From positions 33,835,119 to 33,899,118 of the forward strand of contig OX424559.1 in the NCBI GenBank assembly GCA_949152475.1: DNA of 64,000 bases. Reading direction: 5' to 3'. Source of the stretch: Terebella lapidaria (Eukaryota > Annelida > Polychaeta > Terebellida > Terebellidae). Position 1 is the first letter of the stretch. Each line of letters begins with the position of its first letter. This document shows, one piece after another, positions 1 through 64,000 of the stretch. The notes beneath the pieces were generated by a model. That model was not told where the DNA came from. It saw only the letters and a program-made list of their open reading frames with translations, and made no database searches. The position numbers and the translations under genes are program-made.

Positions 1-411
1 TATGTACATATAGGAAATGATATATGCTGAGTATACTCATGGCCTTGAACTCTTACCTTATTTTCAAGGTCGGAGCACAAAATGGCTAATATCTTGTTTG
101 TTATCAACTCAACGGCTTGGGAATCAATTGTGAACATACATGAAAAAAATATATGTTGAATATTGTAATGACCTTGAATTTGACTTTTGACCTCATTAAC
201 TCTCATAACGGGAACTGTATAGAGTAAAACACTTCAAGATAGAGCTCAAATATTGGCAGTTTCAAAAGGGAAATCATGTTGCAGTTTCAATGGTAATCTT
301 AAATTTCACCTTCAATGACCTTGAGAGGCCAATACGGCAATTTTGATGGAAAAAAGCTATGGTTTATAACTGAACATTTTTCCGGTAACATCTCTTAGCC
401 CTTGGGCTATT
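1..411 (-). repeat. Dispersed nuclear-receptor-half-site repeat, upstream of gene A Ig1
   Basis: It has TGACCTTGA and TTGACTTTTGACCTCAT units and ends with TTACCGG-like and TTAGCCCTTGGGCTA sequence. That is the reverse complement of the start of the repeat copies at 28.6 and 52.6 kb. The same end lies at the same place upstream of the gene B Ig1 exon, so it belongs to the duplicated block. Confidence 0.7.
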
Positions 412-524
412 CTTCAACTAGCTTCCCTGCATGTCCCATGAGCTATTGAGGAATTGCTACAGGTTTTTTTTGTTACCTACGTTTTGTCCTGACCATTTAT
501 TGTGTTGCATTATCTCATTTCCAG

Positions 525-779
525 ACGGTCCTGTTGGAATCACACTGAGCCCTCTAGGTCCTCTCACTGTCATGGAGGGAGATGAAGTGATTGTCACATG
601 TAATTCAGACTGTTCACCAGCTTGTACTTACACATGGACACGGTCCAGTGATTCTTGGACTCACAATGGTCCAGAACTCAGATTCCCAAATATACAAAGG
701 ACTGACCACGCCACTTATACCTGCCAGAGTGTGAATGACTATGGCTCGAAGCAGATATCGGTTGTGATGACAGTGAACT
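525..779 (+). CDS. Gene A exon: Ig domain 1
   Basis: Phase 1-1 exon of 255 bp, the usual format for one Ig domain. It shows the canonical core: VTC, then TWTR about a dozen residues later, and D.ATYTC before the last strand. An extra cysteine pair (CSPAC) lies next to the first core cysteine. Acceptor TTTCCAG at 518-524, donor GTAAGT at 780. The exon is almost identical to 52501-52247 on the other strand. Confidence 0.9.
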
Positions 780-3700
780 GTAAGTTTATGTACATTCCAT
801 TGTGCAATGAACTACCATGTTATTCATATTCGATTGAGGTATCCCACACTATCGTTATGAACCCTTTTTACTTGTAGTTAGCACCGAATGGAAAGAATTC
901 ATGACTTCTCCAGAAGAGCTGTTTCATGGCAGTGACGTCACCCTGACTTGTTCGGTCAATAGCAGACCAGATTCTGTTGTTGTTATAAGTAGAGCCTCGA
1001 CTGAGTTGTCTCGATCAGTGAACTCTGAGACAGATTATAAATTTCATCCCATCAGTATTCTGGACTCGGATGTTTACAAATGTTCTGCTGGTAATGGCAT
1101 TGGACCGAACATCACTGACACGGAAGACTTGGATGTTAAAGGTATGTGCCACTTAATGAACGGATAAGAAATTATGTTCCCAAATCCATTAGATTTTTGT
1201 TATCATTTATACATATCTTCGATGTGATCAAATATCATCAAATATTGGCATGCATATGACTGCGTATCAAGCATAGCGTACACAGTTTAATGTGTATTCA
1301 CCATTTCAACAAACATAAAATGATAAGTATGGGACATTTTCAGGGGGCTTCCATTTCTGTGAAGATCAGAGGGAGAATGTATCACACGGCTTGCCTCGGA
1401 ATGTGGATTTCGAAGAACAGATTTGTCAGTTTGCAAACCCTTTCACTGACGTGTCTCGTAGCAACTGGGTGTTTGAACTTTTGAACGAAACCCAAAAACA
1501 GACTTCACTACCCACTGATGTGAACATCACGACAGCGCCAGCTAATCACAAATACAAAAAAACCATAGTGTTCCACATTCCAGAAATAACACCAGAGCAT
1601 TATGGAACTTATAAAATGACCAACGGGAATGAGCATGGCCCAGATGTAGTATTCACTATGTTTCTCACCCCAGAAGGTCGGGCTTCACATTTGCTTAAAA
1701 TACTTATATTTCAATCATGGTTATTGTGTGGCAGTATATTATTAATTATCATGCAACAATTCGTTTTGAATTACAAATGTAATTTGTATGTTGAATATGT
1801 ATATGATTGGTTATAAAATCTTGAATCAACTCCAAATAAAACGAGCTACTTCTTATCCAGAACCACCAGAAGCGCCCCATGGTCTGACTTGTACCAAGAC
1901 GACCTCCATCAGTCTGTACCTGAGCTGGTACGCTGGGTACGACGGGGGACCTGACCAAACATTTGTACTCGAGTACACTAACACAGCTACAGGTGACACT
2001 TACCAAGTGGAGATAGACGGATCTGAAGTACTGGAAGGTGAATTAGTATCATACAAACTGGTGGATGAGACCAGAGTTCTGCCTGAACAGACTTACAGAA
2101 TCCAGATCAGTGCACGCAACAGTCAAGGCTTGACACCCGGTCCCGTGATTACTAACACAACCATGGGTAAGAGGGTATTTGTTTGGTGGTATTGTGATTG
2201 TACGTGTGTAATTGTATGTAAGTTTTTGACACAATTTTATTTTTCCCAGCTTCTTTGGAGATAGAGAGCAGCTCACCGACAATATCCATTGAAGATGACA
2301 AAGCTCTGATCACTTGGGAAATATCAAATTTGGAGCAAGTGTCCCATCTCATCATTGTGGCGTGTGACTCTACTGATGACACGAACTGTGAGACAACAAA
2401 TGTGACAGAACCTTTAGTACAGCCATACATTGCCACATTGCCACCTGCTGATAATTATGTCTTCCTTATCACGTTTTACGATGGAAATCACGTACTTGCC
2501 AGTGCAGAGGAAGAACACATCCCAGGTATTTACATGAGTGCCGCAATATAAATACATGACATGCATCAATAAAGGGTATCCGAGTAGAACAAAATACTCG
2601 AAAACTCCAATGTTACCATCTGTAGTTCGTACTGCCACAATGTATCAAATATTTCAAAATCAAGATGTTTCAAGAGCTATTGTCTGATCCTCGTGATCAT
2701 CTGACCCAAATCTTGGTTAGGGCATTCTCAAGATGTGCGTGTGATATATACAAAACATTTCTTCGTGTATCAGACAATGCAGACATATTGTGGTTCAAGT
2801 GGCGTTTCATGTTCAGCTGTTTATTTTTCTACTCTTATAACTAGTTCATTCACTAGCTCTATTGGTTCGTCAGTGCGCCACGCTCGAGTAATTTCCATAA
2901 ACATCCACTCCCCAGTGGGTCGATAAAAGTTTCTTCTCACACTCTGCTGTGACATCACAGTGATGACACCAGTTCCGGTGTTCCGCTGAAACACACAATT
3001 TTCAAACTTATTTATTTCACAGACATTTACTTGATATTATATCATAAGTCGATGTACCATTTAGTATACAAGTGAAACGATACAAATATGGCGGCTTTTA
3101 TCGCATGTAAAATCCGAAGAAATTTGTTTTTACAAAGTTTGAAAAAGAGTGACCCACAAGAACCACCTCAGAATTATCCCCTCGTTTATAATTCCACTCC
3201 TTCCATAATTATCATCTCAGAATTTTAAACGCGTTTATAATACCCACCCGGTCTATAATTAACACGTCATCCGCTCACGTGCTGTTGTCGCGCCTGTGTT
3301 TGCAACAATCGAAATATCATTGAATCCTTAAATACTAATTTGAATACTTAATACTGGGTATTGATTCCACGTCTATTGAATCCCTCATCCTCCTTATTGG
3401 GTTCTTGTTGTTAAAGTCCAACTAAAGTCAGGATAGTTGGACAACTAAAGTTTAACACAAAACCTCATGTGATTATGGACCATAACTTCATTTAGTATGG
3501 TCGGATCAATTTGAAATTTTATATGTTTTCATTTGGCACAAAATCATATTCTTTTACTGAATTTCAGATTTCTATCTTGAAAACTGAAAAAGTTGGCACT
3601 CTACCCCAATGTTAAATGTTGGACACGAATCAAATCACAGGAATTCAAGCAAGTTCAGGGTTTTCATGATCTTTATTCCGCTAAGAAATGTAATATGAGG

Positions 3701-5725
3701 AAAGTTTTTGAGCAGGAAGAATCATATACGTGTATTCTGATAAAATATCATTTTTACAAAGTACCGTGCAATGCAAATATCGAACAATATGCAAAATTGA
3801 ACATTGGAGTAGATTGAACATTGGAGTAGATTGCCAACTTTTTCAGTTTTCAAGATGAAGATAGAAGTCTGAAATTTGTTGAAAAAATACCATTTTATGC
3901 CGAATGGGAACAAACAAATTTTCAAATTAATATGACAATCTTGAACGAAGTTATGGCTAAATCATATGAGGTTTTGTGTTGAACTTGACTTTAACATTTG
4001 ATATCATTAATAATTAGAATCAGTATTCATGACGTCACAATGGAAAAGCAAGTAAATTAAGCTAATGAAACTTCTATTTTCCCACCACGTATGATGATAT
4101 TAGGTGCTTTATTTGTCATGTACTTCGTTAGGCATGAGATCAATCTGTGATAACAATGGGGTGATAATTCTGCAGTGATAATTATTGAAGGGGTGGAAAT
4201 TATGAAGTCGGTGATAAATCTGAGGTGATATTTATAGACGGGGTGGTTATATAAATGGGGTGGAGATATATGAGGTGACAATTCTAGATGGGGTGGAAAT
4301 TATAAATGCTATGATAATTCTGAGGTGGTAAATATAGACGGGGTAGATATAAGCGGAGTGAAAATTATGAAGTGATAATTATAGACGAGGTGGAAATTAT
4401 AAACGGGGTGATAATTCTGGTGTGAAAATTATAGTCGGGGCGAAAATTATAAAAGCTGTGATAATTCTGAGGTGGTAAATATAGACGGGGTGGATATTAT
4501 AAACGGACGATACTGAATTGATCATTATAGACGAGGTGGAAATTATAAACGTTGTGATAATTCTGAGATGATAAATATAGACGAGGTGATAACTATAAAC
4601 TCGGGGAGAATAATGAGGTGGTAATTGTAGATTGGGTAGATATAGTAAACGCGCTGATACTTCTGAGGTGGTAATAATAAATGGGGTGAAAATTGCCAAA
4701 ACGTATTGAGCCACCGTAGATATGTGACCAGCAGTTTTTTTAAATATTTAGATATGCGACCAGGATTTTTTTCAATATTTTTTTTTTCTTATTGTTTGAT
4801 GCATGTTGTCTAAACGGATACTCATTCCAAAATTGAAACCAGACAATCAGTTGTTGTTAATATATGGACAATGGATTGAGAATGAATTTAGTTTATGATT
4901 TGGCTGTTAAGTTACAAGTGCACAATCGATTCTATAATGTGAACTCTCTGGTGTAGCCTGAATACGAAAAACAAGTATAATTGATATCCCGTCACTCCGT
5001 GATGTCACTTCGTAGTCCGGATTCATCCCAAAATGTTTCCTACACGAGACCAGAAATTTACTTCAGGAATGATTTCGGAATCATTTTCTGATGTGGACTA
5101 GCGATTTCGGAATGGTTCTGGGATGATTCATGATTAAAGGCCTATTGTAGAAGTAAATTCCGAAAGATAAACATTTTGGAAGAAAGAAACACGCATACTA
5201 AAACTTATCATGCAGCCTTTTTTCGAGAACTCGTTTACACATAACCCCATACGAGTGTATAACGTTCATGCCTTCACCATAACAACATTTTTTTCGTAGG
5301 TGGAAAGGACTGGACATTGGTGATAATTGGCGTAGTTGCTGGCGTCGCTGCTGCAGCCATTATTGTGGTCATCCTCGTTGTCTTGTGGAGGAAGGGGATC
5401 CTGTCTCGGGGTGAGTCGTAGCATCCTTATTGTATATATTACCCAAGATTAGATGCGTCGGTCCGACTGGGACAGGAGCCATCTACTCCAACATATGGGC
5501 TGCGGGAATATACATTTATTTCACTGGACTCAAATTTTTGGCAGTGAATTTTACCTAGTAACATATGAATGTCCGTACTATTTTGAAATGTCAAATATAC
5601 GTTGCTCAAACCACTCGTTCACGGGGTCAAGGTCAACACCTTCTTTTGTTCCTTTTATCTTCTTTTTCTTTATCATTTTATAAGTATTATTATTATTACT
5701 GTTATTATTTATATTATTATTATTG

Positions 5726-5770
<45 letters not shown>

Positions 5771-8700
5771 GACAAACCACCTGGCACGAGTCGCCAACCT
5801 GGGTATGATATATACACTATAATATAATTTTATTGTATAACATTTATTGTACTACACGATGTACTTGTATATAAATCTATCGACCTGTCAGGAACTTGTA
5901 TATGTTAGGCCAAAACAAAATTATATGTTTCTGGTTATCGCGCGTGTCACTCCAAACCTCGCACATCATTTCATTTTTTTTTAAATCGCGTGTGACACTT
6001 AAAATACCTTGCGTCATTTCGTTTTTTAATTTTTTGTTTTCACCGCCGCCCTCGACGTTTGGTTATTGAATGATAAACGAGCAAATACAGTCTCATATTT
6101 TACATTTTTACATCAAGTAGCAGTTATTATAGAGTTATGGAAATTTGTGAGTTGTGTTTGTGTTGAAGAATATGGGCCTAGTAAAAAAAGTTCATCAAAA
6201 GATGGTTTGCAGGTGACGTCACAATCCTGTTTTGAGAACGGGATCAGTATTGTATTGCCGTCCACTCAACGTGTTGCCGTCCAGTCAATTCTTTTGTTAA
6301 TAGGCGTTGAATTGAGCAATAGCAAACCATCTATACATAAATGTAGCCGTGTTCGTGTTGTGTTGTGTGTCAGCTCAAATTTCACAAACGCTGATATTAT
6401 TAACAATGTGGATTTAGTCAGTGCGGCGATCTGAAAGCAATAATAATGTCGAGTGAGTAACTGTGCGGTGCAATCGTCATCAGTCAAATGAGTGGCAAAT
6501 CGCGGCTAGCAACGGGTAACAAACTGTTTTATAAGTGCGCGGCCGGAAATCACATGGCGAGCGATACTGATCACACCCATGGGATGAATGAAATGCAGAT
6601 GCAAATTGGTATGAACATGGACGAAAGGAATTATTAAGATTGCGTAACGGGTACGATCCACGTAATTTCAATGGTTTCATACCACGTGCAATTTTGGTTC
6701 ATATCTCGGCCGTTTCATAACAAACTCACATGAAATTTGGAATATTTATTCTGTATTTATCTATGAAGCTAACGCGAATAAGAGATTGAAGATTTCGTTG
6801 ATAAATTAGTATATAAATGGAGTTGAATGCTGCTTGAACAAATGTAACTTACGTTGCGTACACGTAGCAATACATGGTGTGGTTTCTGAACTGCAGCGAG
6901 TGCACATATCCGCGATCAATAACCTACCTTTAATTTTTAAGTATCCCATCGATAATCATGTCAAATTGATGTGCAAATGTGTATATCTATTGCGATTCCC
7001 TGAAAATGTCTTGTGCCGCTGGTCAGTGAAGCGCTAAGTACAGATCAGCGGATTATTCGTATGGCAAATACTGTCAATGCTCAGGTATCGAGAACGTTGT
7101 ACTCAGGTGTGAGATGTTGTTGTGATTTTGGTTCTATACTACTTTGAGAAATTATTCGAGTCGCTGAATCCTTGATAAAGTTTGAGGTTGAGTTCACAAT
7201 GCCAACGGCTATACACGTTATTAATGCGACTGACAATCAATTTCTTTTGCCCAGTGTATTTTCATTGCGCATGATATGTAGCATGCTATTTTGATCATCG
7301 AAATCAAGTGTTGAGGTAAATCCTAAAACAGGCAGTAGGTTATTGTTCTATGATATGTAATTCAACCATAGTCAAGAAACTCTACTCTAAAACGCTGTCA
7401 GCTTGCTATGTAAGTTACATTTGATTGGCGGTGTATAACGTTCAGGATCTGTATGAATATCGACTGGGTCTTCAATCTGGCCATTGGACAAGCCTTGTAG
7501 TCATGGTTAGACCCTAGGCAAAAATTTTCAGCGCAATCCACCTCCAAACTGCAGAGTTATAAGCCAAACAAAACAGACCAGAATTCTGCTGACAAGGCAT
7601 GGATCCTGACTGAGAAGCATCCTTAAAAGACGGAAGCAACTTAGACAACCATATGTACAAAACCTGTGTAATGCTACAGAATATCCGGCCTCATAAAGTT
7701 TAGTTAATAACATGTTTATCAAAGAATACAAATGTCTTTTTTTAGAATATTAAAAACAGTAGAATGTTCTATGCACATAATGTATTCAACATAGCCTATA
7801 TGTGTTTTACTGAGGAAAAATTGTAGCTTTCATGGCTTCGGCGTGCACGACTCGCGCTGATTTACGAAAAACAAAATCGCATCACCACATCACTTTTGGA
7901 AGACCATTGTAACCAGAAATATATAATTTTTTTTTTGGCCTAAAGACGTGAAGTGCAGTAATTAGTTACTCTTCAATAGGGGAAGTGGTGGGGAAGGATT
8001 TCAAAATCCTTCTGCGGTCGAGTTTGCCGACGAAGAGATGGATCCGACTCCCTACAGTACTTCATCCATGGCAATGGGAAGTCAAAACGTACAGGTTGAA
8101 ATATCACCTTACGGTTCAACACCGGCGACACGGATGCAGAATCCAAATGTCAACACCGCAACGGAAAACATATCCCCATACGGATCAACTCCTGCAAATG
8201 GTGTCCCCAACAAACCAGCCAAACCTACAACACCAGGTAAGCAAACACTGCTTCAACGTGTGGGAAGTATCTGAGCAACGACATTTTTACATTTGTTTCT
8301 GCATTAAATGTACCGTTTATATAAATCCGTGTGTCTCGATGTATGCTCATATTTTGTTGAATATTGTCAATCTCTCAGATCCAGATAAGAACGTGTATTC
8401 AGAGGTGGACAAAGACAAGAAGCCAACTCCGGACGTTTATAGCGAAATCAGAAAAGACAGGAAGCCTGGAGTTGCACCAAAACCAACCGGTTCTTCCAGT
8501 TCTGATACCACGTCCAGACCCGGTGAGAAAAAGTTCTCGAAATCGAATTTTGAATATTTTTTGTCGAAAATAGTCGTTTTTATGAAGACAATAGCCGTTC
8601 CAACAGTTACAACATATATAATTTTCTTCCACTTTCCATGCCCTGAAACTCGTATAACGTTTGAAAATTATTTCGAGGCGCACTGTATTCTACACGACAT

Positions 8701-11700
8701 TGTGCATGCTTCTTAACCCAGTATTTTCAATATCCATGCTATATAGTGTACACGCCCCATACTTTCTAGCATCGGTTTACCCTCCAGCCAAAACACCTGC
8801 AATATACACGGATGTGAAGAAGGATAAAGCTGGACGAATGAAGGTTGTGGCCGGCCAAGGTGATGATGTTTCCGTAATACAACTGATGATTTTCGAGCTG
8901 CTATAGTTCATATGGCCATTTCTTAAATGTATTCTGTAACATGTTCGGATACGAAGAAAAGAAAATGCTTATGTACTGCTCATAATAATCATATATATAT
9001 CCATAACTTTTTGGATATGATTCATTGGTATTATTTGTGTGAATCTGGCAGCTATTGTGGTCAGTTCAACTCAATTTTACAGTCTATTCGGACCCATAGA
9101 TATATCATGTTCGAATTTGTGGTGTACTTGAACTTGCACCAATTCCAAGACGGTACTCGTTTTCGTTATTGTAAAGTTCGGCGGGCGCCCGCTACAGGGC
9201 GTCCGGCACTACTCTACGGAATACTACAACCAGGTACAGTCAGCCCGGAACGAGTCCGGCCGTCATACACTACGACATAACACATGCATCTCACCAACTC
9301 CTTAACTACAACATGCATATTACATAGTTATGGTAATGTAGCCGTATGTAGAGCCCGAGATGCCATGGGAGCGGCACCACGGAACCCGTACACGTGGGCA
9401 TGTTGCTGGCCGGCCTCGAGGTTATTCCTTCATGGTAACTAACACGAAAATTAGTCCCGCGAAATTGGTGGCCAGCTGGTTCTACATACCCAAGTGGGTG
9501 AAGCGTCGTTGTTACCAGCGCTCGTCGATGGCGCCAATAGCGCCGGTTAGAACTGTCCGTCTTACCGTCGCTCGTCCATGACGCCGATACCGCCGGTCAG
9601 AAGCGTCATTCTTACCGTCGCTCGTCGATGACGCCAATACCGCCGGTTAGGACTGTCAATCTCACCGTAAGTCGTCGATGCCGCCAATAGCGCCGGTTAG
9701 GACTGTCTTTCTTACTGTCGGTCGTCTATGCCGCCAATAGCGCCAGTTAGAACTGTCCGTCTTACCGTCGCTCGTCGATGCTGCCAATAGCGCCGGTTAG
9801 GACTGTCGTTCTTACCGTCGGCTGTCGATGCCGCCAATACCGCCGGTTAGGACTGTCTTTCTTACCGTCGGTCGTCGATGCCGCCAATAACGCCAATTAG
9901 AACTGTCCGTCTTACCGTCGCTCGTCGATGCCGCCAATACTGCCGGTTAGGACTGTCTTTCTTACCATCGGTCATCGATGACGCCAATAGCGCTGGTTAG
10001 GACTGTCTTTCTTACCATCGGTCGTTGATGCCGCCAATAGCGCCGGTTAGGACTGTCCGTCTTACCATCGCTCGTTGATGCCGCCAATAGCGCCGGTTAC
10101 AATAGCGTCGGTTAGGACTGTCGTTCTTACCGTCGGCCGTCGATGCCGCCAATACCGCCGGTTAGGACTGTCTTTCTTACCGTCGGTCGTCGATGCCGCC
10201 AATAACGCCAATTAGAACTGTCTGTCTTACCGTTGCTCGTCGATGCCGCCAATACCGCCGGTTAGGACTGTCTTTCTTACCATCGGTCATTGATGACGCC
10301 AATAGCGCTGGTTAGGACTGTCTTTCTTACCATCGGTCGTCGATGCCGCAAATAGCGCCGGTTAGAACTGTCGGTCTTACCGTCGCTCGTCCATGCCGCC
10401 AATAGCGCCGGTTAGGACTGTTTTTCTTACCGTCGCTCGTCGATGATGCCAATAGCGTGGTTAGGACTGTCTTTCTTATCGTCGCTCGTCGATAACGCCA
10501 ATACCGCCGGATAGAATTTTCGGTCTTACCGTCGCTCGTCGATGCCGCCAATAGCGCCGGTTAGAACTGTCCGTCTTACCGTCGCTCGTCGATGACGCCA
10601 ATACCGCCGGTTAGGACTGTCCGTCTTACTGTCGCTCATTGATGCCGCGAATAGCGCCGATTAGGACTGTCTTTCTTACCGTCGGTCGTCGTTGCCGCCA
10701 ATAGCGCCGGTTAGGACTGTCTTTCTGACCGTCACTCGTCGATGCCGCCAATACCGCCGGTTAGAACTGTCCGTCTTACTGTTGCTCGTCGATGCCGCCA
10801 ATAGCGCTGGTTAGGATTGTCTTTCTTACCGTCGCTCGTCGATGACGCCAATAGCGCCGGTTAGAACTGTCTTTCTTACCGTCGGTCGTCGATGCCGCCA
10901 ATACCGCCGGTTAGAACTGTCCGTCTTACCGTCGCTCGTCGATGCTGCCAATAGTGCCGGTTAGGACTGTCTTTCTTATCGTCGCTCGTCGATGAGGCCA
11001 ATACCGCCGGTTAGAATTGTCCGTCTTACCGTCGCTCGTTGATGCCGCCAATAGCGCCGGTTAGGACTGTCTTTCTTACCGTTGCTCATCGATGACGCCA
11101 ATAGCGCCGGTTAGGACTGTCTTTCTTACCATCGGTCGTCGATGCCGCCAATAGCCATGGTTATAACTGTCCGTCTTACCGTCGCTCGTCGATGCCGCCA
11201 ATAGCGCCGGTTAGGACTGTCTTTCTTACCGTCGGTCGTCGATGCCGCCAATAGCGCCGGTTAGGACTGTCTTTCTGACCGTCGGTCGTTGATGCCGCCA
11301 ATAGTGCCGGTTAGGACTGCCCGTCTTACCGTCGCTCGTCGATGCCGCCAATACCGCCGGTTACGAAGCGTGTCTCCCAGGCTGACATTAAAACATCATT
11401 TGACCAGATAAAGAGATCAACCTGTGTGTCACACTAAATAAACACTTCTCCATCATAACTATTTGTCATTCCAGCATCTATAGCTAAAATTGACTCCATG
11501 TATACCTTACAAGAAGTCACATCTACCATTCTACCCTTCTGTGACTCTTGCTTGTCTCCTGAGCGGACATTCATCACTTGACTAGATATTTTTGTCTTCA
11601 TAAAAACACCGGCGCTATTGGCGGCATCAACCAGTGACAGTAAGAACGACGCTTGTATCCGGCGGTATTGGCGGCATCGACGAGCGACGATAAGAACGAC

Positions 11701-14700
11701 GCTTCTAACCAGCGGTATTGGCGGCATCGACGAGCGACGGTAAGACGGACAGTCCTATCCGGCGGTATTGGCGGCATCGACGAGCGACAGTCAGAAAGAC
11801 AGTCCTAACCGGCGCTATTGTCGGCATCATTGCTCGTGTCCTAACCGGCGGTATTGGCGTCATCGACGAGCGACGGTAAGAACGACGCTTCTAACCGGCG
11901 CTATTGGCGGCATCGACGAGCGACGGTAAGAAAGACAGTCCTAACCGGCGGTATTGGTGTCATCGATGACCGACGGTGAGAACGACGCTTCTAACCGGCG
12001 TTATTGGCGGCATCGACGAGCAACGGTAAGAAAGACAATCCTAACCGGCGCTATTGGCGGCATCGATGTCCGACGGTAAGAACGACGCTTCTAACCGGCG
12101 CTACTGGCGGCATCGATGAGCGACGGTAAGAAAGACAGTCCTAACCGGCGGTATTGGCGGCATCGACGGGCGACGGTAAGAACGACGCTTCTAACCGGCG
12201 TTATTGGCGGAATCGACGAGCGACGGTAAGAGAGACAATGCTAACCGGCGCTATTGGCGGCATCGACGACCGACGGTAAGAACGACGCTTCTAACTGGTG
12301 CTATTGGCGGCATCGACGAGCGACGGTAAGAAAGACGGTCCTCACCTGCGGTATTGGCATCATCGACGAGCGACGGTAAGAACGACGCTTCTAACCGGCG
12401 CTATTGGCGGCATCGACGAGCGACGGTAAGACGGACAGTTCTAACCGGCGCTATTGGCGGCATCGACGAGCGACGGTAAGAAAGACAGTCCTAACTGGCG
12501 GTATTGGTGGCATCGACGAGCGACAGTGAGAACGACGCTTCTAACCGGCGTTATTGGCGGCATCGACGAGCGACGGTAAGAAAGACAATGCTAACTGGCG
12601 CTATTGGCGGCATCGACGAGCGACGGTAAGAACGACGCTTCTAACCGGCGCTATTGGCGGCATCGACGAGCGACGGTAAGACGGACAGTTCTAACCGGCG
12701 CTATTGGCGGCATCGACGAGCGACGGTAAGAAAGACGGTCCTAACCTGCGGTATTGGCATCATCGACGAGCGACGGTAAGAACGACGCTTCTAACCGGCG
12801 CTATTGGCGGCATCTACGAGCGACGGTAAGACGGACAGTTCTAACCGGCGCTATTGGCGGCATCGACGACCGACGGTAAGAAAGACAATCCTAACCGGCG
12901 CTATTGGCGGCATCGACGAGCGACGGTAAGAACGACGCTTCTAACCGGCGCTATTGGCGGCATCGACTAGCGACGGTAAGAAAGACAGTCCTAACTGGCG
13001 GTATTGGCGGCATCGACGAGCGACGGTGAGAACGACGTTTCTAACCGGCGTTATTGGCGGCATCGACGAGCGACGGTAAGAAAGACAATGCTAACCGGCG
13101 CTATTGGCGGCATCGACGACCGATGGTAAGAACGACGCTTCTAACTGGCGCTATTGGCGGCATCGACGAGCGACGGTAAGATGGACAGTTCTAACCGGCG
13201 CTATTGGCGGCATCGACGACCGACGGTAAGAAAGACAGTCCTAACCGGCGCTATTGGCGGCATCGACGAGCGACGGTAAGACGGACAGTTCTAACCGGCG
13301 CTATTGGCGGCATCGACGACCGACGGTAAGAAAGACAATCCTAACCGGCGCTATTGGCGGCATCGACGAGCGACGGTAAGAACGACGCTTCTAAACGGCG
13401 CTATTGGCGGGATTGACGAGCGACGGTAAGACAGACAGTTCTAACCGGCGCTCTTGGCGGCATGGACAACCGACGGTAAGAAAGACAGTTCTAACCGGCG
13501 GTATTGGCGGCAGCGACGAGCGACGGACAAAAATTGGGTGGACTGAAAAATTTCGCGGAGGTTACCAGCATCGACGACCGACGGTAAGAACGACACTTCT
13601 AACTGGCGCTATTGGTGGCATCGACGAGCGACGGTAAGACTGACAGTTCTAACCGGCGCTATTGGCGGCATCGACGAGCGACAGTAAGAAAGACGGTCCT
13701 AACCTGCGGTATTGGCATCATCGACGAGCGACGGTAAGAATGACGCTTCTAACCGGCGCTATTGGCGGCATCGACGAGCGACTGTAAGATGGACAGTTCT
13801 AACTGGCACTATTGGCGGCATCGACGACCGACGGTAAGAAAGACGATCCTAACCTGCGGTATTGGCGGCATCGACGAGCGACGGTAAGAACAATGCTTCT
13901 AACCGGCGCTATTGGCGGCATAGACGAGCGACGGTAAGACGGACAGTTCTAACCGGCGCTCTTGGCGGCATCGACAACCGACGGTAAGAAAGACAGTTCT
14001 AACCGGCGGTATTGGCAGCATCGACGAGCGACGGACAATAATTGGGTGGACTGAAAAATTTCGCGGATGTTACCATGAAGGGATAACCCGCCGAAGGCAC
14101 TGTCACAGAGATGGAACCCTGAGCCAGCCCGACGGTCTGCCAGAGCCTGTGTCACACCACCCCAGGTGGTAGAAAACCGGTGATCCACAGGGCGTGAGCC
14201 CCCGAGTCAACAACGGTCTCCCCCACCTGGGCCCCAAATCTAAATCGTCCCCAGGGCCCGCGTGGGCCTTACCCAAGACACAGGGACGTAAAGCTCATGG
14301 CGAGCCTCTCGTCCTGCCTCTTGGCTTGCTCTGGGACAATCTCACAGACCAAGCAAGTGCTCGCGTATATATCGAGCCAAGAGGCGGGAGGAGAAACTAG
14401 GTCAAGCCATTGTTATAGTTTACTGGGCGCGATCAAGTACAGTGCTTTGGTAGGCAGCGCACACTCCAAACTCGAGCGGTCTAAAAATAGGCCGTAATAC
14501 TTGCTAGTGTTCTGCGAAGACTCCTGCCGCGATCTTTGGGCAAAATCGCCACATTATATTGTCATCTAAACTTTGGTCAATCTTTCTCTCAACAGAAGCG
14601 CGGTTTCGGAGGGATGACCGGCCGTATGCCAATGTTGTAACCACAACAGCTGAAGGTGAACAATTGAATATGAAAAACAACTAATATAAATGAAATATTT

Positions 14701-16017
14701 GGTTTGTATCAACTTATATTTTTGAAATATATGTAATCCACAGAGGGCCCGTACTCGGATGTCAGCATTCCTGGCGCTTTCGGGAACTTTGGTGCAAGTA
14801 CTTACCAGAATGCCGGGGAAGTGCAGGATGAGATAGAAATGGCTCATCCTAAACCAGTGAGTTTTCGTACATCAGGTTAATGCCAATGGTCTTATCAAAA
14901 ACGTTATTTGCGGATGATTTCCAGTTCCCCCCTCCCGCACCTCCCCCCCCCCCCCCATTTGGCCTGGAGGAAAATATTAGATGAAACCGGAATATTACAC
15001 TTTCAGCGGAACCATAATAAGATGATGATAGACATTGGGGGATGGGTTCCAGACTATAGGCGTGACTATGATTTGGGAGCTGTTATGGAATGATTTTTTT
15101 GGGCTTATGGAGTCAAAAAAAATTTTTTCCGTAAATTGCCGAAGCTTTCAGTGACGGTTTTGGTTTGAGTCACGTGGGTGACGTCAGTCGAAGCAGATCT
15201 GAAGGTAGCCAGCAAGGTAAACTGTATGTTGTCCATTCATTCTCCTGGTGTATGTTTGGCATAGATCAGCGGCAAAAGCGGCAATACGGCATTATTTGTC
15301 TTGATATTTAGAATCAGTTCTATTTATTTACTCGGAACGGAGGTTTCTTGAACTGCAAGATGTCCAGATTTTGCTTTTATGATGAGTCTCCCGTTGGATC
15401 GCATGCATTTTGAGTGGTTATTTTCTCCCCATCATTTCTACGTTTTTAACGTATTCTACGTTTTTGGCCAGCCATCAAAAAATATCCTGCCTCAACTGAC
15501 GTCACGATTACATAACTTTTTTTTCGTCGGCATGAAAAGGCGATTGTAATACTGGTTCAATATACTCGAACATGTATCGCAATTATTTTATCACCAATTA
15601 TCCACAATATCTTCATCTGAGCAGGAATAAAACCGTTCAATGTTACCCTGCTACATATGACTTTAATTCCGGATATTTAGTGCGTGACAAAATTTGAATA
15701 CGTTTCAACCCGCGTTACAATTTCTACGGGTGCGATAATATGTAGTGCACCAAGAACTCATTCTTGGTGCACTACATATTATCAGTGATCTTTCTTGCAG
15801 TTGCTATATTATACTATGTCGGGTTCTGTTTCAGTTCGTCAATGATGAGGGCATTATGTACGCTCAACTCAACAAGCAGCTTCTGGACGAAGCCGCTGCC
15901 AAGTCTGCAGCGGCACATGGCGCCACTCCAGCGAAGCCATTCATAAGAGGCTCAGAGAATCTGGTGGAATATGCCAGCATTGACCAGGTCAAGACCCAAC
16001 AACAGAAACAAACCTAA
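525..16017 (+). CDS. Gene A: Ig/FN3 transmembrane receptor with tyrosine-rich tail (13 exons seen, 5' partial)
   Basis: Hand-assembled gene with exons 525-779, 878-1141, 1344-1676, 1861-2166, 2250-2525, 5300-5410, 5772-5802, 7980-8236, 8379-8522, 8788-8859, 14596-14655, 14744-14856 and 15835-16017. All junctions have AG/GT and compatible phases. The joined length is 2 nt plus 801 codons, open to the stop. Order of parts: Ig, Ig, degenerate Ig, FN3, FN3, TM helix ending in VVLWRKGI, then a ~290-residue cytoplasmic tail with 11 tyrosines. Two are ITIM-like (IMYAQL, VEYASI); others are YxxV/I (VYSEV, VYSEI, IYTDV, YSDV) or Grb2-type YxN (YANV, YQNA). By family logic this is a cell-surface adhesion or immune-type receptor signalling through SH2 proteins; ligand unknown. 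The signal peptide exon lies left of the window. It is paired with gene B on the other strand. Confidence 0.85.
878..1141 (+). CDS. Gene A exon: Ig domain 2
   Basis: Phase 1-1 exon of 264 bp. It has LTCSV for the first core cysteine and SDVYKCSAGN for the second; the core tryptophan is not seen. Acceptor TTGTAG, donor GTATGT. The counterpart in gene B is 52148-51885, with exactly the same length. Confidence 0.88.
1344..1676 (+). CDS. Gene A exon: degenerate Ig-like domain 3
   Basis: Phase 1-1 exon of 333 bp. The end resembles the last strands of an Ig domain (EHYGTYKMTNGNEHG), but the second core cysteine is a methionine. Two cysteines lie early in the exon (HFCEDQ, ICQFAN), and an NWVFELLN stretch could hold the core tryptophan. 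N-glycosylation sequons (NET, NIT) fit an extracellular domain. The gene B counterpart is 51684-51352. Confidence 0.8.
1861..2166 (+). CDS. Gene A exon: FN3 domain 1
   Basis: Phase 1-1 exon of 306 bp. It is a fibronectin type III domain with the usual order: an EPPEAP start, SLYLSWYAGYDGG for strand B, FVLEYTN for strand C, and YRIQISARNSQG near the end. The gene B counterpart is 51183-50878. Confidence 0.9.
2250..2525 (+). CDS. Gene A exon: FN3-like domain 2 (membrane-proximal)
   Basis: Phase 1-1 exon of 276 bp. It reads as a divergent FN3 domain: ALITWEISN for strand B, HLIIVACDS for strand C, and YVFLITFYDGN for strand F. Acceptor TTTCCCAG, donor AG/GTATTT. Similarity to gene B (50794-50519) continues only about 30 bases into the following intron. 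Confidence 0.82.
2526..5299 (+). other. Gene A intron between FN3-2 and TM exons
   Basis: No exon is needed here by phase. It contains the foldback at 3166-4700; the rest shows no recognised feature. Confidence 0.6.
3166..4700. repeat. Foldback element with tandem-repeat arms (1)
   Basis: The right part (about 4140-4700) is a tandem array of a ~30-45-bp unit (GGGGTGGAAATTATAAA, GATAATTCTGAGGTG). The left part (3166-3275) has the same units in reverse complement (TTTATAATTCCAC, AATTATCATCTCAGAA). Between them are inner inverted arms at 3424-3620 and 3795-3998 around a loop. Confidence 0.7.
5300..5410 (+). CDS. Gene A exon: transmembrane segment
   Basis: Phase 1-1 exon of 111 bp. It encodes a short charged lead (GKDW), an uninterrupted run of about 24 I/V/A/L/G residues, and the stop-transfer sequence LWRKGILSR. 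This is a typical type I single-pass helix. The end VVLWRKGI is shared with the gene B TM exon, while the helix itself has diverged. Confidence 0.9.
5683..5770 (+). repeat. (TTA)n microsatellite abutting a splice acceptor
   Basis: An imperfect, then perfect TTA/ATT run that ends in the AG used by the 31-bp micro-exon of gene A. Confidence 0.95.
5772..5802 (+). CDS. Gene A micro-exon (31 bp) after the TM exon
   Basis: This 31-bp exon encodes DKPPGTSRQP. The TM exon ends in phase 1 and the next large tail exon starts in phase 2; only this micro-exon (phase 1 in, 2 out) joins them in frame. Its acceptor AG directly follows a (TTA)n microsatellite, which serves as the pyrimidine-rich tract. Donor GTATGA. 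Confidence 0.65.
5803..7979 (+). other. Gene A intron, no recognised feature
   Basis: Unique-looking AT-rich sequence. Open frames here (for example 6066-6434) have no recognisable domain and no splice support. The region lies between phase-compatible exons. Confidence 0.5.
7980..8236 (+). CDS. Gene A cytoplasmic tail exon with duplicated SPYGSTPA motif
   Basis: Phase 2-1 exon of 257 bp, low complexity and rich in P, S, T and N. It holds TPYSTS and two copies of ISPYGSTPA separated by about 20 residues, an internal duplication. These tyrosines are not in classic ITIM context. The acceptor follows TTCAATAG; the donor is GTAAGC. Confidence 0.8.
8379..8522 (+). CDS. Gene A cytoplasmic tail exon with VYSEV/VYSEI motifs
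   Basis: Phase 1-1 exon of 144 bp encoding a doubled unit: NVYSEVDKDKK, then DVYSEIRKDRK. The tyrosines fit YxxV/YxxI SH2-binding sites. A Ser-rich stretch follows. Acceptor TCTCTCAG, donor GTGAGA. Confidence 0.82.
8788..8859 (+). CDS. Gene A cytoplasmic tail exon with IYTDV motif
   Basis: Phase 1-1 exon of 72 bp encoding AIYTDVKKDKAGR. The Y-x-D-V followed by KKDK echoes the two VYSE units of the previous exon, so the three probably arose by duplication. Acceptor CCTCCAG, donor GTGATG (weak). Confidence 0.7.
9420..14090. repeat. Large foldback element with 50-bp satellite arms (2)
   Basis: The left arm 9515-11365 (about 37 units) and right arm 11612-14033 (about 48 units) consist of the same 50-bp unit in opposite orientation. 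The unit core is CGCCAATAGCGCCGGTTAG on the left. A 246-bp spacer separates them. Outside the arrays the ends are also inverted copies: GTTATTCCTTCATGGTAAC and CGCGAAAT at left, ATTTCGCGG and TTACCATGAAGGGATAAC at right. The right terminal sequence also occurs once inside the array near 13527-13575. It lies wholly in a gene A intron (8860-14595). Confidence 0.9.
11366..11611 (-). other. Central spacer of the 50-bp satellite foldback
   Basis: Non-repetitive centre between the two arms. On the minus strand it can be read as a ~55-codon open frame from the ATG near 11601 to 11434, containing CKVYMESILAIDAG. No family recognised; it could be the remnant of the element's own gene, or chance. Confidence 0.3.
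14091..14595 (+). other. GC-rich flank of the satellite foldback in a gene A intron
   Basis: A clearly GC-richer stretch (about 14090-14470) than its neighbours, bounded by the foldback end and the next exon. No coding or RNA gene was recognised; it may be part of a mobile element. A similar GC-rich patch lies on the left side at about 9170-9420. Confidence 0.3.
14596..14655 (+). CDS. Gene A cytoplasmic tail exon with PYANV motif
   Basis: Phase 1-1 exon of 60 bp with RRDDRPYANVV; YANV is a Grb2-type YxN site. Acceptor TCTCAACAG, donor GTGAAC. The preceding 5.7-kb intron contains the 50-bp satellite foldback. Confidence 0.7.
14744..14856 (+). CDS. Gene A cytoplasmic tail exon with PYSDV and TYQNA motifs
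   Basis: Phase 1-0 exon of 113 bp. It encodes GPYSDVSIPG and STYQNAGEV, then an acidic stretch (QDEIEM). Acceptor AATCCACAG, donor GTGAGT. The change to phase 0 matches the start of the last exon. Confidence 0.75.
14857..15834 (+). other. Last intron of gene A
   Basis: It contains a poly-C run at about 14940-14956 and a short perfect inverted repeat just before the acceptor region (15743-15784, TAATATGTAGTGCACCAAGAA and its reverse complement). Nothing else recognised. Confidence 0.5.
15835..16017 (+). CDS. Gene A last coding exon with two ITIM-like motifs
   Basis: Phase 0 start after TGTTTCAG; 60 codons and a TAA stop at 16015-16017. It carries EGIMYAQLNK and LVEYASIDQ. Both fit the ITIM consensus (I/V)xYxx(L/I). 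They flank an alanine-rich helix (DEAAAKSAAA). A Gln/Lys-rich end (TQQQKQT) precedes the stop. Confidence 0.85.
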   Translation, partial: FVNDEGIMYAQLNKQLLDEAAAKSAAAHGATPAKPFIRGSENLVEYASIDQVKTQQQKQT

Positions 16018-16933
16018 TCTTGTGACTGAACAATCATTGTGAACTTCGCACTGACGTGATCTACTTGAACACTTGTGATTACTTCTTCTTATTACCCAAA
16101 TACTGTATTTGATATACATATTTATTATTGTTGAGCTTTATTGCATTGTTGATATTTTATGGGATTTGTTGATATTAATGTGTCTTAGAAGTGTTTATCA
16201 ATAACCTTCCTGACATTTTTAAACATGTACAATGTAATATAATCGGAACAGCTTCCCAAATGTAAAGATGCAATTATGTATAGTATAACAATTTATAGTG
16301 ATTTAAAATTGTATGTATGTGGTCATATAATTGGGGACAATATCTGGACATTTGAGGTGCCCCGACGCCTTCTGTGTCTTTCGCATTAATATAATAATAT
16401 ATGACCTAGTTATTCGCGGCAGATGATATCACTAGCTATAGCTAGAACGAAATATATCCATCGTTTTAGGAATAATAACCATCGGCTTTGTACAAAAGAC
16501 AGGACATTCAATTCGCGCTTATTATATATGTGTGTTGCCGTCATGATAATATCATGCATGTGCAGTGTCTATACATTAGGTAGGAAATGAAGAAATCTGA
16601 TTTAATATCATAGCGGTTAGATTTCCATTTGAACACCGACATGCCTGTATGAGTACAGTAAATTCACTCACAATGTGTTTTCTACACGCAAATAATTGAC
16701 GAGGCTTCTAGCAATTTTGAATGACTTTTTTACCATTCGCCTCAACTGCATACAATTAGCTGTGTTATATTCTGTACATATTTGTTTTACAGGGCCTACG
16801 AATAATATGACAAGTGAAGTGTTTTACACCAAATCGTGTTTTGTTCCGACGGAATATCATTGAGGCCTTATCTTCTCATGTCCTATTAGGCGCAATGTAT
16901 GGTTGATATGCATTTTAATGATATATAGTCAGA

Positions 16934-16939
16934 AATAAA
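16934..16939 (+). promoter_or_regulatory. Possible poly(A) signal of gene A
   Basis: AATAAA about 920 bases after the gene A stop. I saw no earlier canonical hexamer on this strand; the region 16018-16930 is AT-rich and would be the 3' UTR. Confidence 0.3.
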
Positions 16940-17950
16940 ATTTGAAACTGATTGATTTGATATGATTTATTTTTTAGCTCGGCTGTGCCTATAGCAGGGG
17001 AACTTTTTTTTCTGGTGGCGTGTTGTCTGGCATCGGTCCGTCCGTTTTTACACAATGCATGGCATCTCAGGCCGTGTGTAATAGGGTATATCAGGATGGA
17101 AGACCTTGAATCACTTGAAAGGCCTGGAATGAAGGCCAAATCGGCCTGAAAAGGTCGAACTATTGTACTTTGGGTCTTTTTTCCTTCTTAAAACCTGCTT
17201 GTGTAAGACGAAATGTTGTGAATCGTTCAAGAATATTGGCTTTTCCACTGATGTGTTGCATCTTGTAATGACCAAAATGTGTCCAGAAATGGCCTGAAGT
17301 GCCTAAACCTGCCCCTGAAGACAAAAAGCTTGTAGACACAACTTGGGTATAATATTATGAGAATATCTTTTGGTGGCCTTGAACGTGACCTCGCACGGCC
17401 TCGATTGGTGGATTCCAAGGTGACGTTTACACGGATGTATCAACTGACCGTTGTATACGACTAGACGGCAAATAGAGCTTACATTTATAATATGAGCATA
17501 ATATTATAGGAAGTCATATATAGCAAATTTTTCGAAACACTCTTCGAAACATTTCCTCGGCTGCTCCTCAGAGACAAAAAAGCTTAATGGACCCAATGCG
17601 TAATAGTCAAAGTATGATCTTCAATATTATCTGCAATGGGGCACAGAAGCGATACTCAGAACGTCACGTTATTCAAAACATCAGAGATAAAAAGTGCTAT
17701 AAACGAATATAATGCCTCAGAAATGCCTCAGAAATGCACAACGACTTGCATGGGGAACAATTTCAAATCAACAATAGATATCAATTTCCGGATATTTTGT
17801 CGATCAACAATTCAGTACACTTTAATTACACTCTTGAAAAAATAGGGGAAAAATATATCAAATAATCTTTTCGTGACATACTTGTGAAATCTCACAAAAT
17901 CAGAAAAAGTGACCCAAGTCAAGGCTAGTCTGACCACGTCAATAATAGTT
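16940..17950. other. Intergenic sequence after gene A
   Basis: The region between the convergent genes. No gene recognised; open frames are short and without domains. Confidence 0.45.
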
Positions 17951-17954
17951 CAAA

Positions 17955-19975
17955 GGTTGAGAAAGGTTACTGGACAATATATATTTCAGATATTAGCCTT
18001 TTGTCCCATGACCTCAGAAAAAGGGTCATTGGTCACATCAAGGTCATAAGAGTATCAAGCATATATCATTTAAATTATGTCAACAACTGATCCGCAAGCT
18101 GTAAAGTCGATAATAAGCGAGATATTAACCATTTTGTTCTCTGACCTTGAAAATGAGGTCAAAGGTCAAATTCAAGTCACCAGAATTTTCAGCATATATC
18201 ATTTCCTATATGTTCACTATTGATTCCTAGGCTGTATAGTCGGAGTTATGCGAGATATTAACCATTTTGTTCTGTGACCTTGGAAATGAGGTCAAATGTC
18301 AAATTCAAGGTCACCAGAATATTCAGCATATATCATTTCCTATATGTCCACTATTGATTCCTAAGCTGTAAAGTCAATGATAAGCGAGATATTAACCATT
18401 TTGTTCTCTGACCTCGAAAATGAGGTTAAAGGTCATATTCAAGTTCACCAGAATATTCAGCATATATCATTTCCTATATGTTTACTATGGATTCCTAGGC
18501 TGTAAAGTCGATTATTGCAGTATTCGTAATCGATTCTTGTAAATCGGAGGTGATTCTTGGCAATATTTTCCGTAGAGTGTCACGATTGGACAAGAAATTT
18601 GCGAAATTTCCCGATACCTTATGAATCCTGATATTTATCAATTCAGGGCGATTTGTGGGACTGTGGTCGGTGTGGAATAGGGGCATAAGCGGTAAAGTCG
18701 ATAATATGCGAGATGTTTGTTCTGTGACCTCGAAAATTGGGTCAAAGGTCAAATTCAAGGTCAAGAGAATATTCATACAAAATATTCATATATCGTTTCC
18801 TATATGTCCACAACTGATTCCTAATCTCTAATCTCAATATTAAGTAAGATATTTGGAAAATTAGCCCAAGGACTAAGAAAGGTTACTAGACAAAATATAT
18901 TTCGGATATTAGCCTTTTGTCAAGTGACCTTGAAAATTAGGTCATTGATCAATTCAAGGTCATGAAAATGTTCAGCATATATCATTTCTAGTTTACATGT
19001 TCACAACTGATGTAAAGTCGATAATAAGTGATATAATAGCCGTTTTGTCCCGTGACCTTGAAAATGAGGCCAAAGGTCAAATTCAATATCATGACAATAA
19101 TTTGCATATATTAATTTTTCATATTTGATTCCTAAGCTGTAAAGTCGATAAGAAGCGATATATTAGCCATTCTGTATTATGATTTTGAAAATGAGGTCAA
19201 AGGTCAAATTCAAAGTCATCAGAATATTCGGCAGATATCATTTCCTATATGTCCACAATTGATTCCTAAGCTGTGAAATCAACAATAAGTGAGATATTAG
19301 CTATTTTGTCCCGTGACTTTGAGAATGAGGTCAAAGGTCAAATTCAAGATCATGACAATAATCTGCATATATCATTTCCTATATGTTCATAATTGATTCC
19401 TAAGCTGTAAAGTCGATAAGAAGCAAGATATGAACCATTTTGTCCTGTGACCTTGAAAACGAGGTCAAAGGTCACATTCAAGGTCATCAGAATATTCGGC
19501 ACTTATCATTTTCTATCTGTTCACAATTGATTCCTAAGATGTAAAGTCGATAATAAGCGAGGTATTAGCCATCCCATTTGGGCCGAGTTTGGGGCCAAAA
19601 TGGCCCACTTCGAGCGATTCAAGGGCAACGAAACTTATACACATGACAGAGATATATATGAGGAGTGTTATGCATCAATGAGAAAAAAAAAGTTACTGAA
19701 CAGATTTTGAGAAAACGACCATCAAAGTCCAAAATTGGCCATTTTGAAATAATAGCGAAAATTAAAAAAAACTGAAAAATAGGTCCTTCCTAAAATATTT
19801 AAAGGCATTTTTGTGCAAAATTTCAGAAAGATTCGAAAGCAAACCTTAAAGATAAAAATGTAGACAGACGATGACGGACGACGACGGACGACGGACGCTG
19901 GACGACGGACGCAACGTTACGCCAATAGGTTATAACCAAAAAATGTGCACTATTATAAGGCATAGGAGTTTTTAA
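17955..19975 (+). repeat. Dispersed nuclear-receptor-half-site repeat between the two genes
   Basis: It begins with GAAAGGTTACTGGACAAT and continues as tandem ~133-bp units, each with TGACCTTGA and AGGTCAAAGGTCA-like sequence and CATATATCATTTCCTATATG. It ends in the tail section (TTTGGGCCGAGTTTGGGGCC, GACGGACGACGGACG, CCAATAGGTTAT). A second start at about 18845 suggests nesting. No protein is implied. Confidence 0.8.
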
Positions 19976-21545
19976 AATGAGGAAGTCCCATTTGGGCCGA
20001 GTTCAGAAGTTACTGAACAGATTTTGAGAAAACAACCTTCAAAATTGGCCATTTTGTAAAAAAAAAATGGCCGCCATTTAAAAAAAAAATACGACAACCC
20101 AAAAACTAAAAAATACTTCCCTCTCAAAATATTTTCAGGCATTTTTGTGCAAAATTTCAGAAAGATTCGATTGTAACCTTTAAAGATAAAAATGTAGGAC
20201 CAAAGATCCGGTAAACTAAAATTACTTCATGAAAACGTTATACTTGGACACATGTGGAACGAGACTTCTCTGCCATACTTGTATTCCCAGCCGGCAGCAC
20301 TGTGTTTATGGGGTTTCCTGGTCATCGTCATGTTTTTCTGGTATTACCAATATTTATGTCATTCAAACGCCATAATTTGAACGCCAGTCATTGCTGGACA
20401 CATGAGATGTTCGTTAGTGTTTTGGCAAAAAAAACTGGCCTATTCCACAATATGCCCCCCTATATAATGATGACCCTCAAGCTCAATCATTCGCATGCAG
20501 AAGTTTATTCACACATTTCAGTTGAGGGGTTTTCGAAATCAAAACCATCCTGTAATCAAACTTCAAGCAATTTATTTAACAGCATCCTCGACAGTTATTC
20601 CACAAGTGCGTTAAACATATGGTAATACAGTTCGTTCTCATTTTTGTATGAAGTTCAATTGCAGCTTTTGTATCATGCATTCTTATATACTGAAACATTC
20701 AAGAACATGTAATAACAACGGTTGCTGAACTTAACATATAAAATATAGATAAGACAAAAATGTGTTATGCATCGACAGTATGTTTGAATGTTCGTTCAAT
20801 ATCAAAAAAGTAATTACATGTATTGTAGTTCTGTACACACATCAATAATAACATTCGCGCCATGCAGTGTTCACGTGTGTCACAGAAACATGATTTACAA
20901 GTATCATATCCAATATGCATATTTTCACATTCCTTTATACATTCCAACAAAGACCACATTTGTGTTCGCTAGACATAACCTTGACCTTGATATTGAGTAC
21001 CCCTGGTCAACACAATTTGCACAGTATATAATTTCCTATATGACCATGATACAGAGCTAAGCTGTCGTAATATCGAGAGTTTGCTCTGCAACATTTCAGA
21101 CTAAAACTTATTATTTAGATTGTATAACAAAATCTCCCAGTGGCTATTTAAAAAAAGAGACTATCCCTTAGTATCCACATACAAGAGATACCCCCACAAT
21201 GTCTTGGAGGAGAACACAAGCGAAGAATTTGATCAGCAATTGTCTCTAACATATATAAGTCTAAAACGATCCGTTTGTGGTGACGCTCCCTTCGAAACAG
21301 CTTACAACATTTCAAACTATTATATCGCTAATGTACAATATTTATACCTACTCCTGAATTTTAACAGTTTTAATTTCCGTCCATTTTGGCGTCGGAAAGA
21401 AGCGTTAAATGTGCATGCATATGCAGCATCGACAAATATCAACCAAACAAAGTATGTAGTAATATGAATTGGAGTGGAAAGGCTGGCGACGTTGTCGCAT
21501 GATTTAATCAGTAAAATTGAATAGAACAGGTAAAGGTTTGTCCGA
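19976..21545. other. Tail remnant and intergenic sequence at the 3' side of gene B
   Basis: 19976-20225 is a second partial tail of the dispersed repeat. The rest has no recognised gene and would include the gene B 3' UTR. Confidence 0.45.
20571..20576 (-). promoter_or_regulatory. Possible poly(A) signal of gene B
   Basis: AATAAA on the minus strand about 970 bases past the gene B stop, with another at 20509-20504. It is placed only by position and could be chance in AT-rich sequence. Confidence 0.2.
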
Positions 21546-21651
21546 TTAATTATGTAACACTCCAGTCAATTCCTTGGTCATTTCTGTGATCTGGGCAATT
21601 GTATGTCGTCTATCAGGCTTGTACATCCAGCACAGGCTCATCAGGTCATGT
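21546..21651 (-). CDS. Gene B last coding exon: kinase-like C-terminus
   Basis: Phase 2 start after TTGTCACAG. It encodes HDLMSLCWMYKPDRRHTIAQ, matching the conserved LM..CW...P..RP.F..I end of tyrosine kinases. About a dozen more residues follow before TAA at 21548-21546. The kinase domain thus ends the protein with no C-terminal extension. Confidence 0.87.
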
Positions 21652-24600
21652 CTGTGACAACAGTTATGATAAAATAATAAAGCGATTGTGCGTAGATATT
21701 TGTTCTATAGTATGATTATCAAATTTTTAAAGCAAAAATTTAGGCTTAACAGAACTTAGACTTAACCATTGTGACCATTCATTTGAATGTTTCACAGACA
21801 AAGGGTAGGTAGTTGCAATACTAACAAATCTTGGGAGAAGGAGTTTGCGATCTTCAACTTTTGTCCCCTCTTTAGTCTTTCTCGAGCTTCTTTGTCAGTC
21901 AAATTAGAAAGAGGTCTTTCTCCTGAAAATTGAAATGATATTGTTTATTTTGGTAATGATCGACATCATTCATATTATGATCTGCAGTAATCATATGCAA
22001 TTAGACGTATTTTCCTACAATTGTACATTAGTGTCTGTTTTGGGTAATTCAAGTCAACAACTTTTTGATTTCGATTCATTGGGCTTGATTCATTTTGCAC
22101 CCAAGATGCACATACATTCATGTTTACGCACCTAGGTTGAAGATTTCCCACACAAGGATCCCAAATGCCCAGATGTCGGACTCGTGTACATGTCTAAGTT
22201 CTATCACTTCTGGTGCCGACCAGCGGATTGGTCGTGGGAGCTGCGATACACCATTAATAAACATTAATTGTGTCAATGTATATACGTATCTACCACAGGA
22301 GGCAGCACAAGTCGTTAAACGTTGAAGTTATAAATAAACTTTTGGATAATTTATATAGCTACACCAGTTATCACATATTCATAGAGAAAAGAAAAAAATT
22401 AGCCCAAAGGCTAGATAGGTTACCGGACAATTTTGGTTTGGCCATGGCAGCATTTGCAGGTAACAGACCTTGAGATTTACGAATCAAGGTCATCCGTGTG
22501 AACTTCGATGTCACCATTACATGTATGTGTGCGGCATTTGATATTCTATATGTTCATAATACAAAGATATATCTGGGTGGAATAGTTTAGGCCACTCAGG
22601 TCAATTTACACATTCCGAGTCAGACATTCGGCACTCAAGGTCATCTGACGTCAAGTTCAAGTCATCATTAGTTGTGCCATATATGTCTTCCTATATGTTC
22701 ATAATCATGATAATGCAAACATGAGCTCTATCTGCAAGCATTTCATCTATAGAGGCAAATCTGGGCATTTTTTGACCCCAAAATGGCTGTTTTGACCATT
22801 GAAGGTCAAATTCAAGGTCACCACACAAGTCGCCATATATGACTTCCCATTTGAAAGTGCCAATTTCTAAGCTCCAAAAATTTTTTCAACGGGTGAAAAA
22901 CTAAAAAATACCTCCCTCTCAAAATATTTTTAGGCATTTTTGAGCAGAATTTCAGAAAAATCCGATCGTAAACTTTAAAGATAAAATTGTTTACGGACGG
23001 ACGCCGGACGCAACGCCACGGCAATAGGTTATCGGATCAAAGGTCCGGTAACCTAAAAAAGTTACTGAACAGATTATGAGAAAACGACCATCAAAGTCCA
23101 AAATTAGCCATTTTCGACGAGAACGACCGCTATGACTTTGAATAAGGTCAGAGGTTAAATTTAAGGTCACGAGAATATTCAGCATATATCATTTCCTATA
23201 TGTCCACAATTGATTCCTAGTCTCTAATATCTATATTAAGTGAGATATTAGGCTTAATGTGTCCCATTATAAAGCATAGGAGAATTTAACATGGGAAAGT
23301 CCCATTTGGGCCGAGTTTGGGCCCAAAATGGCCCACTTCGAGCGATTCAAGGGCAACGAAATTTATACATGTCACAGTTGTACATATGAGGAGTGTTATG
23401 CATCAATAAGAAAAAAAGTTACTGAACAGATTTTGAGAAAACGACCGTCAAAGTCCAAAATTGCCCATTTTTCGACGAAAACGGCCGCCATTTTGGAAAA
23501 AAGGCGAAAATAAAAAAACTAAAAAATACCTCCCTCTGGAAATATTTTTAGGCATTTTTGTGCAAAATTTCAGAAAAATCCGATCGTAAACTTTAAAGAT
23601 AAAATTGTTTACGGACGACGGACGGACGACGGACGCAACGCCATGGCAATAGGTTATCGGACCATAGGTCCGGTAACCTAACAAGAACGAGGAAGCGTGC
23701 ATTCCCCATTGTCAGTACTGAGTGAATGTTCATTAATATAAACTATACGTTCTCCGATCCCCGAAGACCGCGTATACGTATACCGCAGTATGTGTATCCC
23801 GCTGATTCAATATGATTTCTGTCGCCCAAACTATGTTCATACACACAAAATATGTTTTCTTCTTTGAAAATAGTATGCTTTACAGTATGTTGTGCAAATT
23901 AGGTATGACGTGTTATACACTGTATACAGTTGTGGATTTCCATTTCGGTTTGGTTCTGCTAAAACTTGTAATAAACGTCCGGTCAGTGTCTTTCATCGTT
24001 GTCAGTAATAAATGTTTCAGAACTTGACTATTTTACTGTATGCTGTCATATTCTCAACCGATAAAATCATTTATTTTGGCTGAAAATAACATTCCGAAAA
24101 GCTTGTCACAGGATTGGAATATGAATCTTTGCACAGACACCACCACTACAGATGATTAATTTAATATCCACAACATGGTGAGTTAACGATGTTACCTAAC
24201 TAACATTATTATTGCAGGAAAAAAATGTCCACTGGAAAAATCTGACCTCGTTCAGTCTAATTATAAAGGTTTCTTACCTTAAAAGACTTGTATTTCTTGT
24301 TTATTTCTTTCGAATCGAATATGATTAGGTCATTCGAAAGTTTATGGGGGTTATTGCACAATATGGGGTTTCATGCCCTCGGGTCAAGTCTTCAAGTAGT
24401 CCTCCGATTCGCGTCGGGCTCCTCAAAGACTGGGCCCTCGGGCACGAAACCCCATTTTGTGCAATAACCCCCATAAACTCGAAAAATCATCCAAACAAAT
24501 TCATCAGTTTGGAATCATAGTATTGATACGTTTAATTGAACACAAGCAGAGTGTTTTCATTCACAGAACAACTTTCGTGCACCCTAGTTTGTAAACTGGT

Positions 24601-27600
24601 CAGACTGGTGACTCTTACTGGTGCCTTGAGATATCATATCTATACCACTGGGTGATCGAGAAGCTAGCGCCATCTAGCAGTCGATCTGTAACAGCACCGA
24701 TCTGAAGAAGTTCAAAGACCAGGGTGTGCGAAATCTTACTGTGAGCAAAACACTCTGTTTTTGTTTAATTAAACGTATTTACTGGGCAAAGCATTCTCTT
24801 TGTTGGGCCAAAAGAGAAATGTTTCGCCACGACAATTTTATTTATGGTCACTAATAGGCTTAACTTACAAAATCAATAATATTCTATTCAAGAATTCAAT
24901 ATCAGTACAGCCGGAAAAGTTCTTCTGGACAGAACATCATCTTGTGGACAGTTGAGCCCAATAATAAATGTTTTTCGCCGTAACTATTGTTATTTTGACC
25001 AAAATGGACGTGGATGTCTCTTCATATAGTCAGTATTATTTTCGGTCTTCAACAATACCATCAATTATCTGCTCTGAGCAAGAGTCCTGTGCAATGTGCT
25101 TTCATAATGTATGCTATTGGAACGATAGCAGATGTCAAAGTGGGTATTTAACACGCTCGTAGTAAGTTAGTCTCTCAACCTTTCAATATTTAATTAAACA
25201 TTCTGCGTGATGGTCATTATTATCGTGCCTGTGTGATTTCATAGTCACTCATCGAAAATTCCCATATGTACAGTGTTCACTATCCATTGGGCTAAACAAG
25301 CCAGTTTGAGCTCAAAATTTGTCGGATCGGCCAGAACATGTATGACCACTCAATCCAATCCATAGTATCCAGCGAACTTTGTTCGGGAGATAGAACAATA
25401 CCTGGTTTTCTTCTTCCCATGATTCCCGCTTAGATACAGCTCCTGCCGAACTGAATCCTGTCAATTTACAGATCTGCCCTGTTCCCATCAGAACATGATC
25501 AGTGGACAGACAGTAGAACAGCGGTCTAGGCTGAAACACATGAACAGTTTGTTCGAACAAACTTTTCTTTCAAAAGTATATAAATGAACTCCAGCTAACT
25601 CACCTTGAGTGACACTACAACGTTCAGGCCGCTGGTTATCTGCTGCAGCATGCCCAGACATTCATTGTGAATGCTATCGATGGTGTTAGCGTAGGCCTGG
25701 CTCGTCAGACTTGACAGATATTGACGTAAATTACCAGCGGGAGCATACTCCATCAACATATAGTCTGTCAGTGAATGAATGTTTTGAATCACGAGACGCA
25801 TAAAACTAATCATGTGTACTTATACTCATTATAACGTAATTCGGTATTTATATGAAAAATATGACAAACCTGGTTTACTAGAATAACAACCAATGGTATG
25901 TGGACACACTTTTACCGCAGAGAGAATTTTAGCAGCACTATTCAAGTATTCCTCCAGGACATCTGCATTACGCTTTTCTTGGAAAAGTACAAAAGATGTA
26001 CACGTGATCCCTATGAGCATACTAGCAAACATATGTGCAAATGTTTGGTCATGTATGTTTCATGTCATTACTTGTTTTCATATGATTCATAAGATTTGTT
26101 ACGTCACATTTATGATTATGATTTATGATAGGATTTCAAGTCGCTAACCGCCATAGGATATAATCTTTCTGACAGCATCACCGTATGTGATTCCGGCTTT
26201 CTTGACTGTCACTCTTTGAATTCTAAACACAGGACCCTCACTTATGATGCTACCAACAACAATGTTTGACGAATTGAAGTCTTCAACCGACGTATCCATT
26301 TGAAGCGAGTCGTATACTGTTGTCCCCTATGGTAAAATGATTGTGGACTTGTTGACACAACTCTGACTGCTTGAGGAAATAATGAAATCTTATTTTATAA
26401 AGCATTCATGTGAGTAATTGCCTACGAAAATAAATACCTTGAATATCTTGTCCTCGTTCAAACCCTCGTATAACTTCCCAACGCTCGACTCGAATAGAGA
26501 AACCTTTCCAATATCTTCATATTGTACATCATTTTCATTTACTTTTAGATTGTCGGGCTGTGCAAAACATAACAAAACATACCGAGATGACACCACATTT
26601 AAGACCTCATTAAAATTGGTACAACAATCCCACAGCATCATCAAATAAAACACAATGCGCAATCAGTTTGAAGATTTGGCCACTGGAGGTGGTACTTTTC
26701 CTGCAAATTTCATAGAAAACAGGCAAGATAAATTTTAGGTTGTCGAGTTTGTTGATATGAATGCATACTAAATTCGGAGAACTACTCAATAGAATACTGT
26801 AGTTACGTTCAATATACTCAACTACAAAGAAAAACGAATTTCTTGGACCAAAATAATGGTACATTTCTTCAGCCCCTTGTGGGTCAGTGATGCATCGCCT
26901 AGTGGGTCACATCTACATCTCATACGGGACTCGACAAACCACAAAAACAAATATAGTTTTCTCAAAATCAGAGAGCCCCCTATGGTTCTAGCGTGTGCTT
27001 ACCATAGAGTGTTGAATCGCTCATCTAATCTCAAAAATTGATGCATGACACAGTCAAGTATAACGGAGCAATGGGGTACATGCTGATGCCATGTGCTTTT
27101 GGGGCTCTAAAACAGTCTATTGTGAACAAGAAGTACAAAAAACGTCATGTCCATTGTTTGTATTATGCAAAAACAAACATGACAAAAAATTTAATGTAAA
27201 ATTATTACGTTTTTGTATGAGTCTGGCAAGTAGACTGTTTCTATGGTTTGTCTATACCCGAATTACATGGTGGCGATCCTGGTGGCAAACAGGAACCCCA
27301 TTGATACGTTTGGGTGTGAAATGGGTGATAAATGGGGAATGTTTCCATTGTGCTGGCTCTGCATCAAAAAATATCTGCTGTCATGTTGTTTAATCGCCGT
27401 TAGTGCATGGTTGGGGCAGTTTCCTTTGTTGTTGGCAGGTTACTATTGAACAGAGTTACCGCCAGGTTACTATTTTTGCAAATAGGAACCCCTGCACTAA
27501 GTCAGATAATGCACGCAGACGCGGGTCTCTCGCAAATAGTGGCCTCGTGCCCTTCGGGCACTCGGTCACTATTAGCGAGAGACCCTCGTCTTTGTGCATT

Positions 27601-30600
27601 ATCCTATACACAGTCAGGAACACTAGGTTTTACAGTAAACCAGCATTTACCTCAGTACATCAACTTTTTTTTACTCTGTCAAGTCAACAATTTTTTTTAC
27701 TGCAGCAGGTGGTCTGCCACTAGGCGGCAGCACTTGAGATTGTGACACCATAAACTGAAATTAGTCATGGTGTTGGACACTGCCACCAGGGGCAGTGTAG
27801 TGCACAATGGAATGCACTATACATGAGTAAAAATAAATCGACTGCTATAAGTCAATTTAAGTCAACTGTTGTATATTATTTCTTATAGTTCACCAGTAAC
27901 AATATAATTATGATCGAGATAGCCACAGGCCGTAGTATTCCTACTATGGCCAGTGCGGTTACTTTTTTTCAAAAAAAAAGTTGACTGCTGCAAGTAGATA
28001 AATTGTTGCTTGAAAAAGTGGTAGGGCTGACTTTCCCATTTTATGCTGAATGAAGTTAACATTATTCACACTAGTACCCCACTACACATGTATGTTTGTT
28101 GTTAGCCAACAAAAATAATAAAAAATATAAAAAGCCATACTGGCCATAGTATTTCTACTATGGCCAGTATGGTATTTTTTTTTTTTTATAAAAGTTGACT
28201 GCTACGAGTAAAAAATTTTTTGCTTGAAACAGTGATAGAGCTGGCAAGCCCACTCTGTGCTGAATGAAGTTAACAGTATTCACATACTAGTAACCTACTA
28301 CACGTATATGTTCGTTGTTAGCCAACAATAATAATAATAATCAAAATAACCATACTGGTCATGTTATTTCTACTATGGCCAGTATGTTTTTTATATAAAA
28401 GTTCACTGCTACGAGTAAATAAATGTTTGCTTGAAACAGTGGTGGAGCTGGCAAGCCATTAGTTATACCGGTAATTGACATGCTATGACCAGATTATCAT
28501 TTGTTGTTGTTGTTAGAAATTTTCACTGCAACTAGTAACAATGAGTAAAGAAAGACGACCAACAGCATCTGCATATCTAACAGCAATAACCATCAAAAAT
28601 TAGCCCAAGGGCTAAGAAAGGTTACCGGACAATACATATTTTAGATATTAGTATTTTGTCCTGTGACCTTCAAAATGAGATCAAAGGTCAAAATCAAGGT
28701 TATCAGAATATTCGGCATATATTATTTCCTTCATGTCAGCAATTGATCCCTAAGCTGTAAAATCGATAATGAGTGAGATATGAGCCATTTTGTTCTGTGA
28801 CCTTGAAAATGAGGTCAAAGGTCAAATTCAAATTCATAGCAATATTTGGCATATATCATTTCCTATATGTCCACAATTGATTCCTAGTCTGTAAAGTCAA
28901 TAATGTGAGATATTAGCTATTTTGTGCTGTGACCTTGAAAATGAGGTCAAAGGTCAAATTCAAGGTCATCAGAATATTCGGCATATATCATTCCCCATAT
29001 GTCCACAATTGATCCCTAACCTGTAAAATCGATAGTAAGTGAGATATTAGTCATTTTGTCCTGTGACCTTGAAAATGAGGTCAAAGGTCAAATTCAAGTT
29101 TATCAGAATATTCGGCATATATCATTTCCTATATGTCCACAATTGATTCCTAAGCTGTAAAGTCGATAATAAGCGAGATATTACATATTTTGTGCTTTGA
29201 CCTTGAAACCGAGGTCAGAGGTCAAATTCAAGGTCACAAGAATATTCAGCATATATCATTTCCTATATGTCCATAATTGATTCCTAGTCTCTAATCTCAA
29301 TATTAAGTGAGATATTAGGCATAATGTGTCCCATTATGAAGCATAGGAGAATTTAACATCGGAAAGTCCCATTTGGGCCGAGTTCGGGCCCAAAATGGCC
29401 CACTTCGAGCGATTCAAGGGCTACGAAATGTATACATGTCACAGGGGTACATATGAGGAGTGTTATGCATCAATAGGAAAAAAAAGTTACTGAACAGATT
29501 TTTAGAAAACAACCGTCAAAATCCAAAATTGGCCATTTTAGACGAAAACGGCCGCTCTGACCTTGAAACCAAGGTCACAGGTCAAATTCAAGGTCACGAG
29601 AATATTTAGCATATATCATTTCCTATATGTCCACAACTGATTCTTAGTCTCTAATCTCAGTTTTAAGTGAGATATTAGACTTAATGTGTCCCATTATAAA
29701 GCATAGGAGAATTTAACATGGGAAAGTCCCATTTGGGCCGAGTTTGGGCCCAAAATGGCCCACTTCGAGCAATTCAAGGGCAACGAAACTCACACACATC
29801 ACAGGGGTATATATGGGGAGGTTTATGCATCAATAAGAAGAAAAGTTACTGAACAGATTTTGAGAAAACGACCGTCAAAGTTCAAAATTGGCCATTTTTT
29901 GAAGAAAACGGCCGCTCTGACCTCGAAACCAAGGTCAAGGTCAAATTCAAGGTCACGAGAATATTCAGCATATATCATTTCCTATAGGTCCACAATTGAT
30001 TCCTACTCTGTAATCTCAATATTAAGTGAGATATTAGGCTTAATGTGTCCCATTATAAAGCATAGGGGAACTTGGAAAAGTCCCATCTGGGCCGAGTTTG
30101 GGCCCAAAATGGCCCACTTCGAGCGATTCAGGGGCAACGAAATTTATACATGTCACAGGGGTACATATGAGGAGTGTTATGCATCAATAAGAAAAAAAGT
30201 TACTGAACAGATTTTGAGAAAACGACCATCAAAGTCCAAAATTGGCCATTTTTCGACGAAAACAGCCGCCATTTTGAAAAAAATGCGAAAATCAAAAAAC
30301 TAAAAAAAACCTTTCCTGGAAATATTTTTAGGTATTTTTGTGCAAAATTTCAGAAATATTCCATCGTAAACTTTAAAGATAAAAATGTGAACGGACGGAC
30401 GGACGACGGACGGACGACGGACGCAACGCCATGCCAATAGGTTATCGGACCAGGTCCGATAACCTAAAAATGGTTTGTTTGCCATATTTGGTAAAATGAC
30501 AATAATTAATCTGCAAACAAAATTTCCTCTGAAAATTTCGACTGGTAAAAAGAATTGAGCTTGTCACGGTGATAGAGTTGTGTGTGTGTAACTATGCTGC

Positions 30601-33600
30601 AGTCAAACCTCTCGTGAATGAATGCCTTCTCGCCCCAAGCAAAGAATGTTAAAAGTGTTCACTAATCAGAGGGGCATCACAATGTTAAAAGATGGGTTGG
30701 GCTTGAGAAAATATGTTCAGTAACTGAGAGTTGTCCCTAGCTGGAGGTGTTCACTTAAGAGTAACAGAGTAAATACAACATGCATAGAAACACTTGAAAA
30801 TGTCAGTGACAATGGTGTTTATTTTTTCAACATGTTGATAACTAATTTGGAAATATTTACACATTAAAAAATATATTGCAGTATATGAATGAAGCTCATG
30901 AATTATCCATGATACAGTGACAGATACAGTGCATGAAAAGACATTATCATGAGCATGTCGCGATGATCATTAAAAAATGTACAAACTGACAACGAAAAAC
31001 ATTATTCTGATAATATAATACAAGTGACTCCCCAGTGTTATACAAGTCACTGCTATTAGGCTGGCTGACAGGGTTTTCAGGCACAAGCACAGTCAGTCAG
31101 TGAATACAGTAACCTTTCCTTGTAACAGTAGGCCTCAGCATCAGTGCTTTTTGGTGCAGGCTCACCAGGTCTCACAGTATTCAGCTGCATGTGGAGTCAT
31201 CATCTGCATGGGTGAAGGTGAGGGAAAAATTCTAATTCCCAAAAAAGACACCCAAAAATCTTGACATCTGGTGCTGACTGACCAGGCTTCACAGTATTCA
31301 GCCACATGGGGAGCCAGCATTTTCAATCGGGAAGCCTGATTATGTATAATGAACTTTGTTCTTCAAGAATAATCAAGACAAAAAAAAACAATGGTGTATA
31401 TGTGAGCAATGAAAAGCATTATTCTGAACACATTTTCAATACATTGAGTGATGCCAGTATATGAGTGACAGGCACATTGCATGAACATTCATTGAAATAT
31501 GCTGAAATATACGAATTCTGGTAGGGTCCAATACGGTGGCTGATATATGCCATAGTTTTATTTTTCAGATTTCATTTATTTATTTTTTCCAAATGACCAC
31601 TCTAAAGAAAAGAAAATAATTAAATTCACGTACTTAATGTTAAATACGCGTAATTAATATTAAATACACATACTTAATATTAAATACACGTATATAATAT
31701 TAAATACGCGTATATAATATTAAATACGTGTACTTAATATTAAATACGCGTACTTAATGTTAAATACGCGTACTTAATGTTAATTACGCGTACTTAATAT
31801 TAAATTAGCAAAAATTGGATGTGGTTATGTTGCTGTGTATGTCTCGTGAAACAAGGTATGTATCAAGCGACATGGCGCTTCAAAGAAAATAAAATATCTA
31901 ACTGTCTGGTATTTAATATTAAGTACGTGTATTTAACATTAAATACACGTATTTAATATTATATACGCGTATTTAATATTATGTACGTGTATTTAACATT
32001 AAGTACGCGTATTTAATATTAAATACATGTATTTAATATTATATACACGTATTTAATATTATGTACGCGTATTTAATATTAAGTACGCGTATGTAATATT
32101 AAGTACGCGTATTTAACATTAAGTACGCGTATTTAACAATAAATACACGTATTTAACATTATATACACGTATTTAATATTATGTACGCGTATTTAATATT
32201 AATTACGTGTATTTATCATTAAATACGCGTATTTAATATTAAGTACGCGTATTTAAACATTAAGTACGTGTATTTAATATTAAGTACGTGTATTACATGC
32301 GTCTGGAAAATATCGTAAATAAATGAAAACTAAAGAATAAAACTATGGCATATATCAGCCACTGTAGTCCAAAATTAGGCTGGTTTACTCTACTAGTTAC
32401 ACATGTACATAATTATGGTGTTGGGCGCACAATGAAACCTCAATTTGACTTTCCGGGTAAACCTCGAGGGAGTATTTTTTTCTGAAGTACCAGATATAAA
32501 AAAGAACTCATCTATGCTTGTGAGTTGAGATGACACGGAGATTGAGGTGTGCTATACCACACGTTTTACTGTAGTACTAACACATACTTAAGATGTTGGC
32601 CATTTTGTTGATTACAAATTACCTGACGAATGCGTATGCATCCCCATTGTAAAGATGGGGGATCCTGGGTCGACAAGCTTGCTTCACACTAACCCTTGAC
32701 AAGTTGATAAGTGTTTCATCAACATGCAAGGGATCGAAACTACATGTTTGACCCACAGAAATTTTGGAATGTATATATCGTAGTAATAATGAAACAAATA
32801 TTTTGCTTAACAAGATGAACATATAGTTGTGGGGATATGTGTATTTTGCCTGCTGTGAAGTCATAACTTATGTACATGACTATGAATCACAAAAAAGTAA
32901 AAAGTATGGAGTAACATTGTGTTCGCTGGAAAATGACAGAAAATGCATCTTGTTTAACTGAGGGAGCCAATAAAATCATTATTAACATCATAATTTGATA
33001 GAGACCGCTCGTATTTGCTTATGATATACAGTCAGTCCAATTTGCTAGTCCAAGTGTTTAAAAAAAACACAGACTGGGGTAGGCCAGCAGAAAAATAAAA
33101 TTTTAAGAATAGAGTAATAGAATAATAAACTAGACGAACTCCAGTCGCTGACGACCGCTGAGGTGTATCCCCCATTGCCCTATCATCCCTGTCGACCCAT
33201 AAACTATTAACAGATTCAACAAGCAAAAATTGATGTTAACTCCTTTCATAATAAGACCATCATCACAACCATCAAATTTCTACCTCGTTGACCCCAATAA
33301 TGAATGTTTCTTGTCCTAAGTAATTTTACTGTTGTCAGTAATAGACTTTACTAGTAAAAATAATGTTAACTTATTCGGTTACACCCATGAAATTTCTACT
33401 GGACGAACCTTTACTTTGTTGTGCTCAATAATAAATGTTTCTTGTCTCAACTACATTGTATTTTTATTGTGGTCATCAATAGACTTAACTAGCAAAAATA
33501 ATGTTAACTAAATTTTGGCTACAGTCATAGAATCTCTACTGGCCAGAGCCTTTACTTTGTTGAGTCCAATAATAAATATTTCTCGTCTCAACTATTGTTT

Positions 33601-36600
33601 GTTGTGGTCAATAATAGACTTAACTAGTAAAAACAATGTTAGATTATTCGGTAACACCCGTGAAATCTCTACTGGACAAAACCTTTACTTTGTTGAGCTC
33701 AATAATAAACATGTCTCGTCTTAACCATTTTTATTGTGGTCAATAATAGACTCAACTAGTAAAATTAATGTTACCTTATTCGGTTACACCCGTGAAATCT
33801 CTACTGGACAAAACCTTTACTTTGTTCAGCTCAATAATAAATATTTCTCGTCTCAAGCATTTTTATTGTGGTCAATAATAGACTTAACTAGTAAAATTAA
33901 TGTTAACTTATTCGGTACACCCGTGAAATCTATACTGGACAAAACCTTTACTTTGTTGAGTTCAATAATAAATATTTCTCGTCTTAACCATTTTTATTGT
34001 GGTCAATAATAGACTTAACTAGTAAAAATAATGTTAACTTTTTCGGTTACACCCGTGAAATCTCTACTGGACAAAACCTTTACTTTGTTGAGCTCAATAA
34101 TAAATATTTATTGTCTCAACCATTTTTATTGTGGTCAATAATAGATTTAACTAGTAGAATTAATGTTAACTTATTCGGTAATATTGTTCTGTTTTCACCA
34201 AAAACATCAGTTCTGTATTCTGAACAAGAATCCAGTGGCATTTGTTTTCATGGTACAGGGTATTGGAGTGAACACAGGTGTCCAAGTGGGTTTTTTAATG
34301 GACGTAATGAGTTAGTCTGTTAACTAATTAATATTTATTTGATCATTCTGAAAAACAACATTCTACGTGGGACAGTTTTTCTTATCGTGCCTCTGCGGTT
34401 TCGTCATCATGCATCAAAAACTCCCACCCGTAGAGTATTCACAAGCCATGTGTGTTAAACAGGCTAATTTTATCATGAAATGTGTTGCCAGTCAATCCAC
34501 CAAGATCGATTGGTGTCGGGATCTTACCACAAGATGTGTCTGTATAAAAAATTATTAGAATCGGTTAAGATAATTTTGCAACCTGTAGAGAGTTCACAAG
34601 AAATCATCCACAGTTGACGCGGACACGGCGGCGCGGCGGAGACAAATCCATAGTATCCGCCGAACTTTGTTCTGGGGGATACAATGATAGTATATTACAA
34701 CATCCAGTGAAAAAGCACAGGTGTAGGACTGTAGGGCGACATTTAAATTCATTTCCATTTGTTATATTTACTCTCGAGTTCCAAGTAACGGTATATATGG
34801 AAATAAGAGTAACTATGGCTGGAAAACTATACTATACTATAAGACACACAAAACAAATTATTGACTGTTGACAGTGTAATTTAATTCACTGCTGTAGGTG
34901 AATAAAACTTGAGCACAGTGTGATTCAAAGCCAAAAAATATTAACATGAGAGTTCATGCCATGCCATGCACCATAAACGCACATTACTGTTGGCAGTGTA
35001 ATTCAATTTACTTCTGAAAGTAAATAAATTCAAGCACATCAGTTTGAATGTAAATTACGATTTGTGACATGTACAGGTTGTGACATGTACCTCGTGTACA
35101 ATGATATATTGCCAGTTTCATTTCATGTCAAACTATGTTTTTTTTCATATTGGTCCCAACTAGTGGTTAACAAAATAAAATTTCAAAATCTCTGATTGTT
35201 CCAAGTTACAGCGTGTGTTGGTGTGTGTGTGTGTATATGTGTGAGTGTGATGATACAAAACTGAGTTTGTATATACATGAGTCATCTTACCATGGTTACT
35301 AGTTACATGTATATGTATGGCGCAATTTATTGACCAGTGGCAGTGTAATTTAATTTACTGCTGTAAGTAAATAAACCCCGTGTATACCGGTACCACCTAT
35401 CCCGATGTGCATAATATCATGATACATATTATGATTCAAGGTACCTCATACTTTTTTCATCTTTCCACAAATCATGCTTATACTGTGGCGCCCCGTTCGT
35501 GCTACAAAAAAGAGAATTTATTTTTCTTTTCTAACTCATACGTATGAGATAGTATCTCATACGTATCAGTTACTAAGTCATACGTATGAGTTACTAAGTC
35601 ATACGTATGAGATAATAAGTCATACGTTTGAGATACTAAGTCATACATATGAGATAATAAGTCATATGTATGAGATACTATCTCATACATATGAGATACT
35701 AAGTCATACGTATGAGATAATAAGTCATACGTATGAGATAGTATCTCATACGTATGTGTATGTCATAGTATCTCCTACGTATGAGTTAGTATCTCCTACG
35801 TATGAGTTAGTATCTCCTACGTATGACATATTATCATCGGATTGCTGACCATGCGCGATCCTGATTGGTCAACTCTCCGACAATACCACGCCGTATTTGT
35901 AGAGCTGTGACACAACCCCGCGATATTTTCTGTATCGTGGGCTTCATGCGGGTATTACGGAAAGACGTTTTGGAGAGTTCCAATGATAAAATCGTTACCA
36001 TGGACTTCAGACCCCAATACGGCAGGATATCTGCCTTAATTAAAAATTCGTTCTTTACTCGGAGAATTTACATGAACGTGTATCAAACTCAACAATCAAA
36101 ATGCATGCCTACCATTTTCATGCCCCTTATTTCTGTGTCTATATGTCCAATAATGTCGTTTGTACGTGTACATATAATGTCATATCGTGTGTACATGATC
36201 CATGAGTCGTACCTTTTTGTGAAGAAATTTCTTCGTCTATACGTCGATACAACATTGTTTCTGTGAGAGTCAAACATTCTTTACTTACACACGTCAACAA
36301 GTTATCTTAAGGAAAGATTACACTGGCTATAACTACCATGATAACCAATTACGATGAACGATTCCTGTACATATTCATCAAAACTAGGATATTGTGTACA
36401 CTTACAGCAAATGTGAATCTTATTCTGAAGGTAGTAATTCAACTTTTGTGTTCTATCTTCATGATATTGCTAATCAATGTCCTGTTACCATTTGTATTCG
36501 TCTTGGCTCTACACATGCTGATGATGCTATATATTCATTGTATTCTCAGCTGACGGAGTCTGAATGTAAATTACGAGGTATACTTGCATGATAGATGTTA

Positions 36601-39600
36601 TGCTGATATAAATTACATAGGCAATAATCAATTATTATTTTTAAATCTTTTATATTTGTCAATGTCAGAGTTGATTAGCACGTGGAACTTATTGCTGTCT
36701 GTGACCTATTCAAAAAGGTGTGAATTATCAAAAATGTTATTTCCTGGTATAATTAGATTTTGGGTTATTGATTATCAATCAAGTGTGCCGTACAAAACAA
36801 AATTACTTTGTAACATATATCATGTGCTTGACATATTGGAACGATACATACTTAACATCTTATTGACATATATCTACGTTGAAAAGGTTCGAAGACCGAG
36901 CTTTAAATCATTTTTGAAAACAAATGATGCCTGTAAGGTATGAATATTCCATGGATTGCTCTCAACGATATAATATAAAATGTGTGTATGTGTGGGTGTG
37001 ATGATACAAAACTGAGCTTGTATATCCATGAGTCCTCTTACCATAGTTACTTGTTACATGTGTATGTATGGCACGATTTATTGACTAGTGGCAGTGTAAT
37101 TTAATTTACTGCTGTAAGTAACTAAACCTTGTGTATACCGGTACCACCTATCCCGATGTGCATGATCTCATGATACATATGATGCAAGGTACCTCATACT
37201 TTTTTTCATTTTTCCACAAATCATGCTTATACTGTCTTGGCACCTGAGCAATAAAAAAAATTCATTCTTTACTTGAAGAATTTACATGTACGTGTATCAA
37301 ACTCAACAATCAACATGCATGCCTATCATTTTCATGCCCCTTATTTCTGTTTCCATATGTCCAATAATGTCGTCTGTGCTTGTACATATAGTGTCATATT
37401 GCGTGTACATGATCCATGAGTTGTACCTCTTTTTGTGAAGAAATTTCTTCGTCTATACGTCGATACAACATTGTTACTGTAAGAAGTCAAACATTCTTCA
37501 CTTACACACGTTAACAAGTTATCTTAGGGAAAGATTATACTGGCTATAACTACCATGATTACGATGAACGATTACTGTATATATTCATCAAACCATGGGA
37601 CAAGGTGTTCACTTACAGCAAATGTGAATCTTATTCTGAAGGTAGTAATTCAACTTTTGTGTTCTATCTTCATGATATTGCTAATCAATGTCATATTGCC
37701 ATTGTCATGATTTGTATTCATCTCGGCTCAACACATCCTAATGATGCTATATTTTCATTGTATTCTCAGCTGACGGAGTCTGAATGTTAATTACGAGGTA
37801 TACTTGCATGATAGATGTTATGCTAATATAAAATACATAGGCAATGTTCAATTATTGTTTTTAAATCTTTTATATTTGTCAATGTCAGGGGTGATTGGCA
37901 CGTGGAACTAATTGCTGTCTGTGACCCATTCAAAAAGGTGTGAATTATCAATCAAAGATTTTATTTCCTGGTATAATTAAATTTTGGGCTATTGATTGTC
38001 AATCAAGTGTGCCGTACAAAACAAAATTGCTCTGTGACATATATGATGTGCTTGACATATTGGAACTATACATACTTAACATCTTATTGACATATGTCTA
38101 CTTTGAAAAGGTTCGAAGACCGAGCTTTAAATCATTTTTGAAAACTAATGATGCCTGTAAGGTATGAATATTCCACAGATTGCTCTCAACGAGATAATCT
38201 AAAATGTGTGTATGTGTGGGTGTGATGATACAAAACTGAGTTTGTATATCCGTGAGTCCTCTTACCATAGTTACTTGTTACATGTATATGTATGGCACAA
38301 TTTATTGACTAGTGGCAGTGTAATTTAATTTACTGCTGTAAGTAACTAAACCTTGTGTATACCGGTACCACCTATCCCGATGTGCATGAGCTCATGATAC
38401 ATATGATGCAAGGTACCTCAAACTTTTTTCAATCTTTCCACTTATCATGATGATACTGTCTTGGCACTTGAGCAATAAAAAATATTTCATTCTGTACTTG
38501 GAGAATTTACATGTACGTGTATCAAACTCAACAATCAACATGCATGCCTATCATTTTCATGCACCTTATTTCTGTTACCATATGTCCAATAATGTCGTCT
38601 GTACGTGTACATGTAGTGTCATATCGTGTGTACATGATCCATGAGTCATACCTCTTTTTGTGAAGAAATTTCTTCGTCTATACGTCGATACAACATTGTC
38701 ACTGTGAGAGTCAAACATTCTTTACTTACACACGTCAACAAGTTATCTTAGGGAAAGATTATACTGGCTATAACTACCATGATAACCAATTACGATGAAC
38801 GATTCCTGTACATATTCATCAAAACATGGGATATGGTGTACACTTACAGCAAATGTGAATCTAAATCTGAAGGTAGTGATTCAACTTTTGTGTTCTATCT
38901 TCATGATATTGCTAATCAATGTCCTGTTACCATTGCTATGATTTGTATGATTTGTATCGCGGCTCTATACATGCTAATGATGTTATATATTCATTGTATT
39001 CTCAGCTGTCGGATCCTGCACCTAGTCACAACACAAGCAGGGCATACTTAATTTTTATTCACCAGTTCGTGTCTGTTGAACAGCTTGAATTGTAAGCATT
39101 TCTCAGCAATATATACATGTACACACATGATACTGGATATAGGTTGCCAGTAATTGATTTTACAGTGGCACATGAAAATCTGAAAAATAATCTGTCGGAT
39201 GAAGTGTACTGTTAAAGTTAATTCATTCTTACTGGCACGAGTCAGTTTTGCCCAAAAGTACGAGTAAAACAAGCATCAATCGATGTGTACATGTACATGT
39301 GCCGCTTTCATACAATCTACAGATCCTAAGGGATTACATGTTCAATTTAGTGGGTAATTTCATTCCGACCTGATTTCCTATAGTTAAAATCCGGAATGAC
39401 AACTGGTTATGATAGGAAAATGTATTTTATACTACACACTATTTGTTCTTTTTATTGGGCTGGTTGCGTGCAACCAACCTGCCTATTAGATTGGCGTGTC
39501 CGTCTGTCCGTCCGTCCGTCTAGCCGTCCGTCCGTCCGTCAACAATTTCTTGTGAACGCGATAACTTACAAAGTTTTTAACGAAATACCGCCAAAATCAT

Positions 39601-42600
39601 ACCAGAGGTGCATCATGAACAGATCTCGGACAAGTTCGATGATGGGTGACCTTGACCTATTTTTCAGGTCGTGGCAGGACTTCGAACTTGACAATACATG
39701 AAAACAGGACTTTGTACCTTGTGAACGCGATAACTTACAAAGTTTTTAACAAAATACCGCCAAAATCATACCAGAGGTGCATCATGAGCAGATCTCGGAC
39801 AAGTTCGATGATGGGTGACCTTGACCTATTTTTCAGGTCGTGGCAGGACTTCGAACTTGACAATACATGAAAACAGGACTTTGTACCTTGTGAACGCGAT
39901 AACTTACAAAGTTTTTTAACAAAATACCGCCAAAATCATACCAGAGGTGCATCATGAGCAGATCTCGGACAAGTTCGATGATGGGTGACCTTGACCTATT
40001 TTTCAGGTCGTGGCAGGACTTCGAACTTGACAATACATGAAAACAGGACTTTGTACCTTGTGAACGCGATAACTTACAAAATTTTTAACGAAATACCGCC
40101 AAAATCATACCAGAGATGCATCATGAACAGATCTCGGACAAGTTCGATGATGGGTGACCTTGACCTATTTTTCAGGTCGTGGCAGGACTTCGAACTTGAC
40201 AATATATGAAAACAGGACTTTGTACCTTGTGAACGCGATAACTTACAAAGTTTTTAACGAAATACCGCCAAAATCATACCAGAGATGCATCATGAGCAGA
40301 TCTCGGACAAGTTCGATGATGGGTGACCTTGACCTATTTTTCAGGTCGTGGCAGGACTTCGAACTTGACAATACATGAAAACAGGACTTTGTACCTTGTG
40401 AACGCGATAACTTACAAAGTTTTTAACGAAATACCGCCAAAATCATACCGGAGGTGCATCATGAGCAAATCTCGGACAAGTTCGATGATGGGTGACCTTG
40501 ACCTATTTTTCAGGTCGTGGCAGGACTTCGAACTTGACAATACATGAAAACAGGACTTTGTACCTTGTGAACGCGATAACTTACAAAGTTTTTAACGAAA
40601 TACCGCCAAAATCATACCGGAGGTGCATCATGAGCAGATCTCGAATAAGTTCGATGATGGGTGACCTTGACCTATTTTTCAAGTCGTGGCAGGACTTCGA
40701 ACTTGATAATACATGAGAACAATGCCAATTCCTTCCACTAACAGCCCTCCTCGATGCAACCCGCCCAATTGTCGCGGGCGCGACTTATACTTGTATATGG
40801 TTATCATTTTGTACGACTGATAAACTCATCATTTGGCCTAAAATTGATTATCATGAGAAACATAATTGCCCACTAAATTGAACGCGTGTTCCATTCCAAG
40901 AAATCCTACCATGTAGATAAATCCGGGTACCAGGTGTAACCATGTTAACCGTTGGGATCATATTTGTGGGTCTCACGTGAGGGGCAGGGAGTCCTCGACA
41001 AATGTTGCGTTGGTTACCATTGGTTTTCACGGGGTAGTGCTTGCTTATTACCATGATTACTTGTATCATATAGTTAAGTGTCATTATACTTTCTGTGGTC
41101 GTCATCATCGATCTTCCACCAACATACCAATGATACCATGGATGCATACAGCCTCATAATGGAACTCATGTTGCTTGTGCACAATTCTGTCAGAAAACGA
41201 AAATGAAAACGAAAATTGGAGTAATTGGTTACTGTGATAAGTCAAACAGTGTTTACTTGAACACGTAAATTTTGTTTTGAAAAATAATAAACTAGACACA
41301 AACACCAAACAACAGGGGGTAAGCCATCCCTGTGTAATAATGTGTGTACTTTTCACGTAAACTTGACTACTAGTATGTATTTGTTGGAATAATATATATG
41401 TGGGTGACATGAAGGGCATGGATTGCTCAAACATTACACATTTGATCTTCTGCATGGGCTACCACGTAATAGTGCTTGCTCAATAAACAAGATGAAGCAT
41501 GTATACTTGTTATAATTCGTGTGTGAATACACGATTTATCTGAAATCCCATATAATTTTGCTGCTTTATTTAGCAGTGGTTTGTGATAGTGTGTCTGTAG
41601 ACGTTTGGAACGACATAGAATAGGCCTACATGTTATAAAACGTTCTGTATATTTTCTATGATAGTTATCAGTAATTGCCGAGAGGGGGGGGGGGGTACCT
41701 TAATCACTATGGATAAATCCAAGATGGTATGGTACTTCAACAATTTGAATCCCGTCCATATCTTCCAGCAACATACCCACGATACACAAAAAGTAAACAC
41801 GCAACCTCATTATTGAGTAAAAATTTCTTTACGCATGTGCGTCAATTACAATCAGAGTAAAATAATGTTTACTGGAAAACGTGAACTTTGTCAAAAAAAA
41901 AGTTCCACACACACATCAGACATGGGTGTCAGCCACCATTCATGTCAATATCACATGATGCATCATGCACTTTTCATGCACTTTTGGTTATAATGTTTGT
42001 GGATCACTTGTGGTTCGTTTGGCTAACGCTGACATCAGGCAATTTGTTATTCAAAAGTGTCACATACATGGGTATATCCTGGCTGTTTATGGAACATTAA
42101 CGCCAGTATATTGATATATACCCATTCTAATATACACGTTGTAGTCATCAGGAAATATCAGACGTCAAAATATGTCCTAAAATGCAAAATGGTCTTGTAC
42201 TCGGAGTTCATTGACCTTCCCTCAACTGATATACATGTATATTGGGTACACGTATATAGAGCAATACGTGTAAAGCCACAAATGTCTAAATTTTGCCGTT
42301 TTCTCAGACAATCCAATTTGGCGGGGACTTATTTTCGTGTTTCATTCAACCAAACAAATTGAAAAGTTCATTGTCCACACTACAGTATTTGTCTTCAAAA
42401 CAATAATATGAATAATAACTGAAACCAACAAGTATATGTAGTACAGTGAGCTTTACAATGTACTGATCTGATGGCTTTTGACAGCTACTAGCCCGGATGC
42501 TATCTTGGTAACCCATGTCATCTTTTATTCTGAATCCACAAATCATAATGATACAGGATGTGTGCTTCTCAGATCATGTCAGATTAAAAACACAAGACAT

Positions 42601-45600
42601 GACATACTAATCACTAAATTGTATTGTCAAAAACAAGGTACTAGTACATGTATTTGATGTACATTTTTGCTGGAGACTAATCTCTTCATCCCTTCTACAC
42701 TGACCCCCATCCCCCACCACTATAACGCAGACATACAATACTTAACGTCCATCATAATTGTTATTGTATATTAGTGCTATTATTGCTTGTGAAATTTCAC
42801 ATATATGAGCATACGAAATGCCCTCAAACCATCTCCACCGCACATCCCCCCCCCCCAACCAGTGACATCACCTGAATTCTCCTAAAACCGGTCTATATAT
42901 AGCTATCTCTGCACATGGCTGAGTGATTCAGGATAGACAGAAGGGGTGGAGGAGATCGAGTGAATGGGAGGGTGGTTTGTACACATGCTGTGTGTGAAGT
43001 GGAGGGGGGGGTCCAGTGGAATGGGGAGGCTGATGCAGAATATAATGCAACGGTCCGTGTGTAGGTAAGTTTGTTACATTTATGTGCAATTATAGTAATG
43101 TGCATTCGAGTCAAGCACAGGGCCGCGCAGTGTCGGGGCAGGGAGTGCTAAGAATGGTAGGCCTACATTTGAGTTGCAGACCAGTAGCCAGGCAAAGACT
43201 TACCACGAACAATAGGGTTATGTTGCTTTGATTCACAAGCAAGGGTTATGTCGAATGCTAGTACTTTTTAAAATCTACTAAATTTTGTTGAATCGCTAAC
43301 TACAGAACAACAATCCAACACAGAGAATATTCGCTGTGTAGTCTGAAGGTTCATTAACGTAGTCCGCTACAAACAGGGAGGTAATGTAAAGTCAAAATTC
43401 GAAAGTTATATCTTGAATATTTTCTCTTCAAAATAACATATATTATAGAGTAACTGATCGGCATTCTGATACTGAAAAGGATCAAAAATCACAATCATTT
43501 ACTAAAATGACTTAATTTATGGTATTTTTACACATTTTTTTGCCCATATTCACATCTTGCATCGTGTTTTCCAAGAGAACGGATACGGTGACCCCCTATT
43601 TTCATTTCGGTTTTAGGATGCTGATCAGTTACTCTATAAAATATGTCATTTTGAAGCTCTAGATTTTGTTAATACAGTCATTTATTTTGAAAAAAACCTT
43701 TGACCCCCTCCCCTCACTGTTTGGAGCGGACTTCCCTAAATGTTAAACATCTCGTCATTCTAATTCCAATTATTTCGTTGAAATTCGATACCCGCCTGTC
43801 GGGCGTGCAAATGTCGTGAGTTACTGGCCAGAATTTTCACCCGCCTCGGGCTGATGTCCATTTCACACGCTGCTGCTGCTACTTGATTCTGAGTCTTTTC
43901 TTGATGTCACCGATGTGGATGACATAGAAATATTTGGCGAGGCTTACATTTGGCGAATTTTTTCTTTATTCGCGAAATAAATACCTCGCAAACATTTCTG
44001 GTTTTACAGTATGTATGAAGTACAAACAACTACGATATAGTATTTCAGTGTCTGTCACTGACACTAGTGTGGATTGTGCTACAACTGTCTGAAAGGGCTT
44101 TATTTCTATTCCAACAGTTATTCATATTGGGTGTTTTATAGTGTCCTCATTATAATCATATCTATCGGTATTAGGTCCATAAATATATGCATGTACATGA
44201 TGATGATGATGATGATGATGATGACCTGATCTTCTTTTTACTAAAGACTGACCTTTTTTCATTACACCCCGTGTATGGCAATATACACTTATCAGAGCAA
44301 AACTTTTTTTACGTCTGCACATCAACTAAAATTAGTTACTGCGAGGAGTCAAAAATAGTTTACTTACACACGTCAACGGTTTGAAAAAAAAAGGTGCACA
44401 AATACATCAGGCAGGGCCGGTAAGCCACCACTGCCCCATGTATATGTGCACTTTTCAATTAACCATGGTAACCTTGATACGTTTATCGTGCTTTTAAGTA
44501 TATTATTATAATATACTTTATGTAGCTAAGTTATCCCTGGCGTGTTAATTAACATGATTAAAGAGCAACATGAACATTGCTTTTCCCACCAGTCCATGAC
44601 CCACAGCATATCGGTATTCATTGTACATGTTGTATCAGCTAGATAAATATATAAATGTACATTATCATGATGATGTAGGCCTATACATTGTATGTATATC
44701 TAAAACCTGATCGTTTTTTAATTTTACCCCCTTGTATGGCAATAGACACCTTTCAGAGCAAAACTTTTTTTACGTCTGCACGTCAACTAAAATTAGTTAC
44801 TGCGATGAGTCAAACATAGTTTACTTGCACACGTCAACGATTTAAAAAAAAAGGTGCACAAATACATTAGGCAGGGACGGTAAACCACCACTGCCCGATG
44901 TATATGTGCACTTTTTAGCTAACCCGGTAACCCTGATGTATTCATGGTGCTTTGAAGTCTGTGATTATAATATATCATGTATACTTTTGCCACTTGATAA
45001 TAGTTTTCACATGCATGGCGCGTGTGAACATGGTGAAGAGCAATAATATGATCTTTGCTTTTTCGACCAGCCCATGACCCACGTGGGTAAGCGCTCGCAG
45101 CAACGGCAGCACATGCATCTTCAATCTTCCCAAAGCAATCTAGGATGGTTTGATATCAATCTGAATTAGAGAAACAAAAGACAACACTGGTGTATATATT
45201 TATCTCGACAGCATTTGCTAATTCAGAAACACAACATACCCCCATTGGTATGATAGTTACATTCATTTCCAGAATACAGTTACCGTCTTGCCATGCTCAA
45301 AGCCACAGATACGCACATACTTGTATACAGGGCTGCACAAACGCCATAAATCAGAGGTAGAGACGTTGGAATTTGACAGGTAATGCAGTGCAAAGACAAA
45401 CAAGCGTCTCCTCTCATGTCTGAGAAATATCGATGCGTATAAATAACAAGCTCCTGTCCAGATTTCGGTGAACGGGCAAGAGTAACAAAGTTTTTACGCA
45501 CAGCCGTCTCCCAAAATCCACGACACTCGGTAAAAATAAATTGACTTGTCAGAGTAAAACAAGTAAAGTAAAACAAAATGTCCCTGCAAAGACCGGCAAA

Positions 45601-48600
45601 AAACACTGTTTTAAAGCGGCGTCACACTGGATACCCCACGATACCCCATAGTACCCCTTTGCTTGTGGATTTATTATGTTCTTGGGTACATCTGTGCGAA
45701 ATATTTAGTGTCTCAGGATGTTCCTTCATCATGAAAACGATCACCAAAGTTGACCAATTTCCAACATTTTTTACTCCTAGAAGTAAATAAAAATTTACTG
45801 CAACTTTTGTCAACGCTGGTAGGTAAATAATTTTTTTTACTTGATTTTTTTTTACTCGTAGCAGTCAACTTCGGTTTACTGTAAAACCTAGTGTTCCTGA
45901 CTGATACATAATAATCAGTTTTGAGTATATTGAACGTAACTACAGTATTCTATTGAGTAGTTCTCCGAATTCAGTGTGCATTTATATCGCCAAACTCGAC
46001 AACCTAAAATTAATCTTGCCTGTTTTCTGTGAAATTTGCGGAAAAGTACCACCTCCAGTGACCAAATCTTCAAACTGATTGCGCACTGTGTAAAATACCT
46101 GATCAACGGTATTGGCACTAGCATTCTCATATAGTACAACGTCCTTACGCTGCTTCGGATGCGTCTGTTTAAATACACAACACATATAACCAGAGCCACT
46201 CCCCGCAAACTGTTAAAGCGCTGGATATGCATGTGTGAAAACGGACACGACACATGTGTGAGAGATATGATGCATGTGTGAAAAGATAGTACATATGTGT
46301 GAGTAAATCAGGCCCGAACACAATTATATCATTATTGTGTGGTTAGGACGTATTTGCACAGAACCAACAGCCTACAATTATATATGGGAACAATATCGAT
46401 CATTTAAAACCAAGCAGCGGAAATGGTATGCACAAATTAATTTAGTGCAGTAAGTCACACATGTTGCGCTTGTTTTGGTTGTAAACTTCTATATATTGCA
46501 AAAGTTTGCGGTTCTGGTGGCAAAAGTGTACATAGAAATACCATTGAAAACCAAATCACACACGTAGTGTCACCATTACGCCTAAAATTTAACGTTATTT
46601 GATGGTGTTAGTGCGAAATGATACAATGCATGTGTGAGGAACATTCGCTATGATATGATGCATGTGTGAGAGGATAGTACACATGTGTGAGAGGATAGTA
46701 CACATGTGTGATCACATTACACGAGAAATGAACCAAGAAATGATGGTATGTGTGTGCTAAACCTAATAGCGCAACCTGCAGCCAGTTATTATGATTAGGA
46801 TATACAGGTATTTGTAACATAGCAACGTATAGATACTAATATCGACAACGTCAATGCGTCCCAGTCGGGAATTTCCAGCTTTTAAAGCCTAAACTGTCGT
46901 CCGACTTGTCATATGGTAACACAGGCCTCGCCAATTCCAATAAACGCCAGGTCCAGATAACGACTGAAGTCAATAAACGCCGGGTTCTAATAGACGCCGG
47001 GTCTATAGAGGATTTTTATAACTTGTTTACACTGTTTTCGACTAATATTTTTGCGATGCTAGATGGTATCGTTGTATAACTTGACATACTTCACCAGGGA
47101 GTCAAACGGCAAATGTGCATCAAATTTCAGATTTCTATCACGAAAACTGCAAAGTTGGCAGTCTACCTCAATGTTAAATTTAGCCCTGACGTTTAGTTTC
47201 TGGGCCCGCACATAACTTTGTGCATTTGCTCGGTTTTCTGGCGGTGCAAGAAAACCGATTTTCGAAATCAACATGTTCGTGTAGAATACACCTAAATGTG
47301 TCTTTTGGTCCAAAATCGCAATTATACTTCGAATCCGTATAGATGTAATCAGGACCAAATCCTCGAATATTCTCATATTCTCGAGATCTCGTTTTGGGCT
47401 GAAATTTAACATTGGGGTAGATTGCCAACTTATTCAATTTTTCCGATAGAAGTCTGGAAAAACCGGTGTAAACAAGTTAGAAAAATCAGAGTATAGAGTA
47501 TAACTGAAGTTTTACGGTATTACTGATTTATTTAAATTTTCCCACGGGGATTGTTGCGAGTAATAATGAAAACAAGATATGTATACAAATTTATCATCAT
47601 AGAAGTGTATCGAGAGCCTTCGGTGCCGTGCAGCTAGTGAATGTGGACTAAATCAAGTGGAACCATATCGAATGAATACGTTTGTACAATTAATGCTATT
47701 GCCGCTGTGAAGAGTGGGCAAATGTCGGCATACAGAGCCAGTCTTGAATGTGGAGTGTCAAAGACATGATTGTAGTACATTAATTTGTCCAACCAAATAA
47801 GCAGACGAACATAATTTGTAGTAATATTAAGTACATATACAGTACATAAATTTACTGGAAAATATTAATCATCTTTATAAAGAAAACTACAATAAAAGCA
47901 TATAAATAAATTGATCGAGGATCCTGTTGTATTCTAGTAATACACTGACATGTCAATATATTGAATGATGAACATGTAAGTGTAGAATCACTTACAAAAA
48001 GTGTGCCAGCAAATCGAGAGATTTCGCGTCAAGGACGAAGGAAATCATCATTTGAGGTACTAGATGTCTAAACGTACATACCAAAGAGGAAGTTGATATT
48101 TTATTATATAATTCAGTGCGAGTGTACCGTAATGATTTACCTGACATCAAGTATTGGACCAGTTAAGTGACCAGAAAGACCCTAGAGGTGCAGAGACAAT
48201 GGAGCTGAAACAGCTGACAGTTAAATATTATAGGCCATAAGATAACAATAGAGTCAAGGTATATCATTCATACATACCATCCAATTTTTAGTAGGGTATT
48301 TTATAGTTATAAATAGTAGTAACATGGTATTTCATGTTATAAAAACACAAAGCGACAAACAGAAGCAGTTGTTCAGTGCCACAAGTTTTGCTCGGACATG
48401 TACCACGACCAAGAAGATTTATTTATATAGGATGTTTTCCTCGGGCTCAACGTACATCAATTCCCCCAAAGCAGTCTTTGTTCTATAAGCGTGATATCCT
48501 TTTATCATCATGCAAAATTCAATTTTAACCATCACTTCTGACACTCGGTCCACGCTGTAATCACCTATAGTCACAAATAGTGTAATGGTTTTCAAGCATG

Positions 48601-51600
48601 CTAGTATTTTCGATTAAAACATGCTGAATGCACCTTACGCAGATTTCGTGGCTGCTTGGATGTGGTCGAAAGCCGAACAATATTACTGCATAACTTAGTC
48701 GATGAGCCTAGCTGCCAACTACAACCCTAAATAATTTGGGCAAACTCACTTGTATTGTATTTTCAAATATCACCAAGATCGTTCAGTAGCCTACATTTTT
48801 TTACAAAAAACCGCATATTGTGCAATAACCCTATAATATGTTGACAGCTTACAACCGCCAAAGTAATAGGATATATTTTATGGACGAGAGCACCCGCCTC
48901 TCAAAGTAATATTCATGTTGGTAATTGATTGGTAAATGAGATGATTATTTTGATGAATAAAATGAATATTCTCGCATAATTATTTAAACAAATTGACCCT
49001 AAACTGGTAAGATGATAATTTCTACATAAAACCATCACTATGATGTGTTTGGTAGCAACTGAAGGTTACATGTGATATTTCAAAGGTTACAAGCTGGAAT
49101 TGTTCTCACTCCCGGTTCCAATCCCGAGTACCCGGGAAAGAACATTTCTTATTCCCGTTTCCCGGGAACAGGAGATCCGGGAATATATCAAAACATAGTA
49201 AAAATATGTATTTGAATGAATGACACTCCTCACACTTGCAGCAAAATATCATATCATTTCTCACACATGCATACTATCTCCTCACACATATGTACTGTCT
49301 TCTCACACATGTGTATTGACATGGTGATATTATTTTGACCAAAAAACTGCGTGAATAAAGCAAATAAACAGCGATTTTCACCATCGGGCCAGTCAATAGT
49401 TATTCACGTGTACCATAAATCACGTATTGGGGATTATCATTAGCTTTTCATACGTATTTAAAATATATTGCCATCGTAACACTTGTATGCGTTTTTAGTT
49501 CCAATAGAACTGGTCTACATTACTGCAGAGCATGTTGTAATACATATAATGCGACACAACTTCTTACTTTCTGGTTCCAGTGTCCTGTTTTAGGTATACC
49601 ACTATTTTCTGGCCATGGAACCATGCTGGGTGACAATTACTCACACATATGTACTATCTTTTCACACATGCATCGTATCTTTCATACATGTGTCGTGTCC
49701 GTTTTCACCCATGCATATCCAGCGCTTTAACAGTTTGCGGGGAGTGAGAGCAAAAGTTATCATTATTCACATTCATTCGTATCAACCCACCTTCAATATT
49801 ATTCCTTTCCTCCACAAGACAACGATAACAACTATTAGGACAGCCACCATTACAGCAACAACAACACCGACAGCTATAGCGATGACACTGGTTGCAGCCG
49901 ATTCTGGATATGTAAAGTTCCTGATGATATTAGTACAACGAACTTATAAATAAATGTAGAATAATATACAACAATATATGTGAACAATATCAAGAATGAT
50001 AACGACATGCTATATGGTCTTTGTTCTCGGTCATTGTTAGCTAGTGGCAGGACAACAATATGAACTGTAGTAATGGTTCGCAAGCCATATAAAAATGTAT
50101 GCACCTACTGTTTCAGAACTGAACACGGAACAACTCTGAGATATTGGACCATACAATATATCTGATAGTCGAAGTAATGTCGTCCATAAAATCGTAGGTA
50201 CACCTTGAGAGTTTGCCGTGCTACTGGGGGGGGGGGTCATTTGATCAAAAGAGCATTGCTTCCTGATGATCACAAACTTCCGAAATAATATATGGACATG
50301 CTTCATTGCTCTTTAATTTTGGGTGGGTACATATTAACAATACGAAATAAAACCGGTTCAACCAGAGTTCTTGGGTATCTATTGTCCGGGGCATCATGTA
50401 TATGCAAGTATCAATAAAGTATTGCCAAAACCGTAGTATTTCGCTGATAATAACATAACAAAAGTTAATTTGGGATAAAACCTAATCAGGTCTTTATACT
50501 TTGGCGCTCGTGTAATACCTGTCAGATGTTCTTCCTCTGCACTGGCAAGCACGTGAATTCCATCGTAAAATGTGATCAGGAAGACAAAATTATCAGCAGG
50601 TGGCAATGTGACAATGTACGGCTGTACTAAAGGTTCCGTCACATTCATTGTCTCACAGTTTGTGTCATCAGTAGAGTCACACGCCACAATCGTGAGATGG
50701 GACACTTGCTCCAAATTTGATATTTCCCAAGTGATCAGAGCTTTGTCATCCTCAATGGATATTGTTGGTGAGCTGCTCTCTATCTCCAAAGAAGCTAGGC
50801 AGAATAAAATTGTGTCAAAAACGTAGATACAATTATACACGTACAATAACAATATCACCAAACAAATACCCTCTTACCCATGGTTCTATTAGTAGTGACA
50901 GGACCGGGTGTTAAGCCTTTACTGTTGCGTGCACTGATCTGGATTCTGTAAGTCTGTTCGGGCAGTACTCTGGTCTCATCCACCAGTTTGTACGATACTA
51001 GTTCACTTTCCAGTACTTCAGATCCGTCTATCTCCACTTGGTACGTGTCACCTGTGGCTGTATTAGTGTACTCGAGTACAAAGGTTTGGTCCGGTCCCCC
51101 GTCGTACCCTGCGTACCAGCTTAGGTACAGACTGATGGATGTCGTCTTGGTACAAGTCAGACCATAGGGCGTGTTCGGTGGTTCTGGGTAAAGAGGGACT
51201 TTTATTTGGAGTTGATTCGAAGTTTCATGAACAATCATGTATATATTCAACATACAAGTACATTTGTTATTCGAAACGAATTGTTGCGTGATAATCAATA
51301 ACATACTGCCACGCAATAGCCATGATTAAGATGTAAGTATTTTAAGCCAACCTTCTGGGGTGAGAAACATGGTGAATTCTAGATCCGGGCCATGCTCATT
51401 CCCGTTGGTCATTTTGTATGTTCCATAATGCTCTGGTTTTATTTCCGTAATATGGAAAACTATCATCTTTTTGTATTTGTGATCTGCTGGCGCTGTTGTG
51501 ATGTTCACATCAGTGGGTAGTGAAGTCTGACTCTGGGTTTCATTCAGAAGCTCAAACACCCAGTTGCTACGAGACACGTCATTGAAAGGGTTTGCAAACT

Positions 51601-52501
51601 GACAAATCTGTTCTTCGAAATCCACATTCCGAGGCAAGCCGTGTAATACACTCTCCCTCTGGTCTTCACAGAAATGGAAGCCCCCTAAAAATGTCCCATA
51701 CTTATCATTATATATTTGTTGAAATGATGAATACACATTGAACTGGTCCGCTATGCTTGATACTCAGTCATATGCATGCCTATATTTGATGATATTTGAT
51801 CACATCGAAGATATGTATAAATGACAATGAAAATCTATTGGATTTGGGAACATAATTCCTCACCGTTCATTTAGTGTCACATACCTTTAACATCCAGATC
51901 TTCCGTGTCAGTGATGTTCGGCCCAATACCATTACCAGCAGAACACTTATAGACATCTGAGTCCAGAATACTGATGGGCTCAAATTTATAATCTGTCTCA
52001 GAGTTCACTGATCGAGACAACTCAGTCGAGGCTCTACTTATATCAACGACAGAATCGGGTCTGCTGTTGACGGAACAAGTCAGGGTGACGTCACTGCCAT
52101 GAAACAGCTCTTCTGGAGAAGTCATGAATTCTTTCCATTCGGTGCTAACTACAAGTAAAAAGGGTTCATAACGATAGTGTGGGATACCTCAATCGAATAT
52201 GAATAACATGGTAGTTCATTGCACAATGGAATGTACATAAACTTACAGTTCACTGTCATCACAACCGATATCTGCTTCGAGCCATAGTCATTCACACTCT
52301 GGCAGGTATAAGTGGCGTGGTCAGTCCTTTGTATATTTGGGAATCTGAGTTCTGGACCATTGTGAGTCCAAGAATCACTGGACCGTGTCCATGTGAAAGT
52401 ACAAGCTGGTGAACAGTCTGAATTACATGTGACAATCACTTCATCTCCCTCCATGACAGTGAGTGGACCTGGAGGGCTTAGTGTTAATCCAAGAGGACCG
52501 T
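21546..52501 (-). CDS. Gene B: Ig/FN3 receptor with pseudokinase domain (16 exons seen, 5' partial)
   Basis: Hand-assembled on the minus strand: 52501-52247, 52148-51885, 51684-51352, 51183-50878, 50794-50519 (three Ig, two FN3), 49903-49791 (TM), 46164-46099 and 26557-26438 (juxtamembrane), then 26326-26182, 25977-25870, 25764-25604, 25530-25402, 22240-22132, 21922-21826 and 21651-21546 (kinase-like domain). All phases match, giving 861 residues in frame to TAA at 21548-21546. The kinase-like part has a VTVKK lysine, a MEYAPAGNLRQYL hinge, SAPEV, SDIWAFGILVWEIF and CWMYKPDRR. HRDLAARN reads FYCLSTDH and DFG reads GFS, so catalysis is unlikely. It is probably a single-pass receptor pseudokinase. 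The weakest link is the 19.5-kb intron between 46099 and 26557, supported by phase (0-0) and continuity of tyrosine-rich sequence only. No signal peptide exon was recognised upstream. Confidence 0.7.
21826..21922 (-). CDS. Gene B exon: kinase-like helix G region
   Basis: Phase 1-2 exon of 97 bp. GERPLSNLTDKEARERLKRG and then QKLKIANSFSQD fit the usual PY.....E....L..G.R...P..C...LY. Acceptor TTTTCAG, donor GTTAGT. Confidence 0.82.
22132..22240 (-). CDS. Gene B exon: kinase-like APE motif to helix F
   Basis: Phase 0-1 exon of 109 bp. It encodes PIRWSAPEVIELRHVHESD and then IWAFGILVWEIFNLG, an excellent match to the P+1 loop, APE and helix F of tyrosine kinases (typically SDVWSFGVLLWEIF). Acceptor TATCGCAG, donor GTGCGT. 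The 3.2-kb intron before it carries a duplicated repeat block and a hairpin. Confidence 0.88.
22388..23683 (+). repeat. Dispersed nuclear-receptor-half-site repeat in a gene B intron
   Basis: It starts with TTAGCCCAAAGGCTAGATAG and GGTTACCGGAC, and has internal AAGGTCA-rich units. It carries two tail sections ending in CGCCACGGCAATAGGTTATC and GGTCCGGTAACCTA. The outer GGTTACCGGAC and GTCCGGTAACC ends are inverted, like short terminal repeats. Confidence 0.75.
24333..24488. repeat. Hairpin palindrome with GGGTTTC/GAAACCC arms
   Basis: Arms 24341-24385 and 24432-24480 are reverse complements with few mismatches (GGGGGTTATTGCACAAT against ATTTTGTGCAATAACCCCC). The loop is short and GC-rich. 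No coding content. Confidence 0.85.
24830..25400. repeat. Segment duplicated at 34.1-34.7 kb
   Basis: Shares ordered blocks with 34100-34690: GAGCAAGAGTCC, GGTATTT/GGGTTTTTTAA, TATCGTGCCT and CATAGTATCC.GCGAACTTTG. The block ends at the edge of the kinase-like exon 25530-25402 without including it. Confidence 0.6.
25402..25530 (-). CDS. Gene B exon: kinase-like catalytic and activation loops, catalytic residues replaced
   Basis: Phase 0-0 exon of 129 bp. FYCLSTDHVLMGTGQICKL aligns with HRDLAARNVLVGEGQxCKL, so the catalytic Asp is Cys and the Mg-binding Asn is His. TGFSS replaces TDFGL, so the DFG Asp is Gly. Framework residues around these sites are conserved, which argues for a maintained pseudokinase and not random decay. 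Acceptor GTTTCAG, donor GTATTG. Confidence 0.82.
25604..25764 (-). CDS. Gene B exon: kinase-like hinge and helices D-E
   Basis: Phase 1-0 exon of 161 bp. It encodes DYMLMEYAPAGNLRQYLSS, a clear tyrosine-kinase hinge and helix D, then a spacer and LQQITSGLNVVVSLK, matching helix E before the catalytic loop. Acceptor CACTGACAG, donor GTGAGT. Confidence 0.85.
25870..25977 (-). CDS. Gene B exon: kinase-like helix C
   Basis: Phase 1-1 exon of 108 bp: KRNADVLEEYLNSAAKIL, then a PHTIGCYS segment. This matches the helix C to strand 4 region (typically EV.il..l.HPNIv.l). A glutamate suitable for the lysine salt bridge is present. Acceptor TTTCCAAG, donor GTTTGT. Confidence 0.75.
26182..26326 (-). CDS. 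Gene B exon: juxtamembrane end and kinase-like N-lobe strands 1-3
   Basis: Phase 0-1 exon of 145 bp. It starts with TTVYDSLQ, then NIVVGSIISEGPVFRI aligns with the glycine-rich loop (one of the usual glycines kept in place), and QRVTVKKAG aligns with the strand carrying the ATP-binding lysine. The loop is degenerate compared with GxGxFG. Donor TACG/GTGATG. Confidence 0.68.
26438..26557 (-). CDS. Gene B exon: juxtamembrane tyrosine exon 2
   Basis: A 40-codon phase 0-0 exon after TTTTGCACAG. It contains NDVQYEDIGK (VQYEDI fits the ITIM consensus) and KLYEGLNED. Donor AAG/GTATTT. It lies immediately upstream of the kinase N-lobe exon and fits the acidic, tyrosine-bearing juxtamembrane segment of receptor kinases. 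Confidence 0.72.
26655..26830 (+). repeat. Inverted copy of a sequence next to the 46.1-kb exon
   Basis: About 175 bases starting ATGCGCAATCAGTTTGAAG match the reverse complement of 45920-46095. Each copy lies close to one of the two gene B juxtamembrane exons. Confidence 0.75.
27504..27603. repeat. Near-perfect 100-bp hairpin palindrome
   Basis: GATAATGCAC..AGACG at the left is mirrored by CGTC..TTGTGCATTATC at the right. The centre is CGTGCCCTTCGGGCACTCGG. It is followed by CAGGAACACTAGGTTTTACA, which recurs in reverse at about 45880-45900. Confidence 0.9.
27860..28470. repeat. ~220-bp tandem unit with an internal hairpin, about three copies
   Basis: Each unit has AAGTTGACTGCTACGAGTA, GCTGAATGAAGTTAACA and TTGTTAGCCAACAA. 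Each also has the hairpin CATACTGGCCATAGTATT and its mirror, at about 27925-27960, 28135-28172 and 28353-28390. Confidence 0.8.
28598..30470 (+). repeat. Dispersed nuclear-receptor-half-site repeat, longest copy
   Basis: It starts TTAGCCCAAGGGCTAAGAAA and then GGTTACCGGACAAT. About five head units of ~133 bp follow (exact AGGTCAAAGGTCA at about 28811, 28944 and 29076), then three rounds of the CCCATTTGGGCCGAG tail. It ends with GACGGACG runs and GGTTATCGGACC. The long open frame 29755-30303 falls in the tail repeats and is not a gene. Confidence 0.85.
30480..31530. other. Gene B intron sequence without recognised features
   Basis: AT-rich, no domain-bearing frame, no clear repeat apart from short duplicated phrases (CACAGTATTCAGC at about 31170 and 31290). 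Confidence 0.45.
31536..32363. repeat. Foldback element with palindromic 20-bp satellite arms (3)
   Basis: The terminal inverted repeats are GTGGCTGATATATGCCATAG and its mirror at 32340-32363. Arms 31618-31805 and 31895-32295 are tandem copies of a ~20-bp unit (AATATTAAATACGCGTACTT), itself close to a palindrome around ACGCGT. The centre is about 90 bp and non-repetitive. Confidence 0.9.
32370..33260. other. Gene B intron sequence without recognised features
   Basis: No exon, RNA gene or clear repeat seen. Confidence 0.4.
33270..34190. repeat. ~132-bp satellite, about six to seven copies
   Basis: The unit contains CAATAATAAATATTTCTCGTC, TTTATTGTGGTCAATAATAG and GTGAAATCTCTACTGGAC; starts recur near 33466, 33595, 33728, 33863, 33995 and 34126. 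A diverged single unit lies at about 24840-25000. Because 132 is a multiple of 3, frames run through several units without meaning a gene. Confidence 0.85.
35200..39060. repeat. 1.22-kb unit in three tandem copies
   Basis: The marker GATGATACAAAACTGAG lies at 35247, 37000 and 38224. Copies 2 and 3 are 1224 bp apart; copy 1 is longer because of an insertion (35487-36040). Copy 3 is cut short at about 39060. Each unit can be read as a short cysteine-bearing frame (YSKCESYSEGS.STFVFYL), interrupted differently in each copy. Confidence 0.85.
35487..36040. repeat. Insertion with TCATACGTATGA palindromic array
   Basis: Absent from the other two 1.22-kb units. It holds about 18 copies of TCATACGTATGAG-like palindromes (35535-35835) followed by ~200 bp of unique sequence. 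Probably a non-autonomous mobile element; no terminal repeats recognised. Confidence 0.7.
39498..39540 (+). repeat. GTCCGTCC microsatellite
   Basis: A run of CCGT/GTCC units directly before the 169-bp satellite; the same tetramer family appears inverted (GGACGGAC) in the dispersed repeat tails. Confidence 0.9.
39541..40716 (+). repeat. 169-bp satellite, seven copies
   Basis: The unit contains CTTGTGAACGCGATAACTT, CATACCAGAGGTGCATCATG and GGGTGACCTTGACC. Copies are nearly identical, so the array is young. 169 is not a multiple of 3, so each unit yields the same short frame in shifting phase; these frames are not genes. Confidence 0.95.
40720..44190. other. Gene B intron with diverged related repeats
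   Basis: It contains scattered relatives of the 44.2-45.1 kb duplication (for example 41220-41360 and 41820-41960), a poly-G run at about 41681-41694 and poly-C at about 42848-42856. No exon recognised. Confidence 0.4.
44190..45090. repeat. ~520-bp tandem duplication
   Basis: Two copies (about 44235-44590 and 44715-45085) share ACGTCTGCACATCAACTAAA, GTGCACAAATACATCAGGCA and ATGTATATGTGCACTTTT. A (GAT)n run at 44198-44225 precedes the first. Confidence 0.8.
46099..46164 (-). CDS. Gene B exon: juxtamembrane tyrosine exon 1
   Basis: A 22-codon phase 0-0 exon after TTTAAACAG. It contains KQRKDVVLYENASAN; the basic start suits a membrane-proximal position and YENA is a Grb2-type YxN site. Donor CAG/GTATTT. 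Its length and phases fit between the TM exon and 26557-26438. Confidence 0.6.
47095..47465. repeat. Palindrome related to the core of foldback 1
   Basis: Arms 47122-47190 and 47395-47455 are inverted (TTTCAGATTTCTATCACGAA against TTCCGATAGAAGTCTGG). They match the arms at 3560-3620 and 3795-3875. The loops also share a readable frame beginning YPNVK. The palindrome sits inside the larger inverted-repeat element at 46190-49747. Confidence 0.75.
47470..49200. other. Interior of the 3.55-kb element
   Basis: AT-rich, no domain-bearing frame. A CCCGGGAAC-rich palindromic patch lies at 49105-49180. Confidence 0.4.
49791..49903 (-). CDS. Gene B exon: transmembrane segment
   Basis: It follows acceptor ATATCCAG and encodes ESAATS, a hydrophobic run of about 23 residues rich in V, A and I, and then VVLWRKGIILK. 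The last eight core residues match the gene A TM exon while the helix differs. The 113-bp length makes the exon end in phase 0, unlike gene A (phase 1). That fits the phase 0 juxtamembrane exons of this gene. Donor GTGGGT. Confidence 0.8.
50221..50238. repeat. Poly-G run in a gene B intron
   Basis: A homopolymer of about 11 G lies in the intron between FN3-2 and TM exons (50518-49904). A Ser/Thr-containing frame beside it (50306-50037, minus) does not fit the phase 1-1 junction and is not called an exon. Confidence 0.6.
50519..50794 (-). CDS. Gene B exon: FN3-like domain 2
   Basis: Phase 1-1, 276 bp, with ALITWEISN, HLTIVACDS and FVFLITFYDGI. The intron after it resembles gene A for about 30 bases and then the two genes become unalike by eye. 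Confidence 0.82.
50878..51183 (-). CDS. Gene B exon: FN3 domain 1
   Basis: Phase 1-1, 306 bp, with SLYLSWYAGYDGG, FVLEYTN and YRIQISARNSKG. It opens with EPPNTP, where gene A has EPPEAP. Confidence 0.9.
51352..51684 (-). CDS. Gene B exon: degenerate Ig-like domain 3
   Basis: Phase 1-1, 333 bp, the same length as in gene A, again with YGTYKM in place of the YxC core. It keeps HFCEDQ and ICQFAN. That both copies share the missing cysteine shows the loss predates the duplication. Confidence 0.8.
51885..52148 (-). CDS. Gene B exon: Ig domain 2
   Basis: Phase 1-1, 264 bp, with LTCSV and SDVYKCSAGN. It is nearly identical to 878-1141; the few changes seen are conservative (VVVIS to VVDIS, FHPIS to FEPIS). 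Confidence 0.88.
52247..52501 (-). CDS. Gene B exon: Ig domain 1
   Basis: Phase 1-1, 255 bp, with Ig core VTC, TWTR and ATYTC. It differs from the gene A exon at only a few residues (for example F for Y before TWTR). Acceptor TTTCCAG, donor GTAAGT. The exon upstream, with the start codon, was not found between here and the window end. Confidence 0.9.
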
Positions 52502-52611
52502 CTGGAAATGAGGTAATGCAACACAATAAATGGTCAGGACAAAACGTAGGTAACAAAGTAAAACCTTTAGCAATTCCTCAATAGCTCATGGTGCATACTG
52601 GGGAGCTAAAT

Positions 52612-53310
52612 ATTTAGTCCAAGGGCTATGAAAAGCTACCGGACAATATCTATTTTAGATATTAGCCTTTTGTCCCATGACCTCATTGGTCAACTCAAGG
52701 TCATGAGAGTGTTCAGCATATATCATTTCTAGTATGTCCACAGTTGATTCCTAAACTGTCAAGTCGATAATAAGTGAAATATCAACCAATTCATTATCTG
52801 ACCTTGAAAATGAGGTCAAAGATGAAGTTCAAGGTCATCAGAATATTCAGCATATATCATTTCCTCTATGTTCGCAATTAATTCCTAAGCTGTAAATTCG
52901 ATAATAAGCGAGATATAAGCCATTTTGTTCTCTGACCTTGAAATTGAGGTTAAAGGTCAAATTCGAAGTCACCAAAATATTCAGCATATATCATTTCCAA
53001 TATGTTCACTATGGATTCCTAAGCTGTAAAGTCGATGATAAGCGAGATATTGGCCATCTTGTGCTCTGGCCTCGAACTGAAGTTCAAAGTCAAATCCAAG
53101 GTCATCAATATATCCAGTGTGTATCATTTTCTATATGTCCACAATTGGTTCCCAAGCTATAAAGTCAATAGAGGAGCAAGATATTAGCCATTTGTCCTTT
53201 GTCTTTGAAAATGAGGTCAAAGGTCAAATTCAAGGTCATGGCAAAATTCAGCGTATATCATTTTCTATGTTCACAATTGATTCCTAAGTTGTAAAGTCAC
53301 CTTCTAAAGT
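52612..53310 (+). repeat. Dispersed nuclear-receptor-half-site repeat, upstream of gene B Ig1
   Basis: It starts TCCAAGGGCTATGAAAAGCT and ACCGGACAAT, and continues with ~133-bp units (exact AGGTCAAAGGTCA at about 53216). This is the partner of the 1-411 copy and confirms that the inverted duplication extends beyond the first Ig exon. Confidence 0.8.
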
Positions 53311-53999
53311 CACCACCACACTCACTTTATCCACTTCGACCACAGCACTATAGATGTAATGCATGTAGTATATAATTGATATATCGAATCATCTTTATTC
53401 AGTTCAAGATTGTTCGATGTGATCTTGTATTATCAAGGCTGAAACCTTACAATCAAGACTTAACAAGTAGGCCTGGTTAAAAGTAATATATACCAGTAAT
53501 CAAGATCGTTCATAATTGTCCTCATTTCAGGCGCACTCCCAACCATTATCTTGGATGTAATCTACAGCCGAGAGCGCTCTCTGGTGTTTAAAACAGCAGA
53601 AATAAAAGGCTTATCACATCTCCTCCAAACTACAGCCTGTCACTATTCATAATAATGAGGGAATACTTCTTCATGGACGATTTGCCCCTGATCTATGTTG
53701 TGTTTCGCATGTTTGTAAACCACATATTCCATTATAGCAAGATTATTTTTGTGAAGAATATTTTCGTAGTATATAGTCACAAACACCACCGAAGGTTCGT
53801 TTACTAGTCCTGTAGTTTCAAAGGAATAAACATTTATATCTCGTCCAGCTCATGTCCTAGAAACATACAAACACGATAATTTCTGTGTGAGGTGCAGGAG
53901 TTCGAATATATAGAATTTGACAAATTGGGCCAAAACTTTGGCGGGAAAATATCCCATGTCAACAGAAAGGTCAAATCGGTCATGATGTTTTCTATGATC

Positions 54000-54000
<1 letters not shown>
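53311..54000. other. Sequence without recognised features
   Basis: I looked on the minus strand for a gene B signal-peptide exon and found none with a convincing donor. Confidence 0.35.
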
Positions 54001-54002
<2 letters not shown>

Positions 54003-54042
<40 letters not shown>

Positions 54043-54045
54043 ATA
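54003..54045. repeat. (TTA)n microsatellite
   Basis: About 14 perfect TTA/ATT repeats. Confidence 0.95.
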
Positions 54046-54589
54046 AGGATCGTACCCATAAAAGGCGACCTCTCCTAAAAATTGTTATAACTCCCTCAGA
54101 TTGTAAAATTTGTCAACAAATATGACATATATTATTGTTCTTGCATAGTTTTAGATGGCTACTGGTTCAAACTTGTTTTCATTTTTGGAGTTTCTGAGAT
54201 AACTCTCAAAAAGTCTTACGAAACGGGGCATGTCATGCATTGTGATGAAATACCTTTGTGATGTGCGGGTTTCAAATATATTTCAGCATAGAAGCATTAT
54301 TTGGGTGTCAATAATTTTCATTAACAGCATTTCTCATTATCTACAGCAAGAAAAAAGTTGAAATTTCCGAATTTGAGAACATGCGGTTCCGGGGTAGTAT
54401 TTGAATCACACTCGAAAGCTTCAGTTGACACGCAAATGTTGTTTAGAACAAAGACATCTATTTACCCTTGACCGATTCACTTTTCATGCACATGAGTGAG
54501 TATATACATATGTTCCATACCTAGAGAAGCGGTAATGATGATCATAGGCACTTGGGTGCATTAAACTCTGCATGTTTGGAAATGGGTAC

Positions 54590-55260
54590 AGGATTCCAGC
54601 CGCAGGCGGGGTATGTAAACCAGCCTCGGAAGGGGTATGTAAGCCCGCCTGAGGAGGGATATTGGCATGTATGACATGGAACAAGGTGGGAAGATCGACA
54701 TTTCGTGCACGTAAATTAATATATACATACAACACATGCCAAGACAAGCAGATTTAATGACCCTAGACCCTTGCATTTAATATCATGCCCCCTCGGCAGG
54801 GGTATGTAAGCCATCTCAAGGAAGTGTATAGCTGCTTAGGAGGGTAGTTGACCCATGCCAGGAGGCCTAAGTATTGGAGTTGACCCATGCCTAAGGAGGC
54901 CTAAGGTGGGGAGGTGACCTATGCCTAAGGAGGCCTAAGGCGTGGAGGTGACCCATGCCTAAGGAGGCCTAAGGTGGGGAGGTGACCCATGCCTAAGGAG
55001 GCCTAAGGAGGGGAGGTGACACATGCCTAAGGAGGCCTAAGGTGGGGGTGACCAATGCTTAAGGAGGCCTAAGGTGGGGAGGTGACCCATGCCTAAGGCC
55101 TAAGGTGGGGACGTGACCCATGCCTAAGCAGGCCTAAGGTGGGAACGTGACCCATGCCTAAGGAGGCTTAAGGTGGGTAGGTGACCCATGCTTCAGGAGG
55201 CCTAAGGACAGGAGGTGACCCATGCGTATAAGGATGTGTAAGTACCAATATGTAAGCCGG
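54590..55260. repeat. Minisatellite with GGCCTAAGG units
   Basis: About 12 copies of a ~36-bp unit (AGGTGACCCATGCCTAAGGA, GGCCTAAGGTGGGG), flanked by looser GGGGTATGTAAGCC units. Copies vary in length. Confidence 0.9.
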
Positions 55261-55476
55261 CATAGGGATTGGCATTGGTATGTATGACCTGAAAGGTGGG
55301 AAGATCGGCACTTCAAGCACGTAAATGGATATAGACATACGTTAATACATACCTAGACAAGCAGATTTAATGATCCTAGACTCTTGGGTGCATTTGATAT
55401 TATGAAAAATAGTGGACTAGTAGGCCCAAGTTGGGATGACGGGGTATCTAAGCCAGCCTAAGGAGGTGTATCGGCA

Positions 55477-55570
55477 TATATAATAATAATAATAATAATA
55501 CTTTATTTTTATATAGCGCATACAAATTAAAATTCTCGATGCGCTTAACAATAAAACCACAAGTTAAACA
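55477..55570. mobile_element. SINE/LINE 3'-tail-like fragment
   Basis: An (ATA)n run followed by CTTTATTTTTATATAGCGCA and AATTCTCGATGCGCTTAACA. This resembles the tail shared by many SINEs and LINEs of marine animals (CTTTATTTATATAGCGC, GCGCTTTACA). Only this ~90-bp piece is seen. Confidence 0.5.
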
Positions 55571-55729
55571 ACACAAAAGTGTACAAAACATTATTAAATA
55601 ACACAAAAGTGAGTAAAATAGATTAAAATATGCTAGTGGATTATATGACCTGGAGGTGGTAAGATCAACTTTTCAGGCGCGTTAATGAATATATACATAC
55701 ATTAGACTACATGCCTAGGCAACCAGATT

Positions 55730-55832
55730 TAAAGCTGATGGAGCCGTATATAAGGGGGGCCCTCCCCCCCGCCCACTGCAGAGCATGGGCTGGGGGGACG
55801 TCTCCCCTTATATACGGCTACGGCAGCTTTAA
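55730..55832. repeat. Hairpin palindrome around a GC-rich loop
   Basis: The arms read AAAGCTG, GAGCCGTATATAAGGGG and the mirror CCCCTTATATACGGCT, CAGCTTT. It is similar in build to the hairpins at 24.4 and 27.5 kb but differs in sequence. Confidence 0.85.
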
Positions 55833-56159
55833 TGTTCCTAGGGATGATGGGATATGTAAGTCCCAAGTGTGCCTGCTGTGTCAGGGCATCAATGGAAAGA
55901 AGCATATTATCTCCATGTAGGGGAGAGACGTGTAATATGGACCGGTGTGTAATATGGACCACCCCTGGTAGAAGCAGCAGGACGGTATATATATTCATGG
56001 CGATTGACGTAGTTATGACACTCATCAATTGTGTGTTTTTGTCATCGAGGAAGTGCAAGGTACAGTACTGTAAAAAGTCATATTTTGCTAGACGATGTTT
56101 TTGGCAGCGAGGAAAAAAAAACACCAAAATAAATCTCGTATGGAATTCCTGAAGAGACA

Positions 56160-56775
56160 TTAAGACTTACTACTTACTGAATGAACATTATATATATATA
56201 ACGGTTTACCACTTGCTACTTTGCTGTAACTTACCACCTACTACTTACTCATTACTACTTACCATTTACTACAGTAACTTACCACTTACTACTTTCCACT
56301 TATGACTAGGCTAGTAGTAGAGTATACTAGTACACTACCTGTCAAAAGTAGGACACTTTGGTAATGTGCGAATCAGTAATTACGTGAGTATGTCATATAT
56401 GCAAACAGTTTCAGCACTTTATAGCCAAAGGTTAATCATCCTTCATCTGGTCCTTGCTTTCTTGTACCCAGATGTGACATTCCTAAGCACAGCATGCCAC
56501 TTTCATTGAGACTTAAAACATGTGGTTTCACTAGCGTCATAATACTTTTGTCAGGTAGTGTAAGTGGTAAGTAGTACGTAGTAAGTCGTAAGTGGCAAGT
56601 AGTACGTAGTAAGTCGTACGTGGTAAGTAGTACATAGTAAGTCGTAAGTGGTAAGTAGTACATAGTAAGTCGTAAGTGGTAAGTAGTAGGTGGTAAGTTA
56701 ACAGTAAGTGGTAAGTCGTTAGGCCATATAACATCTATTCAGTAAGTAGTAAGTGGTAAGTCGTGAAGTCCCTTC
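56160..56775. repeat. Foldback element with tandem-repeat arms (4)
   Basis: The left arm (about 56215-56320) is built of CTTACCACTTACTACTTAC units, the right arm (about 56560-56770) of the reverse complement. Inner ends are inverted (ACACTACCTGTCAAAAG and CTTTTGTCAGGTAGTGT), as are the outer ends (ACTTACTACTTACTGAATG and its mirror). The spacer 56350-56545 is unique. Confidence 0.85.
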
Positions 56776-56984
56776 ATTCTGCATCATTCATTCACCGTAA
56801 TACGGAAGAGAATTAGGGACATGACACAAATTAGTCTCTTTCCAGTATGGCTAACCAGTACATACAACTAGTAATGTGGTTAGAGTTGGTTTGTATGTTA
56901 ATCGTAGCCTGCGATTCGAGCTCAGTTGGTTTGCTTTGATCTTCCCAAATAAGTATATCAGTCCCTTTTGATGGGTAAGTAGTA

Positions 56985-57313
56985 CCCTCAGTAGGGGTAT
57001 GTAGCACCCTCCGATGGGTATGTCAGGCTTTCAAAGGGGGTATGTATCTCCTTGTATGGGGTATCTCTAACTTTCGAAGGGGTATGTCGGGCCCTGAAAT
57101 GGGCATGTCATGCCTTCAATGGGGGTATGTCTGTCTTGAGAAGGGTATGTCTGACCCTCCGATGGGGTATATCCTGCCTTGCCAGGGGTATATATGACTT
57201 TCGTGTGGGGCATGCCCGACCTTCATGTACCCTCATGGTAGGGGTATGTGCGGCCCTTACTTGGAGACCATGGGGTAGTTCAAGATAATCTGTCGTACAT
57301 ACCCCCACAATTA

Positions 57314-57344
<31 letters not shown>

Positions 57345-57345
57345 C
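56985..57345. repeat. GGGGTATGT minisatellite and (TTA)n run
   Basis: About ten diverged ~30-bp units (GGGGTATGTCTG, CCTCCGATGGGGTAT) up to 57250, then a (TTA)n run at about 57312-57345. Confidence 0.75.
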
Positions 57346-58230
57346 ATCGCATATCGTGTGGAGAATTGGTCATGTAATGTGTTCAGTGCTTTATTCTGTT
57401 TGTTTAAAAGGCGTTCCAACAAAGACAGACCGTGACGACAGACCGTGATTCATAGGATGCCAAGACCACGGGCGGATACGTAAACGGGTTCGTGAAAACC
57501 AGGGGTGTTCGCGATAGTTTTACGTGTGATAGCCATGTTTTAGCATTCCCTGTGTTTACATGCCTTATTCATGCTGGAGATATATAGTGTTTGAGAAGCT
57601 AGCTTTCATCTTCCATTTTCCTCGAAAATATCGTAGCCTATATATCAATACACACGCAAAGACACCCCAAAAACACACGTCAATTCCCCCCCAAAAAACC
57701 CCATTACCCGCACAATAGACACACGCGCGTTGTCCGCTCGCTGTCCAAAATAGTGCTGGTTGTGAGAATCAGGCTTACAGGATAACTGTACAGCCGAACA
57801 CATACAAGTATCTGTTGAATAAAAGTTACGTTACTTACTAATTTTCAGTTCACTGATAATTCCACACGTCTAAGTTACACGACTATTCAAAGGGAATTCG
57901 CAAAATTGACGACCTAATCACAGAGTATTGGTACTGGATATTGTTCGCTAGGCACGGAATTTTATTGATCCCGCCCGCGGAGTTATTTTTAGATCATCGA
58001 GAATTCCAAGATACCCCTCAGAGGGGCGAGATGCTAAAAGTATCTGCTTTCATGCAAAAGTCATCAAATACCATTCGGCCTGTTGTCACTTTCGTCTCGC
58101 TCATAGCAAGAAGAAAACATTCTGAACAAAACGTACCCCCAGTGAAAGCGCCTAGTATATATAGTCCTATACTGACAAAACGTACCAGGGTTGTGACATA
58201 CATCCATACATACATACCCCGACCATGACA
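57346..58230. other. Sequence without recognised features
   Basis: No exon, RNA gene or repeat recognised. Confidence 0.4.
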
Positions 58231-58500
58231 ATTGCCATATTGACCTTCCAAGGTCATTGAAGGTGAAATTTAAGATTACCATTGAAACTGCAATATGATT
58301 TCCCATTTGATATTGCCAATATTTAGGCTATATCTTGAAGTGTGCTACGAGTTTACTCTATACAACTCCCATTCTGAAGGAAATATGAGGTCAAATGTCA
58401 AATTCAAGGTCATAACAATATTCAGCATATATTATTACATGTATGTTCACAATTGATTCCCAAGCCGTTAAGTTGATAACAAAAAACAAATATAACAATC
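58231..58500. repeat. Fragment of the nuclear-receptor-half-site repeat
   Basis: It has TGACCTTCCAAGGTCATTGA, GAGGTCAAATGTCAAATTCA and AGGTCATAACAATATTCAGC, ending CCAAGCCGTTAAGTTGATAA. Truncated and diverged. Confidence 0.65.
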
Positions 58501-59570
58501 AAAATGGAGCCAGCACCAGCCACGTCGTGAAATTTCTCTGAATTTCTGCCAAAATGCGGGACTTAAATCAACCAAAGAAATTAAATTTGTAGTCCATCTA
58601 ATGTCTGAAGGTACGTAGGTCATCAAACAAACATTTCGAACAGTAGTTTATGGATAAAACGTCAGAAAACTGTCTACATTTATAAGACATTGCTGGACAT
58701 ATTTATAACAGGGTGAGAAACAGACGCGCTGGACCGTGACGAGTGACTCGTAGATTCCTGCACATATGTGCACGGATGGCTGACTCGATCAATACGAAGC
58801 CTTTGTAAAGGATAATCAGTGAAGTGGAGCAACTCTGTAAAATAATCGAATAGCCGAGTCTATTATATTCCAGAGACGCGACACTGAACCGATTATCAGA
58901 CTTAGTTCTCGGTTCCCCCTCAACTCAACTAAATCTCCGCCGGCATATGCACCTGCGAGTAGTAATCTGTGTGTACAACTGTACCGTCACACTTCAACAG
59001 TGTTAGGAAACAGAGGGCGACACTGTCTGAAGTTGTGATGAACTGTGTCACCATTATTATATCATGAGAATAGAAGTACATGTCCATTGCTGTTCTCGTA
59101 ATTTTCAACGATATACAACACGGTATTTACCAAATTTCTCAACTGATGTCTGCATCTAATGAATGGTTTGCATGATAATGATGACTATATATCAATCCTG
59201 GATTATGAATGAATCATGAATACAATAGAGTTTTAGATTCACGACCATGCCCACTGCTTGTGCTACCACTTTTCAGTGTCTTGATGAATGTAGAAAAGGG
59301 ACTCAACAGTAACACCACATTTATTGTTCACCTTCTCATCTACATTTTATTAGCCTCGACCAAGGTTCCATGGCATCAATCGAATTAGGTTTCCGCAATG
59401 ATGAAAACGACTCGCTAGTACGCGAACAAACGCGTCTTGTTTGAGCAGATGCAGTTTGTACACTGGCGGTTGTTGTATTAAACGCAGCAGATTACATTGC
59501 AGTAGATGACTGCAAAAAATATTCTACTGCAATATTCTACTGAGAACCGTCTCCCAGTAGATTCTGAAAA

Positions 59571-60358
59571 ATGATCTACTGCAAAGAACAGAACTGTGGA
59601 ACCGTGAACCTGATATTGACAGGCGCACCGTCTTGGGCGAAAGAAATGTATGCCGGGATAATATCACAAATACAGGGCTTGAAAACGGACATTGTACACA
59701 CCAACAAAAGTATTGACAATTTAACGTCGAAAGTGTCTCGTCATGACAAACAAACTGACGGCATTGTGGCAGGAAATGAATATATGCATGAACAAGTAGA
59801 AAAACTGCAAAAAGAGAACACTGAATCAAGTGACTGAATTCTACTTTTGGAATCATATTCCATGCGTAAGCAGCTACTGTTCCACGGTCTCACTGAGAAA
59901 ACGTGGGAAACAGAGGAACAAGCAGAGTCGACAGTGCGCACGTACCTGGAGGAAAAACTGAAACTTGATCCAGTGAACATTGCTTTTGACCGTGTCCATC
60001 GCATTGGTTCAAAGAATGTATCAACACGACTACATGTGAACCCCTCGAAAAAAAACATGGCCCAGACCCATCTTCGCCAGTTTCATCAACTCGCTTGACA
60101 AACAAAAGTTGTGGAATGCACGTAACGAGGACACGTCCGAGGCGTACATAACCCGACACTATCCATCTGAAATAGGCACTACCAGGAAAAATACTCACGC
60201 CGATACTGTAAGCTGCCAGGTCAATGCCCCAATACCTGGACAACTGCTACATGCGTGAAGATGAACTCGTGACCAAGGGCATTGCCTATACATTTAGAAC
60301 ATTGGACCTACTACCTGATGATATGGACCCCCGCGGCATCTCTACACCGATCATAGAA
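59571..60358 (+). pseudogene. LINE ORF1: coiled coil plus L1-type RNA-binding region
   Basis: A coiled coil (QIQGLKTDIVHTNKSIDNL, then HEQVEKLQKEN) is followed by RKQLLFHGL, a WE..E stretch and AFDRVHRIGS. That is the usual RRM-like core of L1-type ORF1 proteins (typically RRNNLLFHGI...FDRVHRIG). Then come PIFASF, LWNARN and TRHYPSEI, and YMREDELVTKGIAYTF, matching the C-terminal domain. One internal stop after the coiled coil and a few frame changes break it. The protein would chaperone LINE RNA. Confidence 0.8.
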
Positions 60359-60812
60359 GGCACAACATATTTCTGGGGTCGCAATTCTACACTATCAAAC
60401 CATCATCCGTTTAAAATCAAAGTGAACGGCACTCTGTATAATTGTACAGATCAGTATTTCCTTCATCAATTTGCACTCTATGCCAATGACATAGAATATG
60501 CAAATGCAATCCTCCGAACGGACGACCCAGCTATTCAGAAAGCGATCGCTAACAAAATCAAACACAGTGCCAAAAAGTGGCTAGAAATAGCTCCTCAATT
60601 GATGGGAAAAGGCCAAATTCGAACAAAATCCTGACCTGCGCTCGTATCTCATCTCCACCGGCGACACCCCGATCACAGAAGCCTCACCAAATGACAAGTA
60701 CTGGGGGATTGGCCCATCACTAGACAACATTAAACGTGCCGATAAACCAGCTTGGACCAGAAAGAATCAACTCGGCAAGTCACTGACAGAACTACGCGAC
60801 AGTTTGAAGTAA
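60359..60812 (+). pseudogene. NADAR domain carried by the LINE
   Basis: Directly after the ORF1 C-terminal region the frame continues as YFWGRNSTLSNHHPFKIKV, YNCTDQYFLHQFAL, ILRTDDPAIQKAI, KKWLEIAPQLM, then (after a one-base frame change near 60615) NPDLRSYLISTGDTPITEAS, DKYWGIGPS, NQLGKSLTELRDSLK and TAA at 60810-60812. This follows the full length of the NADAR/YbiA family (DUF1768), including the TEASPND..WG signature. Known members cleave N-glycosidic bonds of riboflavin intermediates or remove ADP-ribose from guanine. Its role in a retrotransposon is not known to me. Confidence 0.85.
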
Positions 60813-60837
60813 GAGCGTTTGTTGCCGTGCTATACAA

Positions 60838-61497
60838 TGCCTCCAATCAAGAGACTGTGCCCCGTACGACATTGTCATATATGACAATGAACATATCAGG
60901 ATTACTGGAACAAGATGCCGATTCCGACACCTTGCCTACAAGTGGCCCGGCCACCTTGGTAACGAGTACACGATAATAAGTGATAGCATATGCAAGTTTA
61001 TCAAAAACACTAGATACACTTGTGTACAAGTCTTCCCCAGCGCATGGATAGAAACACTAAAACGACACATCAGGATGTACCAAACAAGTGTGAAAACTTT
61101 CAAACTGATAATACGTCACGTCGGAACTAACAATCTGCACTCGAACTCGCCTGAAGAGATCCTGACCGTTTATGATCAATTGCTGACTGAAATCAAGAGA
61201 CAAAATCCACAAGCTAAAATAGCAATCTCAGCCATCATACCTCGTCCCAAAGACACATCCACATAAAATTGCGTCTGTCAAGAAGTCAACACTGGTCTGA
61301 AAAATCTCTCCAAATCATGGGATTGTCAGTTTCTTCATACATGGAGACCCTTCGTCAGACCGGACAAAACAGTCGACAGCTCAATGTTCCCGATCGACGG
61401 ACTCCATTTGAATTACAAAGGGACCTCGATGTTGAAAAAAATTTTTCGACGGATCTGTGACGAGACTCTGAGGTCAGTTGAAAGATGCCTGAGCTAG
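60838..61497 (+). pseudogene. SGNH-hydrolase (esterase-like) domain carried by the LINE
   Basis: It starts near ATG 60838, 26 bases after the NADAR stop, so it may be a separate frame or once joined. Readable parts: YTIISDSICKFI (block I, Ser in DS), FPSAWIETL, IIRHVGTNNLHSNSPEEIL (block III with N), AISAIIPRPKD, and DGLHLNYKG (block V with D and H), ending in TAG at 61495-61497. The frame changes at least twice. Esterase domains of this kind occur in ORF1 of some LINEs (for example CR1 and its relatives). Confidence 0.8.
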
Positions 61498-62008
61498 AAC
61501 AATATTGAATATTGTGGACATTTATCCTCTCCTGGCAATATATAGAATGTATAACTTGAAAATTATCGGAATCTGAGTGTAAAGGATAGTTAGAGTCAAT
61601 AATTTAGATATTATTATAATTTAGAGTCACGTATCTATGGATTTATATAGATTTACAATGAGTATTAGCATGGTTAAGCGTAACTACACCTGTAGATATG
61701 CAGATGTTAATGCTGCTGTCTGTGCACGGGGTGTCATGCTCCCTCGTCGTTCTGGGATTGCAGCTGAGCTTATGCTTGTACTTGGCCCAGTCGGATTTTT
61801 GGTGGTGACACCCCGGGCCCTTTGCTAACAGTGTTTACAGTGCGGCAGTAACTGTAAACATTTCATAACTACGTGTATGATCGCAGTTCATAATGCGTAG
61901 GAAATTATTTGAACACAATCAAAAACTGATCATGTACATTTCTTTCTCTCCCGTATTACATACATCACGCACCGCACAAACACACACGTATAATAATGTT
62001 ACATCTAA
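61498..62008 (+). other. LINE spacer between the SGNH frame and ORF2
   Basis: About 510 bases with no recognised domain. Confidence 0.5.
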
Positions 62009-62640
62009 ATGGATAACCTAAACCTACTTTCATCAAACGTACGTGGAATACGAACAGATAGAAGAAAACGAATCAGTTTATTCGCAATGTTCGCAGAAAA
62101 AATACATATCTTTTCTACGAGAAACCCATAGTTATCCGGAAATTGAAAACAAATGGAAAGACGAGTGGGGAGGTGACATTATATTTGCCCATGGTAGCAA
62201 TAGAAATAAAGGAGTATTCATATTATTACCGACTAATCTAGAGTATACGATAACATCTGAATTCAAAGATCCTGAAGGTCGTTTTATAATCCTAGAGACT
62301 TCCTGTCATAGTGACAATACGTACTTGTAAACCTCTACGCACCAACACAACTTAGCGAAAATTGCCAGACAAACTTTGCTGGAACAATAATGGCAAAATT
62401 AGCGATATATAACGGTGAAAATATAATATTTGGAGGTGATTTCAACATCGTACTCAACCCATCTCAGGATAAAAAGGGGGGCAACCTGAATGCAAACAGC
62501 TCCATTAAATACAGAAAATGTGTAGAAAGTCTTATGGAATCCTACCAATCAAGTGACGTATGGCGACTCCGGAAGGACAATAATTTCATGTTCACAAAAA
62601 CATATATTATCGTTTAGATTATTGGCTAATCTCAAACCAC
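62009..62640 (+). pseudogene. LINE ORF2: AP-type endonuclease
   Basis: It starts MDNLNLLSSNVRGIRTDRR, the usual L1-type endonuclease opening. Then ETHSYPEIENKWKDEWGG and NKGVFILL are followed by IIFGGDFNIVLNPSQDK (the GDFN motif with catalytic residues). Several frame breaks between these pieces show decay. Confidence 0.85.
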
Positions 62641-62659
62641 CTAATTAATAGAACAAACA

Positions 62660-64000
62660 ATGTTAAAATGCGCATGTGTTCCTTTAGACCACAGTTTGAT
62701 AGAGCTGAGCATGAAAAGCCCAGTTGACAAACGAAGGGGACCTGGTTACTGGAAATTCAACAATTTACTTTTGAAAGATACAACCTATATAAAACTGATC
62801 AAGAAAGTCATATACGACAATGCGATTGAAAATGAAATCGAAGACAGGGGAATGAAATGGGAGCTAATTAAAATGGATATCCGAACAACTACAATGAAAT
62901 ACAGCAAGCAAAAATCCGCTGAAAAAAAACAACAACACGTGAACTCGAGAACGAACTCGCTATGTTACACGAAAGAATAGCAAGTGGTAATCACACTGAA
63001 GAAATCAGTGAAAAACTTGGAGCACGAAAATAAATAGTATTAAACAAGAAAAGGCCAATGGCCTCATCACTAGGTCTAAAGCACAATGGTCGGGAGAAAG
63101 CGAAAAAAAATACACCATACTTCCTGAATTTAGAAAAGAGAAACTATCTCGACAAAACAATAACCCAAATAAAAGTCGATGAATAACTAATTACAGAATC
63201 AAACGAAATTTTAGAAGAGGAGAGAAAATTTTATACAAATCTATATTCTGAACCACAAAACAACTCCAAAAAAGGAGAGACAGACAGTTCTTGAAAAACT
63301 GGAGCCCGCTCAGCCTATCAACGACTGATTACAAACAACTTATCACACAAACATTAGTACCGCACCTGCCCAATATAATAAAAGAAGATCAAAACGCGTA
63401 CATTAAAGGTGGGGTGGGTATATAGGCGAAAATATACATACAATAATGACATAATACTGTACACTACTGTAAAATCCGTAACGTGACTGTTAATCCTTCT
63501 AATTGATTTTGAAAAAACCTTTGATACGATCAAATGGTCTTTTTCATTTGAAACTCTAAAAGCCTTTTAATCTTAGTGATAATTTTATACAGTGGGTTCA
63601 ATTATTATATACGCAAATAAACAGCGCAATAATCAATAATGGGTATTCAATCCGCAAGACAGGGTTGCCCACTCTCTGCTTATCTATTTATCTTAGTTGT
63701 GGAAGTAATGGCGATACGGTTAAGAATATATTATAAAGCATTAAACTCGAACATGAGGAAGTCAAAGTCAGCCAATTTGCAGACGATACAACCCTCTACC
63801 TGCAGGAATACGATTTAATACAACACGTTCAACTATTCCTGGAACCCTTTTACAAATGTTCTGAACTTCGAGCTAACATGGACAAGACACAGGCATACAT
63901 GATAGGCAAGCATATGAAACGCTTCAAAAATGAGTATGACCTTCATTGGAAACAAGGCCCTATATACACTCTTGGAATATACATATGTGATACTGAAACT
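62660..64000 (+). pseudogene. LINE ORF2: linker and reverse transcriptase, cut by window end
   Basis: It includes LDHSLIELSM and GPGYWKFNNLLL (the usual stretch after the endonuclease), then RT motifs: NWSPLSLSTTDYKQL near 63300, LIDFEKTFDTIKWSF near 63500, RQGCPLSAYLFILVVEVMAI near 63660-63715 and QFADDTTLYL near 63772. The catalytic FADD box is intact but frames are broken between motifs. Confidence 0.87.

Follow-up and report, generated by a model that had tools for sequence, protein, structure and literature searches.

Paired receptors of vertebrate immunity couple one ligand to two signals, and a locus of the annelid Terebella lapidaria raises the question of whether an invertebrate genome holds such a unit. 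The locus lies in a 64,000-nucleotide stretch (C5:33835119-33899118; hereafter the window) of a 762 Mb assembly in 438 contigs, the one genome analysed here. The initial annotation of the window described two convergent genes with the same ectodomain, followed by an ITIM-bearing tail in gene A and a kinase-like domain in gene B, and proposed an invertebrate paired-receptor locus. We conclude, at a probability of roughly 0.6, that the two genes form a paired-receptor unit within an array of Ig/fn3 receptors.

Two inverted copies of one ectodomain

As annotated, five ectodomain exons are present twice in inverted orientation, with equal lengths (255, 264, 333, 306 and 276 bp) and similar introns. 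In gene A they occupy 525..779, 878..1141, 1344..1676, 1861..2166 and 2250..2525 of the plus strand, and in gene B 52247..52501, 51885..52148, 51352..51684, 50878..51183 and 50519..50794 of the minus strand; each of the ten is bordered by AG and GT and has phase 1-1. The domain labels given to these exons (Ig, Ig, Ig-like, FN3, FN3) hold to different degrees. Exons 1 and 2 match Ig domains above the Pfam cut-off in both genes (Ig and Ig_2 in gene A, Ig for both exons in gene B). The Ig-like label of exon 3 is unproven, this exon having no Pfam match and an AF2 pLDDT of 47 for the gene A copy. Exon 4 passes as fn3 in gene A (26.6 bits against a cut-off of 25), but the gene B copy scores 20.5 bits and is termed fn3-like here. 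Exon 5, also without a Pfam match, is assigned to fn3 by predicted fold only (AF2 pLDDT 88.8 for gene A), the top PDB match being an fn3 domain at E 2e-3, with none at E<=0.001.

The likeness of the two copies extends to the introns: positions 378-2559 align with the inverted copy at 91.4% identity over 2186 columns, introns included (BLASTN). Across exons 1-5, 30 of 477 residues differ between A and B (NG86 dN 0.033, dS 0.204). The duplicated block exceeds the window, beginning about 4.6 kb before its start on the A side and extending to about 79.05 kb on the B side, where the outer copies (-4574 to -2532 and 79055 to 76466) match at 85-89% in four pieces. Four further upstream exons are open in both copies (79-90% amino acid identity), so each ectodomain comprises at least nine exons. 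In gene A, Pfam places two of these four upstream exons above an Ig cut-off; another gives E 1e-5, below the cut-offs, and the first has no Ig match. The arms thus defined span about 7.1 kb (A) and 28.6 kb (B), with about 48-50 kb between them. A signal-peptide exon shared by A and B was not found; the A side gave one candidate and the B side 12 overlapping or repeated ones (best local score 22).

The window also carries an interspersed 134-bp tandem repeat family (18019-19590, 28641-30085 and 52642-53308), which recurs upstream of the window, a 169-bp tandem repeat at 39549-40863 with a similar open frame in each unit, and, at 59838-63818, frames that by eye resemble the endonuclease and reverse transcriptase of a non-LTR retroelement.

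The copies continue into different tails

Downstream of its ectodomain, gene A has a transmembrane (TM) exon at 5300..5410 (21-residue hydropathy mean 3.24; phase 1-1) and three tail exons, placed by frame chain, with motif scans for the latter two: 7997..8236, with PYSTS and two copies of SPYGSTP, 8379..8522, with VYSEV and VYSEI, and 8788..8859, with IYTDV. The nine exons from 525 to 8859 form a single continuous frame of 666 aa, but the link to the last exon is incomplete. This exon (15835..16017, plus strand), which holds the ITIM-type motifs IMYAQL and VEYASI and the stop, and whose acceptor and phase are kept in a paralogue, opens in phase 0, whereas the exon ending at 8859 closes in phase 1. 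Since the same phase mismatch is seen in the distant paralogue, one small exon is absent from the gene A model; comparison with the paralogue parts examined gave no match for it. A 41-nt candidate of phase 1-0 at 14596..14636 (plus strand), one of several from the scan, keeps the frame open and nothing more, without support from the paralogue. The interval between tail exon 3 and the last exon contains arrays of a 50-bp minisatellite in opposite orientations (9400-14000), with inverted arms of about 900 bp that are 85-88% alike.

For gene B, the annotated path from 52501-50519 through 49903, 46164 and 26557 to 21546 agrees with the gene model, in which 15 exons have phases that chain in an open frame of 872 aa to the stop. 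On the minus strand, the ectodomain is followed by a TM exon (49791..49903; hydropathy and frame chain), a juxtamembrane exon with VLYENA (46099..46164) and an exon with the ITAM-like stretch DVQYEDI-x13-YEGL (26438..26557; motif scan and frame chain). The 13-residue spacing of this stretch is longer than that of a canonical ITAM; a pattern allowing spacings of 6-14 was reached in 8 of 2000 shuffles of the tail. The kinase-like part starts with a degenerate N-lobe (26149..26326), in which the match to PF07714 begins at profile position 58, and continues through exons at 25870..25977, 25604..25764, 25402..25530, 22132..22240 (with APE and SDIWAFG), 21826..21922 and 21546..21651, the last including the stop; these were placed by frame chain, with PDB alignment for 25402..25530 and, in addition to the chain, for 22132..22240. 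Overall it scores 120.7 bits against PF07714 over profile positions 58-256 of 258, with EGFR, FGFR and RET kinases as the best PDB sequence matches.

The description of this tail as kinase-like is sound, in that such a domain is present in frame, but its reading as a kinase is not. In the exon at 25402..25530, HRD is replaced by FYC and DFG by GFS, eliminating both catalytic aspartates, and the same FYC and GFS are found in the gene B counterpart of a second receptor pair (B2, below). As neither pair retains the aspartates of HRD and DFG, the kinase-like domain of gene B is, judged by its sequence, a pseudokinase, and a kinase output is not supported. An active kinase is likewise ruled out for a relative on contig C1, at 85.55 Mb, which has HYA and GFA at the corresponding positions. 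This relative (C1:85549000-85552500), a pseudokinase outside the receptor array, may have a link to the origin of the gene B tail. In PTK7 and other pseudokinase receptors, too, an ectodomain of Ig type is joined to a kinase domain that has lost catalysis, and gene B resembles this type.

A second convergent pair carries the same two tail types

The initial annotation had suggested a search of related genomes for neighbouring inverted pairs with the same two tails; a second such pair was found within the same genome. A whole-genome search with the gene A tail gave six exon matches (11 candidates scored), four in gene A itself and two at C5:33.535 and 33.547 Mb on the plus strand. With the kinase-like tail as query, we obtained 32 matches, eight in gene B, two at C5:33.580 Mb on the minus strand, two at C1:85.55 Mb and 20 elsewhere. 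These searches found the ITIM-type tail twice in the genome, and within the array two copies of the pseudokinase tail, which has one further relative elsewhere. The matches on C5 belong to A2 (ectodomain at C5:33.525-33.530 Mb, plus strand), which carries the gene A type of tail, and B2 (C5:33.591-33.586 Mb, minus strand), which carries the pseudokinase type. A2 and B2 are convergent, with A on the plus and B on the minus strand as in the window pair (hereafter A1 and B1), and the two pairs are about 0.3 Mb apart.

Among contigs, many small unplaced ones (C25 to C429) have kinase matches with in-frame TAA and TAG and few TGA among the matches listed, and by eye look like ciliate-code DNA from a contaminant or symbiont. 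Among the matches listed from a genome search with PF07714 (136 of 938 candidates scored), none fell in C5:33-35.1 Mb.

Within the second pair, the DNA of A2 and B2 is 97.2% identical over 2146 columns, 97.6% over 465 and 92.5% over 373; after exon 5, identity drops to 82-89% in short pieces. Over exons 1-5, amino acid identity is 93.9% for A1/B1 (dS 0.205) and 94.9% for A2/B2 (dS 0.040), compared with 43.6-45.3% in the four between-pair comparisons, where dS is 2.6-2.8 or not computable. The upstream exons compared agree at 86.1% (A1/B1) and 93.4% (A2/B2) in amino acids. A dN/dS of about 0.62 for A2/B2 indicates weak constraint.

The tails show the reverse relationship, being alike between the pairs. 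The A1 and A2 tails share 89 of 186 aligned residues (about 48%), with all 7 tyrosines kept as against 82 of the 179 other residues, the A2 string used in the motif comparison having been assembled by eye from exon frames. Each of the two tails has two ITIM-type motifs, a count that is weak on its own, as it was reached in 30 (A1) and 56 (A2) of 2000 shuffles. Between B1 and B2, two kinase exons are 57.9% and 63.0% identical and a third 40.3%. Given this likeness of ectodomains within pairs and of tails between pairs, the sequences group by locus in their ectodomains and by type in their tails, as in vertebrate SIGLEC11/SIGLEC16. The simplest history would be that of an ancestral convergent two-tailed pair, duplicated long ago, with ectodomains that were later homogenised at each locus.

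The pairs are part of a receptor array

A genome search with the gene B ectodomain, in which 89 of 296 candidates were scored, gave at least 122 exon matches. Of these, six are on C8 and C61 and 116 on C5, where they fall into 59 groups spread over 33.08-35.07 Mb. With 59 groups of related exons within 2 Mb, an isolated, stand-alone pair is ruled out; one ectodomain type on two unrelated tails, the convergent layout and the recurrence of the pair all stand. In a tree of exon 4, built from 48 of 49 matches (the C61 copy was left out, and groups lacking an exon-4 match are absent), the copies form seven clades of 3 to 21 members plus one lone copy, and some are 100% alike. The first pair falls in a clade with three further array genes, C, D and E, and the second in a clade with a copy at 33.665 Mb, each with support of 100/100.

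In C, D and E, a TM exon directly follows exon 5 and the tails are ITAM-like. The C tail consists of YENM, EVQYENI-x12-YDEL and YDNL, and all of its parts are matched in D and E. Used as a query (34 candidates scored), it hits about 26 places at E<=1. There are 32 such matches, of which 11 remain at E<=0.001, and all 32 are on C5 inside the array. Tails were read directly for C, D, E and four other groups (L043, L044, L045 and L047), of which L045 extends little past the TM; no TM was found for L046 and L048. Where a tail type is given to other members, it rests on the search with the C tail. The ITAM-like pattern with spacings of 6-14 has two matches in each of C, L047 and L043, whose tail strings were joined by eye from exon frames, and none of 2000 shuffles reached this; some of the array spacings are longer than in a canonical ITAM. 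By the array list, 13 of 17 plus-strand groups are next to a following minus-strand group, which is no evidence for convergent neighbours across the array because minus-strand groups make up 42 of the 59.

Parts of the array, C5:34.35-34.37 against 34.80-34.82 Mb and 34.45-34.47 against 35.05-35.06 Mb, look like large segmental duplications or retained haplotypes, with similar gene order and exon-4 copies at 34.350 and 34.803 Mb that are 100% alike. Elsewhere in the genome, long runs of fn3 matches are found at C17:11.66-11.76 and 18.80-18.82 Mb.

Homogenisation extends across the ectodomain clade

A stretch of 323 columns at 631..953, running from within exon 1 through the whole of intron 1 into exon 2, is identical between A1 and B1. 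None of 5000 exon/intron-stratified permutations gave so long a run, the largest being 185, and the stretch is likely the product of recent gene conversion. Across the same interval, A1 is 94.1% identical to D and 84.5% to E. Sites that are informative for A1, B1, D and E favour A1 with B1 in 37 cases and the other two groupings in 20 and 15. For exon 4, the copy closest to A1 is C (94%, with B1 at 92%), and B1 groups with C in the tree (98/84), indicating that copying has been clade-wide and not strictly within the pair. By these comparisons, the homogenised unit is the ectodomain clade, which for the first pair includes C, D and E, and not the pair alone; conversion has also drawn in gene C or its ancestors. 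As a third marker, the TM exons do not follow the tail types cleanly (A1-A2 92, A1-C 88, A1-B1 71, A2-B1 84 and B1-B2 50).

Discussion

In anatomy and evolution, the locus resembles the paired receptors of vertebrates, and in function it is a putative example. Near-equal ectodomains in neighbouring genes, as expected of paired receptors, are found in both A1/B1 and A2/B2, ectodomain likeness kept by gene conversion is indicated as well, and an inhibitory tail opposite an activating one is recognisable at the level of motifs only, with two ITIM-type motifs in A1 and in A2 and one ITAM-like motif in B1. If the genes function as a pair, A and B would bind the same or a similar ligand. The ITIM-type tyrosines of gene A might then recruit an SH2 phosphatase and dampen the response, gene B and the ITAM-like array members might recruit an SH2 kinase and promote it, and the pseudokinase of gene B could act as a scaffold or allosteric partner instead of an enzyme. 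With gene conversion acting between the inverted arms, the two members would continue to follow a common ligand.

The closest parallel is primate SIGLEC11/SIGLEC16, described as paired receptors, one inhibitory and one activating, encoded by opposite-oriented neighbours about 9 kb apart, with ectodomain exons homogenised by gene conversion (PMC5701461). Opposite orientation and ectodomain conversion are shared with the locus studied here. The SIGLEC genes are head-to-head and the activating member signals via an ITAM adaptor, whereas the annelid genes are convergent, with the arms about 48-50 kb apart, and have at least nine ectodomain exons, fn3 domains and a pseudokinase in one tail. Mammalian CEACAM1 and ITAM-type CEACAMs are reported to form a clade that includes ITIM members as well as ITAM-like ones, with likeness maintained by gene conversion and recombination (PMC2832619); we liken this vertebrate family to the annelid locus by description, not by sequence. 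The same applies to the oyster IgIT receptors such as CgIgIT2, molluscan Ig receptors whose immunoreceptor tyrosine motif is called an ITAM in the text of PMC11999971 and inhibitory in titles cited there; they have five Ig domains, and the passages on them mention no inverted partner.

An initial protein search for close relatives gave five weak matches, none closely related, and the best named match to the COI sequence of the assembly was Octopus vulgaris at 87% (partial). In a profile search, the best of three matches (7992 candidates scored) was a 'CUBN-like protein' of Mya arenaria (P0006, 1439 aa; E 9e-52), which combines Ig domains with a TM stretch and a tail that contains VYTDL, IYAQLD and IYINL, and in which, by eye, a segment preceding the TM looks similar to exon 4. 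It differs in its CUB domains and in a Pfam list without fn3, is 24% identical over 36% of the query, and is a single predicted protein with no known partner. In the titles and abstract openings of open-licence literature we found no such case in a mollusc, which is weak evidence of its being unreported.

A possible but rather unlikely alternative is that duplication and conversion across the array, without functional pairing, left similar ectodomains on different tails as a by-product, in which case the proteins may be adhesion molecules or lone receptors. The abundance of related exons on C5 (59 groups within 2 Mb), the 48 exon-4 copies in seven clades plus a lone copy, some of them 100% alike, the presence of C, D and E in the clade of the first pair with A1 closest to C in exon 4, and the A2/B2 dN/dS of about 0.62 are all in line with such a process. 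It does not readily explain why both rare tails are seen only as convergent partners of one ectodomain clade, twice, with the same order and orientation in both pairs, or why the gene A tail has kept its tyrosines where the remaining tail diverges. We think it improbable that the genes serve self/non-self or cell-cell recognition, in place of pathogen recognition, as a polymorphic clustered Ig family like the Hydractinia allorecognition complex. The clustering of these Ig-type genes and their ITAM- and ITIM-like tails would fit this role, as candidate allorecognition genes of Hydractinia are described with ITAM/ITIM domains (PMC12065747) and the Alr family is given as 41 genes in one complex (PMC11999971), but the architecture here includes fn3 domains, and the fester proteins of Botryllus are themselves described as having no known signalling domain (PMC12065747).

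An assembly artefact, with haplotypes or collapsed repeats set as false inverted copies, is extremely improbable. Other parts of the array do look like mutual repeats 0.45-0.6 Mb apart, and similar matches are found on the unplaced contig C61, but the arms of the first pair differ by about 9% and in their insertions, each tail is specific to its gene, and a distantly related pair repeats the layout; on the arm differences and the second pair, we rejected this as the main reading. A quite different role for the inverted arms, to which we give little credence, is that of a recombination switch, in which a crossover inverts the segment with both tails and swaps them between the two promoter-plus-ectodomain units. 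If true, both tail orientations would be expected in populations, even in haemocyte lineages, and the switch would explain why the ectodomains, and not the tails, are homogenised.

Should the paired-receptor reading hold in its functional sense, the locus would represent invertebrate paired receptors with the evolutionary mark of their vertebrate counterparts, namely ectodomains homogenised and tails kept apart. One member would bear a pseudokinase, and the same ectodomain clade would also be found on ITAM-like members of the array. Because the same genome holds a distant duplicate of the pair, the locus would allow a direct test of whether ligands drive the co-evolution of ectodomains outside vertebrates.
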